This document shows, in pieces, positions 1 to 64,000 of a stretch of DNA of 64,000 nucleotides; position 1 is the first letter of the stretch; the number at the start of each line of letters is the position of its first letter. The stretch is from contig NZ_LT627736.1 in the NCBI RefSeq assembly GCF_900102005.1, positions 1,302,001-1,366,000 on the forward strand, given 5' to 3'. Made by a program: the position numbers and the translations under genes. This DNA comes from Microbacterium sp. LKL04. GTDB taxonomy: Bacteria; Actinomycetota; Actinomycetes; Actinomycetales; Microbacteriaceae. The notes below the pieces were generated by a model, which saw nothing but the letters and a program-made list of their open reading frames with translations, did not search any database and was not told where the DNA came from.

Positions 1-322
1 GGCATCCACCGACACCGCCGACCCGATCCTCCGCGTCGGCGACCTCACGCTCAACGAGGACTCCCACGAGGTGTTCCGCGGCGACGACGAGATCGAACTG
101 ACCGCCACCGAGTTCGAACTGCTCCGCTACCTCATGCGCAATCAGCGTCGCGTGCTGTCGAAGGCGCAGATCCTCGATCGCGTCTGGAACTACGACTTCG
201 GCGGACGCTCGAGCGTCGTCGAGCTCTACATCTCCTACCTCCGCAAGAAGATCGACGCGGGCAAGGAGCCCCTCATCCACACCGTGCGCGGCGTCGGGTA
301 CATGATCAAAGCGAGCCAGTGA
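1..322 (+). CDS. Response regulator, OmpR/PhoB family (C-terminal part; 5' end outside window)
   Basis: The reading frame is open from base 2 to the TGA at 320-322, so the start and the receiver domain lie upstream of the window. The visible part is a complete winged-helix DNA-binding domain of the OmpR/PhoB type: the ELTATEFELLRYL helix, the VLSKAQILDRVW segment, the VVELYISYLRKKID recognition helix and the closing HTVRGVGYMI wing. It would bind promoter DNA after phosphorylation by the next gene's kinase. The stop overlaps the GTG of the histidine kinase (GTGA at 319-322), so the pair is translationally coupled. The target genes cannot be read from the sequence; the flavin operon facing it is one candidate by proximity only. 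Confidence 0.93.
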   Translation, partial: ASTDTADPILRVGDLTLNEDSHEVFRGDDEIELTATEFELLRYLMRNQRRVLSKAQILDRVWNYDFGGRSSVVELYISYLRKKIDAGKEPLIHTVRGVGYMIKASQ

Positions 323-1797
323 GCACGAAACCCCGACGGCGGCACCGCTGGAGTCTGCAGGCGCGGCTCATCACCGCCGTCGTCTCGTTCGTGTCGGTGA
401 TCCTCATCACCGTCGGGCTCGGCACGGGGACGGTGCTCGAGTCGATCCTGCGGGAGAACCTCGACGCGAAAGTCACCCGAGCGCAGGACTCGATCTACGT
501 CGATCTCAACAACCGCGCCGAAGACATCCTCAGCGGCAGCCGTCAGGAGCGGGGCACGATCCTCGTCGTCAGCAACATCAGCGGCATCACCGCGGCCTAC
601 GTCGATGACGAGGGAAACGTGCGCTCGCTCGATGTCAGCCGCATCATGCTCGTCCCGTCGGACCAGGACGGCTGGGCCGACGCGACCGTCACCGGCCTCG
701 GCCACTATCGCGTCCACGAAGAGCCGGGGCCGTACACGACCATCACGGGTCTGCCCACCTCGGAGGTGACGAGCGTCAGCGCTCGCATCGTCACCACGGT
801 CGCGCTGCTGACGACGGGCGGTCTCCTCGTCCTCGCCGCGATCATCGCCCTCCTGATCCGTCGCGCTCTCGCACCGTTGCGATCGGTCGCCGCGACGGCA
901 TCCCGTGTCGCGTCGCTCCCCCTCTCCGAGGGCGCCGTCACGATCACCGAGCGCGTCCCCGACGAGGACACCGACGCACACACGGAAGTCGGACAGGTCG
1001 GTCACGCCCTCAACACCCTCCTCGATCACGTGGAGAGCTCGCTGGCCGCCCGCCAGCGCAACGAGGATCGGATGCGGGCCTTCGTCGCCGATGCGAGCCA
1101 CGAGCTGCGCACGCCCCTCGCCTCGATCCGCGGATACTCCGAGCTCTCCCTCCGCGGCATCCGTCAGGCGGAGGCCTCCGGCCCTCACGCCGCCGGGGTG
1201 GTCGCCGACACGACGAAGGAGTCCCTGGAGCGCATCCAGGCGCAGTCGCTGCGGATGACGGCGCTCGTCGAGGATCTGCTGCTCCTGGCTCGCCTGGACG
1301 AGGGCACGGAACTGGTCTACAGCGCCGTCGACCTCACCCGGCTCGCCGTCGAAGCGGTCTCGGACGCCCGTGTCGCGGGCACCGATCACGATTGGGTGCT
1401 CGAGGTCGACGACGACCCGGCGATCGTCGCCGGTGACGCTGGGCGCCTGCACCAGGTCGCCGCCAACCTCCTCGCGAACGCCCGACTGCACACCCCCGCC
1501 GGCACCCGGGTCACGACGACCGTCGAGACCCAGGACGGTGAGGCGATCCTGCGGGTGCACGACGACGGCCCCGGAATCAACCCCTCCGTCGTGAACGAAC
1601 TGTTCGAGCGGTTCAGCCGAGCGGATTCCTCGCGTGCCCGTCAGACCGGCGGTACCGGACTCGGGCTCTCGATCGCCAAAGCGATCATCACCGGACACGG
1701 CGGCCGGATCGTCGTGGACTCCGAGCCCGGCTCGACCACGTTCGAGGTGCGGCTGCCCGCCCGCCCCGACTCCCCCGCCGACGCCACCACCGAGTGA
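319..1797 (+). CDS. Two-component sensor histidine kinase (HAMP, HisKA, HATPase)
   Basis: A 492-residue membrane kinase. TM1 lies near residues 17-37, an extracytoplasmic sensor region at about 38-154 and TM2 at about 155-180, followed by a HAMP linker. The HisKA motif FVADASHELRTPL places the phosphorylated histidine at His261. The ATPase domain has the N box (NLLANARLHTP), G1 (HDDGPGINP) and G2 (TGGTGLGLSIAKAI). The GTG start overlaps the response-regulator stop. The sensor region has no motif I recognise, so the stimulus is unknown. It ends just before a strong inverted repeat and faces the flavin operon on the other strand. Confidence 0.95.
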   Translation: MSTKPRRRHRWSLQARLITAVVSFVSVILITVGLGTGTVLESILRENLDAKVTRAQDSIYVDLNNRAEDILSGSRQERGTILVVSNISGITAAYVDDEGNVRSLDVSRIMLVPSDQDGWADATVTGLGHYRVHEEPGPYTTITGLPTSEVTSVSARIVTTVALLTTGGLLVLAAIIALLIRRALAPLRSVAATASRVASLPLSEGAVTITERVPDEDTDAHTEVGQVGHALNTLLDHVESSLAARQRNEDRMRAFVADASHELRTPLASIRGYSELSLRGIRQAEASGPHAAGVVADTTKESLERIQAQSLRMTALVEDLLLLARLDEGTELVYSAVDLTRLAVEAVSDARVAGTDHDWVLEVDDDPAIVAGDAGRLHQVAANLLANARLHTPAGTRVTTTVETQDGEAILRVHDDGPGINPSVVNELFERFSRADSSRARQTGGTGLGLSIAKAIITGHGGRIVVDSEPGSTTFEVRLPARPDSPADATTE

Positions 1798-1801
1798 ACT
1801 G

Positions 1802-1862
1802 ATCGAGGTCCCGATCGGGCCGGAGGACGTCGATGCGTACCCGGTCCGATCGGGACCTCGAT
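1802..1862. terminator. Long inverted repeat between convergent operons, probable bidirectional terminator
   Basis: The arms 1802-1818 (ATCGAGGTCCCGATCGG) and 1846-1862 are perfect 17-bp reverse complements. Pairing continues inward for about five more pairs including one G-U, leaving a 17-nt loop. It starts 4 nt after the kinase stop and ends 14 nt before the stop of the convergent reductase gene. There is no U-run on either side, which is usual in high-GC actinobacteria. Termination in both directions is inferred from position and symmetry. Confidence 0.6.
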
Positions 1863-1876
1863 GCGGTTGAGGCAGC

Positions 1877-3430
1877 TCAGTAGCCGCTGAAGGCGTCCGT
1901 GGTGATGGACTTCGCTCGGTTCAGCGCGGGCGTCAGCGTGGCGATGAGCGCCGGCGGACCGGACACGAAGGCGTGTCGCCGGTCGATGTCGGGAACGTGG
2001 CGCACGAGGCTCTCGGCATCGAGCCGGTTCCCGCCGCCCCACGTCCAGCCGTCGGGCAGGTTCGTCGGTTCGTCACGGGTCACGACGATGACCGGGATGC
2101 CGGCGGCTTCGAGGTCGTCGCGGAAGGCAAGCTCCTCGCTCCCCGATGCCACGTAGACGAACACGACGTCGCGCTGCTCCTGACTCATCCGCAGGTGCCG
2201 CAGGTGCGACACGAACGGCGTGACCCCGATGCCGGCGGCCACCATGAGGACGGGCGTCTCGGTCTTGCGCGGCAGCACGAAGTCGCCCCAGATGCCGGTG
2301 ATGGCCAGCTCGTCCCCCGGTTCGACGGTCGCGATCGCCTTCTTGTAGCTCGACTGCGACCCTTCCCGCATCGCGATCCGCACGACCGGCAGTTCCGCCG
2401 GCGAGGAGAGGATGCTGAACTCGCGCCGCGTCCCGCGCGAGTCGGGTCGCGCATGAGGCACCTCGAGCTCGAGGTACTGGCCCGGAGTGAACTTCACCGG
2501 CCGCTCCGCGCGGAAGCTGTACTCGCGCACACTCGGCGTCACCGCGGTGCGCTCGACGATCGTGAGGCGGACGGCGGTCCGGAGTGCGAAGACGAACGCG
2601 ACGAGGTTGCCGATGAGCAGCGCGCGCTCCTGGCCGAGGGTGATGTCGCCGACCGCGAGTGGCCAGCCCGCCAGGATGCCGACCACGGCCGCAACGGTGA
2701 ACTGCTGCCACCGTCGCGGCGGGAGCGTCAGCGGCTCCGACAGCATGAACGCGCCGAGGAACAGGAACGGCGACGACAGGACGAGGCTCGAGAACGTCAT
2801 CGCGGGATCGAGGACGAGGCCCGCTTCCTGCGCCTGCACGATCGTGCGGACGAGGCCGACAGCGATCGCGACGACGAGGAACAGACCCACCACGCGCACC
2901 TTCTCGGTGCGCACGAGAACGGCGAGCCCCAGCAGGACCACGGGAACGGTCATCGCGGGAGAGCCGATCCACCAGGCGGAGAATCCGAGATCCGGCGCCC
3001 AGATGCTGACGATCGTGAGGGCACTCGCACCCACCGCTGCGGGATTGAAGATGTGGCGCCCCTGCCAGGCGAGGATGTACTTCGACGCCGACGCGATCGC
3101 CCCGGCCAGGGCGAGCCCCAGGAGCGCCATCGGTTCGATTCCCGGACGGAGAACGAACACCAGGATGAGGGCCGTGATGAGCGCCGATTCGATGCGCCAC
3201 GGCCTGCGGACGATCCGCTGGGCGACGGCATCCACCACCATGATCGATGCGGCGAGGACCGCGAACGAGACCACGAGGTCGAGCGGGGCAACCGATACCG
3301 CACCGGTGAAGGAGAGCACGAGCGCGATGACGGCGAGAGCCGACAGCGCCAGCAGGACCAGGCGGTACATGGACAGCCGACCGAGCGCGCCGATGAGGCG
3401 CGTCCATCCGGCACTGAGGGACGAGATCAC
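1877..3430 (-). CDS. Membrane NqrB/RnfD-like protein fused to FAD/NAD(P) ferredoxin-reductase module
   Basis: A 517-residue protein. Roughly residues 20-285 form about eight to ten membrane helices resembling the NqrB/RnfD family (RHIFNPAAVGASALT near 125-139). Residues about 290-517 form a cytoplasmic flavin reductase with the FAD motif RREFSI (335-340) and the nucleotide-binding AAGIGVTPF (398-406). Likely role: moving electrons from NAD(P)H through FAD and membrane flavin to the extracytoplasmic FMN protein encoded upstream. Start chosen as GTG at 3430: it forms a GTGA overlap with the apbE stop and has GGAG 8 nt upstream; ATG at 3451 is an alternative. Third gene of the operon. The physiological acceptor is unknown. 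Confidence 0.85.
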   Translation of the reverse strand: MISSLSAGWTRLIGALGRLSMYRLVLLALSALAVIALVLSFTGAVSVAPLDLVVSFAVLAASIMVVDAVAQRIVRRPWRIESALITALILVFVLRPGIEPMALLGLALAGAIASASKYILAWQGRHIFNPAAVGASALTIVSIWAPDLGFSAWWIGSPAMTVPVVLLGLAVLVRTEKVRVVGLFLVVAIAVGLVRTIVQAQEAGLVLDPAMTFSSLVLSSPFLFLGAFMLSEPLTLPPRRWQQFTVAAVVGILAGWPLAVGDITLGQERALLIGNLVAFVFALRTAVRLTIVERTAVTPSVREYSFRAERPVKFTPGQYLELEVPHARPDSRGTRREFSILSSPAELPVVRIAMREGSQSSYKKAIATVEPGDELAITGIWGDFVLPRKTETPVLMVAAGIGVTPFVSHLRHLRMSQEQRDVVFVYVASGSEELAFRDDLEAAGIPVIVVTRDEPTNLPDGWTWGGGNRLDAESLVRHVPDIDRRHAFVSGPPALIATLTPALNRAKSITTDAFSGY

Positions 3431-4293
3431 GAGAACAACTCCGCTTCGCATCGGGGGGACCATTCGACGGAGCCGTCGGTGCCCATTCGCACCCATTCGG
3501 CTCCCCATTCGGCGGCCAACCGGGGGCCGCCGTCGAAGAACAACGCGGTCGCGACGGCATCGGCCGTCATCGCGTCGGAGGCTGCGGCCCAGGTGGCCGC
3601 GTATCGGCGCACCGGCTGACCGGTGCGGGCGTCGAGCACGTGGTGGAGACCGTCGCCCCACGCCCGCCGGTTGACCGCCGAGGCGCAGAGGGCGGCATCC
3701 GTCACCGACCAGACCCCGATCGCACGCGACGCGTCGTACGGATGCTCGAGAGCGATCCGCTGCGTCGCCGCGCGAACGGCGATGTCGCCGCCGGCATCCA
3801 CGACCGCGGGGCCCGCCGGGACGAGCTCCAGCACGATGTCCGCGAGACGGCCCTTGCCGAGCGCTCCGACGTCGATCAGGGCAGGCTCCGCGAGGGAGAG
3901 CGTCTCGGGAGACCATACGAGGAGGTCCCGCCAGTTTCGGGGGGCCGACACGACACCACGATCGACGAGCGAGTAATCGGCGTCGTAGCCGCGCCGCGCC
4001 AGCGCATCTCCGACGAGGGGGTTCACGGCCCCGGCAGTGGCGGTGTCGAGAGCATCGTAGGCGTCGAGCATGGCGACGGCGTCGACTGGAGCCGGCACCT
4101 CCCCGCCCTCCGTCCTCAGCCGACTCACGAGCGACTCGGCGCGGAAGCGCGACCACTCCAGGTCGAACGCGACGATGGCGTCCGTGATCTGATCACGGAC
4201 GCCATCGTCGAGCGGTGATGCGGCGTCGATACGCCATACCGTTCCGATCGCCTCGAACGTCCACGAGTGGACGAGGGGGGCGATCGAGGTCAT
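3427..4293 (-). CDS. apbE: FAD:protein FMN transferase (ApbE family)
   Basis: A 288-residue ApbE-family protein. It attaches FMN from FAD through a phosphoester bond to Thr/Ser of target proteins, outside the membrane or at its surface. Supporting segments are IDVGALGKGRLADIV (family glycine/lysine motif), VVDAGGDIAV, HHVLDARTGQPV and DAMTADAVATALFF near the C-terminus. No signal peptide is obvious, so localisation is uncertain. The start overlaps the stop of the FMN-binding lipoprotein gene (ATGA at 4290-4293) and the stop overlaps the reductase GTG. The context makes both neighbours probable flavinylation substrates. Confidence 0.92.
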   Translation of the reverse strand: MTSIAPLVHSWTFEAIGTVWRIDAASPLDDGVRDQITDAIVAFDLEWSRFRAESLVSRLRTEGGEVPAPVDAVAMLDAYDALDTATAGAVNPLVGDALARRGYDADYSLVDRGVVSAPRNWRDLLVWSPETLSLAEPALIDVGALGKGRLADIVLELVPAGPAVVDAGGDIAVRAATQRIALEHPYDASRAIGVWSVTDAALCASAVNRRAWGDGLHHVLDARTGQPVRRYAATWAAASDAMTADAVATALFFDGGPRLAAEWGAEWVRMGTDGSVEWSPRCEAELFS

Positions 4294-4766
4294 GACGCGG
4301 CTTCGGTCCGGATCTCCTTGACCGCGGCGTTGAACCCACCGCTGGTGAGGGAGGAGCCGCCGACCTTGTCGACCGACAGATCGTCGAGCTTCTTGCCGAC
4401 GACCTCGTCCTGGATGCCGCCGATGAAGTCGCCCTGGTACTGCCGCGTCTCACGAGCCTTCGGCTCGCCGGTCACCTCGACGTCGGTCACGGTGCCGTCC
4501 GCGAGGGTCAGGGTGACCGAGATCTCCTCGACCGATTCCGGGGTCTGGTACGTGCCGTTGGCGGTGTACGTGCCGTCCTTGTAGGTGCCGGTGGACGCAC
4601 CGCTCCCCGCGTCGGCGGAGGCGGACGGGTTCTGCGACGAGGTGCCGGCGTCCGTGGATCCGGACGTGGTCTGGCCGGCGCAGCCGGCGAGCAGGGCGAG
4701 TCCTGCAACGGATGCGGCGGCGGCACCGACACGGATCGGCCGGGGTACGGCGGTGGTGCGGATCAT
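4290..4766 (-). CDS. FMN-binding domain lipoprotein
   Basis: A 158-residue secreted lipoprotein. The signal peptide ends in the lipobox LLAGC, so it is anchored on the outer face of the membrane. A Ser/Thr/Ala-rich linker follows, then an FMN_bind domain (about residues 70-158) like the RnfG/NqrC flavoprotein domain. The usual acceptor motif SGATxTS appears here as GGSSLTS, with Ser where Thr normally carries the FMN. Start: ATG at 4766 with AAGGAGG upstream; longer reading runs into the promoter region. First gene of the operon with apbE and the membrane reductase; it probably carries electrons on the outer surface. Confidence 0.9.
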   Translation of the reverse strand: MIRTTAVPRPIRVGAAAASVAGLALLAGCAGQTTSGSTDAGTSSQNPSASADAGSGASTGTYKDGTYTANGTYQTPESVEEISVTLTLADGTVTDVEVTGEPKARETRQYQGDFIGGIQDEVVGKKLDDLSVDKVGGSSLTSGGFNAAVKEIRTEAAS

Positions 4767-4944
4767 GAGAGGTCCTCCTTGTGTCGTTCCCGCCCGGTCT
4801 GGGGTACGGGGCGTTGACCTCAAGAAAAGCCAGTCCTCACATGCCGATGCTTGCAGAAGCCTATGCATCGGCTGAAGACGACGGCCGTACGTGAACGTGA
4901 GGTTAACGGACAGCCGGATTCCTGTCCACCAGGAGGGTCTGGGA
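4767..4944 (-). promoter_or_regulatory. Upstream region of the flavin operon, with palindrome and direct repeat
   Basis: This 178-nt gap separates prs from the lipoprotein gene, both read leftward. It holds a perfect 8-bp inverted repeat, GCCGATGC (4843-4850) and GCATCGGC (4865-4872), with a 14-nt loop. On the minus strand this is followed about 13 nt later by CTTTTCTT, so it could terminate prs. A TAGGCT box (minus strand, 4858-4863) inside it could be the operon -10. Upstream lies a tandem ACGTGA repeat (4889-4900), a possible regulator site. Which role is real cannot be decided from sequence. Confidence 0.4.
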
Positions 4945-5982
4945 TCAGGCCGCGCCGTCGAACATGCTCGTGACGGAACCATCCTCGAAGACCTCGCGGA
5001 TGGCGCGCGCGAGCAGCGGTGCGATCGGCAGGATCGTGAGGCTCTCGAACCGCTTCTCAGGGGGCAGCGGAACCGTGTCCGTGACGACGACCTCGTCGAT
5101 CGACGCATCCTGGAGACGCTCGGTGGCGGGGTCGCTGAAGATCGCGTGCGTCGCCGCGACGATCACGCGCTCGGCGCCGTTCGCTTTGAGTGCCTGGGCC
5201 GCCTTGACGATGGTGCCGCCGGTGTCGATCATGTCGTCGACGAGGAGGCAGACGCGGCCGTCGACCTGACCGACGATCTCGTTGACCGTGACCTGGTTCG
5301 CGACGTTGGGGTCGCGGCGCTTGTGGATGATGGCGAGCGGTGCGCCGAGGCTGTCGGACCAAGTGTCGGCGACCCGCACGCGGCCGGTGTCGGGCGAGAC
5401 GACCGTGAGCTTGGCGCGGTCCTCCGGCGAGAGCGTGTTCTCGAAGTACTCGAGGAGGACGGGCTTGGCGAACAGGTGGTCGACGGGGCCGTCGAAGAAG
5501 CCCTGGATCTGGGCCGCGTGGAGGTCGACGCTCATGACCCGGTCAGCGCCGGCGGTCTTGAAGAGATCTGCCACGAGGCGTGCACTGATCGGCTCGCGGC
5601 CGCGGCCCTTCTTGTCCTGACGCGAATAGGGGAAGTAGGGCGCGACGACGGTGATCCGCTTGGCGGATGCGCGCTTGGCGGCATCCAGCATGATGAGCGT
5701 CTCCATGAGCCACTCGTTGACCGGCGGGCCGAAGCTCTGGATGAGGAAGAAGTCGCAGCCGCGGATCGACACCTCGAAACGGGTCAGGATCTCGCCGGAG
5801 GCGAAGGTGCGGTGCTCGGTGGGCACCAGCTGGGTGCCGAGGGCTGCGGCGACGTCGGTCGACAGTTCCTCGTGCGAGCGGCCCGACGCGACGACGAGGC
5901 GCTTCTTGGTCTTGGCCACCAGGCCCGGCGCGATTCCGCGCTCGGTGTCGAGGTCAACCGTGTGCTGCTTCTTGCGACCCAT
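4945..5982 (-). CDS. prs: Ribose-phosphate pyrophosphokinase
   Basis: 345 residues. It makes PRPP from ribose 5-phosphate and ATP in the cytosol, feeding nucleotide, His and Trp synthesis. The family signatures are present: the N-terminal FASGE and NEWLMETLIMLDA segments, YFPYSRQDKKGRGREPI, VDLHAAQIQGFF, and the PRPP loop LLVDDMIDTGGTIVKA. The start ATG at 5982 has AGGAAG 6 nt upstream and lies 29 nt inside the end of glmU, so the two are coupled. The glmU-prs order is common in actinobacteria. Confidence 0.97.
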   Translation of the reverse strand: MGRKKQHTVDLDTERGIAPGLVAKTKKRLVVASGRSHEELSTDVAAALGTQLVPTEHRTFASGEILTRFEVSIRGCDFFLIQSFGPPVNEWLMETLIMLDAAKRASAKRITVVAPYFPYSRQDKKGRGREPISARLVADLFKTAGADRVMSVDLHAAQIQGFFDGPVDHLFAKPVLLEYFENTLSPEDRAKLTVVSPDTGRVRVADTWSDSLGAPLAIIHKRRDPNVANQVTVNEIVGQVDGRVCLLVDDMIDTGGTIVKAAQALKANGAERVIVAATHAIFSDPATERLQDASIDEVVVTDTVPLPPEKRFESLTILPIAPLLARAIREVFEDGSVTSMFDGAA

Positions 5983-7426
5983 CGCCAGCTTCCTGTGCGG
6001 ACCGGGCGCGAGCGGCGGCTTCTGCCGCTCCCGTTCCCGGTCGATTGTTCTCGACCCACCCGGCGATGTTCCGCTGGGGGGCGATGCTGAGGGCGAGGGC
6101 GCCGGCCGGGACATCCTTGCGGATCACGGCTCCTGCACCCGTCTTCGCGCCCTCACCGATCCTAACGGGCGCGACGAACACGTTGTGCGAGCCGGCGTGG
6201 ACTTCGTCTGCGATCTCGGTGCGGTGCTTGGTGAGATCGTCGTAGTTCGCGGTGATCGCCCCGGCACCGAGGTTCACGCCCCGTCCGATCGTCGTGTCAC
6301 CGATGTAGGACAGGTGCGGGACCTTGCTGCCCTCGCCGATCACGGAGTTCTTGATCTCGACGAAGGTGCCGACCTTGCCGCGCTCGCCCAGTTCGGCTCC
6401 CGCGCGCAGATACGCGAACGGACCGACGGTCGCACCGGCGCCGATGACGGCGAGGGTCGCGTCCGTGCGCGTCACGGTCGCACCGGCACCGACCTCGCAG
6501 TCGACCAGGCTCGTGTCGGGCCCGATGGTCGCGCCCTCGGCGACGCTCGTGGCGCGCAGGACGTGCGTGTTCGGCAGCACCGTCACGTCGGGGGCGAGCG
6601 TCGCCGTGACGTCGATCCACGTCGTCGCCGGGTCGATGATCGTGACCCCTTCGAGCTGCCAACGGCGGACGGTGCGGGCGTTGAGCAGTCGGCCCACCTC
6701 GGACAGCTGGACGCGGTCGTTGACACCGTACGTGACGGTGACGTCGGTGGCGACGGATGCCGCGACCCGGCCCTCCGCGCGGCGCAGCAGCGCGACGACG
6801 TCGGTGAGGTACTTCTCGCTCTGCGCGTTGTCGGTGCCGAGCTGCGGCAGGTGCGTGCGGAGGGCCGATGCCGCGAAGACGTACATCCCGGCGTTCACCT
6901 CGGTGACGGCGGCCTCGTCGGGCGAGGCATCCTTCTGCTCCACGATGCGGGCGACGCTGCCGTCGCTCTCGCGGATGATGCGGCCGTACCCGGTCGGATC
7001 GTCGACGACGGCGGTCATGAGCGTCGCGTCGGCCCGGGTTGCACGGTGCTCGGCGACGAAGGCGTCGAGCGTGCCGAAGTCGGCCAGCGGGCAATCGCCG
7101 CTGAGGACCAGGACGTCCCCGTCGAAGCCGGTCAGCGCACCGAGCGCGACCTCGACGGCACGCCCCGTGCCGGGGATCTCATCCTGATCGACCACGACGA
7201 CCTTGGGCGCGACGCCCAGCACGGCGTCGGCGACCTGGTCGCGCTCGTGGCGCACGACGACCACGACGTGCGCGGGCCCGAGGTCGAGTGCGGTGTCGAG
7301 GACGTGACCGAGAAGAGGTCGTCCGCCGATGCGGTGCAGGACCTTGGGGAGAGAGGACTTCATCCGCGTGCCCTGTCCAGCGGCGAGGATGACGACGGCC
7401 AGGCGCGAATCGAGGTTCTCGGTCAT
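5954..7426 (-). CDS. glmU: Bifunctional UDP-N-acetylglucosamine pyrophosphorylase / glucosamine-1-phosphate acetyltransferase
   Basis: 490 residues. It acetylates GlcN-1-P and then joins it to UTP, giving UDP-GlcNAc for peptidoglycan and other glycans. The N-terminal nucleotidyltransferase has LAAGQGTRMKSSLPK, and the C-terminal left-handed beta-helix shows hexapeptide repeats (VIGEGSKVPHLSYIGD, GAITANYDD). The tail is Ala/Glu-rich and probably disordered. The ATG at 7426 lies only 1 nt beyond the 3' end of tRNA-Gln on the same strand, so its Shine-Dalgarno sequence would be the tRNA acceptor strand. The 3' end overlaps prs by 29 nt. Confidence 0.97.
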   Translation of the reverse strand: MTENLDSRLAVVILAAGQGTRMKSSLPKVLHRIGGRPLLGHVLDTALDLGPAHVVVVVRHERDQVADAVLGVAPKVVVVDQDEIPGTGRAVEVALGALTGFDGDVLVLSGDCPLADFGTLDAFVAEHRATRADATLMTAVVDDPTGYGRIIRESDGSVARIVEQKDASPDEAAVTEVNAGMYVFAASALRTHLPQLGTDNAQSEKYLTDVVALLRRAEGRVAASVATDVTVTYGVNDRVQLSEVGRLLNARTVRRWQLEGVTIIDPATTWIDVTATLAPDVTVLPNTHVLRATSVAEGATIGPDTSLVDCEVGAGATVTRTDATLAVIGAGATVGPFAYLRAGAELGERGKVGTFVEIKNSVIGEGSKVPHLSYIGDTTIGRGVNLGAGAITANYDDLTKHRTEIADEVHAGSHNVFVAPVRIGEGAKTGAGAVIRKDVPAGALALSIAPQRNIAGWVENNRPGTGAAEAAARARSAQEAGDGSQEAAHG

Positions 7427-7435
7427 GCTCCGCCG
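7427..7435 (-). promoter_or_regulatory. Ribosome binding site of glmU inside the tRNA acceptor stem
   Basis: On the minus strand the bases before the glmU ATG read GGCGGAGC. GGCGGAG is the 3' acceptor strand plus discriminator of tRNA-Gln. No other purine-rich site is available, so either the ribosome uses this element before tRNA 3' processing or initiation is independent of Shine-Dalgarno pairing. Confidence 0.55.
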
Positions 7436-7499
7436 CCAGGACTCGAACCTAGACCTCACAGCTCCAAAGGCTGTCGTGCTGCCATTACACCACGGCGGA
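7428..7499 (-). tRNA. tRNA-Gln (UUG anticodon)
   Basis: A 72-nt cloverleaf on the minus strand. The acceptor TCCGCCG pairs with CGGCGGA. The anticodon stem ACAGC/GCTGT frames the loop CTTTGGA, giving anticodon TTG. The T arm CTAGG-TTCGAGT-CCTGG has one G-U pair. The discriminator base is G and the CCA is not encoded. glmU starts 1 nt after its 3' end. Confidence 0.96.
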
Positions 7500-7567
7500 C
7501 CGCAGCCGTCCGGGGTCCGGCGGCCGCCTGACAAGTCTGCCATGCGACCGCCGTCCCTCCGGGCGCG

Positions 7568-11203
<3,636 letters not shown>

Positions 11204-11220
11204 TCACGTCATCGCCCGCC

Positions 11221-11234
11221 TGTTACCGGTCACA
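11221..11234 (-). promoter_or_regulatory. Predicted operator and promoter of the GH53 galactanase gene
   Basis: The 14-mer TGTTACCGGTCACA fits the palindrome TGnnACCGGTnnCA found twice in the promoter region of the GH42 operon. On the minus strand a TACTGT box (11232-11237) overlaps its edge, so a bound repressor would cover the -10 and start point. This leaves a leader of about 48 nt with AGAGGA before the GH53 ATG. Confidence 0.75.
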
Positions 11235-11250
11235 GTAGCAGGCGCTCTGC

Positions 11251-11256
11251 GATGAT
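11251..11256 (+). promoter_or_regulatory. Candidate -10 box of the marR-like gene (leaderless type)
   Basis: GATGAT lies 6 nt before the ATG at 11263. This is a weak version of the TAnnnT-N6-8-start pattern seen at other genes here; the same GATGAT-N6-ATG layout precedes the DUF1232 gene. The GAGGGG between box and ATG could also act as a Shine-Dalgarno site. Confidence 0.35.
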
Positions 11257-11262
11257 GAGGGG

Positions 11263-11760
11263 ATGGTCCCCGAACATGACGAGGTCGACCGGATCGTGAG
11301 CGCGTGGGTCGCGCAGCGGCCGGATCTCGACTTCTCCCCCCTCGAGGTCCTCTCGCGCGTGGACCGCCTGTCCCGCCACCTCGACCGCGCCCGCCGCGAG
11401 GCGTTCCACCGCAGCGACCTGGAGCCGTGGGAGTGGGACGTGCTCTCCGCGCTCCGCCGCGCCGGCGAGCCCTACACGCTGAGCCCGAAGCAGCTCCTGC
11501 AGCAGACCCTCGTCTCGAGCGGCACGATGACCAACCGCATCGACCGTCTCGTCGAGCGCGGCCTCGTCGTCCGCGCCGCAGATCCCGGTGACGGCCGCGG
11601 TGTGCTCGTGACCCTGACCGAAGAGGGCCGGAACCGAGTGGATGCCGCGATCACGAGACTCGTCGACGCCGAGGCGGAGCTGCTCGGTCAGCTCTCGCGC
11701 GCCGACCGCGAGCGCCTCGCCGGGCTGCTGCGCAAACTCAGCCTCGGCTTCGACGCCTGA
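11263..11760 (+). CDS. MarR family transcriptional regulator
   Basis: 165 residues with the MarR winged helix: an N-terminal dimer helix, EWDVLSALRRAG, the recognition segment LVSSGTMTNRIDRLVERGLV and the wing RAADPGDGRGVLVTLTEEG. It probably binds its own or a neighbouring promoter in response to a small ligand. It is divergent from the GH53 gene, sharing an 86-nt gap, and sits 7 nt before the pseudouridine synthase gene, with which it is probably co-transcribed. Ligand and targets are not evident. Confidence 0.92.
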   Translation: MVPEHDEVDRIVSAWVAQRPDLDFSPLEVLSRVDRLSRHLDRARREAFHRSDLEPWEWDVLSALRRAGEPYTLSPKQLLQQTLVSSGTMTNRIDRLVERGLVVRAADPGDGRGVLVTLTEEGRNRVDAAITRLVDAEAELLGQLSRADRERLAGLLRKLSLGFDA

Positions 11761-11767
11761 GCGCGAC

Positions 11768-12688
11768 ATGGCGATGCGAGCTCCGCTCCCCGTCCGCGAC
11801 GGGGTGGGTCCCACCCGGCTGCGGGTACCGCGGACGGGTCCGTGGGAGACGATCGCCGACTACGTGACCGGCCGGTTCTCGCACATCGACTCCGAGATCC
11901 TCCTCGGTCGCTTCGACCGCGGTGAGGTCGTCGCCTTCGACGGCACGAAGCTCACGCGGGAGACGCCGCTGGGGGCCGAGGACTTCGTCTGGTACTACCG
12001 CGAGCCGCCCGACGAGCCCGACATCCCGTACGACGTCGCGGTGCGCCACCTCGACGACGATCTGCTGGTCGTGGACAAGCCGCACTTCCTGCCGACGACA
12101 CCGGGCGGCGGGTTCCTGATGAACTCCGCCCTCGTGCGCCTGCGCCGGCGGTTCGACAACCCGGATCTGACGCCCATCCACCGACTCGACCGGGCGACGG
12201 CCGGTCTCGTGATGTTCTCCGTCCGCCCGGCGACCCGCGGCGCGTACCAGACCCTGTTCGCCGACCGCGCCGTCGAGAAGGTCTACGAAGCGGTCACAGC
12301 GATTCCGGCGGACGGGATGCCGGAGCTCCCCCGCGTCGTCCGGTCGCACCTCACGAGCACCCGCGGAAGCCTCCGGGCCATCGTGCAAGAGGACCGCGAA
12401 CCGAACGCCGAGACTCTCGTCGAGGCGATCCGCATCGGCGAGACCACCGCCCACCTCCGCCTGCATCCGCGGACGGGCCGCATGCACCAGCTGCGTGCTC
12501 ACCTCGCCGGGATCGGCCTCGGCATCCTGGGCGACCGGTTCTACCCCGACCTGCTCGACGAAGCGCCGGACGACCCCGAGCACCCGCTGCAGCTGCTGGC
12601 CCGCGAACTGCGCTTCGTAGATCCCCTGAGCGGCCGAACGCGCGAGTTCACGACCGGCCTCACGCTGCGCGAAGCGGGTCGCGTCTGA
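11768..12688 (+). CDS. RluA-type RNA pseudouridine synthase
   Basis: 306 residues. The RluA-family catalytic motif HRLDRATAGLVMFSV contains the nucleophile Asp, and the C-terminal RMHQLRAHLAGIGLGILGD motif is intact. The N-terminus, about 90 residues before LLVVDKPHFLP, resembles the long RluA-like proteins of actinobacteria. The substrate could be rRNA or tRNA and cannot be assigned. Start: ATG at 11768; ATG at 11774 is equally possible because neither has a clear ribosome site. Its TGA and the stop of the convergent ABC-F gene form the hexamer TGATCA, with no gap. Confidence 0.9.
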   Translation: MAMRAPLPVRDGVGPTRLRVPRTGPWETIADYVTGRFSHIDSEILLGRFDRGEVVAFDGTKLTRETPLGAEDFVWYYREPPDEPDIPYDVAVRHLDDDLLVVDKPHFLPTTPGGGFLMNSALVRLRRRFDNPDLTPIHRLDRATAGLVMFSVRPATRGAYQTLFADRAVEKVYEAVTAIPADGMPELPRVVRSHLTSTRGSLRAIVQEDREPNAETLVEAIRIGETTAHLRLHPRTGRMHQLRAHLAGIGLGILGDRFYPDLLDEAPDDPEHPLQLLARELRFVDPLSGRTREFTTGLTLREAGRV

Positions 12689-14497
12689 TCAGCCCAGCTG
12701 CTCGCTGAGTTCGAACCACCGCTCTTCGGCTTCGGCGACCTCGGTCTCCATCGCGGTGATCTGCTGCATCTTCTCGCCGAGCCCGACGTAGTCGCCCTGG
12801 TCGTGATCGGCGAGTGCCGTCCGCGCCTTCGTGATCTGGTCGGAGAGCTTGGCGATCCTGCGCTCGAGGCTCGTGACCTCCTTCTCGGCGGTGCGACGGT
12901 CCGCACCTGAGAGTGCGGATGCCGTCGGTGCCGCGGCATCCGCCTTCTGACCGCCGGGAGTCGCCGCACCCGTCGCCTGCGGCTGACTCGCCCGCAGGCG
13001 CAGGTATTCCTCGATGCCGCCCGGAAGGTGTCGGAGCCCGCCCCCCATGACGGCGTACTGCTGGTCGGTGACGCGCTCCATGAAGTAGCGGTCGTGCGAG
13101 ACAACGATGAGGGTGCCCGCCCAGGAGTCGAGGAGGTCCTCGATGGCGGCGAGCATGTCGGTGTCGAGGTCGTTCGTCGGCTCGTCGAGGATCAGGACGT
13201 TCGGCTGGTCGAGGAGGATCAGCAGCAGCTGCAGGCGCCGCTTCTGACCGCCGGAGAGGTCCTTCACGGGGGTGGAGAGCTGCGCCGAGGCGAAGCCCAT
13301 CCGCTCGAGGAGCTGCCCGGGCGTGAGTTCCTGAGCCTTCGAACCGGCACCGAACGTGTAGGTCGTCCGCAGCCGCGAGACGACGACGCGCACGGGCTCG
13401 TGCAGGTGCGGATCGAGCTCGTCCATCCGCTGCGTGAGGGTTGCGACCTTCACGGTCTTGCCGTGCTTGACCCGCCCGCTCGTCGGCTGGACGGCGCCGG
13501 AGACGAGGCCGAGGAGCGTTGACTTGCCGGCGCCGTTGACGCCGAGGATGCCGGTGCGCTCCCCCGGCGCGATGCGCCACTCGACCCCGCGCAGGATGTC
13601 ACGGCCGTCGTACGCGACACCCGCTTCGAGCAGGTCGACGACGTCCTTGCCGAGCCGTGCGACCGCGAGGGACTGCAGCGAGACCCGATCGCGAATCTCG
13701 GGGACGTCGGCGATGAGCTCGTTGGCCGCGTCGATGCGGAACTTCGGCTTGCTCGTGCGGGCAGGGGCACCGCGGCGGAGCCAGGCGAGCTCCTTACGTG
13801 CGAGGTTCTGCCGCCGTGCCTCGATCGAGGCGGCCTGGCGGTCGCGCTCGACGCGCTGCAGGATGTACGCCGCGTAGCCGCCGTCGAACGGCTCGACGAT
13901 GCGGTCGTGCACCTCCCACGTCTTCGTGCAGACCTCGTCGAGGAACCACCGGTCGTGGGTCACCACCATGAGCGCCCCGGAGGAGGGCGACCAGCGCCGC
14001 TTCAAGTGCTCGGCAAGCCAGGCGATGCCCTCGACGTCGAGGTGGTTCGTGGGCTCGTCCAGCGCGAGCACGTCCCAGTCCCCCGTCAGCAGCTGCGCGA
14101 GGGCGACACGACGACGCTGACCACCGGAGAGCGTGCCGATGGCGGCATCCCAGTCGAGGTCGGACAGCAGGCCCGCGATGACGTCGCGCACCTTCGCATC
14201 CCGCGCCCACTCGTGCTCGGGGCCGTCGCCGACGACGGCGCGCCCCACGGTGAGGTCGTCGGGGAGGACGTCGCTCTGCTCGAGCACCCCGATCGTCACG
14301 CCGCCGCGGACGGTCACCCGGCCGGAGTCGGGGTCACGGCGACCGGCGAGCATCGCCATGAGGCTCGACTTGCCGTCGCCGTTGCGGCCGACGATGCCGA
14401 TGCGGTCGCCCTCGTCGACGCCGAGCGAGACGCCGTCGAAGACCACTTTGGTCGGGTATTCCAGGTGCAGGGCCTCGGCCCCGAGAAGATGTGCCAT
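12689..14497 (-). CDS. ABC-F family ATPase (translation factor type, Uup-like)
   Basis: 602 residues with two ABC ATPase domains and no membrane part. Domain 1 has GRNGDGKSSLM and LSGGQRRRVALAQLL; domain 2 has GVNGAGKSTLLGLV and LSGGQKRRLQLLLIL, each followed by a Walker B LDEPTNHLD or LDEPTNDLD. The linker and C-terminal coiled coil (about 535-602) resemble Uup. ABC-F proteins act on ribosomes, easing stalls or conferring drug protection; the specific role is unknown. Start ATG at 14497: a TAGCCT box 7 nt upstream suggests a leaderless or very short leader mRNA, although GGAGG also lies before the ATG. Confidence 0.93.
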   Translation of the reverse strand: MAHLLGAEALHLEYPTKVVFDGVSLGVDEGDRIGIVGRNGDGKSSLMAMLAGRRDPDSGRVTVRGGVTIGVLEQSDVLPDDLTVGRAVVGDGPEHEWARDAKVRDVIAGLLSDLDWDAAIGTLSGGQRRRVALAQLLTGDWDVLALDEPTNHLDVEGIAWLAEHLKRRWSPSSGALMVVTHDRWFLDEVCTKTWEVHDRIVEPFDGGYAAYILQRVERDRQAASIEARRQNLARKELAWLRRGAPARTSKPKFRIDAANELIADVPEIRDRVSLQSLAVARLGKDVVDLLEAGVAYDGRDILRGVEWRIAPGERTGILGVNGAGKSTLLGLVSGAVQPTSGRVKHGKTVKVATLTQRMDELDPHLHEPVRVVVSRLRTTYTFGAGSKAQELTPGQLLERMGFASAQLSTPVKDLSGGQKRRLQLLLILLDQPNVLILDEPTNDLDTDMLAAIEDLLDSWAGTLIVVSHDRYFMERVTDQQYAVMGGGLRHLPGGIEEYLRLRASQPQATGAATPGGQKADAAAPTASALSGADRRTAEKEVTSLERRIAKLSDQITKARTALADHDQGDYVGLGEKMQQITAMETEVAEAEERWFELSEQLG

Positions 14498-14504
14498 CGC
14501 CTCC

Positions 14505-14510
14505 AGGCTA
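14505..14510 (-). promoter_or_regulatory. Candidate -10 of the ABC-F gene
   Basis: TAGCCT on the minus strand, 7 nt before the ATG. Its TAG is also the stop codon of the upstream small membrane protein gene. Confidence 0.5.
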
Positions 14511-14819
14511 CGCGGCGTCGCCTGACCGGCCCGCGTGTGCGGCCCGCCGGTTGTGTGAGGCGAGGGCGAGGAGACCGACGAGGGCGCCCGCGAAGAGGAT
14601 GACCGCCGGCCACACACCCGAACGGCCCGCGAGGCTCAACGACGAGAACACGAAAACGGCGATGCCGACGACGCGCGCCACGATCGACCCGGGCGGCACG
14701 ACGTCGGCATTCGTCAGCATCGGAATGCGGCGACCGGCGTTGGCGCGCAGCGTCGCCCACAGCGACCACACCAGCAGAACACCGCCGAGGAGGATCCCTA
14801 TCCAGGCGAGCGTGTCCAC
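14508..14819 (-). CDS. Small three-helix membrane protein, function unknown
   Basis: 103 residues with three hydrophobic helices (about 3-25, 48-68 and 72-92) and short charged loops; the C-terminus is hydrophilic (SHNRRAAHAGRSGDAA). I recognise no family. Start: GTG at 14819, 2 nt after the stop of the acetyltransferase gene, so it probably depends on that transcript. Longer upstream reading in this frame overlaps the acetyltransferase and is ignored. Confidence 0.65.
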   Translation of the reverse strand: MDTLAWIGILLGGVLLVWSLWATLRANAGRRIPMLTNADVVPPGSIVARVVGIAVFVFSSLSLAGRSGVWPAVILFAGALVGLLALASHNRRAAHAGRSGDAA

Positions 14820-14821
14820 GG

Positions 14822-16132
14822 TCAGTACCAGAAGCTCAGACGCGGCGTGGTGGTCGCGGCGAAGACCCGCGCGACGCGGTGCGGGTCGTCCGTCTCGATG
14901 CGGCCGGCTCGGGCGAGCGTCACCGGCGAGATTCCGCCGAGGAGGATCGCGGACAGCTCCGCAACGCCGAGACGCACGAGCAGCACACCGAGAGGCGCCT
15001 CGTCGACCACGTCGACACCGGGCGCCTCGCCGGCCGACAGGACGAACGTCCCGTCCGCAATGCCGAGCGCGTCGGTCACCTCCAGCGCGATGACGTCCTC
15101 GATGTCGTAGTTGCGCGCGGCCAGCGTCGCCGGGACGTCGAGCACACGCAGATAGTGGTGGTCGCGGCTGGTGATGCGCGCCGCTCGCTTGTTGTCGATC
15201 ATCCACCAGAGCGGCTCGTCGACCGATAGCTCGCTGGCCCGGACGGTACCCACCAGATCGAGGGACAGGAGGAAGCGCCAGAGCCCGGCGTAGGCGGCAT
15301 CCGTCCCCGCCACCACCCGGGACACCGTGGCCGTCGAGGCAGCCCAGTCGTCGTCGTCCTCGCTGATGCTGTAGATCGCAACGCCCTCGACCTCGCCCGA
15401 CGACGATCGGTACTGCACGACGCGCAGCTTGTCGGCCTTCTCGACATCAGGACGCGTTCCGAACGTGCGGTCCCAGTGGCCGCCGGGCATGGAGATCTCG
15501 CCGGGCGTATCCAGACGGACCCTCTCGTACAGCGCGGTCGCAGCATCCCGCCCTTGCTCCCGCGTGACGTAGTCGATGCGCCCCGGGGCGACCGGACCGA
15601 TCCACCCGGTGCGACGTGTGGAGATCTCCCACGACGTGGCGGTGACCGCGGGCGCGAAGCCGAATCGGCCGTAGATGCCGGACTCGCTGACGGTGAGGCC
15701 CGCGATCGGGAACCCGAGCGAGACCGCGGTGCGCAGCTCGCCTCGCATGAGGGTGCTCAGGATGCCGCGACGCCGGTGCGTGGGCGCCACCGTGACGGCA
15801 CTGACAGCGCACATCGGGATCGCCGAACCGCCAGGCAGGGTGAGCTCCGTCCCCCACGACGCGAATGTCGCGACCGGGACGTCCGCCTGCACACCGCCGT
15901 CGTCGTAGACGCCCACCTTGCGGCGGTATCCGTTGTGCGCGAAGGACTCGGTGTACTGGACCTCGGTGGGCTCCCCGTCCAGGAAGCCACGGGCGACGGC
16001 ATCCTGCCACCGGCGTGTGCCTTCACGATCGTCGTCTCCGACGCGAGCAGCCCGGAGGCCCCGGGCCTCGAATGTCGAGGCCAGGTGTTCGTCGAGCGCG
16101 GTCGAATGGAACTGGTCAGCGAGAGAGCTCAT
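14822..16132 (-). CDS. Eis-like GNAT N-acetyltransferase
   Basis: 436 residues. The layout matches the Eis family: an N-terminal GNAT fold with acetyl-CoA loop VTVAPTHRRRGILSTLM (about 115-131), a second degenerate GNAT fold, and a C-terminal sterol-carrier-like domain ending in an aromatic carboxy-terminus (LSFWY). Eis proteins acetylate amines such as aminoglycosides or protein lysines, with the C-terminal carboxylate acting as general base; whether this one does is not known. The ATG at 16132 is preceded by TAGCCT with a 6-nt spacer and no Shine-Dalgarno site. Confidence 0.85.
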   Translation of the reverse strand: MSSLADQFHSTALDEHLASTFEARGLRAARVGDDDREGTRRWQDAVARGFLDGEPTEVQYTESFAHNGYRRKVGVYDDGGVQADVPVATFASWGTELTLPGGSAIPMCAVSAVTVAPTHRRRGILSTLMRGELRTAVSLGFPIAGLTVSESGIYGRFGFAPAVTATSWEISTRRTGWIGPVAPGRIDYVTREQGRDAATALYERVRLDTPGEISMPGGHWDRTFGTRPDVEKADKLRVVQYRSSSGEVEGVAIYSISEDDDDWAASTATVSRVVAGTDAAYAGLWRFLLSLDLVGTVRASELSVDEPLWWMIDNKRAARITSRDHHYLRVLDVPATLAARNYDIEDVIALEVTDALGIADGTFVLSAGEAPGVDVVDEAPLGVLLVRLGVAELSAILLGGISPVTLARAGRIETDDPHRVARVFAATTTPRLSFWY

Positions 16133-16138
16133 GCCCCC

Positions 16139-16144
16139 AGGCTA
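16139..16144 (-). promoter_or_regulatory. Candidate leaderless promoter -10 of the Eis-like gene
   Basis: TAGCCT on the minus strand, 6 nt (GGGGGC) before the ATG at 16132. A start point 6-7 nt downstream of the box would be the A of ATG. Confidence 0.55.
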
Positions 16145-16170
16145 TGCGGGGGTGGCGACACGATGCCAGG

Positions 16171-17097
16171 TCAGACCAGCCTCGCGCCGGCGACAGGACC
16201 CGAGACCGCGTGGGCCTGCCGACCCGCCGCCCCCAGACGCTCCGCGACCTCGCGGGCGTGTCCCGCGCTCGAGGCGAGGAACGCGACCGTCGGGCCCGAC
16301 CCTGACACGATGCCGCCCAGCGCCCCGGCGGCGAGACCCTCATCGATGAGTACGGCGAGGTCGGGACGGAGGTGGACCGCGGCGAGCTGGAGGTCGTTGC
16401 GGATCGCCGCGCCCAGGGCCGCGGCATCCCCCGACCGAAGAGCCCGCAGGACCGCGGGGTCCACCGACGGGGTCGCCCGGTCGGGGGCGATGTCGGCGTC
16501 CGCGCGCAGGCGGTCCAGCGTGCCGTACACCTCGGGAGTCGAGAGCCCGCCGCCGTCCGCGACGAGGACCCACGCGAAGGAACCGCGACCGAGAGCCGGA
16601 GCGAGCTCGTCTCCGCGCCCCGTCCCGACCGCTGTGCCGCCCAGGAGCGCGAACGGGACGTCAGCGCCGAGCTGCGAACCCAGCGCGTGCAGGTCGCCCG
16701 AGCTGAGACCGCCGTCGATCAGATCGTTGACAGCGACGAGAGCCGCCGCCGCATCCGCCGACCCGCCTCCCATGCCGCCGGCGACGGGGACGCCCTTGTG
16801 GATCTCGAGACGGATGCCGCCCTCCCATCCGACGGCGCCCGTCACCAGGCGCGCCGCGCGCAGGGCGAGGTTCGAGGCGTCGAGCGGGACGCCCGACACG
16901 TCCACGTCACCGCTCACGGAGAGACTCGTGACGTCGGCATGCGACGCCCACACGTCCTCGAACAGCGAGACCGCCTGATACACCGACGCCACGTCGTGGT
17001 AGCCATCGTCGCCGACGGGGCCGACCTCGAAGAAGAGGTTGATCTTGCCCGGCGCGCGCACGTGGACGCGCCGGGCAGTATCGAGGGGCAGACTCAC
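16171..17097 (-). CDS. ispE: 4-diphosphocytidyl-2-C-methyl-D-erythritol kinase
   Basis: 308 residues of the GHMP kinase fold. It phosphorylates CDP-methylerythritol in the non-mevalonate isoprenoid pathway. Motifs: RAPGKINLFFEVG at the N-terminus, the ATP loop PVAGGMGGGSADAAAAL, and GIVSGSGPTVAFLA near the C-terminus. The GTG start overlaps the aldo/keto reductase stop (GTGA at 17094-17097). In many actinobacteria ispE follows rsmA directly; here three genes separate them. Confidence 0.96.
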   Translation of the reverse strand: MSLPLDTARRVHVRAPGKINLFFEVGPVGDDGYHDVASVYQAVSLFEDVWASHADVTSLSVSGDVDVSGVPLDASNLALRAARLVTGAVGWEGGIRLEIHKGVPVAGGMGGGSADAAAALVAVNDLIDGGLSSGDLHALGSQLGADVPFALLGGTAVGTGRGDELAPALGRGSFAWVLVADGGGLSTPEVYGTLDRLRADADIAPDRATPSVDPAVLRALRSGDAAALGAAIRNDLQLAAVHLRPDLAVLIDEGLAAGALGGIVSGSGPTVAFLASSAGHAREVAERLGAAGRQAHAVSGPVAGARLV

Positions 17098-18167
17098 GCG
17101 TTCGCCGAGTCGGCCCACAGGTCGACGTCGATCGCACCCGACAGCTCGTCGATGCGCGCGAGTTCGTCGTCGTCGAACGGCGCCCCGTCGACGGCGGCGA
17201 GGTTCTGGTCCAGCTGCTCCGGACGCGATGCGCCGATGAGGGCGGAGGTGACCACCTCGTCGCGCAGCACCCACTGGATGGCCATCTGTGCGAGCGTCTG
17301 GCCGCGCTGCTGGGCGATGTCGTTGAGTGAGCGGAGAGTGTCGAGCGCCTTCTCGTTGAGCCGGCCGTCGGGCAGCGAGAACCGGCTCTGGGCGCGCTCG
17401 GCGCGGCCGTCGCCGAGGTACTTGTCGGTGAGCAGGCCCTGCGCGAGTGGGGTGAAGGCGATGGCACCCATGCCGGCCGTCTTGAGCGAGTCCGTCAGAC
17501 CGTCCTCGACCCAGCGGTTGAGGATCGAGTAGGAGGGCTGGTGGATGATGAGCGGCGTGCCGAGGCTCTTCGCCACGGCGACGGCCTCTTCGGTGCGCTC
17601 CGCACTGTAGGAGGAGATGCCGACGTAGAGGGCTTTGCCCTGACGCACGAGCGTGTCGAGGGCGCCGATGGTCTCCTCGATCGGCGTCACGGGGTCGGCG
17701 CGGTGGGAGTAGAAGATGTCGACGTAGTCGACGCTCATGCGCGTGAGCGACTGCTCGGCGCTCGCGATGAGGTACTTCCGCGATCCGTAGTTGCCGTACG
17801 GGCCCGGCCACATGTCGTAGCCGGCCTTGGACGAGAGGATCAGCTCATCGCGGTACGGTGCGAAGTCCTCGCGCATCATGCGACCGAAGTTCGTCTCCGC
17901 CGAACCGAACGGCGGGCCGTAGTTGTTCGCCAGGTCGAAGTGGGTGACGCCCCGGTCGAAGGCGTGCCGGAGCAGAGTACGCTGGTTGTCGAAGGGGATG
18001 TTGTCCCCGAAGTTCCACCAGAGTCCCAGCGAGATCGCCGGCAGATACAGGCCGCTCGAGCCGACCTGGCGGAAGGCCCCCGCATCGTAGCGGGAGGATG
18101 CCGCCTGATAGGGGCGGTGGGTGTCGCCATTGCGCGACGAGGGGAAACGGTCCGCGTAGTCGGTCAT
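17094..18167 (-). CDS. Aldo/keto reductase (YghZ-like)
   Basis: 357 residues of the AKR barrel. The catalytic tetrad is Asp and Tyr in FDLANNYGPPFGSAE, Lys in SSKAGYDMWPG and His in YSHRADP, with the NADPH-binding IGASRPEQLDQN near the C-terminus. The WPGPYGNYGSRKYL segment resembles the YghZ/GpR group that reduces glyceraldehyde 3-phosphate or methylglyoxal; the substrate here is unproven. Start taken as ATG 18167, with GTG 18170 immediately before it; a TAGCCT box 6 nt upstream suggests a leaderless message. Translationally coupled to ispE. Confidence 0.9.
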   Translation of the reverse strand: MTDYADRFPSSRNGDTHRPYQAASSRYDAGAFRQVGSSGLYLPAISLGLWWNFGDNIPFDNQRTLLRHAFDRGVTHFDLANNYGPPFGSAETNFGRMMREDFAPYRDELILSSKAGYDMWPGPYGNYGSRKYLIASAEQSLTRMSVDYVDIFYSHRADPVTPIEETIGALDTLVRQGKALYVGISSYSAERTEEAVAVAKSLGTPLIIHQPSYSILNRWVEDGLTDSLKTAGMGAIAFTPLAQGLLTDKYLGDGRAERAQSRFSLPDGRLNEKALDTLRSLNDIAQQRGQTLAQMAIQWVLRDEVVTSALIGASRPEQLDQNLAAVDGAPFDDDELARIDELSGAIDVDLWADSANA

Positions 18168-18173
18168 CACCCC

Positions 18174-18179
18174 AGGCTA
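18174..18179 (-). promoter_or_regulatory. Candidate leaderless promoter -10 of the aldo/keto reductase-ispE operon
   Basis: TAGCCT on the minus strand, 6 nt before ATG 18167. The gene has no Shine-Dalgarno sequence. Confidence 0.55.
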
Positions 18180-18221
18180 GCGATGCCGGACACCCGAAAC
18201 GTCGGCGAAACGACCGACATC

Positions 18222-18227
18222 TACTCT
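18222..18227 (+). promoter_or_regulatory. Candidate -10 of the Stealth gene
   Basis: TACTCT lies 33 nt before the ATG, giving a leader of roughly 26 nt that includes AAGGAG. Just upstream is a small inverted repeat, GTCGG-N8-CCGAC (18201-18218). No good -35 is visible. Confidence 0.4.
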
Positions 18228-18260
18228 TGCCCGACCGAACATGCACAACAAGGAGAACAT

Positions 18261-19829
18261 ATGGCGCGACTGACTGCACTGCCGTCCGAGGGTGGTTCCT
18301 GGACCGCACTCCTCGAACGCGAGGACATCGTCCTCATTGGAGGCATGCTGCATCTGCGCCATGACGACACCACTCCCGAACAGGCGCGCATCGCCGACCT
18401 GCTGCTGATCGCCGACTCCCTCTCGGATGCCGGCATCCCGCATCTCCTCATCCGGCACTCCCGCTCCGTGCCGGGTCTCGTCGTCGACCTCGACCACCGC
18501 AATCGCGCGCTGAGCGTGCTCGCGGATCGGGCCGTCACCGAGCCGCTGTACGCGAAGGCCAAGGGCGGTACGCCCGTGCCGCTCGGCGAGCTCCGCCTGC
18601 GCGCGTCTGGCCCCTCCTCGGTGCGGGTGTTCCGTCCGCGCATCGCCGGGGAGCTCCGCTACGGCGCCGGCCACGGCGTGCGGCTCGAGTTCTGGCGTTT
18701 CGGCGAGGAGCTGGTCGAAGCGCCCCACGCCAATGACCTCACGCGTCGCGTCTTCGCGGCGGAGGACGTCGAGCCGGCGACTGTCGAGCGGTACGGGCGC
18801 ACGTGGCAGACCGTGCAGGGCATGTTCGACCCGCACCCGGGCGACGTGACGCACGAGATCGACATGGTCTTCTCATGGGTCGACGGCTCGTCGTCGGAGT
18901 TCCAGCGCCAGCGCGCGGCGCAGATGTCGGAGTACGTGGTCGGTGACGGCGACGATGGGCCCGCCCGCTACCGTCACGTCGACGAGCTGCGGTACGCCCT
19001 CCGGAGCGTCCACATGTACGCGCCGTGGGTGCGTCGCATCTTCATCGCGACCGACTCCCCCGCCCCCGCCTGGCTGCTCGACCACCCGAAGGTGACGATC
19101 GTCCGCAGCGAGGAGTTCTTCGAGGACACCTCGGTGCTGCCGACCCACAACTCGCACGCGGTGGAAGCGCAGCTGCACCGCATCGAGGGGCTGTCGGAGC
19201 ACTTCCTGTACTCGAACGACGACATGTTCTTCGGGCGGCCACTGTCGCCCGAGCTCTTCTTCTCGCCCGCAGGCGTCTCGTCGTTCGTCGAGTGCGACGT
19301 GCGTATCGGGACGGGACCGCGGCGCGTCGCCCGCAGCGGCCACGACAATGCGCTGCGACTGAACCGCGAGCTGCTCCAGGAACGCTTCGGCCGTACGATC
19401 GTCCGCGACCTCGAACACTGTGCAGCGCCCCTGCGCCGCTCGGTGATGGTCGAGCTCGAGAAGGAGTTCCCCGAGGAGATCCGGCGCACCGCGGCATCCC
19501 GCTTCCGGTCAGCCACCGACGTGTCGGTGACCAACTGCCTGTACCACTACTACGCGCAGTTCACAGGGCGCGCTATCGCGTCGACGGCGCCGCGGGTGCG
19601 GTACTTCCAGACGACGCAGGCGGCGTCTCTGCGCCGCATGGAGCGACTCGCCGAGCGCAGCGACGTGGACATGTTCTGCCTCAACGACGGCGGCGACCTC
19701 GAGGTGCCCGAAGCGGTGCGCGTGCGTGCCGTGACGGGTCTGCTCGAGCGGCTCTTCCCGGTGCGCGCGCCGTGGGAGGATCCTGCGGTCAGCGCAGCGC
19801 CGGCACGCCCGGTCGAGCTGCACGCGTGA
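18261..19829 (+). CDS. Stealth-family sugar-phosphate transferase (capsule-type hexose-1-phosphoryltransferase)
   Basis: 522 residues. The four Stealth blocks are present: CR1 [10 protein letters not shown] (200-209), CR2 [20 protein letters not shown] with FIATD (237-265), CR3 [14 protein letters not shown] to YSNDDMFFG (295-325) and a C-terminal CR4 near 410-440. Related enzymes transfer hexose-1-phosphate from UDP-sugars to build phosphodiester-linked surface glycans; human GNPTAB is a relative. The first 190 residues are a variable N-terminal domain. ATG 18261 has AAGGAG upstream. No other capsule genes adjoin. The 3' end overlaps the convergent phosphoesterase gene by 41 nt. Confidence 0.9.
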
Positions 19830-20703
19830 CGGAGCCGGCGACGCCCGCCTCGCGCAGGCGTCGCTGAGCCTCGTCGGGGTCGATGTACTCCAGCGGACGC
19901 GGCACATCGATCGGGACGACCGAGTGGACGACCGTGTCGTCGTAGACGTGCACGAGGTTGTAGGCCTGCGCGCCGTCCTGCGGGCGGCTGCCGCCGACGG
20001 GGACGGTCAGATCCTGCGCGTAGCAGGTCGACGAGGCGACCGACACGGGGATCCCCGCGAACGTCGCGAAGGTCGAGTAGTGCAGGTGGCCGGCGATGAT
20101 CGCGCGCACGTCCGTGCCGCGCAGGACGCCTGCCAGCCGGTTCTGGTCGCGAAGCTCGACGCTCGCCGCGAGCGGGAGGACGCTTGGAACCGGCGGGTGG
20201 TGCATCGCGAGGACGGTGCCGAGCGGCGCGGGTGTTGCGAGGATGCCGCGCAGCCACGCGAGCTGGGCGTCGGAGAGCTCGCCGTGGTGGTGTCCGGGCA
20301 CGCTCGTGTCGAGGGTGACGATGCGGAGCCCGTCGAGCTCGTCGACCCGATCGTAGGGCGCCGTCGGGTCGGTCGGCGTCTCGTCGAGCAGGTGCTCCCG
20401 GAACGCGCCGCGGTCGTCATGGTTGCCCATGACCCACAGCAGACGCGCCCCGAGCCGTTCGGCGAACGGCTCGACGAGCGCGCGTATCGCGTCGTACGCG
20501 GCGGCCTCGCCGAGATCGACGAGGTCGCCCGTGAAGACGATCGCGTCGGGCGCGATGCCGCTGGTTTCGATGGCGTCGAGGGCTGCGGTCAGCGATGCTT
20601 CACCGTCGACACTGTCGAACAGACGGGGTCCCGGGCCACGCAGGTGCGTGTCACTCAGGTGGAGCAGGATCCGTTCGGCGGCCGGATGCTCGGCGCGGCG
20701 CAT
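19789..20703 (-). CDS. Calcineurin-like metallophosphoesterase (CpdA/GpdQ-like)
   Basis: 304 residues with the full metal-binding set: [33 protein letters not shown] and AGHLHYS. This layout fits class III cyclic nucleotide or glycerophosphodiester phosphodiesterases; the substrate is not determinable. Start chosen as ATG 20703, which has GGAAGAAG 5 nt upstream; GTG 20757 would add 18 residues not typical of the family. It converges on the Stealth gene with a 41-nt coding overlap, so neither transcript has room for a separate terminator. Confidence 0.88.
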
Positions 20704-20856
20704 GGTCACTTCTTCCGTCAGTGCGAGAGCTCGGGTGCCCCCGCCTTGCTCCGTCACGTTACCGGGATGTTTCGGGAACCCGCGATGAACGACGCGCGAA
20801 CTCGCTGAGAACGAGGTGGTGTGTCGCGTCGGGAGGAGATGACGGATGCCGAGCGG

Positions 20857-21696
20857 TCAGGCGCGGGCGATGCGGACGAAGTCCTCGATCGTGAGTTCCT
20901 CGCCGCGGGCAGTCGGTGCCACGCCGGCGCGCTCGAGCACCTCGCTGGCCGCGGCGGACGAGCCGCCGAGCACGGTGGACAGCGCTTGGCGGAGCATCTT
21001 GCGGCGCTGCTGGAACGCCGCGTCGACGATCGCGAAGGCGCGCAGACGCTCCTCCTCGGTGCCGCGCGCCGCGGCATCCCGTTCGAAGCCGACCAGGACA
21101 CTGTCGACGTTGGGGACGGGCCAGAACACCTGACGCGAGACGGTGCCGGCGAGGCGCCACGTGCCGTACCAGGCGGCCTTGACGCTCGGAGCACCGTAGA
21201 TCTTCGAGCCCGACGGAGCCGCGAGGCGTTCGCCGACCTCGGCCTGCACCATGACGACGCCGCGCTGAATGGTCGGGAAGTGCTCCATGAAGTGCAGGAG
21301 CACCGGGACGCTGACGTTGTACGGCAGGTTCGCGACGAGGACGTCGGGGTCGCCGGGGAGCTCGCTCACCCGCAGGGCGTCCTGGGCCACGACGGTGAGC
21401 GCACCGTCGGGCACGCCGTGCGCCGCGGCTGTGGCCGGCAGGCGCTCGGCGAGGCGGTGGTCGATCTCGACGGCGGTGACCGGGGCGCCGGTCTCGAGGA
21501 TGGCGAGGGTCAGCGAGCCGAGACCCGGCCCCACCTCGACGACGCGGTCGGCCGATGTCACGCGCGCGGCCGTGACGATCTTGCGGACCGTGTTGGCGTC
21601 GACGACGAAGTTCTGCCCGAGCTTCTTGGTCGGGGTGACGTCGAGGTCGGCGGCGAGGGCGCGGATCTCGGCGGCTCCGAGGAGGGTGACGGGCAT
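20857..21696 (-). CDS. rsmA: 16S rRNA (adenine1518/1519-N6)-dimethyltransferase
   Basis: 279 residues (KsgA). It dimethylates the two adenines of the 16S helix 45 loop during small-subunit maturation. Motifs: KKLGQNFVVD at the N-terminus, the SAM loop VVEVGPGLGSLT, VTAVEID, and the catalytic NLPYN with following aromatic contacts. The C-terminal helical domain includes FQQRRKML. The ATG at 21696 has TAGGCT with a 7-nt spacer and no clear ribosome site, so the mRNA is probably leaderless. Confidence 0.97.
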   Translation of the reverse strand: MPVTLLGAAEIRALAADLDVTPTKKLGQNFVVDANTVRKIVTAARVTSADRVVEVGPGLGSLTLAILETGAPVTAVEIDHRLAERLPATAAAHGVPDGALTVVAQDALRVSELPGDPDVLVANLPYNVSVPVLLHFMEHFPTIQRGVVMVQAEVGERLAAPSGSKIYGAPSVKAAWYGTWRLAGTVSRQVFWPVPNVDSVLVGFERDAAARGTEEERLRAFAIVDAAFQQRRKMLRQALSTVLGGSSAAASEVLERAGVAPTARGEELTIEDFVRIARA

Positions 21697-21703
21697 GGGT
21701 TCC

Positions 21704-21709
21704 AGCCTA
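21704..21709 (-). promoter_or_regulatory. Candidate leaderless promoter -10 of rsmA
   Basis: TAGGCT on the minus strand, 7 nt (GGAACCC) before the rsmA ATG. Confidence 0.5.
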
Positions 21710-21738
21710 GTTGCCGGGCCTCGTGCCGCCGATCAAGG

Positions 21739-21744
21739 GATGAT
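21739..21744 (+). promoter_or_regulatory. Candidate -10 of the DUF1232 gene (leaderless type)
   Basis: GATGAT lies 6 nt before the ATG at 21751, with no Shine-Dalgarno sequence between. It is divergent from the rsmA promoter; the two boxes are about 30 bp apart. Confidence 0.35.
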
Positions 21745-21750
21745 GGGCTC

Positions 21751-22173
21751 ATGTCGGACGGCTGGGTGATCGCGGCGAGCATCGTCGGCGGTGTCGTCCT
21801 CTTGTGGGTCGCCCTGCTCGTCGTGCTGTGGGTGCAGGTGCGACGTTCCGGGGGCACGATCGACTGGCGCGAGGCGGTGCGGCTCGTCCCCGACGTGGTG
21901 CGCCTGATCCGCCGCCTGGTCGCGGACGGCACGGTGCCCCGGGCCGTCCGCTGGTGGCTCGGTGGGCTCCTCGTCTACCTGCTGTCGCCGATCGACCTCG
22001 TGCCCGACGTCATCCCCGTGCTCGGGTACGCGGACGATGCGATCGTCGTGGTCATCGCCCTGCGCTTTGCCCTGCGTCACGCCGGGAGGGACGCCCTCGA
22101 ACGGCACTGGCCGGGCACTGCGGCGGGACTCGACAGCGTGCTCGCTCTCGTCGGTCGCTTACGCAGGCGCTGA
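21751..22173 (+). CDS. DUF1232 (YkvA-type) membrane protein
   Basis: 140 residues. An N-terminal helix (about 5-28) is followed by a cytoplasmic stretch and the DUF1232 signature LLVYLLSPIDLVPDVIPVLGYADDAIVV (shown here from about residue 74), with a basic C-terminus. Family function is unknown. It stands alone between divergent rsmA and convergent hemL, with a hairpin in the gap to hemL. Confidence 0.85.
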   Translation: MSDGWVIAASIVGGVVLLWVALLVVLWVQVRRSGGTIDWREAVRLVPDVVRLIRRLVADGTVPRAVRWWLGGLLVYLLSPIDLVPDVIPVLGYADDAIVVVIALRFALRHAGRDALERHWPGTAAGLDSVLALVGRLRRR

Positions 22174-22228
22174 CGGGTGCGCGACCGCCGGGACGGGAAT
22201 GATCCCGAGGGGCGGGCGGGACGAGGTC

Positions 22229-22257
22229 CGGGCGACGCGTCGTGCCGTCGTCGCCCG
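22229..22257. terminator. Hairpin between convergent DUF1232 gene and hemL
   Basis: A perfect 9-bp stem, CGGGCGACG (22229-22237) with CGTCGCCCG (22249-22257), and an 11-nt loop. It sits 9 nt past the end of the heme operon and 55 nt past the DUF1232 stop. No U-run; a terminator role is inferred from position. Confidence 0.5.
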
Positions 22258-22266
22258 AACGGTCGT

Positions 22267-23571
22267 TCAGCCGGCGGCCGCCTTCGCGGCGGCGGGCAGC
22301 GCGTCGAGGATCCGGCCGATCGCCGCGTCGTCGTGCGCGGCCGTGACGAACCACGCCTCGAAGGCCGACGGCGGCAGCGAGACGCCGCCCTCGAGCATCG
22401 CGTGGAAGAACCGTCCGTAGGCGTCGGCATCCTGCGACGTCGCCGTCGCGTAGTCGGGCACGCCGTTCACGACGGACTCGCCGAAGAAGATGCTGAACAG
22501 CGTCCCCGCCCACTGCACGACGTGCGGCACCCCGGCATCCGTCAGCGCGGCGGATGCCGCGTCCGCGACCGTGTGCGCCACCGAGTCGAGCGTGCGGTAC
22601 ACCGCGTCGTCGGCGTTCGAGAGGGTCGCGAGTCCCGCGGCGACGGCGACCGGGTTCCCCGACAGCGTGCCGGCCTGGTAGACGGGGCCGCTCGGCGCGA
22701 GGAGGTCCATGATGTCGGCACGACCGGCGACCGCGGCGACGGGGAGCCCGCCGCCGATGACCTTGCCGAACGCGATGAGGTCGGGGACGACGTGCTCCCC
22801 CGCCGCATCCAGCACACCGGCGTAGCCCGAGCGCGATGACCGGAACCCGGTGAGCACCTCGTCGCTGATGAGGAGCGCCCCGTTCCGGCGGGCGATCTCG
22901 GAGAGGAACGCCGTGAAGCCGGATGCCGGGGGCACGACGCCCATGTTCGCGCCGGCGGCCTCGGTGATGATCGCGGCGATCCGGCCTTCGTGGGCGCGGA
23001 ACACCTCCTCGACGGCGGCGCGGTCGTTGTAACCGATGACGAGGGTCTGCGCCGCGATCGGAGCCGGGACGCCCGCCGAGCCGGGCAGGGCGAGGGTCGC
23101 GAGGCCCGAGCCCGCCTGCGCGAGCAGGCCGTCGGAGTGCCCGTGGTAGTGCCCGGCGAACTTGATCAGCAGGTCGCGGCCGGTCGCGGCTCGTGCGAGA
23201 CGGATCGCCGTCATCGTCGCCTCGGTGCCGGTCGAGACGAGGCGGATCCGCTCGGCGGCGGGGACGCGCGAGCGGATCTCCTCGGCGAGCTCCGTCTCGG
23301 CGGCCGTCGGCGCACCGAACGAGAGGCCGCGGCGCGCAGCTGCCACCACCGCGTCCACGACGGCGGGGTGCGAGTGGCCGAGGAGGGCGGGACCCCAGCT
23401 GGCGACGAGGTCGACGTAGTCGCGGCCGTCGGCATCCGTCACGTAGGCGCCCTGCGCCGACACCATGAAGCGCGGCGTCCCACCGACCGAGCCGTAGGCC
23501 CGGACGGGCGAGTCGACACCGCCGGGGATCACTCCGCGGGCACGGTCGAAAAGCTCCTGATTGCGGCTCAT
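22267..23571 (-). CDS. hemL: Glutamate-1-semialdehyde 2,1-aminomutase
   Basis: 434 residues, class III aminotransferase fold with PLP. It converts glutamate-1-semialdehyde to 5-aminolevulinate, step two of the C5 route after HemA. The PLP lysine is Lys270 in [23 protein letters not shown] and [13 protein letters not shown] are also characteristic. It is the last gene of the eight-gene leftward heme operon; the ATG overlaps the hemB stop (ATGA at 23568-23571). Longer in-frame reading upstream is antisense-free but inside hemB and is not coding. Confidence 0.97.
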
Positions 23572-24563
23572 GCGAGTTCCTTCCCGGCGCGCAGCCAGTG
23601 CGCGACCTCGACGGCCCAGTAGGTGAGGATGACGTCGGCACCGGCGCGCCGGATGCCGAGCAGGCTCTCGCCGATGGCGCGCTCGCGGTCGATGAGACCG
23701 GCCGCGGCGGCGTGCTCGATCATCGCGTACTCCCCCGACACCTGGTACGCCCAGACCGGCACGTTCGAGCGGTCCGAGACGCGGGCGAGCACGTCGAGGT
23801 AGGGCATGGCGGGCTTGACCATGACGACGTCGGCGCCCTCGGCGATGTCGACGAGGGCCTCCTCGACGCCCTCGCGCGCGTTCGCGGGGTCCATCTGGTA
23901 CGTGCGGCGGTCGCCCTGGAGGGTCGACTCGACGGCGTCGCGGAAGGGGCCGTAGAAGGCGGAGGCGTACTTCGCGGAGTAGGCGAGGATCGCCACGTGC
24001 GCGAAGCCGGCGGCATCCAGTCCCGCGCGGACCGCCGCGACCTGGCCGTCCATCATCCCCGAGAGGCCGAGCACGTCGGCGCCGGCGCGGGCCTGCGCGA
24101 CGCCCATCTCGGCATAGACCTCGAGGGTCGCGTCGTTGTCGACCGAGCCGTCGGCGGCCAGCAGACCGCAGTGGCCGTGGTCGGTGAACTCGTCGAGGCA
24201 CAGGTCGGCCTGCACCGTGAGGCGACCCGCGGCGGCGCGCGCCGCGACGGCGATCGCGCGATTGAGGATGCCGTCCGGGTCGGTCGCGCCGCTCCCGACC
24301 GCGTCGCGGACGGCGGGAACGCCAAAGAGCATGATCCCGCCGATGCCCGCGGCGGCGGCCTCGTCGACGACGTCGGCGATCGCGTCGATCGGATGCTGCG
24401 ACACCCCCGGCATGCTCGCGATGGGCTGCGAGGCGGTGATGCCCTCCTTCACGAACACCGGCAGCACGAGCTGCGACGGCACGAGGTGGTGCTCGGCGGC
24501 GAGGCGGCGCAGGGCGGGCGTGCCGCGGAGACGGCGGAGACGGCGGGTGGGAAACGAGGTCAT
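23568..24563 (-). CDS. hemB: Delta-aminolevulinic acid dehydratase (porphobilinogen synthase)
   Basis: 331 residues. It condenses two aminolevulinates to porphobilinogen. The Schiff-base lysines are Lys198 (AYSAKYAS) and Lys250 (VMVKPAMPY). The metal segment reads [14 protein letters not shown]: two of the three cysteines of the zinc-type site are present (Cys122, Cys132), while the middle one is Asp124 as in magnesium-type enzymes, so metal use is not clear from sequence. Overlaps hemD (ATGA at 24560-24563) and hemL. Confidence 0.97.
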
Positions 24564-25330
24564 GAGGACTTCTCCGAAAGGACGCGGGCGTCGAGCTCGG
24601 CGATCAGCGCGTCGATGCTCTGGCTCTGGGCGGTGTGGCCGACGGTGAACCCGAGGGCGGTGGCGTCGCGGGTCGTGCCGGGACCGATCGAGGCGACGAG
24701 GGTGGATGCCGGGAGGCCCCCGACCTGCCGGCGGAGCTCGCGTCCGACGCTCAGCGACGTGAGCAGGACGACGCCGATGTGCCCGGACCGGAGCCACTCG
24801 ACCACGGCGGGCGCGAGGTCGACGCCGATCGTGCGGTACGCGATGCAGACGTCGACGGCGAAGCCCCGGACCTCGAGCTCGTCGCTCACGACGGCCTGCG
24901 CGAGGTCGCTGCGAACGACGAGGGCGCGACCGGTCATGGCGGGCGTGCGGGCCGCGCACCACTGGGTCACCAGCGCCACAGCCGACGAGGCACCCGCCGG
25001 GACGAAGTCGACCTCCCACCCGGCGTCGGCGACGGCGCGGGCGGTCGCCCGGCCGACGGCGGCGATCCGGGTGGTCGCGGGGATCACCACACCGTGCTGA
25101 CGAAGCTGCTCCACGCTCGCGGCGCTGGTGACGAACAGCCAGGCGTACGCACCGTCCGCGAGGGCGGCGAACGCGCGATCGCGGGTCGTCGTGTCGCGCG
25201 GCGGCGCAGACGAGATCAGCGGCGCGACCACGGCCTCCGCGCCCCGCGAGGCGAGGTCGGCGCGGACCCGCTCCCCCCACGCCCCCGCGCGGGGGACGAG
25301 GACGCGTGCGCCGTGCAACGCACCGCTCAT
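24560..25330 (-). CDS. hemD: Uroporphyrinogen-III synthase
   Basis: 256 residues. It closes and inverts ring D of hydroxymethylbilane to give uroporphyrinogen III. The family is poorly conserved, but the two-domain layout, [16 protein letters not shown] start, [13 protein letters not shown] and the C-terminal [11 protein letters not shown] with [16 protein letters not shown] identify it, together with its place between hemC and hemB. Both ends are ATGA overlaps with its neighbours. The domain stands alone and is not fused to a SAM methyltransferase. Confidence 0.93.
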
Positions 25331-26244
25331 CGCGACGACCCCGCGAGATCGGCGAGGTCGGCGGCACCGCCCTCGAGCAGCTCGGCGACGACGTCGGCAG
25401 CAGCAGCATCCGCATCGATGTGCGGGTCGAGGCGACGGGACGCGACGACGGACCGGCGCCCGTCCTCGGCGTACACGTGGGCCACCAGCGTCACCGTGTC
25501 GCCGTGGTGCTCTGCGTCGATCGCGACGGGCGCGGCGCAGCCGGCCTCGAGCCGGCGCAGCACGGCGCGCTCGAGGGTCGCGGCGAGAGCCGTGTCGGCG
25601 TGCTCGATGAGGCGAACGGCGTCGGCCACGGCGGCATCCCCGTCGCGGATCTCGACGGCCAGCGCGCCCTGCGCGGCCGAGGTCGGCCAGTCGAGGACCT
25701 CGGTGATCGCGGCGTCGCGCCCGATGCGTCGCAGGCCAGCCTCGGCGAGGACGATCGCGTCGTACTGACCGTCGGCGACCTTGCGCAGGCGACTGTCGAC
25801 GTTCCCGCGGATGCCCTCGACGACGAGGTCGGGGCGGCGCGCGAGCACCTGGGCCACGCGTCGTGGCGAACCGGTGCCGACACGGGCGCCGGCGGGCAGC
25901 GCATCGAGGGTCAGCCCGTCGCGGGAGTGCAGGATGTCGCGCTGCGACGCGCGCACCGGCACGGCGCCCACCACGATGCCGGGGAACGGCGCCGTCGGCA
26001 GGTCCTTCATCGAGTGCACGAGGAAGTCGCACTCGTCCCGCAGGAGCGCATCGCGAAGCGCCGTCGCGAAGACGCCCGTGCCGCCCATCTGCGCGAGCGG
26101 CCCCGTGAGGACATCGCCCTCACTGGTGATCGGCACGAGTTCGACATCGCGACCGGATGCCGCGGCCACGGCATCCGCCACATGCTGCGACTGGGTCGTC
26201 GCGAGCAGGCTCGCCCGAGTACCGAGGCGCAAGGCGCCGGTCAC
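25327..26244 (-). CDS. hemC: Hydroxymethylbilane synthase (porphobilinogen deaminase)
   Basis: 305 residues. It polymerises four porphobilinogens on a dipyrromethane cofactor bound to Cys236 (RLEAGCAAPV). The catalytic aspartate lies in VHSMKDLP (Asp81), and RLGTRASLLATTQS and GTGSPRR are characteristic. The GTG start overlaps the cpfC stop (GTGA at 26241-26244) and the stop overlaps the hemD ATG. Confidence 0.97.
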   Translation of the reverse strand: MTGALRLGTRASLLATTQSQHVADAVAAASGRDVELVPITSEGDVLTGPLAQMGGTGVFATALRDALLRDECDFLVHSMKDLPTAPFPGIVVGAVPVRASQRDILHSRDGLTLDALPAGARVGTGSPRRVAQVLARRPDLVVEGIRGNVDSRLRKVADGQYDAIVLAEAGLRRIGRDAAITEVLDWPTSAAQGALAVEIRDGDAAVADAVRLIEHADTALAATLERAVLRRLEAGCAAPVAIDAEHHGDTVTLVAHVYAEDGRRSVVASRRLDPHIDADAAAADVVAELLEGGAADLADLAGSSR

Positions 26245-27479
26245 GGCGCGACCCCCGACAGAGCCGGCTGGAAGCCGAGGCGCTTGTTCTCACAGCAACC
26301 GGGACGACACACGTCGTACCAGGGACCGAGGCCCGTCACGGCGGGGCGCTCGGCAGCCGGAGTGCCCTTCAGGCGCTCCTCGACGAGGTCGACGAGACCG
26401 GCGACGTAGGTCGGGTGCGTGCTGGGGGTCGCGGTGCGGACGGCGACGAGGCCGAGCTCCTCCGCCGTCTCCATCGCCTCGGTGTCGAGGTCCCACATGA
26501 CCTCCATGTGGTCGCTCACGAAGCCGAGGGGCACGATGAGGACCGCCTTCCGGCCGCGGCCGGGCAGCTCCTGCATCGCGTCGTTGATGTCGGGCTCGAG
26601 CCACGGCACCTGCGGCGGGCCGGAACGGCTCTGGAAGACGAGCTGCCACGCGCCGGGGAAGCCGAGGCGCGAGATGATCTCCTCGCCGACGGCGAGGTGC
26701 TGGGCGACGTAGGCGCCGCCGGGGCCGAATCCGCGCTCGGGCGGGCCGGAACGATCGGCGTCGGAGGTCGGGATGGAGTGGGTCGAGAAGAGGATCTCGA
26801 CCTCGTTCGCGAGGTCGGTGACACCGCGCTCGGCGAGCTCGGCGATGCCCGCACGGATGCCGTCGACGAAGGGCGCCACGAAGCCGGGGTGGTCGAAGAA
26901 CTGCCGGACCTTGTCGATCTGGACGTCGGTCTGGTGGCCGGTGGCCTCGACGGCATCGGCGAGGTCTTCGCGGTACTGCCGGCACGACGAGTACGAGCTG
27001 TACGCGCTCGTCGCGATCGCGAGGAGCTTGCGTCGCCCGTCCGCAACGGCGGAGTCGATCGCGTCGGTGACGTACGGCATCCAGTTGCGGTTGCCCCAGT
27101 AGACGGGCAGGTCGAGTCCGCGGGACGCGAGCTCGGCGTCGAGCGCCGCCTTCAGCTCGCGGTTGTGCTCGTTGATCGGCGACACGCCGCCGAAGTGACG
27201 GTAGTGGTGCGCGACCTCCTCGAGACGTTCGTCGGGGATGCCGCGGCCCGCCGTGACGTTCCGCAGGAACGGGATGACGTCGTCCTGTCCCTCGGGTCCG
27301 CCGAAGCCGAGCAGCAGGATCCCGTCGTAGTCGACGGGGATCGTCGCGTGCGGATCGCCCGCGCGCGCCCCCTCGGTCGCGTTCGGGATGACGGCGCCCT
27401 CGGCGACGACCACGCCGCTCGCCCGCGGCGGCTTAGGACGGAACTCGGGGTTCACTGCGCCGATGTTCTGTGCGCTCAC
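26241..27479 (-). CDS. cpfC: Coproporphyrin III ferrochelatase
   Basis: 412 residues of the ferrochelatase family (formerly hemH). With ChdC and CgoX beside it, it should insert iron into coproporphyrin III rather than protoporphyrin. Motifs: LLLGFGGPEGQDDVIPFL, FSTHSIP with the catalytic His, and VPLGFVSDHMEVMWDLD with the catalytic Glu. Four cysteines (166, and 391, 395, 396 in DVCRPGCCEN) match the expected [2Fe-2S] ligands of actinobacterial ferrochelatases. The first 48 residues are an unusual extension. Its stop overlaps the hemC GTG. Confidence 0.95.
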   Translation of the reverse strand: MSAQNIGAVNPEFRPKPPRASGVVVAEGAVIPNATEGARAGDPHATIPVDYDGILLLGFGGPEGQDDVIPFLRNVTAGRGIPDERLEEVAHHYRHFGGVSPINEHNRELKAALDAELASRGLDLPVYWGNRNWMPYVTDAIDSAVADGRRKLLAIATSAYSSYSSCRQYREDLADAVEATGHQTDVQIDKVRQFFDHPGFVAPFVDGIRAGIAELAERGVTDLANEVEILFSTHSIPTSDADRSGPPERGFGPGGAYVAQHLAVGEEIISRLGFPGAWQLVFQSRSGPPQVPWLEPDINDAMQELPGRGRKAVLIVPLGFVSDHMEVMWDLDTEAMETAEELGLVAVRTATPSTHPTYVAGLVDLVEERLKGTPAAERPAVTGLGPWYDVCRPGCCENKRLGFQPALSGVAP

Positions 27480-28159
27480 GAGAGCACCTCCGCCAGTTCA
27501 TCGATCTCCACGCGACGGCCGGTGTAGAACGGGACCTCCTCGCGCACATGGCGACGCGCGTCGGTGGCCCGGAGCTCCCGCATCATGTCGACGAGGCTGA
27601 TCGGGTCGTCGCTCTCGAGCGGCAGCAGCCACTCGTAGTCGCTGAGCCCGAAGGTCGAGACCGTGTTCGCGACGACGTCGCGGAACGCGGCGCCCTTGCG
27701 GCCGTGCTCGGCGAGCATCCGCGAGCGCTCGTCCTCGGGGAGCAGGTACCACTCGTAGCTGCGGACGAAGGGGTAGAGGCACAGCCAGCCTCGCGCGTGC
27801 TCGCCGCGCAGGTAGCCGGGCACGTGACGCTTGTTGAACTCGGCCTCGCGGTGCACGCCCATCGCACTCCACACGTTGGTGAAGGAAGCGAGCAGAGAGG
27901 TCCGACGCAGCTGCCGCAGAGCCTTCTGGAGAGCGGCGGGATCTTCGCCGTGCAGCCACACCATGAGGTCCGCCTCGGCGCGCATGCCGGTGACGTCGTA
28001 CAGACCGCGCAGCGTGACGCCGTCCGCGGGGAGTCCCTCGGCGACAGCACGCAGGGCGTCGAGATCGCTCGGCGACGGGGTCCCCGCACGGGGACGCGGA
28101 CCCGCGAGGATCGCGAAGAGGGTGTAGCCGAGGCCGGGGACAGTCTCGTCAGCGGACAT
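27476..28159 (-). CDS. chdC: Coproheme decarboxylase
   Basis: 227 residues, the former HemQ. It oxidatively removes two propionates of coproheme to give heme b using peroxide. The spacing of candidate residues, His112 (KRHVPGYL), Tyr129 (LYPF) and His152 (LAEHGRKG), agrees with the distal His, catalytic Tyr and proximal His of actinobacterial ChdC as I recall them. Start: ATG 28159 with AAGGAG, overlapping the cgoX stop by 11 nt; an upstream in-frame ATG lies inside cgoX. It ends 4 nt inside the start of cpfC. Confidence 0.95.
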   Translation of the reverse strand: MSADETVPGLGYTLFAILAGPRPRAGTPSPSDLDALRAVAEGLPADGVTLRGLYDVTGMRAEADLMVWLHGEDPAALQKALRQLRRTSLLASFTNVWSAMGVHREAEFNKRHVPGYLRGEHARGWLCLYPFVRSYEWYLLPEDERSRMLAEHGRKGAAFRDVVANTVSTFGLSDYEWLLPLESDDPISLVDMMRELRATDARRHVREEVPFYTGRRVEIDELAEVLS

Positions 28160-29510
28160 GACGTGCTCCTTCGGAAGGGGTGGGAGAGGACGTGAGGGCG
28201 GCGGCGAGGGCTCGCGCATGCGGGATGACCGAGGCGAGTCCGGTTCCGGCCGCGACAGCTCCCGCGAGTCGGATGCCGCGGGTCGCCGCAGCCTCGGTGA
28301 CCGCCGCGCGGGCGGACGGGGTCGCGACGGCGTCCGGCCACGCGATCGGGATGACGCGTCGCACGTCGGCGGGCGAGATGCGGACCCCGGTCAGGGTGCG
28401 GATCGCGGTCGCGGCACCGGCGGCATCCGTCAGTTCCCCCTGGCGACCTTCCTGCGCGGAGAGGCGGACGAGGTGAGTGCCGGCGGGGAGAGCGGCCGCG
28501 GCCCATTCCCACTTCGCGTCGACGTGGGTCAGCGCCTTCGCCGCACTGTCGACGTCGGGGGCGGCGATGACCCCGGACCCCACCGGGAAGGCGTCGAAGG
28601 CGTCGGCGACGACCTCGGCGACGATGAGTCCGACCGGCGGCGCGGGAGCGACCTCGACGTGGAGGAGCCCTGCCGCGGCCGTCGGCCCGGTCGCGAGGAC
28701 CACGGCGCGCGCGGAGAGGGTTTCGCCGTCGAGTTCGACGGTCGTCGCCGTGGCGGCGTGGGCGGGCGCACCGGTGCGGATGACGGCGCCCGCGCGGAGC
28801 GCTGCGGCGTGGAGCTCCGCGGCGAGACGCCAGAGCCCGCCCTCGACGCCGCGGACGGCGGATCCGGCGCGGACGGCCGGCGCGAGCGCGTCGACCGCCG
28901 CCGTCAGCGAGCCCAGGGCCTCTGCCCTCTCCCACAGCACCGGGTGGAGCGCGGACAGACGCACGCTGCCGGCCGCCTGCGAGTAGACGCTTCGGCAGAG
29001 CGGCTCGACGAGGCGGGCCGTGACGCGCGCACCGTAGCGGCTCGTGGCGAGCTCGGCGAGCGTCGGCTCGGGACCGCTCGACCAGGGAATCAAGCGTTCC
29101 TGCGCCGCGCGCCGAGCGCCGGCGCGGCCGATGATGCGGACGACGTCGGCGGCCGTCGGGTCGGCGGGCATCCCGACGAGAGCGCGGCGGGGCAGGGGCG
29201 CCCGGTCCACCCGACCGGACCGGCGGCGGAAGGCGACGTGGGCGCCGGCGGGTGCGGGCTCGACGAGCTGGACGGGAAGGCGCGCGTCGGCGACGAGGTC
29301 GGCGACCCCCGTCGTCCGGGTGGCGAACGACTCCGCGCCGAGGTCGGCGTCGAGGCCGGCGACCGCACCTCGACGCAGCATCCCGCCGGCGTCCTCGGAC
29401 GCCTCGACGAGGACGACGTCCCGACCCGCGCGGGCGAGCTCCCACGCGATCGTCAGGCCGGCGATGCCGCCGCCGACGATGACGACGTCGTGGGTCACGT
29501 CGACGGTCAC
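28149..29510 (-). CDS. cgoX: Coproporphyrinogen III oxidase, oxygen-dependent (HemY/CgoX type)
   Basis: 453 residues, FAD amine-oxidase fold. It oxidises coproporphyrinogen III to coproporphyrin III. The N-terminal dinucleotide motif is VIVGGGIAGLTIAWELA, and the C-terminal FAD segment is RLAGAVAAGTGLASVIPHA. The start is taken as GTG 29510, giving a GTGA overlap with the hemE stop; TTG at 29522 is an alternative. The typical DxAAES-type substrate segment appears as DADLGAESFATRT. Confidence 0.94.
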   Translation of the reverse strand: MTVDVTHDVVIVGGGIAGLTIAWELARAGRDVVLVEASEDAGGMLRRGAVAGLDADLGAESFATRTTGVADLVADARLPVQLVEPAPAGAHVAFRRRSGRVDRAPLPRRALVGMPADPTAADVVRIIGRAGARRAAQERLIPWSSGPEPTLAELATSRYGARVTARLVEPLCRSVYSQAAGSVRLSALHPVLWERAEALGSLTAAVDALAPAVRAGSAVRGVEGGLWRLAAELHAAALRAGAVIRTGAPAHAATATTVELDGETLSARAVVLATGPTAAAGLLHVEVAPAPPVGLIVAEVVADAFDAFPVGSGVIAAPDVDSAAKALTHVDAKWEWAAAALPAGTHLVRLSAQEGRQGELTDAAGAATAIRTLTGVRISPADVRRVIPIAWPDAVATPSARAAVTEAAATRGIRLAGAVAAGTGLASVIPHARALAAALTSSPTPSEGARHVR

Positions 29511-30625
29511 GGCGCCCGCCAATCGTGGACGGTCCGGACCACCGCCGAGATGGCGTCGGGGTCGGCCTCCATGGGCACGCCGTGACCGAGGTTGAAGACG
29601 TGGGCGCGGGCGGCCAGGCCATCCTCGAGGATGCGGTGCACCTCCGCCGTCCGCACCGCCTCGGGCGCGAACAGCAGCGCCGGGTCGAGGTTGCCCTGCA
29701 GCGTGAGGTCACGACCGATGCGGCGACGCGCGTCGCTCAGGCGCACTCGGTAATCCACGCCGAGCGCGTCGATGTCGGGCGTCGCCATGTCGGCGAGGAT
29801 CTCGCCCGTGCCGACGCCGAAGTGCACGAGCGGCAGGCGGTCGACGCCCTCCGGGAGCGGGAGCGACCGGGCGTGCTGAAGCGCGGCGACGGACGCCGGG
29901 AGCACCGACGCGCGGTAGTCATCGGGGTTCAGGCCACCCGCCCACGAGTCGAACAGCTGTCCGGCGCTGGCGCCCGCCTCGATCTGGAGGGCGAGGAATC
30001 GGCCCGTGACCTCGGCGAGCCACATCGTGAGGTCCTGCCACGCCGCGGGATCCTCGTGGATGAGGCGCCGGGCGGCGAGGTGATCCTTCGACGGTCCGCC
30101 TTCGACGAGATAGGCCGCAAGGGTGAAGGGAGCGCCGGCGAACCCGATGAGCGGCAGCGGCTCGCCGCGCTCCTCGGACAGATCGGCGAGCATCGCCGTC
30201 GTGCGACCGACGGCATCCGCGATGGCCTCACCGCGCTCTGTCACGAGCGCCGGGTCGATCGCCGTCGTGCGGGCGATGTCGGCGGCGGTGCGCAGGGGCT
30301 CGGAGAACACGGGGCCCCGCCCGGCGGCGATCTCGACGTCGATGCCGAGGAGCGCGAGCGGAACGATGATGTCGCTGAAGAAGATGGCCGCGTCGACGCC
30401 GTGGCGGCGCACGGGCTGCATCGTGATCTCGCTCGCCAGAGCGGGGTCGAGACACGCGTCGAGCATCGTCCCCTGGGACCGCAGCGCCCGGTACTCCGGC
30501 AACGAACGACCCGCCTGGCGCATGAACCAGACGGGGGTGTTGTCGGGACGGTCGCCCAGGAGTGCACGGACGAGTCGCGACTCGCGGGTGCGTGCGGCGA
30601 CGAGAGGGTGGCTGAGGCCGGGAAT
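29507..30625 (-). CDS. hemE: Uroporphyrinogen decarboxylase, probable ATT start
   Basis: 372 residues by this start. It converts uroporphyrinogen III to coproporphyrinogen III. Motifs: NTPVWFMRQAGRSLPEYR, FFSDIIVPL, GFAGAPFTLAAYLVEGG, and the C-terminal FNLGHGVPMEADP. No ATG, GTG or TTG lies in frame between the promoter region and the conserved N-terminus. A perfect GAGGAG (30632-30637) sits 6 nt before an ATT at 30625. The next ATG downstream would remove the RQAGRS region, and the ATG upstream (30724) lies inside hemA. First gene of the heme operon. Confidence 0.9.
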   Translation of the reverse strand: MPGLSHPLVAARTRESRLVRALLGDRPDNTPVWFMRQAGRSLPEYRALRSQGTMLDACLDPALASEITMQPVRRHGVDAAIFFSDIIVPLALLGIDVEIAAGRGPVFSEPLRTAADIARTTAIDPALVTERGEAIADAVGRTTAMLADLSEERGEPLPLIGFAGAPFTLAAYLVEGGPSKDHLAARRLIHEDPAAWQDLTMWLAEVTGRFLALQIEAGASAGQLFDSWAGGLNPDDYRASVLPASVAALQHARSLPLPEGVDRLPLVHFGVGTGEILADMATPDIDALGVDYRVRLSDARRRIGRDLTLQGNLDPALLFAPEAVRTAEVHRILEDGLAARAHVFNLGHGVPMEADPDAISAVVRTVHDWRAP

Positions 30626-30687
30626 GATGAACTCCTCGAATCGGTTAATCGATATACTAGTCGCGATCCAAGGGGGTTCTCCGCACC
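30626..30687. promoter_or_regulatory. Divergent hemE / hemA promoter region
   Basis: This short gap holds the most AT-rich stretch nearby, GGTTAATCGATATACTAG (30643-30660). TATACT (30653-30658) is a near-perfect -10 for hemA, leaving a leader of about 24 nt with AGGGGG. On the other strand TAGTAT/TATATC within the same stretch could serve hemE, with GAGGAG shortly downstream. The central palindrome ATCGAT could be an operator. Confidence 0.55.
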
Positions 30688-31959
30688 GTGCTCGTCTGCC
30701 TGACCGCGCATCAGCGCTCCACACCGTTCGACTCGCTCGAGCGGCTCTCGACGGTCGGCGACGACCTCGCCGAGCGCCTGTCCGCGGTCCACGACTCGGT
30801 GCGCGGCGCCGTCGTCCTCGCCACCTGCAACCGCTTCGAGGCCTACTTCGACCTCGCTGAGGAGCCCGACCTCGCCTCCCCCGTCCCCGCGATGGATGCC
30901 GCGATGGAGGCGATCGCCGGTGCCGCCGAGATGGACTACCGGTCGCTGCGCGAGAACGTGGACTTCGCCCACGGGAACCAGGTCGCCCACCACCTCTTCA
31001 CCGTCGCATCGGGCCTCGATTCGGTCGCCGTCGGCGAGGACGAGATCGCCGGACAGGTGCGGCGCGCCCTCGAGGCCGCCCGCGGCCGCGGCCTGACGAC
31101 CGCACCCCTCGAGCACCTCTTCCAACGCGCGACCGAGACCTCCCGTGCCGTCAAGAACACGACGCGCCTCGGCGAATCCGGCCGCTCGCTCGTCCGTCTC
31201 GCCGTCGACCTCGTGAGCTCCCGCGTCGACTGGGACACCGCGCGCGTCCTGCTCGTCGGCACCGGGCGCTACGCCGCGGCGGCGCTCGCCGCCCTCCGCG
31301 CCGTCGGCGCCACCGACATCCGCGTGCACTCCCGGTCCGGACGCCAGCGGTTCGCGAATCGCGAGCACCTGGTCCACGTGAGCACCGCGGATTACGCCGC
31401 GGAGGCGGCCGGCGCGGACGTCGTCGTCACATGTACGGCGACGACCGACACCTTCGCCCTCGAGGCGTTCTCGCACGCGACGGCCCGCGCGGGCAGCACA
31501 CGGGCCCAGGTCGTCATCGACCTCGGTCTGCCCCGCAACGTCGACCCCGAAGTCGCGCTCCTGCCCGGCGTCGAACTGCTCGACCTCGAGACCATCCGTC
31601 TTCACGCCCCCGTCGACGAGGCCGAGACCGTCGGTCAGGCCCGCGAGATCGTGCAGGCCGCCGCGCAGCGCCACGCCGCCGCCCGCCGCGTGCACGAGGT
31701 CGCACCCTCGGTCGTCGACCTCCGCGGGTTCGTCCACGGGGTCCTCGACGAGGAACTGACACGCGCACGGCGCCGCGGCGACTCGCCCGAGGTCGAGACG
31801 GCCCTGCGCCATTTCTCGGGCGTCCTGATGCACCAGCTCATCGCCCGCGGCCACACGCTCGCCTCCTCGGGCGCGGGCACCGAGTGGGCCGAGGCGATCC
31901 GCACGGTCCTTCCGGGCGGTCGCGAGGGCATCTCGCCGGACGAGGGCGAACAGCCGTGA
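30688..31959 (+). CDS. hemA: Glutamyl-tRNA reductase
   Basis: 423 residues. It reduces glutamyl-tRNA to glutamate-1-semialdehyde, the committed step of the C5 heme pathway. The catalytic cysteine is Cys47 in LATCNRFE; GLDSVAVGEDEIAGQVRRA and the NADPH fold VLLVGTGRYAAAALAAL follow, then a C-terminal dimerisation helix. GTG start 24-30 nt after a TATACT promoter box. It is divergent from the other eight heme genes, and its stop overlaps the GTG of a LacI-type regulator. Confidence 0.96.
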   Translation: MLVCLTAHQRSTPFDSLERLSTVGDDLAERLSAVHDSVRGAVVLATCNRFEAYFDLAEEPDLASPVPAMDAAMEAIAGAAEMDYRSLRENVDFAHGNQVAHHLFTVASGLDSVAVGEDEIAGQVRRALEAARGRGLTTAPLEHLFQRATETSRAVKNTTRLGESGRSLVRLAVDLVSSRVDWDTARVLLVGTGRYAAAALAALRAVGATDIRVHSRSGRQRFANREHLVHVSTADYAAEAAGADVVVTCTATTDTFALEAFSHATARAGSTRAQVVIDLGLPRNVDPEVALLPGVELLDLETIRLHAPVDEAETVGQAREIVQAAAQRHAAARRVHEVAPSVVDLRGFVHGVLDEELTRARRRGDSPEVETALRHFSGVLMHQLIARGHTLASSGAGTEWAEAIRTVLPGGREGISPDEGEQP

Positions 31960-32984
31960 GCCCGAGCGTCACGCTGAAGGACATCGCGCGCGCCGCAGGC
32001 GTGTCGACGGCGGCCATCAGCCAGGCGCTCAACGATCGCGGCAGCATGCGTCCCGAGACGCGCGAGCGCATCAAGGCGATCGCCGCCGAACTCGGCTACG
32101 TGCCCAACCGGCACGCCACCGCCCTCCGCAGCGGCCGGACGATGACCGTCGGGTTCGTCATGGTAGACGACGCCGAGACCGACCGGCGCGGCGAACTGCA
32201 GCGCGCGCGCAAACTCATCTCGCTCGTCCGCGCCTCCGCCGCCCACGGCTTCACCGTGACCGTCCTCCCCGACTCGAACCCCGATCTGATCTCGGGCACG
32301 ACCCTGGACGCCCTCTACGTGCCCGACGCGCGGGGCAATCAGCCTCTGCTCCAGGCGGCCATCGCCCGCGGCATCCCGATCGTCGCCGACGATCAGTTCG
32401 TCGACGGCTCGCGCGGCCTCAGCATCCGCACCGGGTACGACGCCGCCGTCCGTGCCGGACTCGACGAGCTCGAGCGCGCAGGGGCCAAGCGGATCCTCTT
32501 CCTGACAGAGGAGGGGCGGGAGCCCCGCGACGAGATCGGGCGCGCGGCGTACGAGATCTGGAGTTCGGTGCGCGGACGCGAGCCGCTCGTGCGCGCCGTC
32601 GACCCGTCCCGCAGGACGCTCCCCCGCCTCCTCACCGACGCCCTTGCCGACGGCGCCGACGCCGTCTTCGCGGGCGCCGAAGACGGGCCCGACGTCTACC
32701 TCCAGCTCGAGGAGATGCGCCTCGTGATCCCGCGGGACGTCCAGCTGGTGGCCCTCTGCACGACCGACTGCGCCGTCAACCGCCGACTGGGCGTCACCCA
32801 TGTCTGCATCCGTCCCGACCTCGCCGCCGAGGCGATGTTCGAGACGCTTCCGGCCGCCCTCCTGGACGAGGGGCCTCGCGTCGTCGACCTGCCGTGGGAG
32901 CTCGTCCCCGGAGCGACGACGCGCCCGCCTCTCACGGCGAGCCTCGTCGCCGCTCAGGCGGCTCAGTCGGTGAAGGCTCCGTAG
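31956..32984 (+). CDS. LacI-family transcriptional regulator coupled to hemA
   Basis: 342 residues. The N-terminal LacI helix-turn-helix is VTLKDIARAAGVSTAAISQAL with hinge GYVPNRHATALRSGRT; a periplasmic-binding-protein-like effector domain follows (about 65-325). LacI proteins usually sense sugars or nucleosides, so a hemA partner is unexpected. The GTG overlaps the hemA stop (GTGA at 31956-31959), meaning both are made from one message. No matching operator is visible at the hem promoter. The 3' end overlaps convergent tatD by 22 nt. Confidence 0.92.
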   Translation: MSPSVTLKDIARAAGVSTAAISQALNDRGSMRPETRERIKAIAAELGYVPNRHATALRSGRTMTVGFVMVDDAETDRRGELQRARKLISLVRASAAHGFTVTVLPDSNPDLISGTTLDALYVPDARGNQPLLQAAIARGIPIVADDQFVDGSRGLSIRTGYDAAVRAGLDELERAGAKRILFLTEEGREPRDEIGRAAYEIWSSVRGREPLVRAVDPSRRTLPRLLTDALADGADAVFAGAEDGPDVYLQLEEMRLVIPRDVQLVALCTTDCAVNRRLGVTHVCIRPDLAAEAMFETLPAALLDEGPRVVDLPWELVPGATTRPPLTASLVAAQAAQSVKAP

Positions 32985-33865
32985 ACCTCGAGGGTGTTCT
33001 GCGCCAGCTGTGCGCACAGGTCGTCGAGGTCGATGCCGAGCTCCGCCGCGAGGAATCGCACCGTGACCGGCACGAGGTACGGAGCGTTCGGGCGCCCGCG
33101 GTGCGGCACGGGCGTGAGGAAGGGGGCGTCGGTCTCGACCAGGATCCGCTCACGCGGAGTGACCGCGAGGGCATCCCGCAGATTCTGCGCGTTCTTGAAC
33201 GTCACGTTCCCGGCGAAGCTGAGCCAATAGCCGCGGTCGGCGCAGTAGCGGGCCATGCCCGCGTCGCCCGAGAAGCAGTGGAAGACCGTGCGCTCGGGCG
33301 CTCCGACCCGCTCCAAGGTCTCGAGGACGGCGTCGTGGGCGTCGCGGTCATGGATCTGCATCGCGATGCCATGGCGCTTCGCGATGTCGATGTGAGCCTC
33401 GAAGCTCTCGACCTGCGCGGGGATGCCATCCGCGTCCGTGCGGAAGAAGTCCAGACCCGTCTCGCCCACGGCCCGCACACGCGGCTGCGCAGCCAGCTCG
33501 TCGATGACGGCGATCGCCTCGTCGAGGCGCCCGGCCGTTTTGTACGCCGGTGCCTCGTTCGGGTGGATGGCGACGGCTGCCAGCACCGCCGGGTGGGATG
33601 CCGCGGCCCACGCGGACCAGCGCGACGAGTCGATGTCGCCGCCGGCTTGCACGACACCCGCCACACCGACGCCGGCCGCGAGGGCGAGCTGCTCGTCGAG
33701 GCCGCGCGGCTCGTCGCCGTCCTCGATCTCGAGGTGCGTGTGGTTGTCGTAGACAGCTACACGCAGGGGCTCGGGCGCGTCCGGCCAGCGGACGTCGCGC
33801 GCCGACTGCTCGCGCTGCCGGACGTAGCCGCTCGGGTCCGTCGGGTCCGTCCGGTCCGTCGTCAT
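32963..33865 (-). CDS. tatD: TatD-family metal-dependent hydrolase (DNase)
   Basis: 300 residues, amidohydrolase barrel. Metal ligands are in YDNHTHLEI (HxH), GETGLDFFR (Glu), MQIHDRDA (His), FHCFSGD (His) and VETDAPFLTP (Asp). Related proteins act as 3'-5' exonucleases or D-aminoacyl-tRNA deacylase-like enzymes. About 35 residues precede the first HxH, a polar extension. The ATG overlaps the metG stop (ATGA at 33862-33865); the metG-tatD pair is conserved in actinobacteria. Confidence 0.94.
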   Translation of the reverse strand: MTTDRTDPTDPSGYVRQREQSARDVRWPDAPEPLRVAVYDNHTHLEIEDGDEPRGLDEQLALAAGVGVAGVVQAGGDIDSSRWSAWAAASHPAVLAAVAIHPNEAPAYKTAGRLDEAIAVIDELAAQPRVRAVGETGLDFFRTDADGIPAQVESFEAHIDIAKRHGIAMQIHDRDAHDAVLETLERVGAPERTVFHCFSGDAGMARYCADRGYWLSFAGNVTFKNAQNLRDALAVTPRERILVETDAPFLTPVPHRGRPNAPYLVPVTVRFLAAELGIDLDDLCAQLAQNTLEVYGAFTD

Positions 33866-35430
33866 GCGGTCTGCTCGACGCGGGGGAACAGCGGCGCGAG
33901 CGTACCCACCCGGCTCCCCGCGGGAAGCTGGCCCCACGTCCCGGCGTCGCGCAGCGGCTGAGCCGTCAGCTCGCCGGGAGCACCGAGCGCACCCCAGAGC
34001 GTCGCCGTCGACTGCGGCATGACGGGCGAGAGCAGCACGGCGAGGGCTCGCAGTCCTTCCGCCGCCGTGTACAGCACGGTCGACAGCCGCTCGCGCTTGT
34101 CCTCGTCCTTCGCGAGCGCCCACGGCTCGTTCTCGGTGATGTAACCGTTGAGCTCGTCGACGATCGTCCAGATCGCTGCGATCGCCTCGTCGGGACGGAA
34201 CGCCGTCATCGCGGCGTCGGCGGCAGTCGCGGCATCCGCCACGGTCCGCTGCACCCGCAGGTCGATCTCGGCGGCCTCACCCGCAGCCGGCACGACGCCG
34301 TCGAAGTAGCGACCGATCATCGCGACGGTGCGCGAGGCGAGGTTGCCGAACCCGTTGGCGAGCTCGGCCTGGTAGCGCGCGGACAGGTCCTCCCACGAGA
34401 ACGAGCCGTCCTGGCCGAAGGCGATCGCCGACAGGAAGTAGAACCGGTAGGCATCCGATCCGAACACGTCGGTGATCTCGGTCGGCGCGATGCCCGTGAG
34501 CTTCGACTTCGACATCTTCTCGCCGCCGACGAGCAGCCACCCGTGCGCGAAGATCCCCTTCGGCACCTCGAGACCCGCGGCCATCAGCATCGCGGGCCAG
34601 ATGACGGCGTGGAAGCGGAGGATGTCCTTGCCGACGACGTGATACGCCGGCCAGCGACGCTCGAACTGCTCCGGGTCGTCGCCGTACCCGACGGCGGTCG
34701 CGTAGTTCAGCAGCGCGTCGACCCACACGTAGATGACGTGCGAATCGTCCCACGGCACGCGGATGCCCCAGTCGAACGCGGACCGCGAGATCGACAGGTC
34801 CTTGAGGCCCGAGCGGACGAAGGAGACGACCTCGTTGCGGGCAGAGTCGGGGCGCACGAAGTCGGGCTGCGTCTTGTAGAGCTCCAGCAGGCGGTCCTGG
34901 AACTCGCTGAGCTTGAAGAAGTAGTTCTTCTCCTGCAGCAGCTCGAGCGGCTTCGAGTGGATCGCGCAGACCTTGAGGCCCTCGAAGGGGCCGGTGCCGT
35001 CGACGATCTCGGCCTCGGGCTTGAACTCCTCGCAACCGACGCAGTACAGCGCCTCGTACTCACCCGCGTAGATGTACCCGCTGTCGTAGAGCGCCTGCAC
35101 GAAGGTCTTGACGCGCTCCTCGTGGCGGGGCTGCGTCGTGCGGATGAAGTCGTCGTTGGCGACGTCGAGGGTCTTCAGCAGCGGGAACCAGGACTCCTCG
35201 ACGAGCTTGTCGACCCACTCCTGCGGCGTGACGCCGTTCGCCGTCGCGGCACGGAGCATCTTCTGCCCGTGCTCGTCGGTGCCGGTGAGCATCCAGGTGT
35301 CGTCGCCCGACTGGCGGTGCCAGCGCGCGAGCGTGTCCACCGCCACCGACGTGTACCCGTGCCCGATGTGGGGCAGATCGCTCGGGTAGTAGATGGGGGT
35401 GGTGATGTAGAAGGAGCCGCCGGAAGTCAC
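33862..35430 (-). CDS. metG: Methionyl-tRNA synthetase
   Basis: 522 residues, class I synthetase charging tRNA-Met. The HIGH motif appears as HIGHGY (about 21-26) and KMSKS as GEKMSKSKLTG (about 304-314); the zinc/insertion region has YCVGCEEFKPE. The anticodon-binding helical domain is complete but the optional C-terminal tRNA-binding domain is absent. GTG start with TAGAAT and a 6-nt spacer and no Shine-Dalgarno site, suggesting a leaderless mRNA. Overlaps tatD. Confidence 0.97.
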   Translation of the reverse strand: MTSGGSFYITTPIYYPSDLPHIGHGYTSVAVDTLARWHRQSGDDTWMLTGTDEHGQKMLRAATANGVTPQEWVDKLVEESWFPLLKTLDVANDDFIRTTQPRHEERVKTFVQALYDSGYIYAGEYEALYCVGCEEFKPEAEIVDGTGPFEGLKVCAIHSKPLELLQEKNYFFKLSEFQDRLLELYKTQPDFVRPDSARNEVVSFVRSGLKDLSISRSAFDWGIRVPWDDSHVIYVWVDALLNYATAVGYGDDPEQFERRWPAYHVVGKDILRFHAVIWPAMLMAAGLEVPKGIFAHGWLLVGGEKMSKSKLTGIAPTEITDVFGSDAYRFYFLSAIAFGQDGSFSWEDLSARYQAELANGFGNLASRTVAMIGRYFDGVVPAAGEAAEIDLRVQRTVADAATAADAAMTAFRPDEAIAAIWTIVDELNGYITENEPWALAKDEDKRERLSTVLYTAAEGLRALAVLLSPVMPQSTATLWGALGAPGELTAQPLRDAGTWGQLPAGSRVGTLAPLFPRVEQTA

Positions 35431-35436
35431 CTGGAG

Positions 35437-35442
35437 ATTCTA
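35437..35442 (-). promoter_or_regulatory. Candidate leaderless promoter -10 of metG-tatD
   Basis: TAGAAT on the minus strand, 6 nt before the metG GTG at 35430. A start point on the G of GTG fits the usual spacing. Confidence 0.55.
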
Positions 35443-35493
35443 CGGGCGACGCGACGACCCCCGTCGTTCATGACGGGCGCCCCGTCGAGCGAC

Positions 35494-36507
35494 TCAGGCG
35501 CTCGCGCGCGGTACGAGCGTGGTCGGCAGCACGATGGACTGGCCGGGACCGCCGTCCACGACCTCGAGCAGCACCTCGACCATGCGCCGCGAGATCTCCG
35601 TCCACGGTTGGCGCATCGTGGTGAGCGGCGGGTCGGTGGTGGCCGCCAGCCCCGAGTCGTCGAAACCGGCGACAGCGACGTCCTCGGGGACGCGTCGTCC
35701 GGCTTTGCGGAGGGCGGCGATCGCCCCGACGGCCATGATGTCGGATGCCGCGAACACGGCGTCGATGTCGGGTGCCCGTCGGAGGAGTCGCGTCATGGCG
35801 GCCTCGCCCGCGTCACTGGAGTAGACGTCCTGCTCGACGAGTGAGGGGTCGAAGCGCTCGCCCATCTCGTCTCGGAAGCCGACCAACCGGTACCGGCCGC
35901 CCGGGGTGTCGTCGGGACCCGTGATGATCGCGATGCGCTCGTAACCGCGGCCGATCAGATGACGGGTCATCGCGCGCGCCGACGCCTCCTCGTCGACGGA
36001 GACGGTGGGCACGTGCGCCCGGTCGCCGAGAGGGACGCCCGTGCACACCGTCGGCACGCCGGCTTCGGTCAGCGCGGCCAGCAGAGGATTGGACTCGTGC
36101 GACGAGATGAGCAGGACGCCGTCGACGTGGCCGGCACGGACGTAACGCTCGATGTTCGCGTACTGCGAGGGGTGCTCCGCGATGAGGAGGACGAGCGTCA
36201 TGTCCCGGGCGGCGAGGGCCTCCGTCGCCCCGCGCAGCAGGAGGGCGAAGGTGGGATCGGCGAAGAGCAGGTGCTGCGGCTCGGTCAGGAGGAACGCGAC
36301 GGAGTTCGCCCTACCGGTCGCCAGAGAGCGGGCCGCGTGGCTGACGGTGTAGCCGGTCGCGTGGATCGCCTCTTCGACGGCGAGGCGGGATTCCTCCGAC
36401 ACCCAGCGTCCGCCGTTGATGACGCGCGACACCGTCCCGTGCGACACCCCCGCGACCTCCGCGACGTCGCGGATGGTGGGACGTCTGCGTTCGGAAGGGA
36501 GAACCAC
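35494..36507 (-). CDS. LacI-family repressor of the galactan regulon (GanR-like)
   Basis: 337 residues. The helix-turn-helix TIRDVAEVAGVSHGTVSRVI and hinge YTVSHAARSLATGRANS are followed by a sugar-binding effector domain with GRGYERIAIITGPDDTPGGRYRLVGF. It is divergent from the GH42-ABC operon, and two copies of TGnnACCGGTnnCA lie in the shared gap, with a third before the GH53 gene. It is therefore the likely repressor of all three promoters and of itself, released by a galactose-containing sugar (inference). GTG start 8 nt after TATAGA with no ribosome site, so probably leaderless. Confidence 0.9.
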   Translation of the reverse strand: MVLPSERRRPTIRDVAEVAGVSHGTVSRVINGGRWVSEESRLAVEEAIHATGYTVSHAARSLATGRANSVAFLLTEPQHLLFADPTFALLLRGATEALAARDMTLVLLIAEHPSQYANIERYVRAGHVDGVLLISSHESNPLLAALTEAGVPTVCTGVPLGDRAHVPTVSVDEEASARAMTRHLIGRGYERIAIITGPDDTPGGRYRLVGFRDEMGERFDPSLVEQDVYSSDAGEAAMTRLLRRAPDIDAVFAASDIMAVGAIAALRKAGRRVPEDVAVAGFDDSGLAATTDPPLTTMRQPWTEISRRMVEVLLEVVDGGPGQSIVLPTTLVPRASA

Positions 36508-36515
36508 GCGCTGAC

Positions 36516-36521
36516 TCTATA
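36516..36521 (-). promoter_or_regulatory. Candidate leaderless promoter -10 of the LacI repressor gene
   Basis: TATAGA on the minus strand, 8 nt before the GTG at 36507. The operator at 36550-36563 lies about 30 bp upstream of this box. Confidence 0.5.
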
Positions 36522-36549
36522 CCCCGGCGGCGACGGCGCCGATCACTTC

Positions 36550-36563
36550 TGGGACCGGTCACA
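36550..36563. promoter_or_regulatory. LacI-type operator 1 in the GH42 promoter region
   Basis: TGGGACCGGTCACA, matching TGnnACCGGTnnCA. It is nearer the repressor gene and centred 70 bp from operator 2. A degenerate half-site CGGTAAC follows at 36567-36573. Confidence 0.75.
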
Positions 36564-36619
36564 GTTCGGTAACGGGGGCCGGTGGGACGCGGCATCCGAT
36601 TTACACTTCCAGACGTACC

Positions 36620-36633
36620 TGTTACCGGTCCCA
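36620..36633. promoter_or_regulatory. LacI-type operator 2 in the GH42 promoter region
   Basis: TGTTACCGGTCCCA, matching TGnnACCGGTnnCA, 56 nt before the GH42 ATG. A TTTACA (36600-36605) upstream could be the -35, placing the operator across the -10 region. The spacing to operator 1 could allow looping. Confidence 0.75.
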
Positions 36634-36688
36634 GTCGCTTCACCGCGGCACCGGTCAGCGCTTCGATCGATGAGGATGGCACCGCAGC

Positions 36689-38710
36689 ATGACGACCCCC
36701 GCCTGGCCGCGACTGGACGGCATCGCCTACGGCGGTGACTACAACCCGGAGCAGTGGCCCCGCGAGGTCTGGAACGACGACGTGCGCCTGATGCGCGAAG
36801 CCGGCATCACGATGGTGAGCATCGGCATCTTCTCGTGGGGTCTCCTCGAGATCCGCGAGGGCGAGTTCGACTTCGCCTGGCTCGACGAGATCATCGACCT
36901 CCTGCACGCGAACGGCATCGCCGTCGACCTCGGCACCCCGACCGCCTCTCCCCCGGCCTGGTTCTTCGCGCAGTACCCCGACGCCCGCGCCGTCACGAAG
37001 GACGGCGTCCCGATGGGCTTCGGCGCGCGCGGCATGGTGTCGCACTCCGCTCCCGAGTACCGCACCGCGATCGCCCGCATCGCCGGAGCCCTCGCGGAGC
37101 GGTACGGCGACCACCCCGCCGTCGTCCTCTGGCACATCCACAACGAATACGGCGTGCCCGTCGGCGAGGACTTCTCCCCGCACTCCGTCCGGGCCTGGCG
37201 CCTGTGGCTGCAGGAGAAGTACGGCGATGTCGCGGGGCTCAACGCCGCCTGGGGCACCGCCTTCTGGGGTCAGCACTACGAGCAGTGGGACCACGTCGGC
37301 GCGCCCGCCGCCGCCCCCTCGACGATCAACCCGGCGCAGAAGCTCGACTGGGCCCGGTTCACCGACGAGATGCTCCGCGCGTGCTTCCGCACCGAGAAGG
37401 ACGCGATCCGCGCGCACGCCTCGCAGCCCATCACGACGAACTTCATGGCCAACCAGCACCACGGCGTGGACCTCTGGGCCTGGGCCGACGAGGTCGACAT
37501 CATCTCGGACGACCACTATCTGTGGGCAGCCGACGAGGAGGGTGAGATCGGGCTCGCGATCGCCGCCGACCTCAGCCGCTCCGTCGGCCGCGGCAAGCCC
37601 TGGATCCTCATGGAGCACTCCACCTCCGCCGTCAACTGGCAGCCGCGGAACATCGCGAAGCGCCCCGGCGAGATGGCCCGGAACTCCCTGAGCCACGTCG
37701 GTCGCGGAGCCGACGGCATCCTCTTCTTCCAGTGGCGCGCCGGACGCTCCGGCGCCGAGAAGTTCCACTCCGCGATGCTCCCCCACGCCGGAACCGAGTC
37801 GCGGGTGTTCCGCGAGGTCGTGGACCTCGGCGCGAAGCTCGGCCGCCTGGCCGAGGTGCAGGGGTCGCGCGTCGAGGCCGACGTCGCCGTCCTGTGGGAC
37901 TTCGAGTCGTTCTGGGCGCAGGACCTGGAGTGGCGCCCCTCCGAGGACGTCAGCCACGACGAGCGCATCCGCGCGTTCTACGAGCGGCTCTGGCGCGACG
38001 ACATCACCGTCGACTTCGCCCTCCCGGGTCACGACCTCTCGCGCTACCGCCTGGTGGTCGTCCCGTCGCAGTATCTGCTGACCGCAGCGGATGCCGCGAA
38101 CCTCACCGCCTACGTCGCTCAGGGCGGGACGCTCGTCGTCTCGTTCTTCTCGGCTGTCGTCGACGAGAACGACGCCGTCCACCCGGGCGGGTACGGCGCC
38201 GTGCTGGCGGACGCGCTCGGCGTCCGCGTCGAGGAGCACCTGCCCCTGCGAGAAGGACACGTCACCGGCATCCGCGTCGACGACGAGGACTTCGCCGCCG
38301 ATGTCTGGCAGGAGGACCTCGTCGTCACCACCGCCGACGTCCGCGGGACGTACACCTCCGGCCCTGCGGAGGGCCGGGCCGCCGTGACGCGGAACGTCCA
38401 CGGTCAGGGTGTCGGCTGGTACATCAGCACGCGACCGGATGCCGAGGGCCTCCGCGCGATCATGCGCGAGGTCTACGCCGACGCCGGCCTCGAGATCCCG
38501 GCGACGCCCGACGGCGTGGAGACGATCGTCCGTCACGGACGCGACGCGGACTACCTCGTCGCCATCAACCACGGCACCAGTGAGGTGTCGCTCACGACCA
38601 CCGGAACCGACCTGCTGGCGCAGGCCGAGGTCCGGGACACGCTGGTGCTCCCGGGAGGCGACGTCGCCGTCGTCCGCCTGGCGCACACAGCTCCTCGGGG
38701 GGATCGATGA
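36689..38710 (+). CDS. Beta-galactosidase, GH42
   Basis: 673 residues, cytoplasmic (no signal peptide). It hydrolyses terminal beta-galactosyl units of imported galacto-oligosaccharides. GH42 catalytic barrel with acid/base Glu153 (WHIHNEYG) and nucleophile Glu309 (ILMEHSTS); YNPEQWP at the start, a trimerisation domain (about 390-600) and a small C-terminal beta domain follow. First gene of the sugar operon behind the two operators; binding protein and permeases follow. The ribosome site is weak (GAGGAT 13 nt away). Confidence 0.95.
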   Translation: MTTPAWPRLDGIAYGGDYNPEQWPREVWNDDVRLMREAGITMVSIGIFSWGLLEIREGEFDFAWLDEIIDLLHANGIAVDLGTPTASPPAWFFAQYPDARAVTKDGVPMGFGARGMVSHSAPEYRTAIARIAGALAERYGDHPAVVLWHIHNEYGVPVGEDFSPHSVRAWRLWLQEKYGDVAGLNAAWGTAFWGQHYEQWDHVGAPAAAPSTINPAQKLDWARFTDEMLRACFRTEKDAIRAHASQPITTNFMANQHHGVDLWAWADEVDIISDDHYLWAADEEGEIGLAIAADLSRSVGRGKPWILMEHSTSAVNWQPRNIAKRPGEMARNSLSHVGRGADGILFFQWRAGRSGAEKFHSAMLPHAGTESRVFREVVDLGAKLGRLAEVQGSRVEADVAVLWDFESFWAQDLEWRPSEDVSHDERIRAFYERLWRDDITVDFALPGHDLSRYRLVVVPSQYLLTAADAANLTAYVAQGGTLVVSFFSAVVDENDAVHPGGYGAVLADALGVRVEEHLPLREGHVTGIRVDDEDFAADVWQEDLVVTTADVRGTYTSGPAEGRAAVTRNVHGQGVGWYISTRPDAEGLRAIMREVYADAGLEIPATPDGVETIVRHGRDADYLVAINHGTSEVSLTTTGTDLLAQAEVRDTLVLPGGDVAVVRLAHTAPRGDR

Positions 38711-38853
38711 CCGATCGCCCCACGACGGGACACCGTCGAACGCACTGAGAGAAAACCCGTCGCGGCCACCCGGCTGCGGCGATCACACCCCGGTCGTGAC
38801 GGCGCGACCTCGCAAGAGGGCCGCCGGAGCGACCACATCCGGAAGGAAGATCC

Positions 38854-40101
38854 ATGCGCAAGATGGGTATCGGCATCGCCGCACTGGCGGCCGGCTCCCT
38901 GCTGCTGGCCGGTTGCGCCGGCGGCAGCGGCAACACCGCCCCGGCACAGTCCGAGTCCGCGGCTCCGATCGACGCGAGCGGCGTGACCCTCACCGTCTGG
39001 ACCGACGAGAACCGCAAGCCCGCCATCGAGGCTGCGGCGAAGACGTTCGAGGAGGAGACCGGCGCGAAGATCGAGCTCGTCCAGAAGAACTTCGAGGACA
39101 TCCGCAACGACTTCACCAACCAGGTCCCGACCGGCGAGGGCCCCGACATCACGATCGGTGCGCACGACTGGCTGGGGAGCCTCGTCCAGGCGGGTGTCGT
39201 GGCCACCGTCGACCTCGGCGAGTCCGCGGCGAACTTCGAGAAGGTCGCCACCGACGCGTTCACCTACGAAGGCCAGACCTACGCGCTGCCGTACTCGCTC
39301 GAGACGATCGCCCTCGTGCAGAACACCGACCTCGTCGGCGAGGATGCCCCCGCGACGTGGGACGACATGATCGCGGCGGCCAAGGAGGCGGGCGCTGAGC
39401 GTCCCGTCGTCATCAACACGGCCGGTCAGACCGGTGACGCGTACACGATGTACGGGTTCCAGACCTCGTTCGGCGCCCCGGTCTTCGTCCAGGACGACTC
39501 CGGCTCGTACACGGCCGAGGTCGGCATGGGCGGCGACGCCGGCGACGCCTTCGCCGAGTGGCTCGGCGAGAACGGCGAGAAGGGCTCGGGCGACATCTCG
39601 ACCACGATCGACTACGACACCAACAACGAGCTGTTCGCCTCGGGCAAGGCCGCGTACACGATCCAGGGTCCGTGGGCCGTCGAGGCGCTGACCGCACAGG
39701 GCGCGAAGATCAAGGTCAACCCGATCCCCTCGGCCGGTGACGAGACCGCGTCGCCGTTCGTCGGCGTGCAGGGCTTCTACATCAGCGCCGAGAGCAAGAA
39801 CGCACTGGTCGCTCAGGAGTTCCTGACGAAGTACCTCGCGACCTACGACGCGCAGAAGGCCCTGTACGAGGCCGACCCGCGCATCCCGGCCTGGTCCGAC
39901 CTCGCCGAAGAGGTCTCGTCCGACCCGGTGATCGCCGGCTTCGTCGCCTCGTCGCAGAACGGCGTTCCGATGCCCAACATCCCCCAGATGGGATCGGTGT
40001 GGGACCTCTGGAACGCCGCGCAGGTGCAGATCATCAAGGGCGCCGACCCCAAGGCGACCTGGACCACCATGGTCGCCGACCTCGAGAAGACCATCGGCTG
40101 A
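38854..40101 (+). CDS. ABC transporter sugar-binding lipoprotein (MalE/GanS-like)
   Basis: 415 residues. The lipoprotein signal ends in LLLAGCAGG. The rest is a cluster B/D type solute-binding fold (VTLTVWTDENRK, GPDITIGAHDWLG, YALPYSLETIALVQN, GPWAVEAL, FVGVQGFYISAES), closest to maltose/galacto-oligosaccharide binders. It would capture galactan fragments at the membrane and pass them to the two permeases. ATG with GGAAGGAAG upstream; the 143-nt gap before it has no obvious promoter. A very strong hairpin follows its stop. Confidence 0.94.
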   Translation: MRKMGIGIAALAAGSLLLAGCAGGSGNTAPAQSESAAPIDASGVTLTVWTDENRKPAIEAAAKTFEEETGAKIELVQKNFEDIRNDFTNQVPTGEGPDITIGAHDWLGSLVQAGVVATVDLGESAANFEKVATDAFTYEGQTYALPYSLETIALVQNTDLVGEDAPATWDDMIAAAKEAGAERPVVINTAGQTGDAYTMYGFQTSFGAPVFVQDDSGSYTAEVGMGGDAGDAFAEWLGENGEKGSGDISTTIDYDTNNELFASGKAAYTIQGPWAVEALTAQGAKIKVNPIPSAGDETASPFVGVQGFYISAESKNALVAQEFLTKYLATYDAQKALYEADPRIPAWSDLAEEVSSDPVIAGFVASSQNGVPMPNIPQMGSVWDLWNAAQVQIIKGADPKATWTTMVADLEKTIG

Positions 40102-40108
40102 CACACTT

Positions 40109-40140
40109 CCGGGGGCGGGGCGGCCACGCCCCGCCCCCGG
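40109..40140 (+). terminator. Strong intercistronic hairpin between binding protein and permease genes
   Basis: Arms 40109-40122 (CCGGGGGCGGGGCG) and 40127-40140 are perfect 14-bp complements with the 4-nt loop GCCA, 7 nt after the binding-protein stop. No U-run follows and the permease start is 28 nt on. It most likely stops 3'-5' decay and attenuates read-through, so the binding protein is made in excess over permeases. Confidence 0.75.
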
Positions 40141-40168
40141 AGACCACTTTCCTCGAGAGGGAGACGAC

Positions 40169-41776
40169 ATGACGGCTCTGCAGAGCCCCACCCTGCCGGA
40201 AGAGGCACCGCCGACGGCGGAGTCCCACGCCCGGCGCTGGTCAGGCCTCGGTTGGGGATTCCTGGTCAAGCTGGTCCTGATGGGCCTCATCAATGCGGTG
40301 GGCCTGCTCGGCATCATCGCCGCGTTCCAGGCCGAGTCCTGGATCGTGTTCGGCGTCGCCGTCGCTCTGCTGCTCGCAGCCGACGTCGTCTACTTCACGA
40401 AACGCGCGCTCCCCCTCAAGTACCTGCTGCCGGGGCTGTCGTTCCTGCTCGTGTTCCAGGTGTTCATCTTCCTGTACACCGGGTACATCGCCTTCACGAA
40501 CTACGGCGCCGGCCACATCGGCTCGCAGGAGCAGGCGGTCGCCGCCTCGCTCGCGCAGGGCGAGCGCCGCGTCGAGGGTGCTCCCACGCTCCCCCTCACC
40601 GTCGTCGAGCGCGACGGCGACCTCGGCTTCGCCGTCGTCGAGGATGGCCAGCTGCTGGCGGGCTCCGCCGACGACCCGCTCAGCGTGGTCGGTCCGGCCC
40701 CGGCATCCGGTGCCGCGACGGAGGTCCCCGGGTGGAACGTCGTCCCCCGCAACCAGATCATCGGCGACCAGGCGACTCAGCAGGCGGTCATCGACCTCCG
40801 CGTGCCGGTCTCGGACGACCCCAACGACGGCTCGATCCGCACCCGCGACGGGTCGAGCGGCGCCACCTACCTCTCGACGATGACGTGGGATGCCGAGTCG
40901 CAGACCATCACCGACAGCGCGACCGGCCTCGTCTACACCGCGAGCCCGACCGGAAACTTCGTCGCCGACGACGGCACGACGCTGCCGACCGGCTGGGTCG
41001 TGAACGTCGGCTTCTCGAACTTCGTCGAGCTGTTCACGAACCCCGCGATCCTCGAGCCGCTCGGGCTCGTGACGGGGTGGACCTTCGTCTGGGCGGTCCT
41101 GTCCGTGCTCATCCCGTTCGCGATGGGCCTCGTGTTCGCCCTCATCTTCAACGACCCGCGCGTACGCGGTCGCAAGGTGCTGCGGACGCTGTTCATCCTC
41201 CCGTACGCGTTCCCGGCGTTCATGTCGGCACTGCTGTTCCGCGGCATGTTCAACGCCGAGTTCGGCGTCATCAACGAGTTCTTCTTCGGCGGCGCGAACA
41301 TCGACTGGCTCGGTGATCCGTGGCTCGCCCGCGCCGCGGTGCTGTTCGTCAACGTCTGGCTCACGTACCCGTACTACTTCCTCGTGTGCACCGGCGCGCT
41401 GCAGGCGCTCCCGCAGGACGCGCTCGAAGCGGCGTCGATCGACGGGGCGGGCCGGTTCCGCCAGCTGCGGGCGATCATCCTCCCGCTCGTGCTGGTCTCG
41501 ACGGCACCGCTGCTGATCTCGTCGTTCGCGTTCAGCTTCAACAACTTCACGATCATCTACATGTTCAACAACGGCGGCCCGGCCATCCCCGGCGCGCCGT
41601 ACGCGCTCGGATACACCGACATCCTGATCTCGGCGATCTACGACATCTCCGGCGTCTCGGGCGGCGCAGCCGACTACGGCCTCGCCAGCGCCCTGTCGAT
41701 CCTCGTGTTCATCGTCGTGGGCGTCGTCTCGGCCCTCGCGTTCCGTCAGACCAAGAAGCTCGAGGAGTACCAGTGA
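40169..41776 (+). CDS. ABC transporter permease, MalF/GanP-like
   Basis: 535 residues. Three N-terminal membrane helices, then a large extracytoplasmic domain (about 110-290) like the MalF P2 loop, then the permease core. The EAA motif that contacts the ATPase is EAASIDGAGRFRQLRAIILP (near 418-437). ATG preceded by GAGAGGGAG. It pairs with the next gene; the stop TGA shares one base with the next ATG. Confidence 0.94.
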   Translation: MTALQSPTLPEEAPPTAESHARRWSGLGWGFLVKLVLMGLINAVGLLGIIAAFQAESWIVFGVAVALLLAADVVYFTKRALPLKYLLPGLSFLLVFQVFIFLYTGYIAFTNYGAGHIGSQEQAVAASLAQGERRVEGAPTLPLTVVERDGDLGFAVVEDGQLLAGSADDPLSVVGPAPASGAATEVPGWNVVPRNQIIGDQATQQAVIDLRVPVSDDPNDGSIRTRDGSSGATYLSTMTWDAESQTITDSATGLVYTASPTGNFVADDGTTLPTGWVVNVGFSNFVELFTNPAILEPLGLVTGWTFVWAVLSVLIPFAMGLVFALIFNDPRVRGRKVLRTLFILPYAFPAFMSALLFRGMFNAEFGVINEFFFGGANIDWLGDPWLARAAVLFVNVWLTYPYYFLVCTGALQALPQDALEAASIDGAGRFRQLRAIILPLVLVSTAPLLISSFAFSFNNFTIIYMFNNGGPAIPGAPYALGYTDILISAIYDISGVSGGAADYGLASALSILVFIVVGVVSALAFRQTKKLEEYQ

Positions 41777-42705
41777 TGTCCGCTCCCTCCACCGCCGCGA
41801 CCACCGCGACGATCACGACCGGTTCCTCCGCGACACGCACCGCCGCCCTCCGTCCCGCGCAGCGCAAGCGCTGGGTGCTGGAGGTCGGCTGGAAGTACCT
41901 CGTGGCCGCCGGCATCCTCTTCTATGCGATGTTCCCGCTCGTCTACATCCTGTCGGCGTCGTTCAACCCGAACGGCACGCTGTCGGCGGCGAACGCGCTG
42001 TTCTCGGTCATCGACGTCGGCAACTACACGGCCCTGTCGGGCACGAGCTACTGGGCCTGGTACGGGAACACGCTCATCGTGGGCGGGGCCTCGGCGGCCG
42101 GCGCCGTCCTCATGGGTGCGGCGGCCGCGTACGCGTTCTCGCGCTTCCGATTCACGGGACGACGGATCAGCCTGACGGCGCTCCTCATCGTCCAGATGTT
42201 CCCGCAGGCGCTCGCCTTCGTCGCGATCTTCCTCATGCTGCTGACCCTCGGCGAGGTGTTCCCGGTCCTGGGACTCAACTCCAAGATCGCCCTCATCTGC
42301 GTCTACCTCGGTGGCGCGCTGGGCGTGAACACGTTCCTGATGTACGGGTTCTTCAACACGATCCCGATGGAGATCGACGAGTCGGCGAAGATCGACGGCG
42401 CGACGCACGCCCAGATCTTCTGGCGCCTCATCATGCCGCTCGTGACCCCGATCCTCGCCGTCGTCGGCCTGCTCGCCTTCATCGCGGCGTTCGGCGACTA
42501 CATCATCGCGAAGATCGTCCTCGTCTCGGAGGACAACTGGACCCTCGCGGTCGGCATGTTCCAGTGGGTCTCGAACCAGCTCGCCAGCAACTGGGGTCTG
42601 TTCGCCGCCGGGGCGATCCTCGCCTCGATCCCCGTGCTGGCGCTGTTCCTGTCGCTGCAGCGCTACATCGTCGGCGGTCTGACCGCCGGGTCCGTCAAGG
42701 GCTGA
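41776..42705 (+). CDS. ABC transporter permease, MalG/GanQ-like
   Basis: 309 residues with six predicted helices after a Thr/Ala-rich N-terminus. The EAA loop is EIDESAKIDGATHAQIFWRL. ATG 41776 overlaps the previous stop by one base (TGATG). No ATPase gene is in the block, so the importer presumably uses a shared MsiK/UgpC-type ATPase encoded elsewhere. The last 11 nt overlap convergent rsmI. Confidence 0.94.
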   Translation: MSAPSTAATTATITTGSSATRTAALRPAQRKRWVLEVGWKYLVAAGILFYAMFPLVYILSASFNPNGTLSAANALFSVIDVGNYTALSGTSYWAWYGNTLIVGGASAAGAVLMGAAAAYAFSRFRFTGRRISLTALLIVQMFPQALAFVAIFLMLLTLGEVFPVLGLNSKIALICVYLGGALGVNTFLMYGFFNTIPMEIDESAKIDGATHAQIFWRLIMPLVTPILAVVGLLAFIAAFGDYIIAKIVLVSEDNWTLAVGMFQWVSNQLASNWGLFAAGAILASIPVLALFLSLQRYIVGGLTAGSVKG

Positions 42706-43525
42706 GCGGCTTCTTCGCCGCGACGGCGGCACGGTAGAGGTCTCGCGAGGGCAGTCCGGTCTCTCGCGAGACCTCGCCGGCGGCATCCTTCAACCGGATG
42801 CCGGAGGCCACGAGAGCCTGCACCTGAGCGACGGCGTCGTCCTCGCTGACGGCGCGGACGCTCGCTCCCTCGACCACGACGACGATCTCGCCGCGGACGC
42901 CCTGGGCGGCCCAGTCCGCCAATTCGCCGAGCGGGCCCCGGACGACCTCCTCGTGAAGCTTCGTGAGCTCGCGGCAGACGGCCGCGCGACGGTCCGCCCC
43001 GAACGCCTCTCCCATCGCGACGAGCGTGTCGGCGAGGCGGGACGGCGCCTCGAAGAAGACCATCGTGCGCGCCTCGGAGGCGAGTGCGCCGAAGATCGTC
43101 CGCCGCTCCCCCGCCTTGCGGGGCGCGAACCCCTCGAAGGTGAATCGGTCGGTCGGCAGGCCCGCGAGCGCGAGGGCGGTGATCACGGCGCTGGGACCCG
43201 GGAGAGCCGTCACGTCGACGCCCTGCTCGACGGCGGCCGCGACGACCGCATAGCCGGGGTCGCTGACCGTCGGCATCCCGGCATCGCTCAGCAGCAGCAC
43301 GTCCTCGGTCGCAGCGAGGGCGACGAGCTCCGCGGCGCGCTGCTTCTCGTTGTGGTCGTGCAGGGCGATGAGCCTCGGCCGGTTCTCGATCCCGAGGGCC
43401 TGCAGGAGCCGCTGCGTCGTGCGGGTGTCCTCGGCGGCGACGATCGTGGCGTCCTCGAGGGCGGTCCGCAGGCGCCCGGTCGCGTCGCCCAGATTTCCGA
43501 TCGGGGTCGCGGCGAGGATCAGCAC
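42695..43525 (-). CDS. rsmI: 16S rRNA (cytidine1402-2'-O)-methyltransferase
   Basis: 276 residues, tetrapyrrole-methylase-like fold. It 2'-O-methylates C1402 of the 16S decoding centre with SAM. Motifs: LILAATPIGNLGDAT at the N-terminus, VAAEDTRTTQRLL, LLSDAGMPTVSDPGY, and PGPSAVITALALAG. GTG start; only 23 nt separate it from the divergent pmt gene. TATGCT 6 nt before the start suggests a leaderless mRNA. Confidence 0.96.
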   Translation of the reverse strand: MLILAATPIGNLGDATGRLRTALEDATIVAAEDTRTTQRLLQALGIENRPRLIALHDHNEKQRAAELVALAATEDVLLLSDAGMPTVSDPGYAVVAAAVEQGVDVTALPGPSAVITALALAGLPTDRFTFEGFAPRKAGERRTIFGALASEARTMVFFEAPSRLADTLVAMGEAFGADRRAAVCRELTKLHEEVVRGPLGELADWAAQGVRGEIVVVVEGASVRAVSEDDAVAQVQALVASGIRLKDAAGEVSRETGLPSRDLYRAAVAAKKPLSP

Positions 43526-43529
43526 CGCC

Positions 43530-43543
43530 CCAGCATAGGCTGG
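43530..43543. promoter_or_regulatory. Overlapping divergent promoters of rsmI and pmt
   Basis: The palindrome CCAGC-ATAG-GCTGG sits inside the 23-nt gap. Read rightward it gives TAGGCT 7 nt before the pmt GTG; read leftward, TATGCT 6 nt before the rsmI GTG. Both genes would be leaderless, and the two -10 boxes overlap, so they may compete for polymerase. Confidence 0.5.
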
Positions 43544-43548
43544 TCGCC

Positions 43549-45141
43549 GTGAGCTCGACCGCGGAACCGCTGCTGCCGCCGCTCCCGGTCCGTCCTCGCC
43601 TCGACGTCCGCGCGGACGCCCTGCTCCGCCGGGTGAACACTCTCCCGGCCGCGTCGTGGATCGCGCCGCTGATCGTCACGATCCTCGCCGGCATCCTGCG
43701 GTTCTGGAACCTCGGCCACCCGCACGCGATCGTCTTCGACGAGACGTACTACGTGAAGGATGCCTGGAGCCAATGGAACCTCGGCTACGCCGCCACCTGG
43801 CCCGACGGCGCCGACCAGCGCTTCGCCGACGGTGAGACCGGCATCTACGGCACCGAGCCGAGTTTCGCCGTCCACCCGCCGCTCGGGAAGTTCCTGATCG
43901 GTGCGGGGATGGCGCTGTTCGGGCCGACGTCGTCATTCGGCTGGCGTTTCACGGTCGCCCTCGCGGGCACTCTCGCCGTCCTCGTCCTCTACGCGATCGC
44001 GTGGCAGCTGAGCCGCTCGATCGTCTTCAGCACGGTCGCCTCGGGACTCATGGCGATCGACGGGCTCGCGATCGTCATGAGCCGGGTCTCGATCCTCGAC
44101 ATCCTGCTCACCCTCTTCGTCCTGCTCATGGTCTGGTTCGTGCTGCTGGACCGCCGTGCCCACCTCGACCGTCTGGCCCGCACGATGCAGCGACGGGATG
44201 CCGCGCGCCGGGCGCCGTGGTGGGGGCCGGTGCTCTGGTGGCGTCCGTGGCTGCTCGCGGCGGGAATCGCCGGCGGCGCCGCGTGCGGCGTCAAGTGGTC
44301 GGGCGCGTGGGTCCTCGGTGCGCTGGGGATCTACGCGGTCATCAGCGACGCCCTGGCCCGGCGGCGGCTCGGCGTCTTCTTCTGGCCGATGGATGCCGTC
44401 CGCCAGGGCGCGGCGACCTTCCTCGTGTTCGTTCCCGTCGCGGTCGTCGTGTACCTGTCGACCTGGATCGGCTGGCTGTCGAGCGACGGCGGCTACGGCA
44501 GGCACGCGGTCGACGCCACCCCTGCACAGGGGTTCTGGTCGTGGGTGCCCCTCCCCCTGCAGAACCTGTGGCACTACCACGAGACGATCTACACGGCGAC
44601 GGCGCAGATCACCTCCTCGCACCCCTACGCGAGTCCCGCCTGGCAGTGGCCTCTCCTGCTGCGCCCGACATCGATGTACGTGGGCAACACGGCGAACGGC
44701 GTCGACGGGTGCGTGAGTGCGCGCGGCTGCATCGAGATCCTGTACTCGATGCCGAACCCGATCCTGTGGTGGCTCGGGGTCCTGGCCGTCCTGTGGCTCG
44801 CCGTGCACGGCGTCCGCACCCGCGACTGGCGTGCGGGGATCGTGCTCGTCGGTGTCGGGTCGACCTACGTGCCGTGGCTGTTCTACCCGGAGCGGACGAT
44901 CTTCCAGTTCTATACGGTGCTGATCCTCCCCTTCCTGCTGCTGGCCGTCGCCTTCGCGCTCCGCACGCTCTGGGGGTCGGGGCGCCACGCGGCGGGGTCG
45001 CGGCTCGCGGGCCGGCGGATCGTGCTCGCAACGGCGGCGATCGTCCTCGCCGTCTCGGTGTTCTGGTATCCGCTGTGGGCAGCGATCAGCGTGCCGATGG
45101 AGTTCTACTGGATGCACAACTGGCTTCGCGGATGGGTGTGA
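43549..45141 (+). CDS. pmt: Protein O-mannosyltransferase (Pmt family, GT39)
   Basis: 530 residues with about ten to eleven membrane helices. It transfers mannose from a polyprenyl-phosphate donor to Ser/Thr of proteins leaving through Sec. The first external loop holds the catalytic FDETYYVKDAWS (Asp-Glu pair), and VHPPLGKFLIG matches the second conserved loop. GTG start directly behind a -10 box. The Ser/Thr/Pro-rich lipoproteins and the giant Ig-like protein nearby are plausible acceptors, by context only. Confidence 0.95.
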   Translation: MSSTAEPLLPPLPVRPRLDVRADALLRRVNTLPAASWIAPLIVTILAGILRFWNLGHPHAIVFDETYYVKDAWSQWNLGYAATWPDGADQRFADGETGIYGTEPSFAVHPPLGKFLIGAGMALFGPTSSFGWRFTVALAGTLAVLVLYAIAWQLSRSIVFSTVASGLMAIDGLAIVMSRVSILDILLTLFVLLMVWFVLLDRRAHLDRLARTMQRRDAARRAPWWGPVLWWRPWLLAAGIAGGAACGVKWSGAWVLGALGIYAVISDALARRRLGVFFWPMDAVRQGAATFLVFVPVAVVVYLSTWIGWLSSDGGYGRHAVDATPAQGFWSWVPLPLQNLWHYHETIYTATAQITSSHPYASPAWQWPLLLRPTSMYVGNTANGVDGCVSARGCIEILYSMPNPILWWLGVLAVLWLAVHGVRTRDWRAGIVLVGVGSTYVPWLFYPERTIFQFYTVLILPFLLLAVAFALRTLWGSGRHAAGSRLAGRRIVLATAAIVLAVSVFWYPLWAAISVPMEFYWMHNWLRGWV

Positions 45142-45155
45142 GTGTCACCCATCAG

Positions 45156-45161
45156 TAGGCT
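45156..45161 (+). promoter_or_regulatory. Candidate leaderless promoter -10 of the kinase/FHA module
   Basis: TAGGCT, 6 nt before the GTG at 45168. It would start transcription of FHA protein, kinase, Ig-like protein and further genes. Confidence 0.5.
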
Positions 45162-45167
45162 GTGACC

Positions 45168-46289
45168 GTGTTCCGTTACCCCACCCCGACGCTCGCCGCC
45201 GAGGCGGGGTACGCCATCGCCGGTGATCGCTTCGCCATCCTGCTCGGTGCGGGCGTCACGGAGGGCGTGATCGCACGGTTGTGGAACGCCGCGGTGGCAG
45301 AGACCGCCGTCCTCGAGGACGTCCTCAGCGTGCTCGTCGCCGGTGGCATCCACGACCTTCCAGACTTCGCCGTGGCCGAGTTCCCCGACGACGATGCGCA
45401 GCCCGTCCGCGTTGCCGTGCGCGGTGCCGCGATCGTCGAGACCTCCGACCGAACGCGCGTGTCGGGAGCCGACGCGCGGACGTGGATCGAGACGGCGCTC
45501 GCGGGGGCCGTCGGCATCCGTCTCGCCCTCGAGACCGGGCCCGCCGGCGGCGACCTGTTGCCTCTCGGCCTCGGTGTCACGCGCGCCCACGAACTGTCAT
45601 GGGGCCGCCCTTTCCCCGCCGGCCGCGAACCGGATGCCGACGTCACGCCCGCCGCCGCGGGCGAGGTTCCCCCGGGGACCCTCGCGCCCGTGACGGTCGC
45701 GGTCCCCACGATCGCCCCTGCGGCCCCGGCTCCGCCCGCGCCGGCGCCGGTGGCCCGCGATGAGGAGATCGACGTCCTCCAGACCATCTCGGTCGACCGG
45801 AGCCTCTTCGCGCGGCTCTTCGAGGATGAGGACGACCTCGAGCTCCCCGACTTCCTGCGCGACGACGCGCGCGGCGGAGATCTTCCCGACGAGCGCACGC
45901 GGTTCGGCTCGCGCCGCGGCTCGCGTCCGGCCGCACCCGCGACGGCCTACGGACTCCGACTTCCGGGCGGCCGGACGGTCCCGCTCGACAGGCCCGTCGT
46001 CCTCGGTCGCGGGCCGCGCGCGGGCGAGCACCCCGACGCCCGCATCGAGCGGGTGTCCTCGCCGCACAAGGAGATCTCCGGGACGCACCTCGAGGCGATC
46101 CTCGACGGGGCGACCCTGGTGGTCCGCGACCTGGACTCCACGAACGGCACGATCGTGCGCCCGCCCACCGGTGCGGCTGCACTCCTGCGCGGAGGTGCGG
46201 CCTCCCGCGTGCCGGTCGGAACGGAGCTGGACCTCGGCGACGGTGTCACCGCCGTGTTCGACGCGCTCGAACCCTCGACGGCGGGATGA
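45168..46289 (+). CDS. FHA domain protein, first gene of the phospho-signalling module
   Basis: 373 residues. An N-terminal region (1-150) of unknown fold is followed by a Pro/Ala linker (about 160-205), an acidic stretch (LFEDEDDLELPDF) and a C-terminal FHA domain (about 265-365) with intact phosphothreonine contacts: VVLGRGPRAGEHP, SSPHKEISGTH and DLDSTNGT. It should read phosphothreonine made by the adjacent kinase. GTG 45168 is chosen because of the TAGGCT box; GTG 45162 is the alternative and would fall within the spacer. The stop overlaps the kinase ATG (ATGA). Confidence 0.88.
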   Translation: MFRYPTPTLAAEAGYAIAGDRFAILLGAGVTEGVIARLWNAAVAETAVLEDVLSVLVAGGIHDLPDFAVAEFPDDDAQPVRVAVRGAAIVETSDRTRVSGADARTWIETALAGAVGIRLALETGPAGGDLLPLGLGVTRAHELSWGRPFPAGREPDADVTPAAAGEVPPGTLAPVTVAVPTIAPAAPAPPAPAPVARDEEIDVLQTISVDRSLFARLFEDEDDLELPDFLRDDARGGDLPDERTRFGSRRGSRPAAPATAYGLRLPGGRTVPLDRPVVLGRGPRAGEHPDARIERVSSPHKEISGTHLEAILDGATLVVRDLDSTNGTIVRPPTGAAALLRGGAASRVPVGTELDLGDGVTAVFDALEPSTAG

Positions 46290-47443
46290 TCGAGCGCGTG
46301 TCCAGCAGGCTCCCCTCTTCGCCGCCCGGGCTGTCCGGGTTCACGTACGTCCGTCCGCTGGGCGCGGGTGGCTTCGCCGACGTGTTCCTCTTCGAGCAGA
46401 ACCTCCCTCGGCGCCCCGTCGCGGTGAAGGTGCTGCTGGAGGACGTGGTCGACGAGAACGTGCTGCGGATGTTCAACGCCGAGGCCGATGTGATGGCCCG
46501 CCTGAGCGCCCATCCGTCGATCCTCACGATCCACGAAGCGTCGGTGTCGGCCGACGGGCGGCCGTACCTCGTCATGGAGTACTGCCCCACCTCGCTCACG
46601 CACCGTTACCGCCGCGAGGAGATCCCCGTCGCGGAGGTCCTGCAACTGGGCGTCAAGATCGGCTCCGCGCTCGAGACGGCGCACCGAGCGGGACTCCTGC
46701 ACCGCGACATCAAGCCGTCGAACATCCTGATCACGGCGTTCGGATCGCCCGTCCTGTCCGATTTCGGGATCGCTGCCGCCGTCGAAGCCCGCCCCGACAC
46801 GGAGGAGGTCTTCGCGATGTCGGTGCCGTGGTCCGCACCCGAGGTCGTCGACGAGCGCGTCTCCGGATCGATCGCCGCCGAGGTCTGGAGCCTCGGCGCC
46901 ACCGTCTACTCTCTGCTGGCAGGCCGCAGCCCCTTCGAGCGTCCCGGCAGGGGCCAGAACACCCGCGACCAGCTGAAGGCCCGCATCCGCAAGGCCGTCT
47001 ACACGCCGATCGGGCGCCCGGACGTCCCGGGTGAACTGGATGCCGTCCTCGCGCGGGCCCTGAACCGCGACCCCGCCGCGCGACATCCTTCCGCCGCGGC
47101 GTTCGCCCACGACCTGCAACTGATCCAGCACCGGATGGGCCTGCCGCACACGCCGCTCGAAGTCGCGGTGGACGAGTGGGCGTCCGCCGGGGCGACCGTC
47201 GACTTCGCCGACGACCAGCCACGCGGCCCGGTGCGACCCGCCGTCGAGTACGCCTCGTCCCGTCCCGAGCGACGCCGGAGTACGCCCGCACGCCGGCCCG
47301 ACGAGGGCACGATCCTGGCGGGCGCGGAACCCGCATCGCGGATGCGGCGCGGCACGGTCATCGCGCTGATCGTCGGCGCCGGCGTCCTCGTCGCCGCGGC
47401 GACTGCTGCCACGACGTTCGTCCTTCTCGGCGGAGCCGGCTGA
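46286..47443 (+). CDS. Membrane Ser/Thr protein kinase (Hanks type) without sensor domain
   Basis: 385 residues. Catalytic domain at about 20-285: glycine loop GAGGFADVF, Lys48 (VAVKVL), Glu in the C helix, HRDIKPSN (139-146, Asp141) and DFG (159-161). A juxtamembrane region with DEGTILAG (Thr342) follows, then one helix (about 356-380) and only about five outside residues, so there is no PASTA or other sensor. The segment before APE is FAMSVPWSAPE, lacking the usual GT and activation-loop threonines. It is coupled to the FHA gene; the giant Ig-like gene starts directly after it. Confidence 0.93.
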   Translation: MIERVSSRLPSSPPGLSGFTYVRPLGAGGFADVFLFEQNLPRRPVAVKVLLEDVVDENVLRMFNAEADVMARLSAHPSILTIHEASVSADGRPYLVMEYCPTSLTHRYRREEIPVAEVLQLGVKIGSALETAHRAGLLHRDIKPSNILITAFGSPVLSDFGIAAAVEARPDTEEVFAMSVPWSAPEVVDERVSGSIAAEVWSLGATVYSLLAGRSPFERPGRGQNTRDQLKARIRKAVYTPIGRPDVPGELDAVLARALNRDPAARHPSAAAFAHDLQLIQHRMGLPHTPLEVAVDEWASAGATVDFADDQPRGPVRPAVEYASSRPERRRSTPARRPDEGTILAGAEPASRMRRGTVIALIVGAGVLVAAATAATTFVLLGGAG

Positions 47444-50400
47444 ATGGCGCGCGCGAGCACCGAGCGACCGCGCGTGCGCAGGTCGACCTGGATCGGCGCG
47501 GGCGCCGTCACGGCGGTCGTCGCCGTCGTCGGCACGCTCGCGGTCGTCTGGCCCGGTTACGACGCGCAGCAGACGCCCGTCGAGGATCCGACCGTGTGGG
47601 CGCTGCAGACCGGCGCCGGCAGCGGCTACGCGCGCGTCAACCTCGACCTCCGCGAGATCGACACCGTCAAGCAGGTCGTCAACGGCACCCAGGTCGCGCA
47701 GACCTCCGACCGCCTGTTCGTGTTCAGCGAGGGCGGCTCCGCCTTCTCCGACGTCGACCTCGCCCAGCCCGCCGATCTGACCGGCGAGGACGAGGACACG
47801 ACGGCGCCGACGCCCGCGGGCACGGTCGAGATCGTGACCGCCGGGGACGCGATCGTCTACCGCACCGAGGGCGGCGGCGTCTTCGGAGCGACCCTGTCCG
47901 GCGGCGGCGCAGCCTCCCCCATCGACCCCTACGCAGAGGTCGAACGCGACGACGACGAGCAGGCGCCGCGCTTCTCGGCATCCGCTGTCTCCGTCGACGC
48001 GGACGGCGTCGTCTACGCCTACTCTGCCGCCGAGAAGCTCATCGTCCGCGCCGACGCCGCCACCGGACGCATCGTCGGGCAGGACGAGACCCCCATCGCC
48101 CCGGTCGACGCCCAGCTGAGCGCCGTGGGCGGCCGCTGGGTCCTCTACGACGTCACGACCGGCGACGTGGCCGTCCGCGGCCGGGACGGCCTGGTGGAGA
48201 CCGCCCCGCTCCCCGGCGCGGTGCTGCAGCGCGCGGCGACCAGCGGCGACGCCGCCTACATCGCCGACCCGACCGGCCTGACGCGCGTCCCGATCGAGTC
48301 GGGCACCGCGGACCGCCCGGTGGAGTCCCCGGGCCTCGGCACGCCCGCCGTCCCTGCGCCGTCAGGGAACACCGTCCACGCTGCATGGCTCGGGGACGGC
48401 ACCGGCGGCGGCAGCCTCTGGTCCAGCGCTCGACCGGATGCGACCGTTCCCCTCGACTACGCCGGTGCCGACATCGGCGACGGCGTCGACCCGGTGTTCG
48501 TCGGCAACGGATCGAGGCTGGCCGTCAACGACCGCGGGTCGGGCTGGGTGTGGCGGGTGCCCGACGGCGCGATCGTGCCGTCGTCGCAGCAATGGCGCCC
48601 CGAGGACACGAGCGAAGCCGCGCCCGACACCGAGGACGACGTCGAGCGGGTCCTCGAACCCAAACCGCCCGTGGCCGTCGATGACGAGTTCGGGGTCCGC
48701 GCCGGCTCCGTCGCTCTGCTCCCGGTGCTGCTGAACGACCACGATCCGAACGAGGACGTCCTCAGCATCGACGTCGGCGGCTTCGACGGAGTGGATGCCG
48801 CCTTCGGCCGCGCGAGCATCACCGGCGCCGAACAGCAGATCGCCCTTGACGTCGCCCCCGACGCGACGGGGACGACGACGTTCCGGTACCGCGTCACCGA
48901 CGGCACGTCGTCGGGAGGACGTCTGTCGGAGTATGCGACGGTCACCGTCCGCGTGATTCCCGAGGCGGAGAACTCGCCTCCCGTCTGGTGCGGCGTCGCC
49001 GAGTGCCTCGCCACCTGGCCCGTCCTGTCGGTGGCGCCGGGCGGAACAGTGTCTGCCGACCTCCTCCGGGGCTGGGTGGATCCCGACGGCGACCCGGTCT
49101 ATCTCGCCGGGATCGACGGGGCGCCCTCCGTGGGGACGGCCACGACCTCCCCCGAGGGGGAGTTCACGTACCAGCATCCCGATCCGAGCGCGACGGAGGC
49201 AGCCAGCATCCCGGTCCCGGTCGTGGTTTCGGACTCGCGCGGCGCCACGACCACGCAGTCCGTCACGGTACAGGTGACCCCCGCCCCCGACCTGCGGGCC
49301 GAGTCGTTCGCGGTGACCGGCGTGGTCGGCGAACCGCTGGACGTCGACCTGACCCCGTACGTCACCGGAGCGTCGGGTCCGCTCACGATCGGATCCCTCG
49401 TCGCCCTGGACTCCGAGCGCGCGACGGTGACGCCCACGCCCTCGGCCCTGCGCATGACCTTCGCGGCACGCGAGGCCGGGTCGTACGTGGTCCAGTACTC
49501 CGTGCGCGATGGCGTGACCGAGGCATCCGCCCTCGCGCGGGTGACGATCCGCGAACCCGCGGACACCGTCGTGACGACGCCGCCGCTCACCGCCTTCGTC
49601 CGCCCCGGCGAGGATGCGACGATCGACGTCGCGTCGGCGGCGGCGAACCCCGCCGGGCTCGTCCTCCTGCTCGAGGACGTCCGTCCCGACAGCGACCCGA
49701 CGGCGTCGCTCAGCGTCGACCTCGTGGGGCAGAGCCTCCTCCGCGTCAGCGGCACCACCGGCGACGGCCGGCCCGGACGCCTGGGGGTCGTCCGGTACAC
49801 GCTCACCGACGGAGGTGGAGACGCGACGACCGCCGAGGGCGAGGTCACCGTCATCCTGCTGCCGGCGGGTTCCGCGGAGCAGCCGATCGCCGTCGACGAC
49901 GCCGTCACCGTGCGCAGCGGCACGCAGATCGACATCCCCGTCCTCGACAACGACAGGGCGCCCGCGGGTGCACTCATCGGCATCGACCCGGGGTCCGTCG
50001 TCAACGAGACCGGCGGCGGTCTCGCCTTCGCCTCGGGACGCGTGCTCCGCTACCTCGCACCGCGCGAAGCGGGCACCTACGCCCTCACCTACACGATCTA
50101 CCGGGTGGGCTTCCCCGAGGTCGTCGACACGGCGCGCGTGACCGTGACCGTCACCGGCGGCGACGACAACCGCTCCCCGGTGCCGCGCACCCTCGTCGGG
50201 CGCGTCGTCGCAGGACAGTCCGTCACCGTTCGCTTCGATCCGTACGCGGTCGACCCCGACGGCGACGACGTCGCCCTCGAGACCATCACCACTCAGCCGG
50301 AGCAGGGTTCGGCCGCCGTCTCCGCCGACGGCCGGTCGATCGTCTACACGAGCAGTGAGGCCACGTCGGGGCAGGTGCGGTTCGGGTACCAGGTGAAGGA

Positions 50401-53374
50401 TGCCCGTGGCGCCACCGGTGTCGGCGAGGTCCGCGTGGGCGTCATCGCCGGTCAGAGCGACCCCAGCCCCGTGACCTTCAGCGACTACGTCCAGGTGCAG
50501 GCGGGAGCCGACAGCACCGTCGTCGTCCGGCCAGCCGACAACGACGTCGACCCGTTCGGCAGCGCTCTCGAACTCACCGACGTCGTTCCGAACGCACCTG
50601 CGGACAGTCCCGAATACGCCGCGCTGGCCGATCGGGTCAGCGTCGACGGCCCCGCCGTCACGGTCCGGGCGGGTACGGCCCTCGGGACGTTCTCCTATTC
50701 GTACGAGGTCGCCAATGCCGACGGCGACACCGCGATCGGTCTGCTGGTCGTCAAGGTCGTGCGGGACCCGGTGCCGGACCACCCCGTCGTCTCGGACACG
50801 GTGCTGACGATCGAGGACCGGGACCAGTTCCCGACCGGTGTCGACGTCCTGAGCGGACGGGTCGCCTGGACCGGCGGGGACCCGTCGTCACTGACGCTGC
50901 GCCTGTGGGGCGCCCCGGATGATCTGCGCGTGTCCGGCTGGGAGATCTCGGGCGAGCTGCCCGCGCAGAGCCGCCTCATCCCCTTCGAGGTGACCGGAAC
51001 GGCTTTCGACGGCACCGAGGTCACGACGTACGGATTCCTGCGCGTCCCCGGGACGGACGAGGTGCGTCTCACGCTTCGCGCAGGGGCCGAGCCGCTCCGT
51101 GTGCGCGAGGGCGAGAGCGTCGACGCGGATCTCGCCGAGCTCGTCGCCCTTCCCGAGGACGCGACGCTCGTGCTGGACGGCACGGGGACGAAAGCTGGGG
51201 GCGCCCGCCCGGAGGCGACCTGCCGCATCGTGTCGGGCACCGTCATCCGCTACAGCGCGGGACGCGGCGCACCGTGGACCGATTCGTGCATCGTGACGGC
51301 GCGGTTGGCGGGGGGAGACACCCCGACCGTGCTGCCCGTGCCCGTGCAGATCGAGGCGGAGATCCCGCAGCCGTCGCTGCGCAGCGCATCGATCGGGGTG
51401 CGACCGGGGCAGACGCAGACCTTCGACCTCACGCGCATGGTGCGATGGGCCGGTGCCGCCGACGAGAGTGCCCTCGACGTCGAGATCTCGTACCGCGGCG
51501 ACCAGTTCGACGTCACGCAGAAGGATGCCGTCGTGACGGTGACCGGGCGTGACGAGGCCCGTCCCGGACGCGAGGAGGAGGTCACGGTTTCGTTGCCGAG
51601 CCATCCCGACGCCGCCGCCGCGAGCCTCATCCTCACCGTCGGTCCGTCGCCTTCGACGCTCCCCCGCGGCGGTTCCGCGGTGCAGACGTGCTCGCAGGCC
51701 GACGGCACCACCTCCTGCACGATCGACGTCGTCGGCGCCGACGGCGAGGTCAATCCCCTCCCTGGGACGCCGCTGCGCGTGGTCGGCGCATCGAGCTCGG
51801 GCAACTGCGACGGCGTGCGCTTCGCGCCCGCGGGAGACCGCGCCGTCCGCGCCAGCTGGAGTTCGGATGCCGAGGGGGCGGCGCGCTGCGCCGGGACCTT
51901 CGTCGTCGAGGACGCCCAGGGCCGACAGTCCAGCGGCGACCGCAACGGCTCCATCGTCCTGGACCTGCGGGGGCTCCCCGCGAACCCGACGCGCGTCGAA
52001 TGGACCGCCTACAGCGAGGACACGGTGAGCCTCCGAGTGACATCGGATGCCGGTTCCTACCCCGCGGTCCAGGGCTACCGCATCACGACGGGCGGCCGCG
52101 AGGTCGCGACCTGCCCCGCGTCGGGCGTGTGCGCACCGATCTCCGCGCCCGTCGGCGAGCAGCGCGTGTACGAGGCCCGCGCGACGAACGACGTCGGCGC
52201 GTCCCGCGGTGCCGTCCGGACGACGGCCTGGTCGTACCGCCCGCCTGCACGGCCCGGAGCCGCGTCGTTCCAGCCCGAGCCGAACGGACGCGACGGCGGC
52301 CTGGCCACGATCACCGTGACAGGCCTGGACGACACGACGGGGACGGTGCGGCTGTCGGGCGGAGTCGCGGGAAGCGCGACGCAGCCGGTCAGCGGAGGGA
52401 CGGCGACGTTCACGGGCTATCGCGTCGGCTCCAACGAACCGACCCAGCTCACCGCGACGCCGCTCACCGAGTTCGAGCTGCCGCCCATCGCCGGCGGCTC
52501 CAGCGAGGGACGGGCGCTGGAGCTGTCGGCGCACGGAGTGGGGGCACCCACGATCGAGCTGTCCGAGACGACGACGTCGAGTTCGATGACGGTGTCGGTC
52601 CGCGTCACCGGCCAGAGCGCCGGGACCGAGCCGCTGTTCGGATTCAGCGAGACTCCCGCCTGCACTCCGAACAGCCGCTCGTCCAGCCAGAGATTCGACG
52701 CGGTGGCGTTCCAGCGCAAGACCATCCACGTCTGTGTGACAAGCACGTTCAACGGCGCCGCCGGGTTCGGTGTCACGAGCGATCAGATCACCGCGCGGCC
52801 GATCGGCAGTGTCGACGCACCCCCACGCCTGACCTACACCGTCTCCTCCAGCCCCAGTGGGAACCAGGGCTCCGGCTTCACCTATGCGGCGAGCGGGCAC
52901 AGCGACGCGGGAAAGCCGCCGTTCGAGGGAGCACAGCTGCGCTACCGGCTCAACGGTCGATCCGTGGACGCGTTCGCACCGCGAGTCAACCAGCCCAGCG
53001 ACCGCTGGGGCGCCGTCTGGTGCGACACGTTCCTCGGGTTCGACGCGGAATGCTCCGGCGAGACGCCCATCGAGCCCTCGTCCGGAAGCGCGGACTGGCC
53101 CGTCTACGTCGCCACCGACGACATCCCCTCCTGCCGATCGGACGAGGCGGTACGGGACTGGTTCCCCCGCGACATCGGGCGCAATGTCGCGACCGTCGAG
53201 ACGAACGTGCGCACCGGTGACCTCGGCCCGGTGTCGGTCACGTATACGATCCGTTGGACGGGCGCGCTCGCGGAGCTGCAGAGCCCTCCGGGTCTCACCG
53301 TCGACTGCCGACAGATCGCGCCACCGGATCCCGAGCCGGAGCCCGATCCCGACCCCGAGGCGCCGGCGGGCTGA
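47444..53374 (+). CDS. Giant membrane-anchored Ig-like/cadherin-like repeat protein
   Basis: 1,976 residues. A short basic cytoplasmic tail (1-14), one membrane helix (about 15-36), then a very large extracytoplasmic part. Residues about 50-395 look like a beta-propeller. From about 405 to 1,300 come tandem Ig/cadherin-like modules marked by PVAVDDEFGVRAGS, IAVDDAVTVRSGTQ, DNDRAP and DPDGDD. Later beta modules follow, including a fibronectin III-like one near 1,510-1,600, and the C-terminus is acidic and Pro-rich (PEPEPDPDPEA). Probable role: envelope scaffold or surface structure served by the MoxR-DUF58 genes. No enzyme motif seen. The ATG follows the kinase stop directly. Confidence 0.85.
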   Translation: MARASTERPRVRRSTWIGAGAVTAVVAVVGTLAVVWPGYDAQQTPVEDPTVWALQTGAGSGYARVNLDLREIDTVKQVVNGTQVAQTSDRLFVFSEGGSAFSDVDLAQPADLTGEDEDTTAPTPAGTVEIVTAGDAIVYRTEGGGVFGATLSGGGAASPIDPYAEVERDDDEQAPRFSASAVSVDADGVVYAYSAAEKLIVRADAATGRIVGQDETPIAPVDAQLSAVGGRWVLYDVTTGDVAVRGRDGLVETAPLPGAVLQRAATSGDAAYIADPTGLTRVPIESGTADRPVESPGLGTPAVPAPSGNTVHAAWLGDGTGGGSLWSSARPDATVPLDYAGADIGDGVDPVFVGNGSRLAVNDRGSGWVWRVPDGAIVPSSQQWRPEDTSEAAPDTEDDVERVLEPKPPVAVDDEFGVRAGSVALLPVLLNDHDPNEDVLSIDVGGFDGVDAAFGRASITGAEQQIALDVAPDATGTTTFRYRVTDGTSSGGRLSEYATVTVRVIPEAENSPPVWCGVAECLATWPVLSVAPGGTVSADLLRGWVDPDGDPVYLAGIDGAPSVGTATTSPEGEFTYQHPDPSATEAASIPVPVVVSDSRGATTTQSVTVQVTPAPDLRAESFAVTGVVGEPLDVDLTPYVTGASGPLTIGSLVALDSERATVTPTPSALRMTFAAREAGSYVVQYSVRDGVTEASALARVTIREPADTVVTTPPLTAFVRPGEDATIDVASAAANPAGLVLLLEDVRPDSDPTASLSVDLVGQSLLRVSGTTGDGRPGRLGVVRYTLTDGGGDATTAEGEVTVILLPAGSAEQPIAVDDAVTVRSGTQIDIPVLDNDRAPAGALIGIDPGSVVNETGGGLAFASGRVLRYLAPREAGTYALTYTIYRVGFPEVVDTARVTVTVTGGDDNRSPVPRTLVGRVVAGQSVTVRFDPYAVDPDGDDVALETITTQPEQGSAAVSADGRSIVYTSSEATSGQVRFGYQVKDARGATGVGEVRVGVIAGQSDPSPVTFSDYVQVQAGADSTVVVRPADNDVDPFGSALELTDVVPNAPADSPEYAALADRVSVDGPAVTVRAGTALGTFSYSYEVANADGDTAIGLLVVKVVRDPVPDHPVVSDTVLTIEDRDQFPTGVDVLSGRVAWTGGDPSSLTLRLWGAPDDLRVSGWEISGELPAQSRLIPFEVTGTAFDGTEVTTYGFLRVPGTDEVRLTLRAGAEPLRVREGESVDADLAELVALPEDATLVLDGTGTKAGGARPEATCRIVSGTVIRYSAGRGAPWTDSCIVTARLAGGDTPTVLPVPVQIEAEIPQPSLRSASIGVRPGQTQTFDLTRMVRWAGAADESALDVEISYRGDQFDVTQKDAVVTVTGRDEARPGREEEVTVSLPSHPDAAAASLILTVGPSPSTLPRGGSAVQTCSQADGTTSCTIDVVGADGEVNPLPGTPLRVVGASSSGNCDGVRFAPAGDRAVRASWSSDAEGAARCAGTFVVEDAQGRQSSGDRNGSIVLDLRGLPANPTRVEWTAYSEDTVSLRVTSDAGSYPAVQGYRITTGGREVATCPASGVCAPISAPVGEQRVYEARATNDVGASRGAVRTTAWSYRPPARPGAASFQPEPNGRDGGLATITVTGLDDTTGTVRLSGGVAGSATQPVSGGTATFTGYRVGSNEPTQLTATPLTEFELPPIAGGSSEGRALELSAHGVGAPTIELSETTTSSSMTVSVRVTGQSAGTEPLFGFSETPACTPNSRSSSQRFDAVAFQRKTIHVCVTSTFNGAAGFGVTSDQITARPIGSVDAPPRLTYTVSSSPSGNQGSGFTYAASGHSDAGKPPFEGAQLRYRLNGRSVDAFAPRVNQPSDRWGAVWCDTFLGFDAECSGETPIEPSSGSADWPVYVATDDIPSCRSDEAVRDWFPRDIGRNVATVETNVRTGDLGPVSVTYTIRWTGALAELQSPPGLTVDCRQIAPPDPEPEPDPDPEAPAG

Positions 53375-53415
53375 ACCGCCCCCGCCCGGATCACCCGTTC
53401 TTCGAGAGGAACACG

Positions 53416-54408
53416 ATGACGATCACCCAGGAGCAGAGCGCCTGGTTCGCCGAGACCTTCACCTCGCTCGTCGACAACGTCGAGCAGGTCGTGCTCGGTA
53501 AGCGCCACGTCATCGAGCTGGCCTTCACCGCCATGGTGTCCGAGGGTCACCTGCTCCTCGAGGACTACCCCGGCACGGGCAAGACCTCGCTGGCGCGCGC
53601 GATGGGACGTTCGGTCCAGGGGACGAGCTCCCGCATCCAGTTCACTCCGGACCTCCTGCCGGGCGATGTCACCGGCATCACCGTCTACGACCAGCGCCGC
53701 GGCGAGTTCGAGTTCCACCAGGGCCCGATCTTCGCCAACATCGTCCTCGCCGACGAGATCAACCGAGCGTCCCCCAAGACGCAGTCCGCCCTCCTCGAGG
53801 TGATGGAGGAAGGGCACGTGACCGTCGACGGCATCACCCGGGACGTGGGGGTCCCCTTCCTCGTCGTCGCCACGCAGAACCCCGTGGAGCAGGCCGGAAC
53901 GTACCGGCTGCCCGAGGCCCAGCTCGACCGCTTCCTCATGAAGACCTCGCTCGGCTACCCCGATCACGCCGCGACCCTGCGAATCCTCGAGGGTTCCAGC
54001 GAGGCATCCCGCGACGTGGCGCCCGTCGTCACCCCGCAGGGCGTGGTCAGCATGGCCGACATCGCGCGCGGGGGGTACCTCGCGCCGCTCGTCCTGGACT
54101 ACGTCGCTCGGCTGGTCGAGGCGACCCGTCTTGCCCGCGAGGTCCGTCTCGGGGTGAGCGTCCGCGGTGCGCTCGCTCTCACGAAGGCCTCCCGGACGTG
54201 GGCACTGGCCCACGGGCGCACCTACGTGACCCCCGACGACATCAAGGCGCTCGCGGTCCCCGTCCTCGCCCACCGCCTCATCCTGGATCCCGAGGCCGAG
54301 TTCGACGGCGTGACCGCCGAGGCCGTGATCGGGCAGGTCCTTCTGGACGTCGTCCCGCCGTCGCAGCAGGAGCGCGCGGACGAACGTCGTCAGCGAGAGA
54401 ACGTGTGA
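53416..54408 (+). CDS. MoxR-family AAA+ ATPase
   Basis: 330 residues, cytoplasmic. Walker A is YPGTGKTSLA (GTGKT at 53-57), Walker B IVLADEINRASPKTQSALLE (about 109-128) and sensor 1 LVVATQNPVEQAGTY; a lid domain follows. MoxR ATPases act as chaperones, often inserting metal or remodelling a partner that carries a VWA or DUF58 domain. The DUF58 gene follows with a GTGA overlap. ATG with GAGAGGAA upstream. Confidence 0.95.
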   Translation: MTITQEQSAWFAETFTSLVDNVEQVVLGKRHVIELAFTAMVSEGHLLLEDYPGTGKTSLARAMGRSVQGTSSRIQFTPDLLPGDVTGITVYDQRRGEFEFHQGPIFANIVLADEINRASPKTQSALLEVMEEGHVTVDGITRDVGVPFLVVATQNPVEQAGTYRLPEAQLDRFLMKTSLGYPDHAATLRILEGSSEASRDVAPVVTPQGVVSMADIARGGYLAPLVLDYVARLVEATRLAREVRLGVSVRGALALTKASRTWALAHGRTYVTPDDIKALAVPVLAHRLILDPEAEFDGVTAEAVIGQVLLDVVPPSQQERADERRQRENV

Positions 54409-55754
54409 GCTCGTCGACCGAGTCCCGTCTCACCCGAACCTCGGGGACGACGGGGTACACCCGCACCCGCTACGGCACGGAGCGTTCGGCGGCCGTGCTC
54501 GCCGTTCGCGGCGTCCAGGGCTGGCGGCGGCTCCGCCGTGGCGTCGCCCGTGCCGCGCGGAACACCGCTGAGACCATCGCTCCCGCGGGCTGGGTCGTCG
54601 TCGCGGTGGCGGTCGTGGGACTCGGCTTCGGACTCGGATTCGGACTGCTCGAATTCGCCGTCGCAGGCGGCGCGGGTCTTCTGCTCCTCGCTCTGTCCTT
54701 CCCGTTCCTCTTCGGGGCGCGGGCCTACCAGGTCGCCCTCCGCCTGGCCCATGACCGCGTCGTGGCGGGCACCCCGGTGGAAGGCGCTCTCGTCGTCACC
54801 AACGTCGGCAGGCGCACGGCGCTCCCCGGCAGGGTGGATCTGCCGGTCGGAGACGGCCTCGTCGACGTGCACGTGCCGCTTCTGCGTCCAGGGCACGAGC
54901 TCTCGGAGACCGTCGTCATCCCGACGCAGCATCGTGGCGTCATCACGGTCGGTCCCGCGCGCACCGTGCGCGGCGACCCCCTCGGCATCCTCACCCGCGA
55001 AGCGACCTGGCAGGACACGCACACGCTCTACGTGCACCCCGTGACGACCGCGCTCCGCAGTTCTGCGGCCGGCCTCATCCGCGACCTCGAGGGCAGCCCC
55101 TCCCGCACCATCGTCGACGCGGACTTCTCCTTCCACGCGCTGCGCCCCTACGCCCCCGGAGACTCCCCCCGCCAGGTGCACTGGAAGTCCACGGCGAAGA
55201 CCGGCGCCATGATGGTGCGTCAGTACGAGGAGACCCGACGGTCCCGCATGATCCTCGTCCTCGCCCTCGGGGTCGACGAATACGCCGACGAGGACGAGTT
55301 CGAGCTCGCGGTCAGCGCCACGGCATCCATCGGCGTCCGCGGCATCCGCGACGGGCGCGATGTGGACGTCGTCGCGGGGTCGGAGATCCCCGAGTTCGCA
55401 CGCAGCCGGATGCGGACCTTCCGCACCCTCACGACCATCTCCAGCCGCACGCTCCTCGACGATCTGGCCGGCATCGAACGCGGCGAGAACCCGAGTCGGC
55501 TGCGCGAGGTCGCGGCGCTCGTCTCGGAACGTCATCCGGATGCCTCGATCGCCTTCCTCGTGTGCGGTTCGGCACCCACCCCCACCCAGTTGCAGAGCGC
55601 AGCCCTCGCGTTCGGCTCCGAGGTCGCCGTCGTCGCCCTCGTGTGCGCGCCGACCGCGGCCCCCGGCATCCGGCGACTCGGGAGCATGACGGTCGTCTCG
55701 ATCGGTCTGCTCGAAGACCTCCGGCAGCTCCTGGCGCGAAGCGGCCAGTCATGA
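54405..55754 (+). CDS. DUF58 domain membrane protein
   Basis: 449 residues. A Ser/Thr-rich N-terminus (1-30) and a basic stretch come first, then two hydrophobic helices (about 63-105), an extracytoplasmic beta segment and the DUF58 domain with LRPYAPGDSPRQVHWKSTAK (near 240-260), ahead of a VWA-like region. It is the usual partner of MoxR ATPases. The GTG overlaps the MoxR stop (54405-54408), and the stop overlaps the ATG of the next gene. Confidence 0.92.
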   Translation: MSSSTESRLTRTSGTTGYTRTRYGTERSAAVLAVRGVQGWRRLRRGVARAARNTAETIAPAGWVVVAVAVVGLGFGLGFGLLEFAVAGGAGLLLLALSFPFLFGARAYQVALRLAHDRVVAGTPVEGALVVTNVGRRTALPGRVDLPVGDGLVDVHVPLLRPGHELSETVVIPTQHRGVITVGPARTVRGDPLGILTREATWQDTHTLYVHPVTTALRSSAAGLIRDLEGSPSRTIVDADFSFHALRPYAPGDSPRQVHWKSTAKTGAMMVRQYEETRRSRMILVLALGVDEYADEDEFELAVSATASIGVRGIRDGRDVDVVAGSEIPEFARSRMRTFRTLTTISSRTLLDDLAGIERGENPSRLREVAALVSERHPDASIAFLVCGSAPTPTQLQSAALAFGSEVAVVALVCAPTAAPGIRRLGSMTVVSIGLLEDLRQLLARSGQS

Positions 55755-58228
55755 CCGCCGCGCCCACCCGTCGCGACGCCCGTCGCCGTCCGGCGCCCTC
55801 GCGCACCGGCTTCTACGTCGGTCAGGCTGTCGTCATCGACCTGCTCCTGGCGGTGGGCGCGATCGCTGCCTGGCCCATTTACCGCAGCACGGCGTTCATT
55901 GTGGTCGTCTCGGCGGGCATCGCCGCGGGCCACGTCGTGGCGGCCATGGGCGTCCGGTGGCGGTGGTCGGGGTGGTGGGTCGCGCTCGCGGCGCTCGGCG
56001 CCTACCTGGCTCTGGGCGTGCCCGTTGCAGCCGCCGGGTCCCTCTCCTCGGCCGACGCCGCCCTCCGCGCCCTGGTGAGCGTCGCGACGGCCCCGGTGAC
56101 CGGGTGGAAGGACCTCCTGACCCTCGAACTGCCGCTCGGCAGTTACCAGGCGACCCTCGCGCCCACCCTCCTGCTCTTCCTCGGCAGCGCCGTCGCGGCG
56201 CTCTCGATCGCCTGGCGGGGAACGAGATGGTGGATGCCTGCGGTCGCCGTGTCGCTGGTACCCGCCGTCTTCGGGGTCGCCTTCGGCGCCCGCTCGCTCG
56301 CCGCGCCCCTGCGCGTCGGTCCGGTGGCGGTTCAGCCCGAGACACTGGTGGGTATCGCAGCTCTCGTGACCGCTCTGGTCGCCGTCATCTGGCGGACGAC
56401 CGACGAGCGCCGTCGGGCGCTCGCGACGGCGAGCGCTGCAACCGGAGTGGTGCGGGGACCCGGTGGCCGCCGACGGGGCAGCGCGGCGCGCGCTGCGACG
56501 GCGGTCGGGATGGTCGTCGTCGCCATCGCGGCCGCCGCTGCCTGGGGCCCGTGGGCTCTCGCCGACCAGCCCCGGTCGGTCGCGCGGAGTGTCGTCGACC
56601 CGATCCTCGAACTCGAACGGGCACCGAGTCCGCTGGCCGCCTACCGCGCGTCGTTCACCGATGAACGCTACGACGAGACACTGTTCACCGTGACGGCGTC
56701 GACGGGGCTCGATCGTGTGCGACTCGCGACGCTCCCGTTCTACGACGGTCGCACCGTCCGGGCGGTCGACCCGGTCACGGGCGCCGCGGACCCGATGACC
56801 TCGTTCACCCGAGTGCCCTCGAGCCTCGACGAGAGTGCCGCCGGCGCAGCCGTCGTCACGGTGCGGATGGGCACCGGCACCGGCATCTGGGTGCCGACCA
56901 TCGGCGCGCTCCGGGCGATCGCGTTCGAGGGACCGCGCGCGGCCGACTTCGCCGACGGCTTCTTCCACAACGCGGCGACCGGCGGCGCCATCGAGATCGC
57001 CGATCCGGGGCTCACCGCGGGAGACGCGTACCGGCTCGAAGTCGTCCCGGAGCCCGCCGCGGCACCCGTGGCATCCCTCGTTCCGTCGCGGACCGGACCG
57101 TCCCTGCCTGCCGAGGCTGTCCCGGCGTCGCTGACGGAGTGGATCGAGGCGCAGCAGGCGGGATCGGGAGGGAGCGGGCTCGAGATCCTGCTCGATCGGT
57201 TGCGCTCGCGCGGCTACCTGAGCCACGCGCTGCAGCTGACCCCGGGTCAGACCCCGTCGTGGCTGCAGGACCTCGGCGAGGGCGGTTTCCAATCGTCGCG
57301 AGCGGGCCACTCCGCAGACCGGATCGGTGCGCTCTTCACTCAGCTCCTCGACCGCGAGGCAGAGGCGCCCGGCGGTTCCGATGCCGACCTCGTGGCCGCG
57401 GTGGGCGACGACGAGCAGTTCGCGGTCGCCGGAATGATCATCGCCGATCAGCTCGGCTTCAACGCCCGCGTCGTGGTCGGCACCCGCCTCGCGTCCGCCG
57501 AGGACCTGCCGGTGTGCGACGAGGGCGCCTGTCGCGGCGGGGATCTCGCCGCGTGGATCGAGGTGCAGGATGCCGCCGGCCGGTGGACCCCGATCGACGT
57601 GACACCGCAGCACGAGAGCTTCCCCTCCCCCGACCTCGAACAGCGACGCGATCCCGAGAACCCGACGGATGTCCGACGGGACGAGGCCGAGCCGGTCCTG
57701 CCCGCCGACGCCTCTCCCGCCGATGGCGACCGCCCGGCGCAGGATGCGCCGGACGAACAGGCCGACCTCTCCGCGCTCTGGACGGCGGTCCGCATCGGCG
57801 GCATCTCCCTGCTCGCCGTCGTCGTCCTCGTCGGCCCACTCGTCACGGTTCTCGCGATCAAGGCGCTTCGACGCCGCGGCCGACGGCGTCGCCCTGATGT
57901 CGCCGAACGGTTCAGCGGCGGCTGGGAGGAGTACGTCGACACAGCAGTCGACCACGGATACCCCGCACCGGCGCATCTCACCCGGCAAGAGCTCGCGCTC
58001 CTCTTCGCGCAGGGTGCCGACGGGGGCGCCGGGACACGGCTGGCGACGTGGGCCGACCGCTCGGTGTTCGATGTGGCTCCCCCGTCGACGGAGGAGAACG
58101 ACGAGTTCTGGCGGATCGTCGCAGCCGAGCGTTCCCGGTTCGCCGCCGGCAAGGGCTTCTGGGCGCGACTGCGGGCGCGACTGTCGCTCCGCTCATTGCT
58201 GCCGCGCACACGGCCCCGGCGCCGATAG
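55751..58228 (+). CDS. Transglutaminase-like membrane protein (TgpA type), apparent loss of catalytic residues
   Basis: 825 residues. About six N-terminal helices (20-240), an external part with the transglutaminase-like fold (about 460-630), one helix (about 680-705) and a cytoplasmic tail, as in TgpA/DUF3488 proteins. In the usual layout the nucleophile sits in GxCExFA; here it reads GDDEQFA with Asp554. The histidine segment DAHAW is DLAAW with Ala600. Only the Asp (Asp616 in PIDVTP) remains. It is thus likely a non-enzymatic binding or structural protein. ATGA overlap with DUF58; its TAG stop is part of the next promoter box. Confidence 0.87.
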   Translation: MTAAPTRRDARRRPAPSRTGFYVGQAVVIDLLLAVGAIAAWPIYRSTAFIVVVSAGIAAGHVVAAMGVRWRWSGWWVALAALGAYLALGVPVAAAGSLSSADAALRALVSVATAPVTGWKDLLTLELPLGSYQATLAPTLLLFLGSAVAALSIAWRGTRWWMPAVAVSLVPAVFGVAFGARSLAAPLRVGPVAVQPETLVGIAALVTALVAVIWRTTDERRRALATASAATGVVRGPGGRRRGSAARAATAVGMVVVAIAAAAAWGPWALADQPRSVARSVVDPILELERAPSPLAAYRASFTDERYDETLFTVTASTGLDRVRLATLPFYDGRTVRAVDPVTGAADPMTSFTRVPSSLDESAAGAAVVTVRMGTGTGIWVPTIGALRAIAFEGPRAADFADGFFHNAATGGAIEIADPGLTAGDAYRLEVVPEPAAAPVASLVPSRTGPSLPAEAVPASLTEWIEAQQAGSGGSGLEILLDRLRSRGYLSHALQLTPGQTPSWLQDLGEGGFQSSRAGHSADRIGALFTQLLDREAEAPGGSDADLVAAVGDDEQFAVAGMIIADQLGFNARVVVGTRLASAEDLPVCDEGACRGGDLAAWIEVQDAAGRWTPIDVTPQHESFPSPDLEQRRDPENPTDVRRDEAEPVLPADASPADGDRPAQDAPDEQADLSALWTAVRIGGISLLAVVVLVGPLVTVLAIKALRRRGRRRRPDVAERFSGGWEEYVDTAVDHGYPAPAHLTRQELALLFAQGADGGAGTRLATWADRSVFDVAPPSTEENDEFWRIVAAERSRFAAGKGFWARLRARLSLRSLLPRTRPRRR

Positions 58229-58231
58229 GGT
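58226..58231 (+). promoter_or_regulatory. Candidate internal promoter -10 of the second half of the module
   Basis: TAGGGT, whose first three bases are the stop of the transglutaminase-like gene. A start near 58238 would give a leader of about 39 nt containing GGAGGA before the membrane FHA gene. Confidence 0.4.
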
Positions 58232-58276
58232 GTGCGATGCGGGACCGAGGGAACCCATGACGGAGGACGAGGACAC

Positions 58277-59494
58277 ATGCAGAGCGTGACGACGGGGAGC
58301 GTGCTCCCGATCGCCGAAGACGCCGCCGGATCGTTGGCAGGTGTCGCCGCGGTGTCACTCGTGGCCGTCGTGATCCAGCTGATCGCAGCGGTCGGCGTGT
58401 ACGTCTGGGGGTCGATGGCCCTCGCGGCCGTCTTCCGCAAGACGGACCGACCGCCGGGTCGAGCCTGGGTCCCGGTGTGGAACCTCTGGCTGCTGTTCGA
58501 ACTGTCGGGGATGAAGGGCTGGTGGGCTGCCATCCTGGTGGGCGGCGGCATCCTGACCGTCATCCTGTCGACGGTGACGTCGTCTCTGTTCGCGCAGTCC
58601 GCGCAGAACGCCGCGTTCGGCGGGGGCGGAGACGCCTCGGGCGCCCTCCTGGCCGCGGCCGTCGTCCCGGTCGTCCTCTTCTTGGTGTTCGCCGCGGCCG
58701 CCGTGATCCTGATGCTGCGCATGATGGGTCCCCTCAACCGCGGCTTCGGCCGCGGCAGCGGGTTCGTCGTGCTCGGCGCCCTGCTCCTCCCCGTCTGGGC
58801 CTCGGTGATCGGGTGGGGTTCGGCGACCTGGCAGGGCGTCCCTCGGGGCGGGATCCCCCCGACTCCGTTCGCCGCCCCGCCCGCTGCACCGGTCGCTGCG
58901 CCCGCGACCGCCGACACCACCGCCTTCGCGCCGCCGCCCGCGCCTGCGCCCGTCGCTCCCGCGCCGTCGCTCGCATCCCCGGCCCCCGTTGCGGTGCCCC
59001 TGCAGCCGGGCGCACCGGTGCCGACGAATCCCTGGTCGCCGCCTCCGCTCGCGCCCGCGACGCCGGCCGCCGCTCCGATCATCGCCGCGCCCGTCGCGCC
59101 GCCGTTCGACGCGGCGCCGGCCGCCGAGACCGGAGTCGAGGAGCACACCGTCCTCGCCGCGCACCGTCGGCCGAGCGCCACGCTCCGGCTGCCGACCGGA
59201 GAGACCGTCGCGCTCACCGCTGCCGTGATCGTGCTGGGCCGCAACCCCGCACCGCCGACGGACGAGCCGGGGGCGCAGACCGTCGCGATCGACGACGCGA
59301 CCCGTACGGTCTCGAAGACCCACGCGCTCCTGCGCCGCACGGACGACGGCTGGAACATCACCGACCTCTCGTCCACGAACGGCGTCCTCGTCGGCGACAG
59401 CGAATCCGAGATCCCCGTCGGGACGCCCACTCCCCTCGCCGGCCGGTTCCTTCTCGGCGACGCCGAACTCACCTTCGATGCGGGCGCGCGATGA
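58277..59494 (+). CDS. Membrane protein with DUF5684-like N-terminus and C-terminal FHA domain
   Basis: 405 residues. Four hydrophobic segments (about 20-52, 82-105, 122-148 and 160-180) resemble DUF5684. A long Pro/Ala linker (185-282) comes next, then EEHTVLAAHRR (Thr291) and an FHA domain (about 302-400) with VIVLGRNPAPP, TVSKTHALL and DLSSTNGVLVG, all phosphothreonine contacts present. The Thr291 motif resembles the kinase's TILAG and the repeats of the gene two downstream. ATG with GGAGGA; the stop overlaps the phosphatase ATG (ATGA). Confidence 0.87.
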   Translation: MQSVTTGSVLPIAEDAAGSLAGVAAVSLVAVVIQLIAAVGVYVWGSMALAAVFRKTDRPPGRAWVPVWNLWLLFELSGMKGWWAAILVGGGILTVILSTVTSSLFAQSAQNAAFGGGGDASGALLAAAVVPVVLFLVFAAAAVILMLRMMGPLNRGFGRGSGFVVLGALLLPVWASVIGWGSATWQGVPRGGIPPTPFAAPPAAPVAAPATADTTAFAPPPAPAPVAPAPSLASPAPVAVPLQPGAPVPTNPWSPPPLAPATPAAAPIIAAPVAPPFDAAPAAETGVEEHTVLAAHRRPSATLRLPTGETVALTAAVIVLGRNPAPPTDEPGAQTVAIDDATRTVSKTHALLRRTDDGWNITDLSSTNGVLVGDSESEIPVGTPTPLAGRFLLGDAELTFDAGAR

Positions 59495-60342
59495 CGATGC
59501 GCGAGCCCTCGCCTCTCCCGTTCGAGGTCATCAGCGGCGCCCTCACCGATACGGGGCTCCGCCGTCGCGTCAACGAGGACTCGCACCTCGCGAGCTTCCC
59601 CGTCTTCGTCGTCGCCGACGGGATGGGCGGCCACGAGGCGGGCGATCTGGCTTCTGCAGCCGTGATCGACGCATTCCGCGGCTTCGTGGGCCGCGGCGAC
59701 GTGACGCCCCAAGAGGTCGCCGATGCGGTCCACGCCGCGCATGCGTCGGTCGGTGCGATCTCCCGGCGGACGACGCGGGGCGCGGGGTCCACCCTCACCG
59801 GCATCGTGGCGGTCCAGCAGAACGGCGAGAACCGGTGGCTCGTCGTCAACGTCGGCGACTCCCGCGTGTACCGGCTGCTGTCCGAGCGTCTGGAGCAGCT
59901 CACCGTCGACCACTCGGTCGCGCAGGAGATGGTGGATGCCGGCCGGCTGGCCCGCGAGGACATGTCGTCGTTCGAGGGACGCAACGTCATCACACGAGCC
60001 GTCGGCGGCGAGCAGAGCCCCGCCGACTTCTGGCTCCTGCCCGTGGTCACCGGCGAGCGCCTGCTCGTCTGCTCGGACGGTCTGTCCGGCGAGATCACGG
60101 ACGAGGCGATCCGCGCCGGACTCCTCTCGGGAGCCTCCCCCGCCCAGACGACCGGCGCGCTCATCTCGCAGGCCCTGGCTCACGGCGGGCGCGACAACGT
60201 CACGGCGATCGTCGTGGACGTGGTGGCCGGCGGCATCCACCCCCGGCTCGAAGACACGACGGGCGGTCTCGTCACGAGCGAGCCCGCGTCCGGCACGATC
60301 GAGGTCGAGACGGTCCCCTCCCGCCGGAGACGTCATGACTGA
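59491..60342 (+). CDS. PP2C-family protein phosphatase
   Basis: 283 residues, cytoplasmic, no membrane helix. It should reverse the kinase's phosphorylations using two Mn/Mg ions. All metal-site motifs are intact: RRRVNEDSHL, VVADGMGGHEAGD, LVVNVGDSRVYRL, LLVCSDGLSGEI and GGRDNVTAIVV. The C-terminal tail is Thr-rich (EDTTGGLVTS). The gene overlaps the FHA gene by 4 nt and the repeat-protein gene by 8 nt, so writer, reader and eraser share one transcript region. Confidence 0.95.
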   Translation: MTMREPSPLPFEVISGALTDTGLRRRVNEDSHLASFPVFVVADGMGGHEAGDLASAAVIDAFRGFVGRGDVTPQEVADAVHAAHASVGAISRRTTRGAGSTLTGIVAVQQNGENRWLVVNVGDSRVYRLLSERLEQLTVDHSVAQEMVDAGRLAREDMSSFEGRNVITRAVGGEQSPADFWLLPVVTGERLLVCSDGLSGEITDEAIRAGLLSGASPAQTTGALISQALAHGGRDNVTAIVVDVVAGGIHPRLEDTTGGLVTSEPASGTIEVETVPSRRRRHD

Positions 60343-60877
60343 TCCGGTCGACGACCGCACTCATCGCGCCGACCACGAGGAACCCGACGACGAGACCCTG
60401 CTCGCGGCGCGACACGACCCGGACGACCGGACGCGTCTGGCTGAGCGGCGTTCGCCCGATGACGAGACCCGGCTCGCCGCGCGCCACACGCCCGACGACG
60501 AGACGCTCCTCGCCGAACGACGTGCGGCCGATGACGCGACCCTCCTCGCGGAGCGACGGGCCGATGAGGAGACCCGCGTGGCCGAACGGCGGGAGGCATC
60601 CGATCCCCCCGGGCGCGGTGTCGTCCACGGGCGGGCAGACACACCCCGCTCCGCCTCGACGGCGGGGACCCTGGCTTCCCGCGCGGTGTACGCACCTCGT
60701 GGCGGCGAGGCGCCGCCGGCGATCACCCGCGCTCCGGTCGCACCGCCGACCGCGACGACCCCCGCGCCCGCGGCACGTCCGCGCCGCGGTGGTTTCATCG
60801 CGATCGCGGTCGTGGGCGTGACGCTCGTCGCCGGCGCCGCGTGGGGGATCATCCAGATCGTTCAAGGGGGCATGTGA
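60335..60877 (+). CDS. Small membrane protein with seven 12-residue threonine repeats
   Basis: 180 residues; no family recognised. Residues 6-86 are a charged, probably disordered array in which DD-x-T-x-L-A-x-R recurs: Thr9, 21, 33, 45, 57, 69 and 80 are spaced 12 apart (the last 11). The middle ones read DDETLLAAR, DDETRLAAR and DDETLLAER. A Pro/Ala linker (95-150), one helix (about 153-176) and a four-residue tail follow, so the repeats face the cytosol with the kinase and FHA proteins. I infer a multivalent phosphorylation platform. Overlaps the PP2C stop by 8 nt; its TGA shares one base with the next ATG. Confidence 0.82.
   Translation: MTDPVDDRTHRADHEEPDDETLLAARHDPDDRTRLAERRSPDDETRLAARHTPDDETLLAERRAADDATLLAERRADEETRVAERREASDPPGRGVVHGRADTPRSASTAGTLASRAVYAPRGGEAPPAITRAPVAPPTATTPAPAARPRRGGFIAIAVVGVTLVAGAAWGIIQIVQGGM
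60350..60592 (+). repeat. In-frame 36-bp tandem repeat encoding threonine units
   Basis: About seven diverged units of 36 bp (last one 33 bp) inside the small membrane protein gene. The encoded register stays fixed although the codons differ, which suggests selection for the protein periodicity rather than a recent slippage array. Confidence 0.75.
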
Positions 60878-61623
60878 TGACGGAAGACATCGAGTTGACA
60901 GCCGAGACGGATGCCGCCGAGCTCGGCATCGAGTTCTGCGGAGAGTGGTTCCACCCGACGCCCGGCCAGACGTACTCGATCGGGCGCGACGCCGATCTCG
61001 TGATCGACACGAACCCGTACCTGCACCGGCGGCTGCTCGAGATCGAGTCCTCCCAGGGCATGTGGTGGCTCACCAACACGGGGCGATCGATCTCCGTCGC
61101 CCTGGCGACGTCGGACGGCGCCTACCAGGCGATGCTCGGTCCCGGCACCCGCGTGCCTCTGGTCTTCCCCGAATTGATGGTCATGTTCACGGCCGGGGCG
61201 TACACGTACGAATTCTCGATCCGCAACGGAGCCGCGCGGTTCACGGGCCGGATCACGGGGCTCGACGGCGACAGCACCGACGGCGGCACGACCATCGGTG
61301 CGGTTCCTCTGACCGCCAGTCAGCGTCTCCTCCTGATCGCGCTCTGCGAGCCGATCCTGCGCGGCGGGATGATGGGCTCGAGCCAGATCCCGACGTCGGC
61401 GAAGGCCGCGGAACGGCTCGGGTGGCCGCTGACGACCTTCAACCGCAAGCTCGACAACGTGTGCGACAAGTTCGACCGCGAGGGCGTCCAGGGGCTCCGC
61501 GGCGGCGTCGGCAAGCTGGCCACGAATCGGCGCGCACGCCTCGTCGAGCACGCGATCCTCTCGCGCCTCGTGACGGCGGCCGACCTGCCGCTGCTCGACG
61601 AACCGCAGAACACCGACCGCTGA
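60877..61623 (+). CDS. FHA-like protein with C-terminal helix-turn-helix, last gene of the module
   Basis: 248 residues, cytoplasmic. The N-terminal half has an FHA-like beta pattern: TYSIGRDADLVIDTNPYLHRRLLEI, then WWLTNTGRS. The Ser of SxxH and the STNG of true FHA domains are missing or changed, so phosphothreonine binding is doubtful. The C-terminal half (about 145-235) looks helical and winged-helix-like (LTASQRLLLIALCEPIL, SAKAAERLGWPLTTFNRKLDNV). It may link the module to transcription. The ATG overlaps the previous stop (TGATG) and a strong hairpin follows the gene. Confidence 0.78.
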   Translation: MTEDIELTAETDAAELGIEFCGEWFHPTPGQTYSIGRDADLVIDTNPYLHRRLLEIESSQGMWWLTNTGRSISVALATSDGAYQAMLGPGTRVPLVFPELMVMFTAGAYTYEFSIRNGAARFTGRITGLDGDSTDGGTTIGAVPLTASQRLLLIALCEPILRGGMMGSSQIPTSAKAAERLGWPLTTFNRKLDNVCDKFDREGVQGLRGGVGKLATNRRARLVEHAILSRLVTAADLPLLDEPQNTDR

Positions 61624-61629
61624 GCCTGC

Positions 61630-61671
61630 GCCGGCGGGTGCCGGGCGCGACGCGCGCGGGCGCCCGCCGGC
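61630..61671 (+). terminator. Hairpin ending the phospho-signalling module
   Basis: Arms 61630-61642 and 61659-61671 pair over 13 positions with one G-U (outer nine pairs GCCGGCGGG/CCCGCCGGC are perfect), loop 16 nt. It lies 7 nt after the stop and 15 nt before the next -10 box. No U-run. Confidence 0.6.
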
Positions 61672-61685
61672 ATCCGCCCGCGCGA

Positions 61686-61691
61686 TAGCAT
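61686..61691 (+). promoter_or_regulatory. Candidate leaderless promoter -10 of the helicase gene
   Basis: TAGCAT, 8 nt before the GTG at 61700, with no convincing Shine-Dalgarno sequence between. Confidence 0.5.
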
Positions 61692-61699
61692 CGAAGGCT

Positions 61700-64000
61700 G
61701 TGTCCGCACCCGCCCCCGTCCTCGCGTATCCCCCGGAGCTGCCCGTCAGCGCCGCGCGGGACGAGATCACGCGCGCCATCGCGGAGCACCAGGTCGTCAT
61801 CGTCGCCGGCGCCACCGGGTCGGGAAAGACGACCCAGCTGCCGAAGATGTGCCTCGAGCTCGGCCGCACGCGCATCGCGCACACGCAGCCCCGACGCATC
61901 GCGGCGCGGTCGATCGCCGAGCGTCTCGCGCACGAGGTGCAGGTGCCCCTCGGCGGCGCCATCGGCTACAAGGTCCGCTTCACCGACGAGGTGACCGACG
62001 CCACGCAGGTCACGCTGATGACCGACGGCATCCTGCTCAACGAGATCCACCGAGACCGACTGCTGCGCCGTTACGACACGATCATCGTCGACGAGGCGCA
62101 CGAGCGGTCCCTCAACGTCGACTTCCTGCTGGGCTACCTCGCCCGCATCCTGCCCGAGCGCCCGGATCTGAAGGTGATCATCACCTCGGCGACGATCGAC
62201 CCCGAGAGCTTCGCGGCGCACTTCGCCGCGACGGCACCGGACGGCGAGCGCGTCCCCGCCCCGATCATCGAGGTCTCGGGCCGCACCTACCCCGTCGAGA
62301 TCCGCTACCGCGCGCACGATGAGGAGACGGAGGACGACGTCGACGGCCTGCTCGCGGCGCTCCGCGAACTCGACCGGGAGCCCGACGGCGACGTGCTCGT
62401 CTTCCTCCCCGGCGAGGCCGAGATCCGCGACGCGATGGATGCCGTCCGCGGCCTGTACGCGAAGGACGCCCGCCCCACCGAAGTCCTGCCGCTGTTCGGA
62501 CGGCTCTCGTCCGCCGAGCAGCACCGAGTCTTCGAACCGTCCGCGGTGGCCGGCGTCCGGCGACGGGTCATCCTCGCCACGAACGTCGCCGAGACGAGCC
62601 TCACGGTCCCCGGCATCCGCTACGTCGTCGACACCGGCACGGCGCGCATCTCGCGCTACAGCGTGCGGTCGAAGATCCAGCGGCTGCCGATCGAGGCGAT
62701 CTCGCAGGCCTCGGCGCAGCAGCGCTCCGGGCGTGCCGGTCGCACGTCGGCGGGCATCGCGATCCGCCTGTACGGCGAGGACGACTTCACCGCGCGGCCC
62801 GAGTTCACCGAGCCCGAGATCCTCCGCACCTCGCTCGCGTCGGTCATCCTGCAGATGCTCTCGCTCGGCTTCGGCGACGTCACCGAGTTCCCGTTCCTCA
62901 CCAAGCCCGACAGCCGCGGCGTGAAGGCGGCCGTCGAACTGCTCACCGAGCTCCGAGCCGTCGCAGGGCGCACGGGCGCGCTGCGACTGACGAGCCTCGG
63001 TCGGCGCATCGCGCGACTGCCGATCGACCCGAGGTTCGCGCGGATGCTGCTCGAGGCCGAGAAGCTCGGCGTCTCGCGCGACGTGCTCGCGATCGTGTCG
63101 GGACTGTCGATCCAGGACGTCCGCGAACGCCCCGAGGAGCGCCGCGAGGAGGCCGACCGCCTGCACGCGCGGTTCGTCGACCCGACGAGCGACTTCCTCA
63201 CCCTGCTGAACCTCTGGAACCACCTGCGCAAGCAGCAGCGCGAGCTCGGCTCGAGCGCCTTCCGGCGCCTCTGCCGCAGCGAGCACCTGAACTACGTGCG
63301 CGTCCGCGAGTGGTTCGACGTGCACCGGCAGCTCTCGACGCTCTCCCGTTCCGGTTCGCCGAAGGATGCCCCGCGTCAGCCCGCGGGTGCCGCCGATCCC
63401 GACGCGCTCCACCGGGCGATCCTGTCGGGGCTCCTCTCGCACATCGGCATCCTCGACACGCGTTCGGTAACGACCGATCCCGCGAAGAAGAACGCTCGGA
63501 AGCCTCTGCCGCAGTACCGCGGCGCGCGCGGCGCCTCGTTCGCGGTGTTCCCCGGCTCGGGCCTGCGCAAGGCCTCCCCCGACGCCGTCATGGCTGCCGA
63601 GCTCGTCGAGACCTCGCGCCTGTTCGGCCGCACGGTCGCCGCGATCGATCCCGCGTGGGCCGAGGACCTCGCCGGTGACCTCGCGCACCGCAGCCTCAGC
63701 GACCCGCACTGGTCGAAGGATGCCGGCGCTGCCGTCGCGGCTGAGAAGGTGACGCTCTTCGGCGTCGAGATCATCCCGCGCCGCCGGGTGCAGCTCGCCC
63801 GCCGCGACCGCGACCTCGCTCGGGAGCTGTTCCTGCGCCACGCGCTCGTCGAGGGCGAGTGGAACAGCCAGCACCTCGACAAGCGGCTCACGGCGTTCGA
63901 GCGCCGCAACGGCGAGCTGCGACGTCAGCTCGAGCGCATCGAGGAGCGGGAGCGCCGCCGCGACATCCTCGTCGGCGACGAAGCGGTGTACGCCTTCTAC
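61700..64000 (+). CDS. hrpA: ATP-dependent DEAH-box RNA helicase, HrpA type (3' end outside window)
   Basis: Open from the GTG at 61700 to the window edge, 767 codons without a stop. DEAH helicase motifs in order: GATGSGKT (37-44), QPRRIAARS, DEAH (131-134), TSAT, and motif VI QQRSGRAGRT, then the helicase-associated domains and the start of the long C-terminal region typical of the roughly 1,300-residue HrpA. HrpA unwinds RNA and has been linked to rescue of collided ribosomes in E. coli. The start is supported by the TAGCAT box; it stands after the module's terminator and is a separate unit. Confidence 0.95.
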   Translation, partial: MSAPAPVLAYPPELPVSAARDEITRAIAEHQVVIVAGATGSGKTTQLPKMCLELGRTRIAHTQPRRIAARSIAERLAHEVQVPLGGAIGYKVRFTDEVTDATQVTLMTDGILLNEIHRDRLLRRYDTIIVDEAHERSLNVDFLLGYLARILPERPDLKVIITSATIDPESFAAHFAATAPDGERVPAPIIEVSGRTYPVEIRYRAHDEETEDDVDGLLAALRELDREPDGDVLVFLPGEAEIRDAMDAVRGLYAKDARPTEVLPLFGRLSSAEQHRVFEPSAVAGVRRRVILATNVAETSLTVPGIRYVVDTGTARISRYSVRSKIQRLPIEAISQASAQQRSGRAGRTSAGIAIRLYGEDDFTARPEFTEPEILRTSLASVILQMLSLGFGDVTEFPFLTKPDSRGVKAAVELLTELRAVAGRTGALRLTSLGRRIARLPIDPRFARMLLEAEKLGVSRDVLAIVSGLSIQDVRERPEERREEADRLHARFVDPTSDFLTLLNLWNHLRKQQRELGSSAFRRLCRSEHLNYVRVREWFDVHRQLSTLSRSGSPKDAPRQPAGAADPDALHRAILSGLLSHIGILDTRSVTTDPAKKNARKPLPQYRGARGASFAVFPGSGLRKASPDAVMAAELVETSRLFGRTVAAIDPAWAEDLAGDLAHRSLSDPHWSKDAGAAVAAEKVTLFGVEIIPRRRVQLARRDRDLARELFLRHALVEGEWNSQHLDKRLTAFERRNGELRRQLERIEERERRRDILVGDEAVYAFY

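Follow-up and report, generated by a model that had tools for sequence, protein, structure and literature searches.

A PFNA-type gene cluster with a candidate phosphothreonine array in Microbacterium sp. LKL04 and its relation to type VII secretion loci

The PFNA operon of bifidobacteria, for example that of Bifidobacterium longum GT15, consists of pkb2, fn3, aaa-atp/MoxR, duf58, tgm, prpC, a hypothetical gene and fha (PMC8430577, PMC6803598, PMC10688814). In B. longum the operon is reported to be co-transcribed and Pkb2 to phosphorylate MoxR (PMC8430577). It has been presented as a Bifidobacterium-specific device for sensing host immunity (PMC8430577), with orthologues outside bifidobacteria reported as not found (PMC6803598) and FN3 reported from Bifidobacterium only (PMC10688814); the term 'secretion system' is absent from the available text of PMC8430577. 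A second literature deals with kinase-bearing subtypes of type VII secretion, among which T7SSd has been reported in Bifidobacterium and for which threonine control has been raised as a possibility (PMC11217815). MoxR, DUF58 and transglutaminase have 0 occurrences in the available main text of that study (Garrett, Higginson and Palmer 2024; PMC11217815). In the literature searched, the combination of MoxR, DUF58, FHA and transglutaminase was found in PFNA papers only, and nothing was found that combines type VII secretion, MoxR, an FHA domain and a kinase in actinobacteria. Here we describe a cluster that joins the two literatures. Its new features are a candidate tandem phosphothreonine array, a transglutaminase-like family without the catalytic Cys, a last protein with an FHA fold and, in relatives, proximity to EssC.

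A ten-gene cluster on one strand

The window, by which we mean the whole 64-kb stretch of Microbacterium sp. LKL04 DNA that was analysed, holds ten open frames on the + strand at 45162-61623, with these features and neighbours:

43549-45141, upstream neighbour: protein O-mannosyltransferase gene
45162-46289, + strand: FHA1; Pfam FHA 20.9 bits (cut-off 20.7)
45885..45917, + strand: candidate phosphothreonine motif PDERTRFGSRR of FHA1, directly before the FHA domain
46286-47443, + strand: Hanks-type Ser/Thr kinase; Pfam Pkinase 140 bits
47444-53374, + strand: giant Ig-like protein, 1,976 aa; Pfam Big_9 135 bits
53416-54408, + strand: MoxR AAA+ ATPase; Pfam AAA_3 203 bits
54405-55754, + strand: DUF58 membrane protein; Pfam DUF58 41 bits, hydrophobic pair at 64-102
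55751-58228, + strand: transglutaminase-like (TG) polytopic membrane protein; Pfam Transglut_core 23.7 bits (cut-off 23)
57404..57424, + strand: GDDEQFA of the TG-like protein, where a catalytic-Cys motif would be expected
58232 (or 58277)-59494, + strand: membrane FHA protein (FHAM); Pfam FHA 30 bits, DUF5684 28 bits
59138..59170, + strand: candidate phosphothreonine motif EEHTVLAAHRR of FHAM, directly before the FHA domain
59491-60342, + strand: PP2C phosphatase; Pfam PP2C_2 32 bits
60335-60877, + strand: Thr-array protein (THR), 180 aa; no Pfam or NCBIfam match
60877-61623, + strand: FHA/HTH protein; FHA fold by structure prediction, Pfam being blind to the FHA-like part
61700-, downstream neighbour: HrpA-type helicase gene

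A preliminary description had placed all ten genes on one strand in this order, and every frame was found as claimed; the extent it gave was broadly right, with limits (45156 and 61671) that miss the true ones by 6 and 48 bases. Its statement that the genes mostly overlap holds for 6 of the 9 junctions (4, 4, 4, 4, 8 and 1 nt) and not for the other three: the kinase and Ig-like genes abut, the Ig-like and MoxR genes are 41 nt apart, and the gap between the TG and membrane FHA genes is 3 or 48 nt. Promoter and terminator scans of the cluster returned 0 and 2 candidates, not above shuffled sequence.

The catalytic motifs of the kinase are intact (VAVKVL, HRDIKPSN and DFGIA, with Lys, HRD and DFG all present), and hydropathy gives it a single hydrophobic segment, at 357-375 of 385, which would be a C-terminal tail anchor with approximately 10 residues beyond. 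The conserved motifs of the PP2C protein (ADGMGGH and GGRDNVTA) are also intact, and it matches the Stp1-type NCBIfam model NF033484 at 175 bits, under the equivalog cut-off of 230. FHA1 is cytosolic and is built of an N-terminal domain (~1-150), a linker, in which Thr208 is kept in 36/44 and Thr246 in 40/44 aligned rows, and a C-terminal FHA domain (~258-372). Its AlphaFold model has a pLDDT of 81, and the FHA part matches FHA structures, which take up the fold-search results; kinship of the N-terminal domain with PP2C was considered and is not supported (profile comparison probability 0.2, E 0.37). In the last protein, structure prediction places an FHA fold at ~11-119, followed by a helical C-terminal part at 147-240. 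R37 and N67, at what we take to be pThr-contacting positions (the Arg/Ser/Asn sites being placed by eye), are invariant in 69 rows, and by eye there is no Ser at the usual place. Comparison of the FHA/HTH profile with PDB sequences gave three weak matches only, to an unrelated enzyme. The HTH_8 match is weak (15.2 bits, below the cut-off of 22), and DNA binding through the helical part is putative.

The giant protein has an N-terminal hydrophobic segment (17-35), read as its cell anchor, and no C-terminal one by hydropathy, and carries a conserved region of ~380 aa plus Big_9/cadherin repeats. Its N-terminal region (~400 aa) has no PDB sequence relative at E 1, and plasmid records gave no match. 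Pfam finds no fn3 domain in it (E 1), and we therefore call the cluster a PFNA-type homologue and not a PFNA operon; elsewhere, Pfam matches fn3 in two bifidobacterial proteins (63 and 67 bits) and in Cellulomonas cellasea (144 bits).

Candidate phosphothreonine motifs and a predicted pseudo-transglutaminase

THR contains six tandem copies of the motif [DE]xTx[LIVM]xx[RKH] at 60386..60592 (+), with the consensus D-[DE]-x-T-x-[LV]-x-x-R and threonines T21, T33, T45, T57, T69 and T80, spaced by a period of 12 with a last step of 11. Shuffled sequences have a mean of 0.076 copies, and 0/500 reach 6. Three or more copies occur in 8 of 790 called genes (L001-L060), and all 8 are array genes from type A clusters, the only type in which the array was found. 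Hydropathy gives THR one hydrophobic segment (155-173) with R/K on its N-terminal side, consistent with a C-terminal tail anchor and a cytosolic array.

The array motif or a close variant precedes the FHA domain in both FHA1 and FHAM, where it is likely, judging from sequence, to be a kinase site and an FHA ligand. The FHA1 copy is the variant, with F where the strict motif wants L, I, V or M, so that the strict motif fails. The pre-FHA motif is present in 10/11 TG-side FHA genes of type A (3.3 expected), in 12/13 Bifidobacterium operon fha genes (4.1 expected) and in 28/28 bifidobacterial opposite-strand FHA neighbours (9.5 expected). It is not enriched in type C (1/4) or in EssC-side FHA genes (0/5). 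In these counts the L015 motif, cut at the edge of the sequence examined, was scored as a miss.

In the TG-like protein the Cys-His-Asp triad sites read D, A and D, and it is predicted to be inactive as an enzyme. Across the family, 0/52 rows with a letter at the site have the catalytic Cys, against 3/3 ordinary rows, in a six-frame table of TG frames longer than 500 aa; the site is Ser in 8/8 rows from the sampled Bifidobacteriaceae. The protein is unlikely to be a cross-linker because the catalytic Cys and His are gone, and an enzyme that cross-links the giant protein was ruled out for the family by the lost Cys. The control is an ordinary MoxR-DUF58-transglutaminase locus in the same genome (C1:312000-331900), in which genes of these three kinds are likewise consecutive but whose transglutaminase keeps both residues and whose stretch gives no match to the giant-protein HMM. 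Support in the MoxR tree is 100/99 for type A (13 rows including the window) and for type C, and 97/90 for Bifidobacteriaceae; ordinary rows stand apart on a 100/99 branch, with a weak deepest fork (29/74) and some type B rows beside the ordinary ones. MoxR matches below 332 bits were dropped before genomes were counted, and some of those kept, for example G079:C85, may not be system members.

Distribution of the set and proximity to EssC

Relatives of the set occur in Cellulomonas, Actinotalea, Occultella, Brachybacterium (G011) and other genera. Three arrangements recur, and the LKL04 genome has two of them; relatives carry up to three sets per genome (G021, G153). HMMs were built from loci L001-L040 and then also used to annotate these, with kinase matches accepted from 40 bits. 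Among 47 core loci with giant protein, MoxR and TG, from which the incomplete L007, L009 and L031 are excluded, DUF58 is found in 47/47 and the kinase in 46/47; the kinase is also in 78/80 named loci. The view that kinase and Ig-MoxR-DUF58-TG genes form one conserved system is supported, and the frequent separation named beforehand as evidence against it was looked for and not seen for the kinase. Constant co-occurrence of all ten genes is not supported: FHA is present in 36/47 core loci, PP2C in 29/47 and FHA/HTH in 16/47, some loci being cut by contig or stretch ends, and gene order is shuffled. This shuffling would suit two unrelated operons lying side by side, one of phosphorylation genes and one of Ig-MoxR-DUF58-TG genes, as would the existence of FHA/HTH-kinase sets that have no giant-protein set, seen in three genomes, two with PP2C (L038, L161-L164). 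FHA/HTH genes without a giant protein were found in five fetched stretches; 7 genomes with weak FHA/HTH matches (E 3e-4 to 2e-9) and one of two G172 fragments were dropped. We hold two separate operons to be very improbable in view of the kinase counts, the overlapping junctions and the fact that the same types group the MoxR and kinase trees (8 label changes in the kinase tree against a shuffled mean of 33.2). Chance adjacency of two operons was rejected on kinase co-occurrence and this grouping. Agreement of the PP2C tree with the types is partial, at 8 changes where 4 is the minimum.

We slightly favour the reading that the ten genes are one PFNA-type, phosphothreonine-switched envelope module. 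The kinase would phosphorylate the Thr motifs and PP2C would strip the phosphates. The phosphorylated THR array could then be a multivalent dock at the membrane to which FHA1, FHAM and the FHA/HTH regulator bind, competing with self-binding of the pre-FHA motifs in a GarA/OdhI-like manner. Docking would assemble or release MoxR, DUF58 and the pseudo-transglutaminase as an apparatus for folding or gating the giant protein, and the phosphorylation state would be reported to transcription by the FHA/HTH protein. Phosphothreonine control of the assembly or remodelling of the giant protein, as first proposed, is plausible.

A link with secretion is suggested by the FHA-EssC type VII ATPase genes of 198 genomes, of which 39/55 have a cluster gene within 15 kb and 28 have one within 2 kb, EssC matches below 170 bits having been dropped. 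The table of genomes by EssC and FHA/HTH reads 47/8/27/116 (Fisher p 3e-18, shared ancestry ignored). Against the link, EssC adjoins no more than 3/13 type A loci (G009, G089 and G167; L009 is cut by a contig end). In G167, of the same genus, the type A cluster runs into EssC, and G401, from another class, has PP2C-FHA-KIN-HTH-IG-MOXR-DUF58-TG-ESSC as a single gene run. In such relatives the giant protein and kinase would most likely take the places of EsaA and the EssB pseudokinase of Bacillota type VII systems, and the same roles may apply in LKL04 with its EssC-FHA locus elsewhere in the genome.

These distances and the two gene runs argue against an envelope or cell-wall sensing module apart from secretion, with the giant protein as sensor of the wall or of a neighbour, a phospho-relay that tunes transcription and an EssC adjacency due to a shared hotspot or shared regulation. 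That reading, which we consider unlikely, draws on the window itself, in which there is no FtsK/EssC gene (no FtsK_SpoIIIE match), the genome's own strong EssC-FHA gene, with a WXG100 gene, being at C1:1852-1872 kb, 0.5 Mb from the cluster. It also draws on the lack of a strong FHA-EssC match in 14 sampled Bifidobacteriaceae (f4) genomes (best E 1.4e-12) and in 55/104 genomes with a system-type MoxR. Because the Bifidobacteriaceae genomes have no strong match, the core needs no adjacent EssC.

In the published reading, PFNA is an adhesin that faces the host and senses its cytokines: these would be bound by the giant protein, while signals from the host would be read by the kinase. For it speak the binding of TNF-alpha by a B. 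longum FN3 fragment and the rise of operon expression with TNF-alpha (PMC8430577, PMC10688814). For the set as a whole we regard it as improbable: relatives are found in Cellulomonas, Actinotalea, Occultella, Microbacterium and Brachybacterium, the window's giant protein has no fn3 by Pfam, and in type A kinases only a short C-terminal tail follows the membrane segment. The five genera are not known, as a group, as gut commensals. The module is probably more than the gut-bacterium, immune-system device of earlier work, because many actinobacteria have relatives of it, frequently next to a type VII machine. Should it prove general and tied to secretion, PFNA would have to be read more widely than in terms of host immunity, and environmental strains would allow threonine control of type VII secretion to be tested. 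The candidate tandem phosphothreonine array and the TG-like family without catalytic Cys offer concrete features for testing.

Comparison with known systems

By sequence, the cluster is a homologue of the PFNA operon of bifidobacteria. On one strand, the window and named Bifidobacterium loci alike have kinase, giant protein, MoxR, DUF58 and TG in the same order. The Bifidobacterium loci were recognised by HMMs from other genera save one Bifidobacteriaceae locus (L030), and in some of them individual genes score below the HMM threshold. In part of the bifidobacterial loci these five are followed by PP2C and FHA genes; the window has both, in another order. The pre-FHA D-x-T-V-L motif is common to the window type and the bifidobacterial loci. 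The set had been put forward as having no described function as a whole, which does not stand, because the same gene kinds (kinase-giant-MoxR-DUF58-TG-PP2C-FHA) make up the published operon. Beyond the gene kinds of that operon, the window has FHA1, THR, the FHA/HTH protein and a membrane FHA protein of different build, and its giant protein has no fn3 by Pfam. In nine bifidobacterial loci, the product of the gene that separates PP2C from fha does not, by eye, resemble THR.

Kinase, PP2C and FHA protein also recur in GarA/OdhI signalling and in the type VI threonine-phosphorylation pathway. In GarA/OdhI a phospho-Thr motif just before the FHA domain is bound by the protein's own FHA domain, and FHA1 and FHAM have candidate motifs at the same place. 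Neither system is known to have a tandem array of threonines or a giant protein at the surface.

With T7SSd and T7SSe, the linked relatives share an FHA-bearing EssC-type ATPase and WXG100 genes and, by description, a membrane Ser/Thr kinase and a large Ig-like protein (compare TsdD and TsdI); T7SSe also has a PPM phosphatase and an FHA protein (PMC11217815). TsdH is described as small, with a single TM and a cytosolic part that is unstructured (PMC11217815); THR has one hydrophobic segment. T7SSd differs in having its FHA-ATPase in the same locus, and its Ig-like giant has an N-terminal signal peptide and a C-terminal TM (PMC11217815), whereas the only hydrophobic segment of the window's protein is N-terminal. 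A tentative further reading, to which we give limited credence, is a type VII subtype outside the published a-j list, spread across Actinomycetota, with the PFNA-type module as its envelope arm: an active kinase in the place of the EssB pseudokinase, a giant Ig-like rod in that of EsaA, MoxR-DUF58-pseudo-transglutaminase as conduit builder and a tandem phosphothreonine array as a tunable, multivalent dock that recruits FHA parts including EssC. The bifidobacterial PFNA operon would then be a form without the adjacent ATPase, having lost it or working with one elsewhere.

The ten-gene cluster and its relatives

All ten genes named in the preliminary description were found on the + strand of the window in the order claimed, with overlaps at six of the nine junctions. 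A protein O-mannosyltransferase gene lies immediately 5' of the cluster and a HrpA-type helicase gene 3' of it, in a genome of 2.92 Mb on a single contig. Two of the proteins have relatives with 84-97% identity; wherever these carry an organism name it is Microbacterium, most likely the genus of this genome too.

Genes of the cluster and its 5' neighbour
43549-45141, +, protein O-mannosyltransferase
45162-46289, +, FHA protein (FHA1)
46286-47443, +, kinase
47444-53374, +, giant Ig-like protein
53416-54408, +, MoxR
54405-55754, +, DUF58
55751-58228, +, transglutaminase-like protein (TG)
58232 or 58277-59494, +, membrane FHA protein (FHAM; two possible starts)
59491-60342, +, PP2C
60335-60877, +, Thr-array protein (THR)
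60877-61623, +, FHA/HTH protein

The cluster is a real, conserved system. From selected genomes of 198 sampled in the same order (own genome included), 80 stretches were chosen by matches to the last gene, the N-terminal part of the giant protein, FHA1 and MoxR, by own FtsK matches and as continuations, and were annotated with HMMs made from stretches L001-L040 plus an EssC HMM made from two of these. Among the 47 core loci with giant protein, MoxR and TG (adjoining stretches merged, several loci ending at a contig or stretch edge, kinase threshold 40 bits), DUF58 is universal (47) and a kinase nearly so (46), followed by FHA (36), PP2C (29), FHA/HTH (16) and an EssC-like ATPase (13). Frequent separation of the kinase, PP2C and FHA genes from the Ig-MoxR-DUF58 genes had been put forward as evidence against a single system; the kinase is not frequently separated (46/47), whereas PP2C and FHA are less constant.

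Three arrangements recur: type A, as in the window, [FHA]-kinase-giant-MoxR-DUF58-TG-FHAM-PP2C-THR-[FHA/HTH]; type B, giant-MoxR-DUF58-TG-FHA-PP2C-FHA-kinase-FHA/HTH or a rotated version; and type C, FHA-PP2C-kinase-giant-MoxR-DUF58-TG-FHA-FtsK/EccC-like. The own genome holds a second, type B-like set (contig C1:2.664-2.680 Mb; L001, L002). In the MoxR tree, types A (13 rows including the window) and C each form a single group (both 100/99) and join each other (99/97), and a single clade for type B was not recovered. The kinase and PP2C trees contain 8 type-label changes each, compared with shuffled means of 33.2 and 18.7, respectively, and a minimum possible of 4. In the FHA/HTH tree, a branch with support of 94/90, below the starred level, separates types A and B.

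Small FHA/HTH and kinase sets without the giant-protein set occur in L038, L161-L162 and L163-L164, the first two with PP2C, and are possibly a simpler ancestor or a remnant. L020 (3739-16231) has a tandem pair of giant Ig-like genes preceding a single MoxR gene.

Threonine motifs and the transglutaminase-like protein

THR contains six [DE]xTx[LIVM]xx[RKH] motifs (T21, T33, T45, T57, T69 and T80) against a shuffled mean of 0.076, and six were reached in 0 of 500 shuffles. Three or more copies occur in 8 of 790 genes called in L001-L060 (some stretches overlap), each of the eight being a type A cluster's array gene. This gene lies 3' of PP2C or, in L003, where PP2C was not found, 3' of FHAM; the array gene of L026 has two copies. 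Type A array proteins are, by eye, mutually dissimilar outside the motif. Judged by its motifs, the THR repeat is a putative phosphothreonine-type array.

A looser form of the motif stands directly before the FHA domain of FHAM. It precedes the FHA domain in 10/11 type A TG-side proteins (shuffling expectation 3.3; the 11th is cut by the edge of the examined stretch), 6/8 type B TG-side proteins (2.1), 12/13 bifidobacterial operon FHA proteins (4.1), 28/28 bifidobacterial opposite-strand FHA neighbours (9.5), 1/4 type C TG-side proteins (0.8), 6/15 type B FHA proteins encoded between the PP2C and kinase genes (3.1) and 0/5 EssC-side FHA proteins (0.9), the expectations being a yardstick only, since related sequences share descent. 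FHA1 of the window has a variant with F in place of L that does not match the strict motif; the Thr of this variant is conserved in 40 of 44 aligned rows. Some of the type B FHA proteins whose genes sit between PP2C and kinase (for example, L004, L006 and L022) share a linker motif, DHDGxT[VI], in place of which others have a CxxGHxNPPT..C..C stretch.

THR and the kinase each have, by hydropathy, a single C-terminal hydrophobic segment with basic residues on its N-terminal side, so both are probably tail-anchored and cytosol-facing. In GarA and OdhI, a phosphorylated Thr N-terminal to the FHA domain can fold back onto that domain; by analogy, a separate tandem array of the pre-FHA motif would compete for or dock FHA domains.

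The window's TG has Asp (GDDEQFA) at the catalytic Cys site and Ala at the His site. We compared 53 family frames of >500 aa: 12 type A, 25 type B or other, 5 type C, 8 from Bifidobacteriaceae (f4; selected via MoxR or giant-protein matches, independently of the Cys motif) and 3 outlying f16. The Cys is found in 0 of 52 frames with a letter at the site, and the His in 8 of 25 type B or other and 1 of 3 f16 rows. Both residues are retained in three ordinary MoxR-DUF58-TG loci, one of them the own genome's L076. From these residues, the TG of the cluster looks like a pseudo-enzyme.

EssC-type neighbours

Many clusters adjoin an ATPase of ~1,500 residues with FHA and FtsK/SpoIIIE domains (EssC-FHA), two examples of which reach 522 and 533 bits with the NCBIfam EssC model, below the equivalog cut-off of 778. 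Next to this ATPase, L040 has one WXG100 gene above the Pfam cut-off and a second just below it, and WXG100 genes above the cut-off also occur in the own genome's L041. The 198 genomes yield 55 strong EssC-FHA matches; an FHA/HTH match or a system MoxR match lies no more than 15 kb away from 39 of these and no more than 2 kb away from 28. EssC-FHA and FHA/HTH co-occur (47/8/27/116 genomes; Fisher p 3e-18, in a test that takes no account of shared ancestry). G401, a genome of another class, has an uninterrupted run PP2C-FHA-KIN-HTH-IG-MOXR-DUF58-TG-ESSC, and in G167, of the window's genus, the type A cluster continues into EssC. However, EssC-FHA of the own genome lies 0.5 Mb from the cluster, in a locus (L041) that also contains WXG100 genes and an RDD-FHA gene, EssC is adjacent in 3 of 13 type A loci (G009, G089 and G167) and no strong EssC-FHA match was found in 14 sampled f4 genomes, all of which count against a link to type VII secretion.

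Identical WXG100 genes (95 aa) in L041 (C1:1852000-1871900)
997-1284, -
2118-2405, -
6573-6860, -

Near EssC-FHA in L041, the WXG100 genes alternate with small helical and 400-520 aa genes, one of which has a weak T7SS_signal match; these are candidate secreted substrates. L042 of the own genome (C1:1574500-1594400), where a PP2C gene adjoins an FtsK/EccC-like gene called at 881 aa, is possibly a further secretion-like locus.

Proposed mechanism and known systems

From the observed parts, their conservation, motifs, lost catalytic residues and linkage, and from an FHA fold in a predicted model, we infer the following interactions and directions of control. The kinase and PP2C would set the phosphorylation state of the Thr motifs, with THR as a multivalent dock at the membrane, and FHA1, FHAM and FHA/HTH would bind this dock or themselves. 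MoxR, DUF58 and the pseudo-transglutaminase would assemble or gate the giant protein, and FHA/HTH would relay the state to transcription. The dock may additionally recruit the FHA domain of EssC in many relatives. The only bench support found is the phosphorylation of MoxR by Pkb2, the PFNA kinase, described for B. longum (PMC8430577).

The PFNA operon of bifidobacteria has the order pkb2-fn3-aaa-atp(MoxR)-duf58-tgm-prpC-hypothetical-fha and is described as co-transcribed in B. longum GT15 (PMC8430577). A TG-alignment scan of named genomes matched at least 594 stretches, of which at least 559 were confirmed. The best 80 of these comprise 68 from Bifidobacterium or Bifidobacteriaceae and 12 others (Cellulomonas 7, an uncultured Cellulomonadaceae bacterium 1, Actinotalea 2, Occultella 2), a ranking biased by the bifidobacterial sequence in the first query row. 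By HMM, 79 of these best 80 have the giant protein, 78 a kinase, 75 MoxR, 68 DUF58, 45 FHA, 36 PP2C, 2 FHA/HTH and 2 EssC. The non-bifidobacterial relatives speak against the published claims that PFNA (PMC6803598) and FN3 (PMC10688814) are confined to Bifidobacterium. Two giant proteins from bifidobacteria and the one from Cellulomonas cellasea contain fn3 domains according to Pfam, which found none in the window's giant protein; hence, we call the cluster PFNA-type, homologous to the PFNA operon, and do not apply the operon's own name to it. Because PMC8430577 describes the FN3 of PFNA as a glycoprotein, the O-mannosyltransferase beside the cluster might modify the giant protein.

A PFNA-type, phosphothreonine-switched envelope module is, by a modest measure, the probable best explanation, our confidence being slightly lowered because FHA1 fails the strict motif and because the type VII secretion subtype T7SSd is reported in Bifidobacterium (PMC11217815). 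In Actinomycetota, T7SSd is described as comprising a kinase, an ATPase with FHA, a large Ig-like protein and a small protein with a single TM segment, and threonine-phosphorylation control is raised there as a possibility; MoxR, DUF58 and transglutaminase go unmentioned in the main text of that 2024 survey (PMC11217815). T7SSd is reported without a ubiquitin-like protein; residues 1-90 of the own EssC (L041 10097-14626, -), before its FHA domain, resemble ubiquitin (YukD-like) by eye. In T7SSb, EssC FHA domains are described as lacking the phosphothreonine-contacting residues and binding a pseudokinase (PMC9600267), whereas the own genome's EssC FHA has, by eye, the usual GR, S..H, N pattern. 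Compared with the PFNA operon, the window's system has a broader distribution and a richer gene content, and its meaning probably differs from the published PFNA reading.
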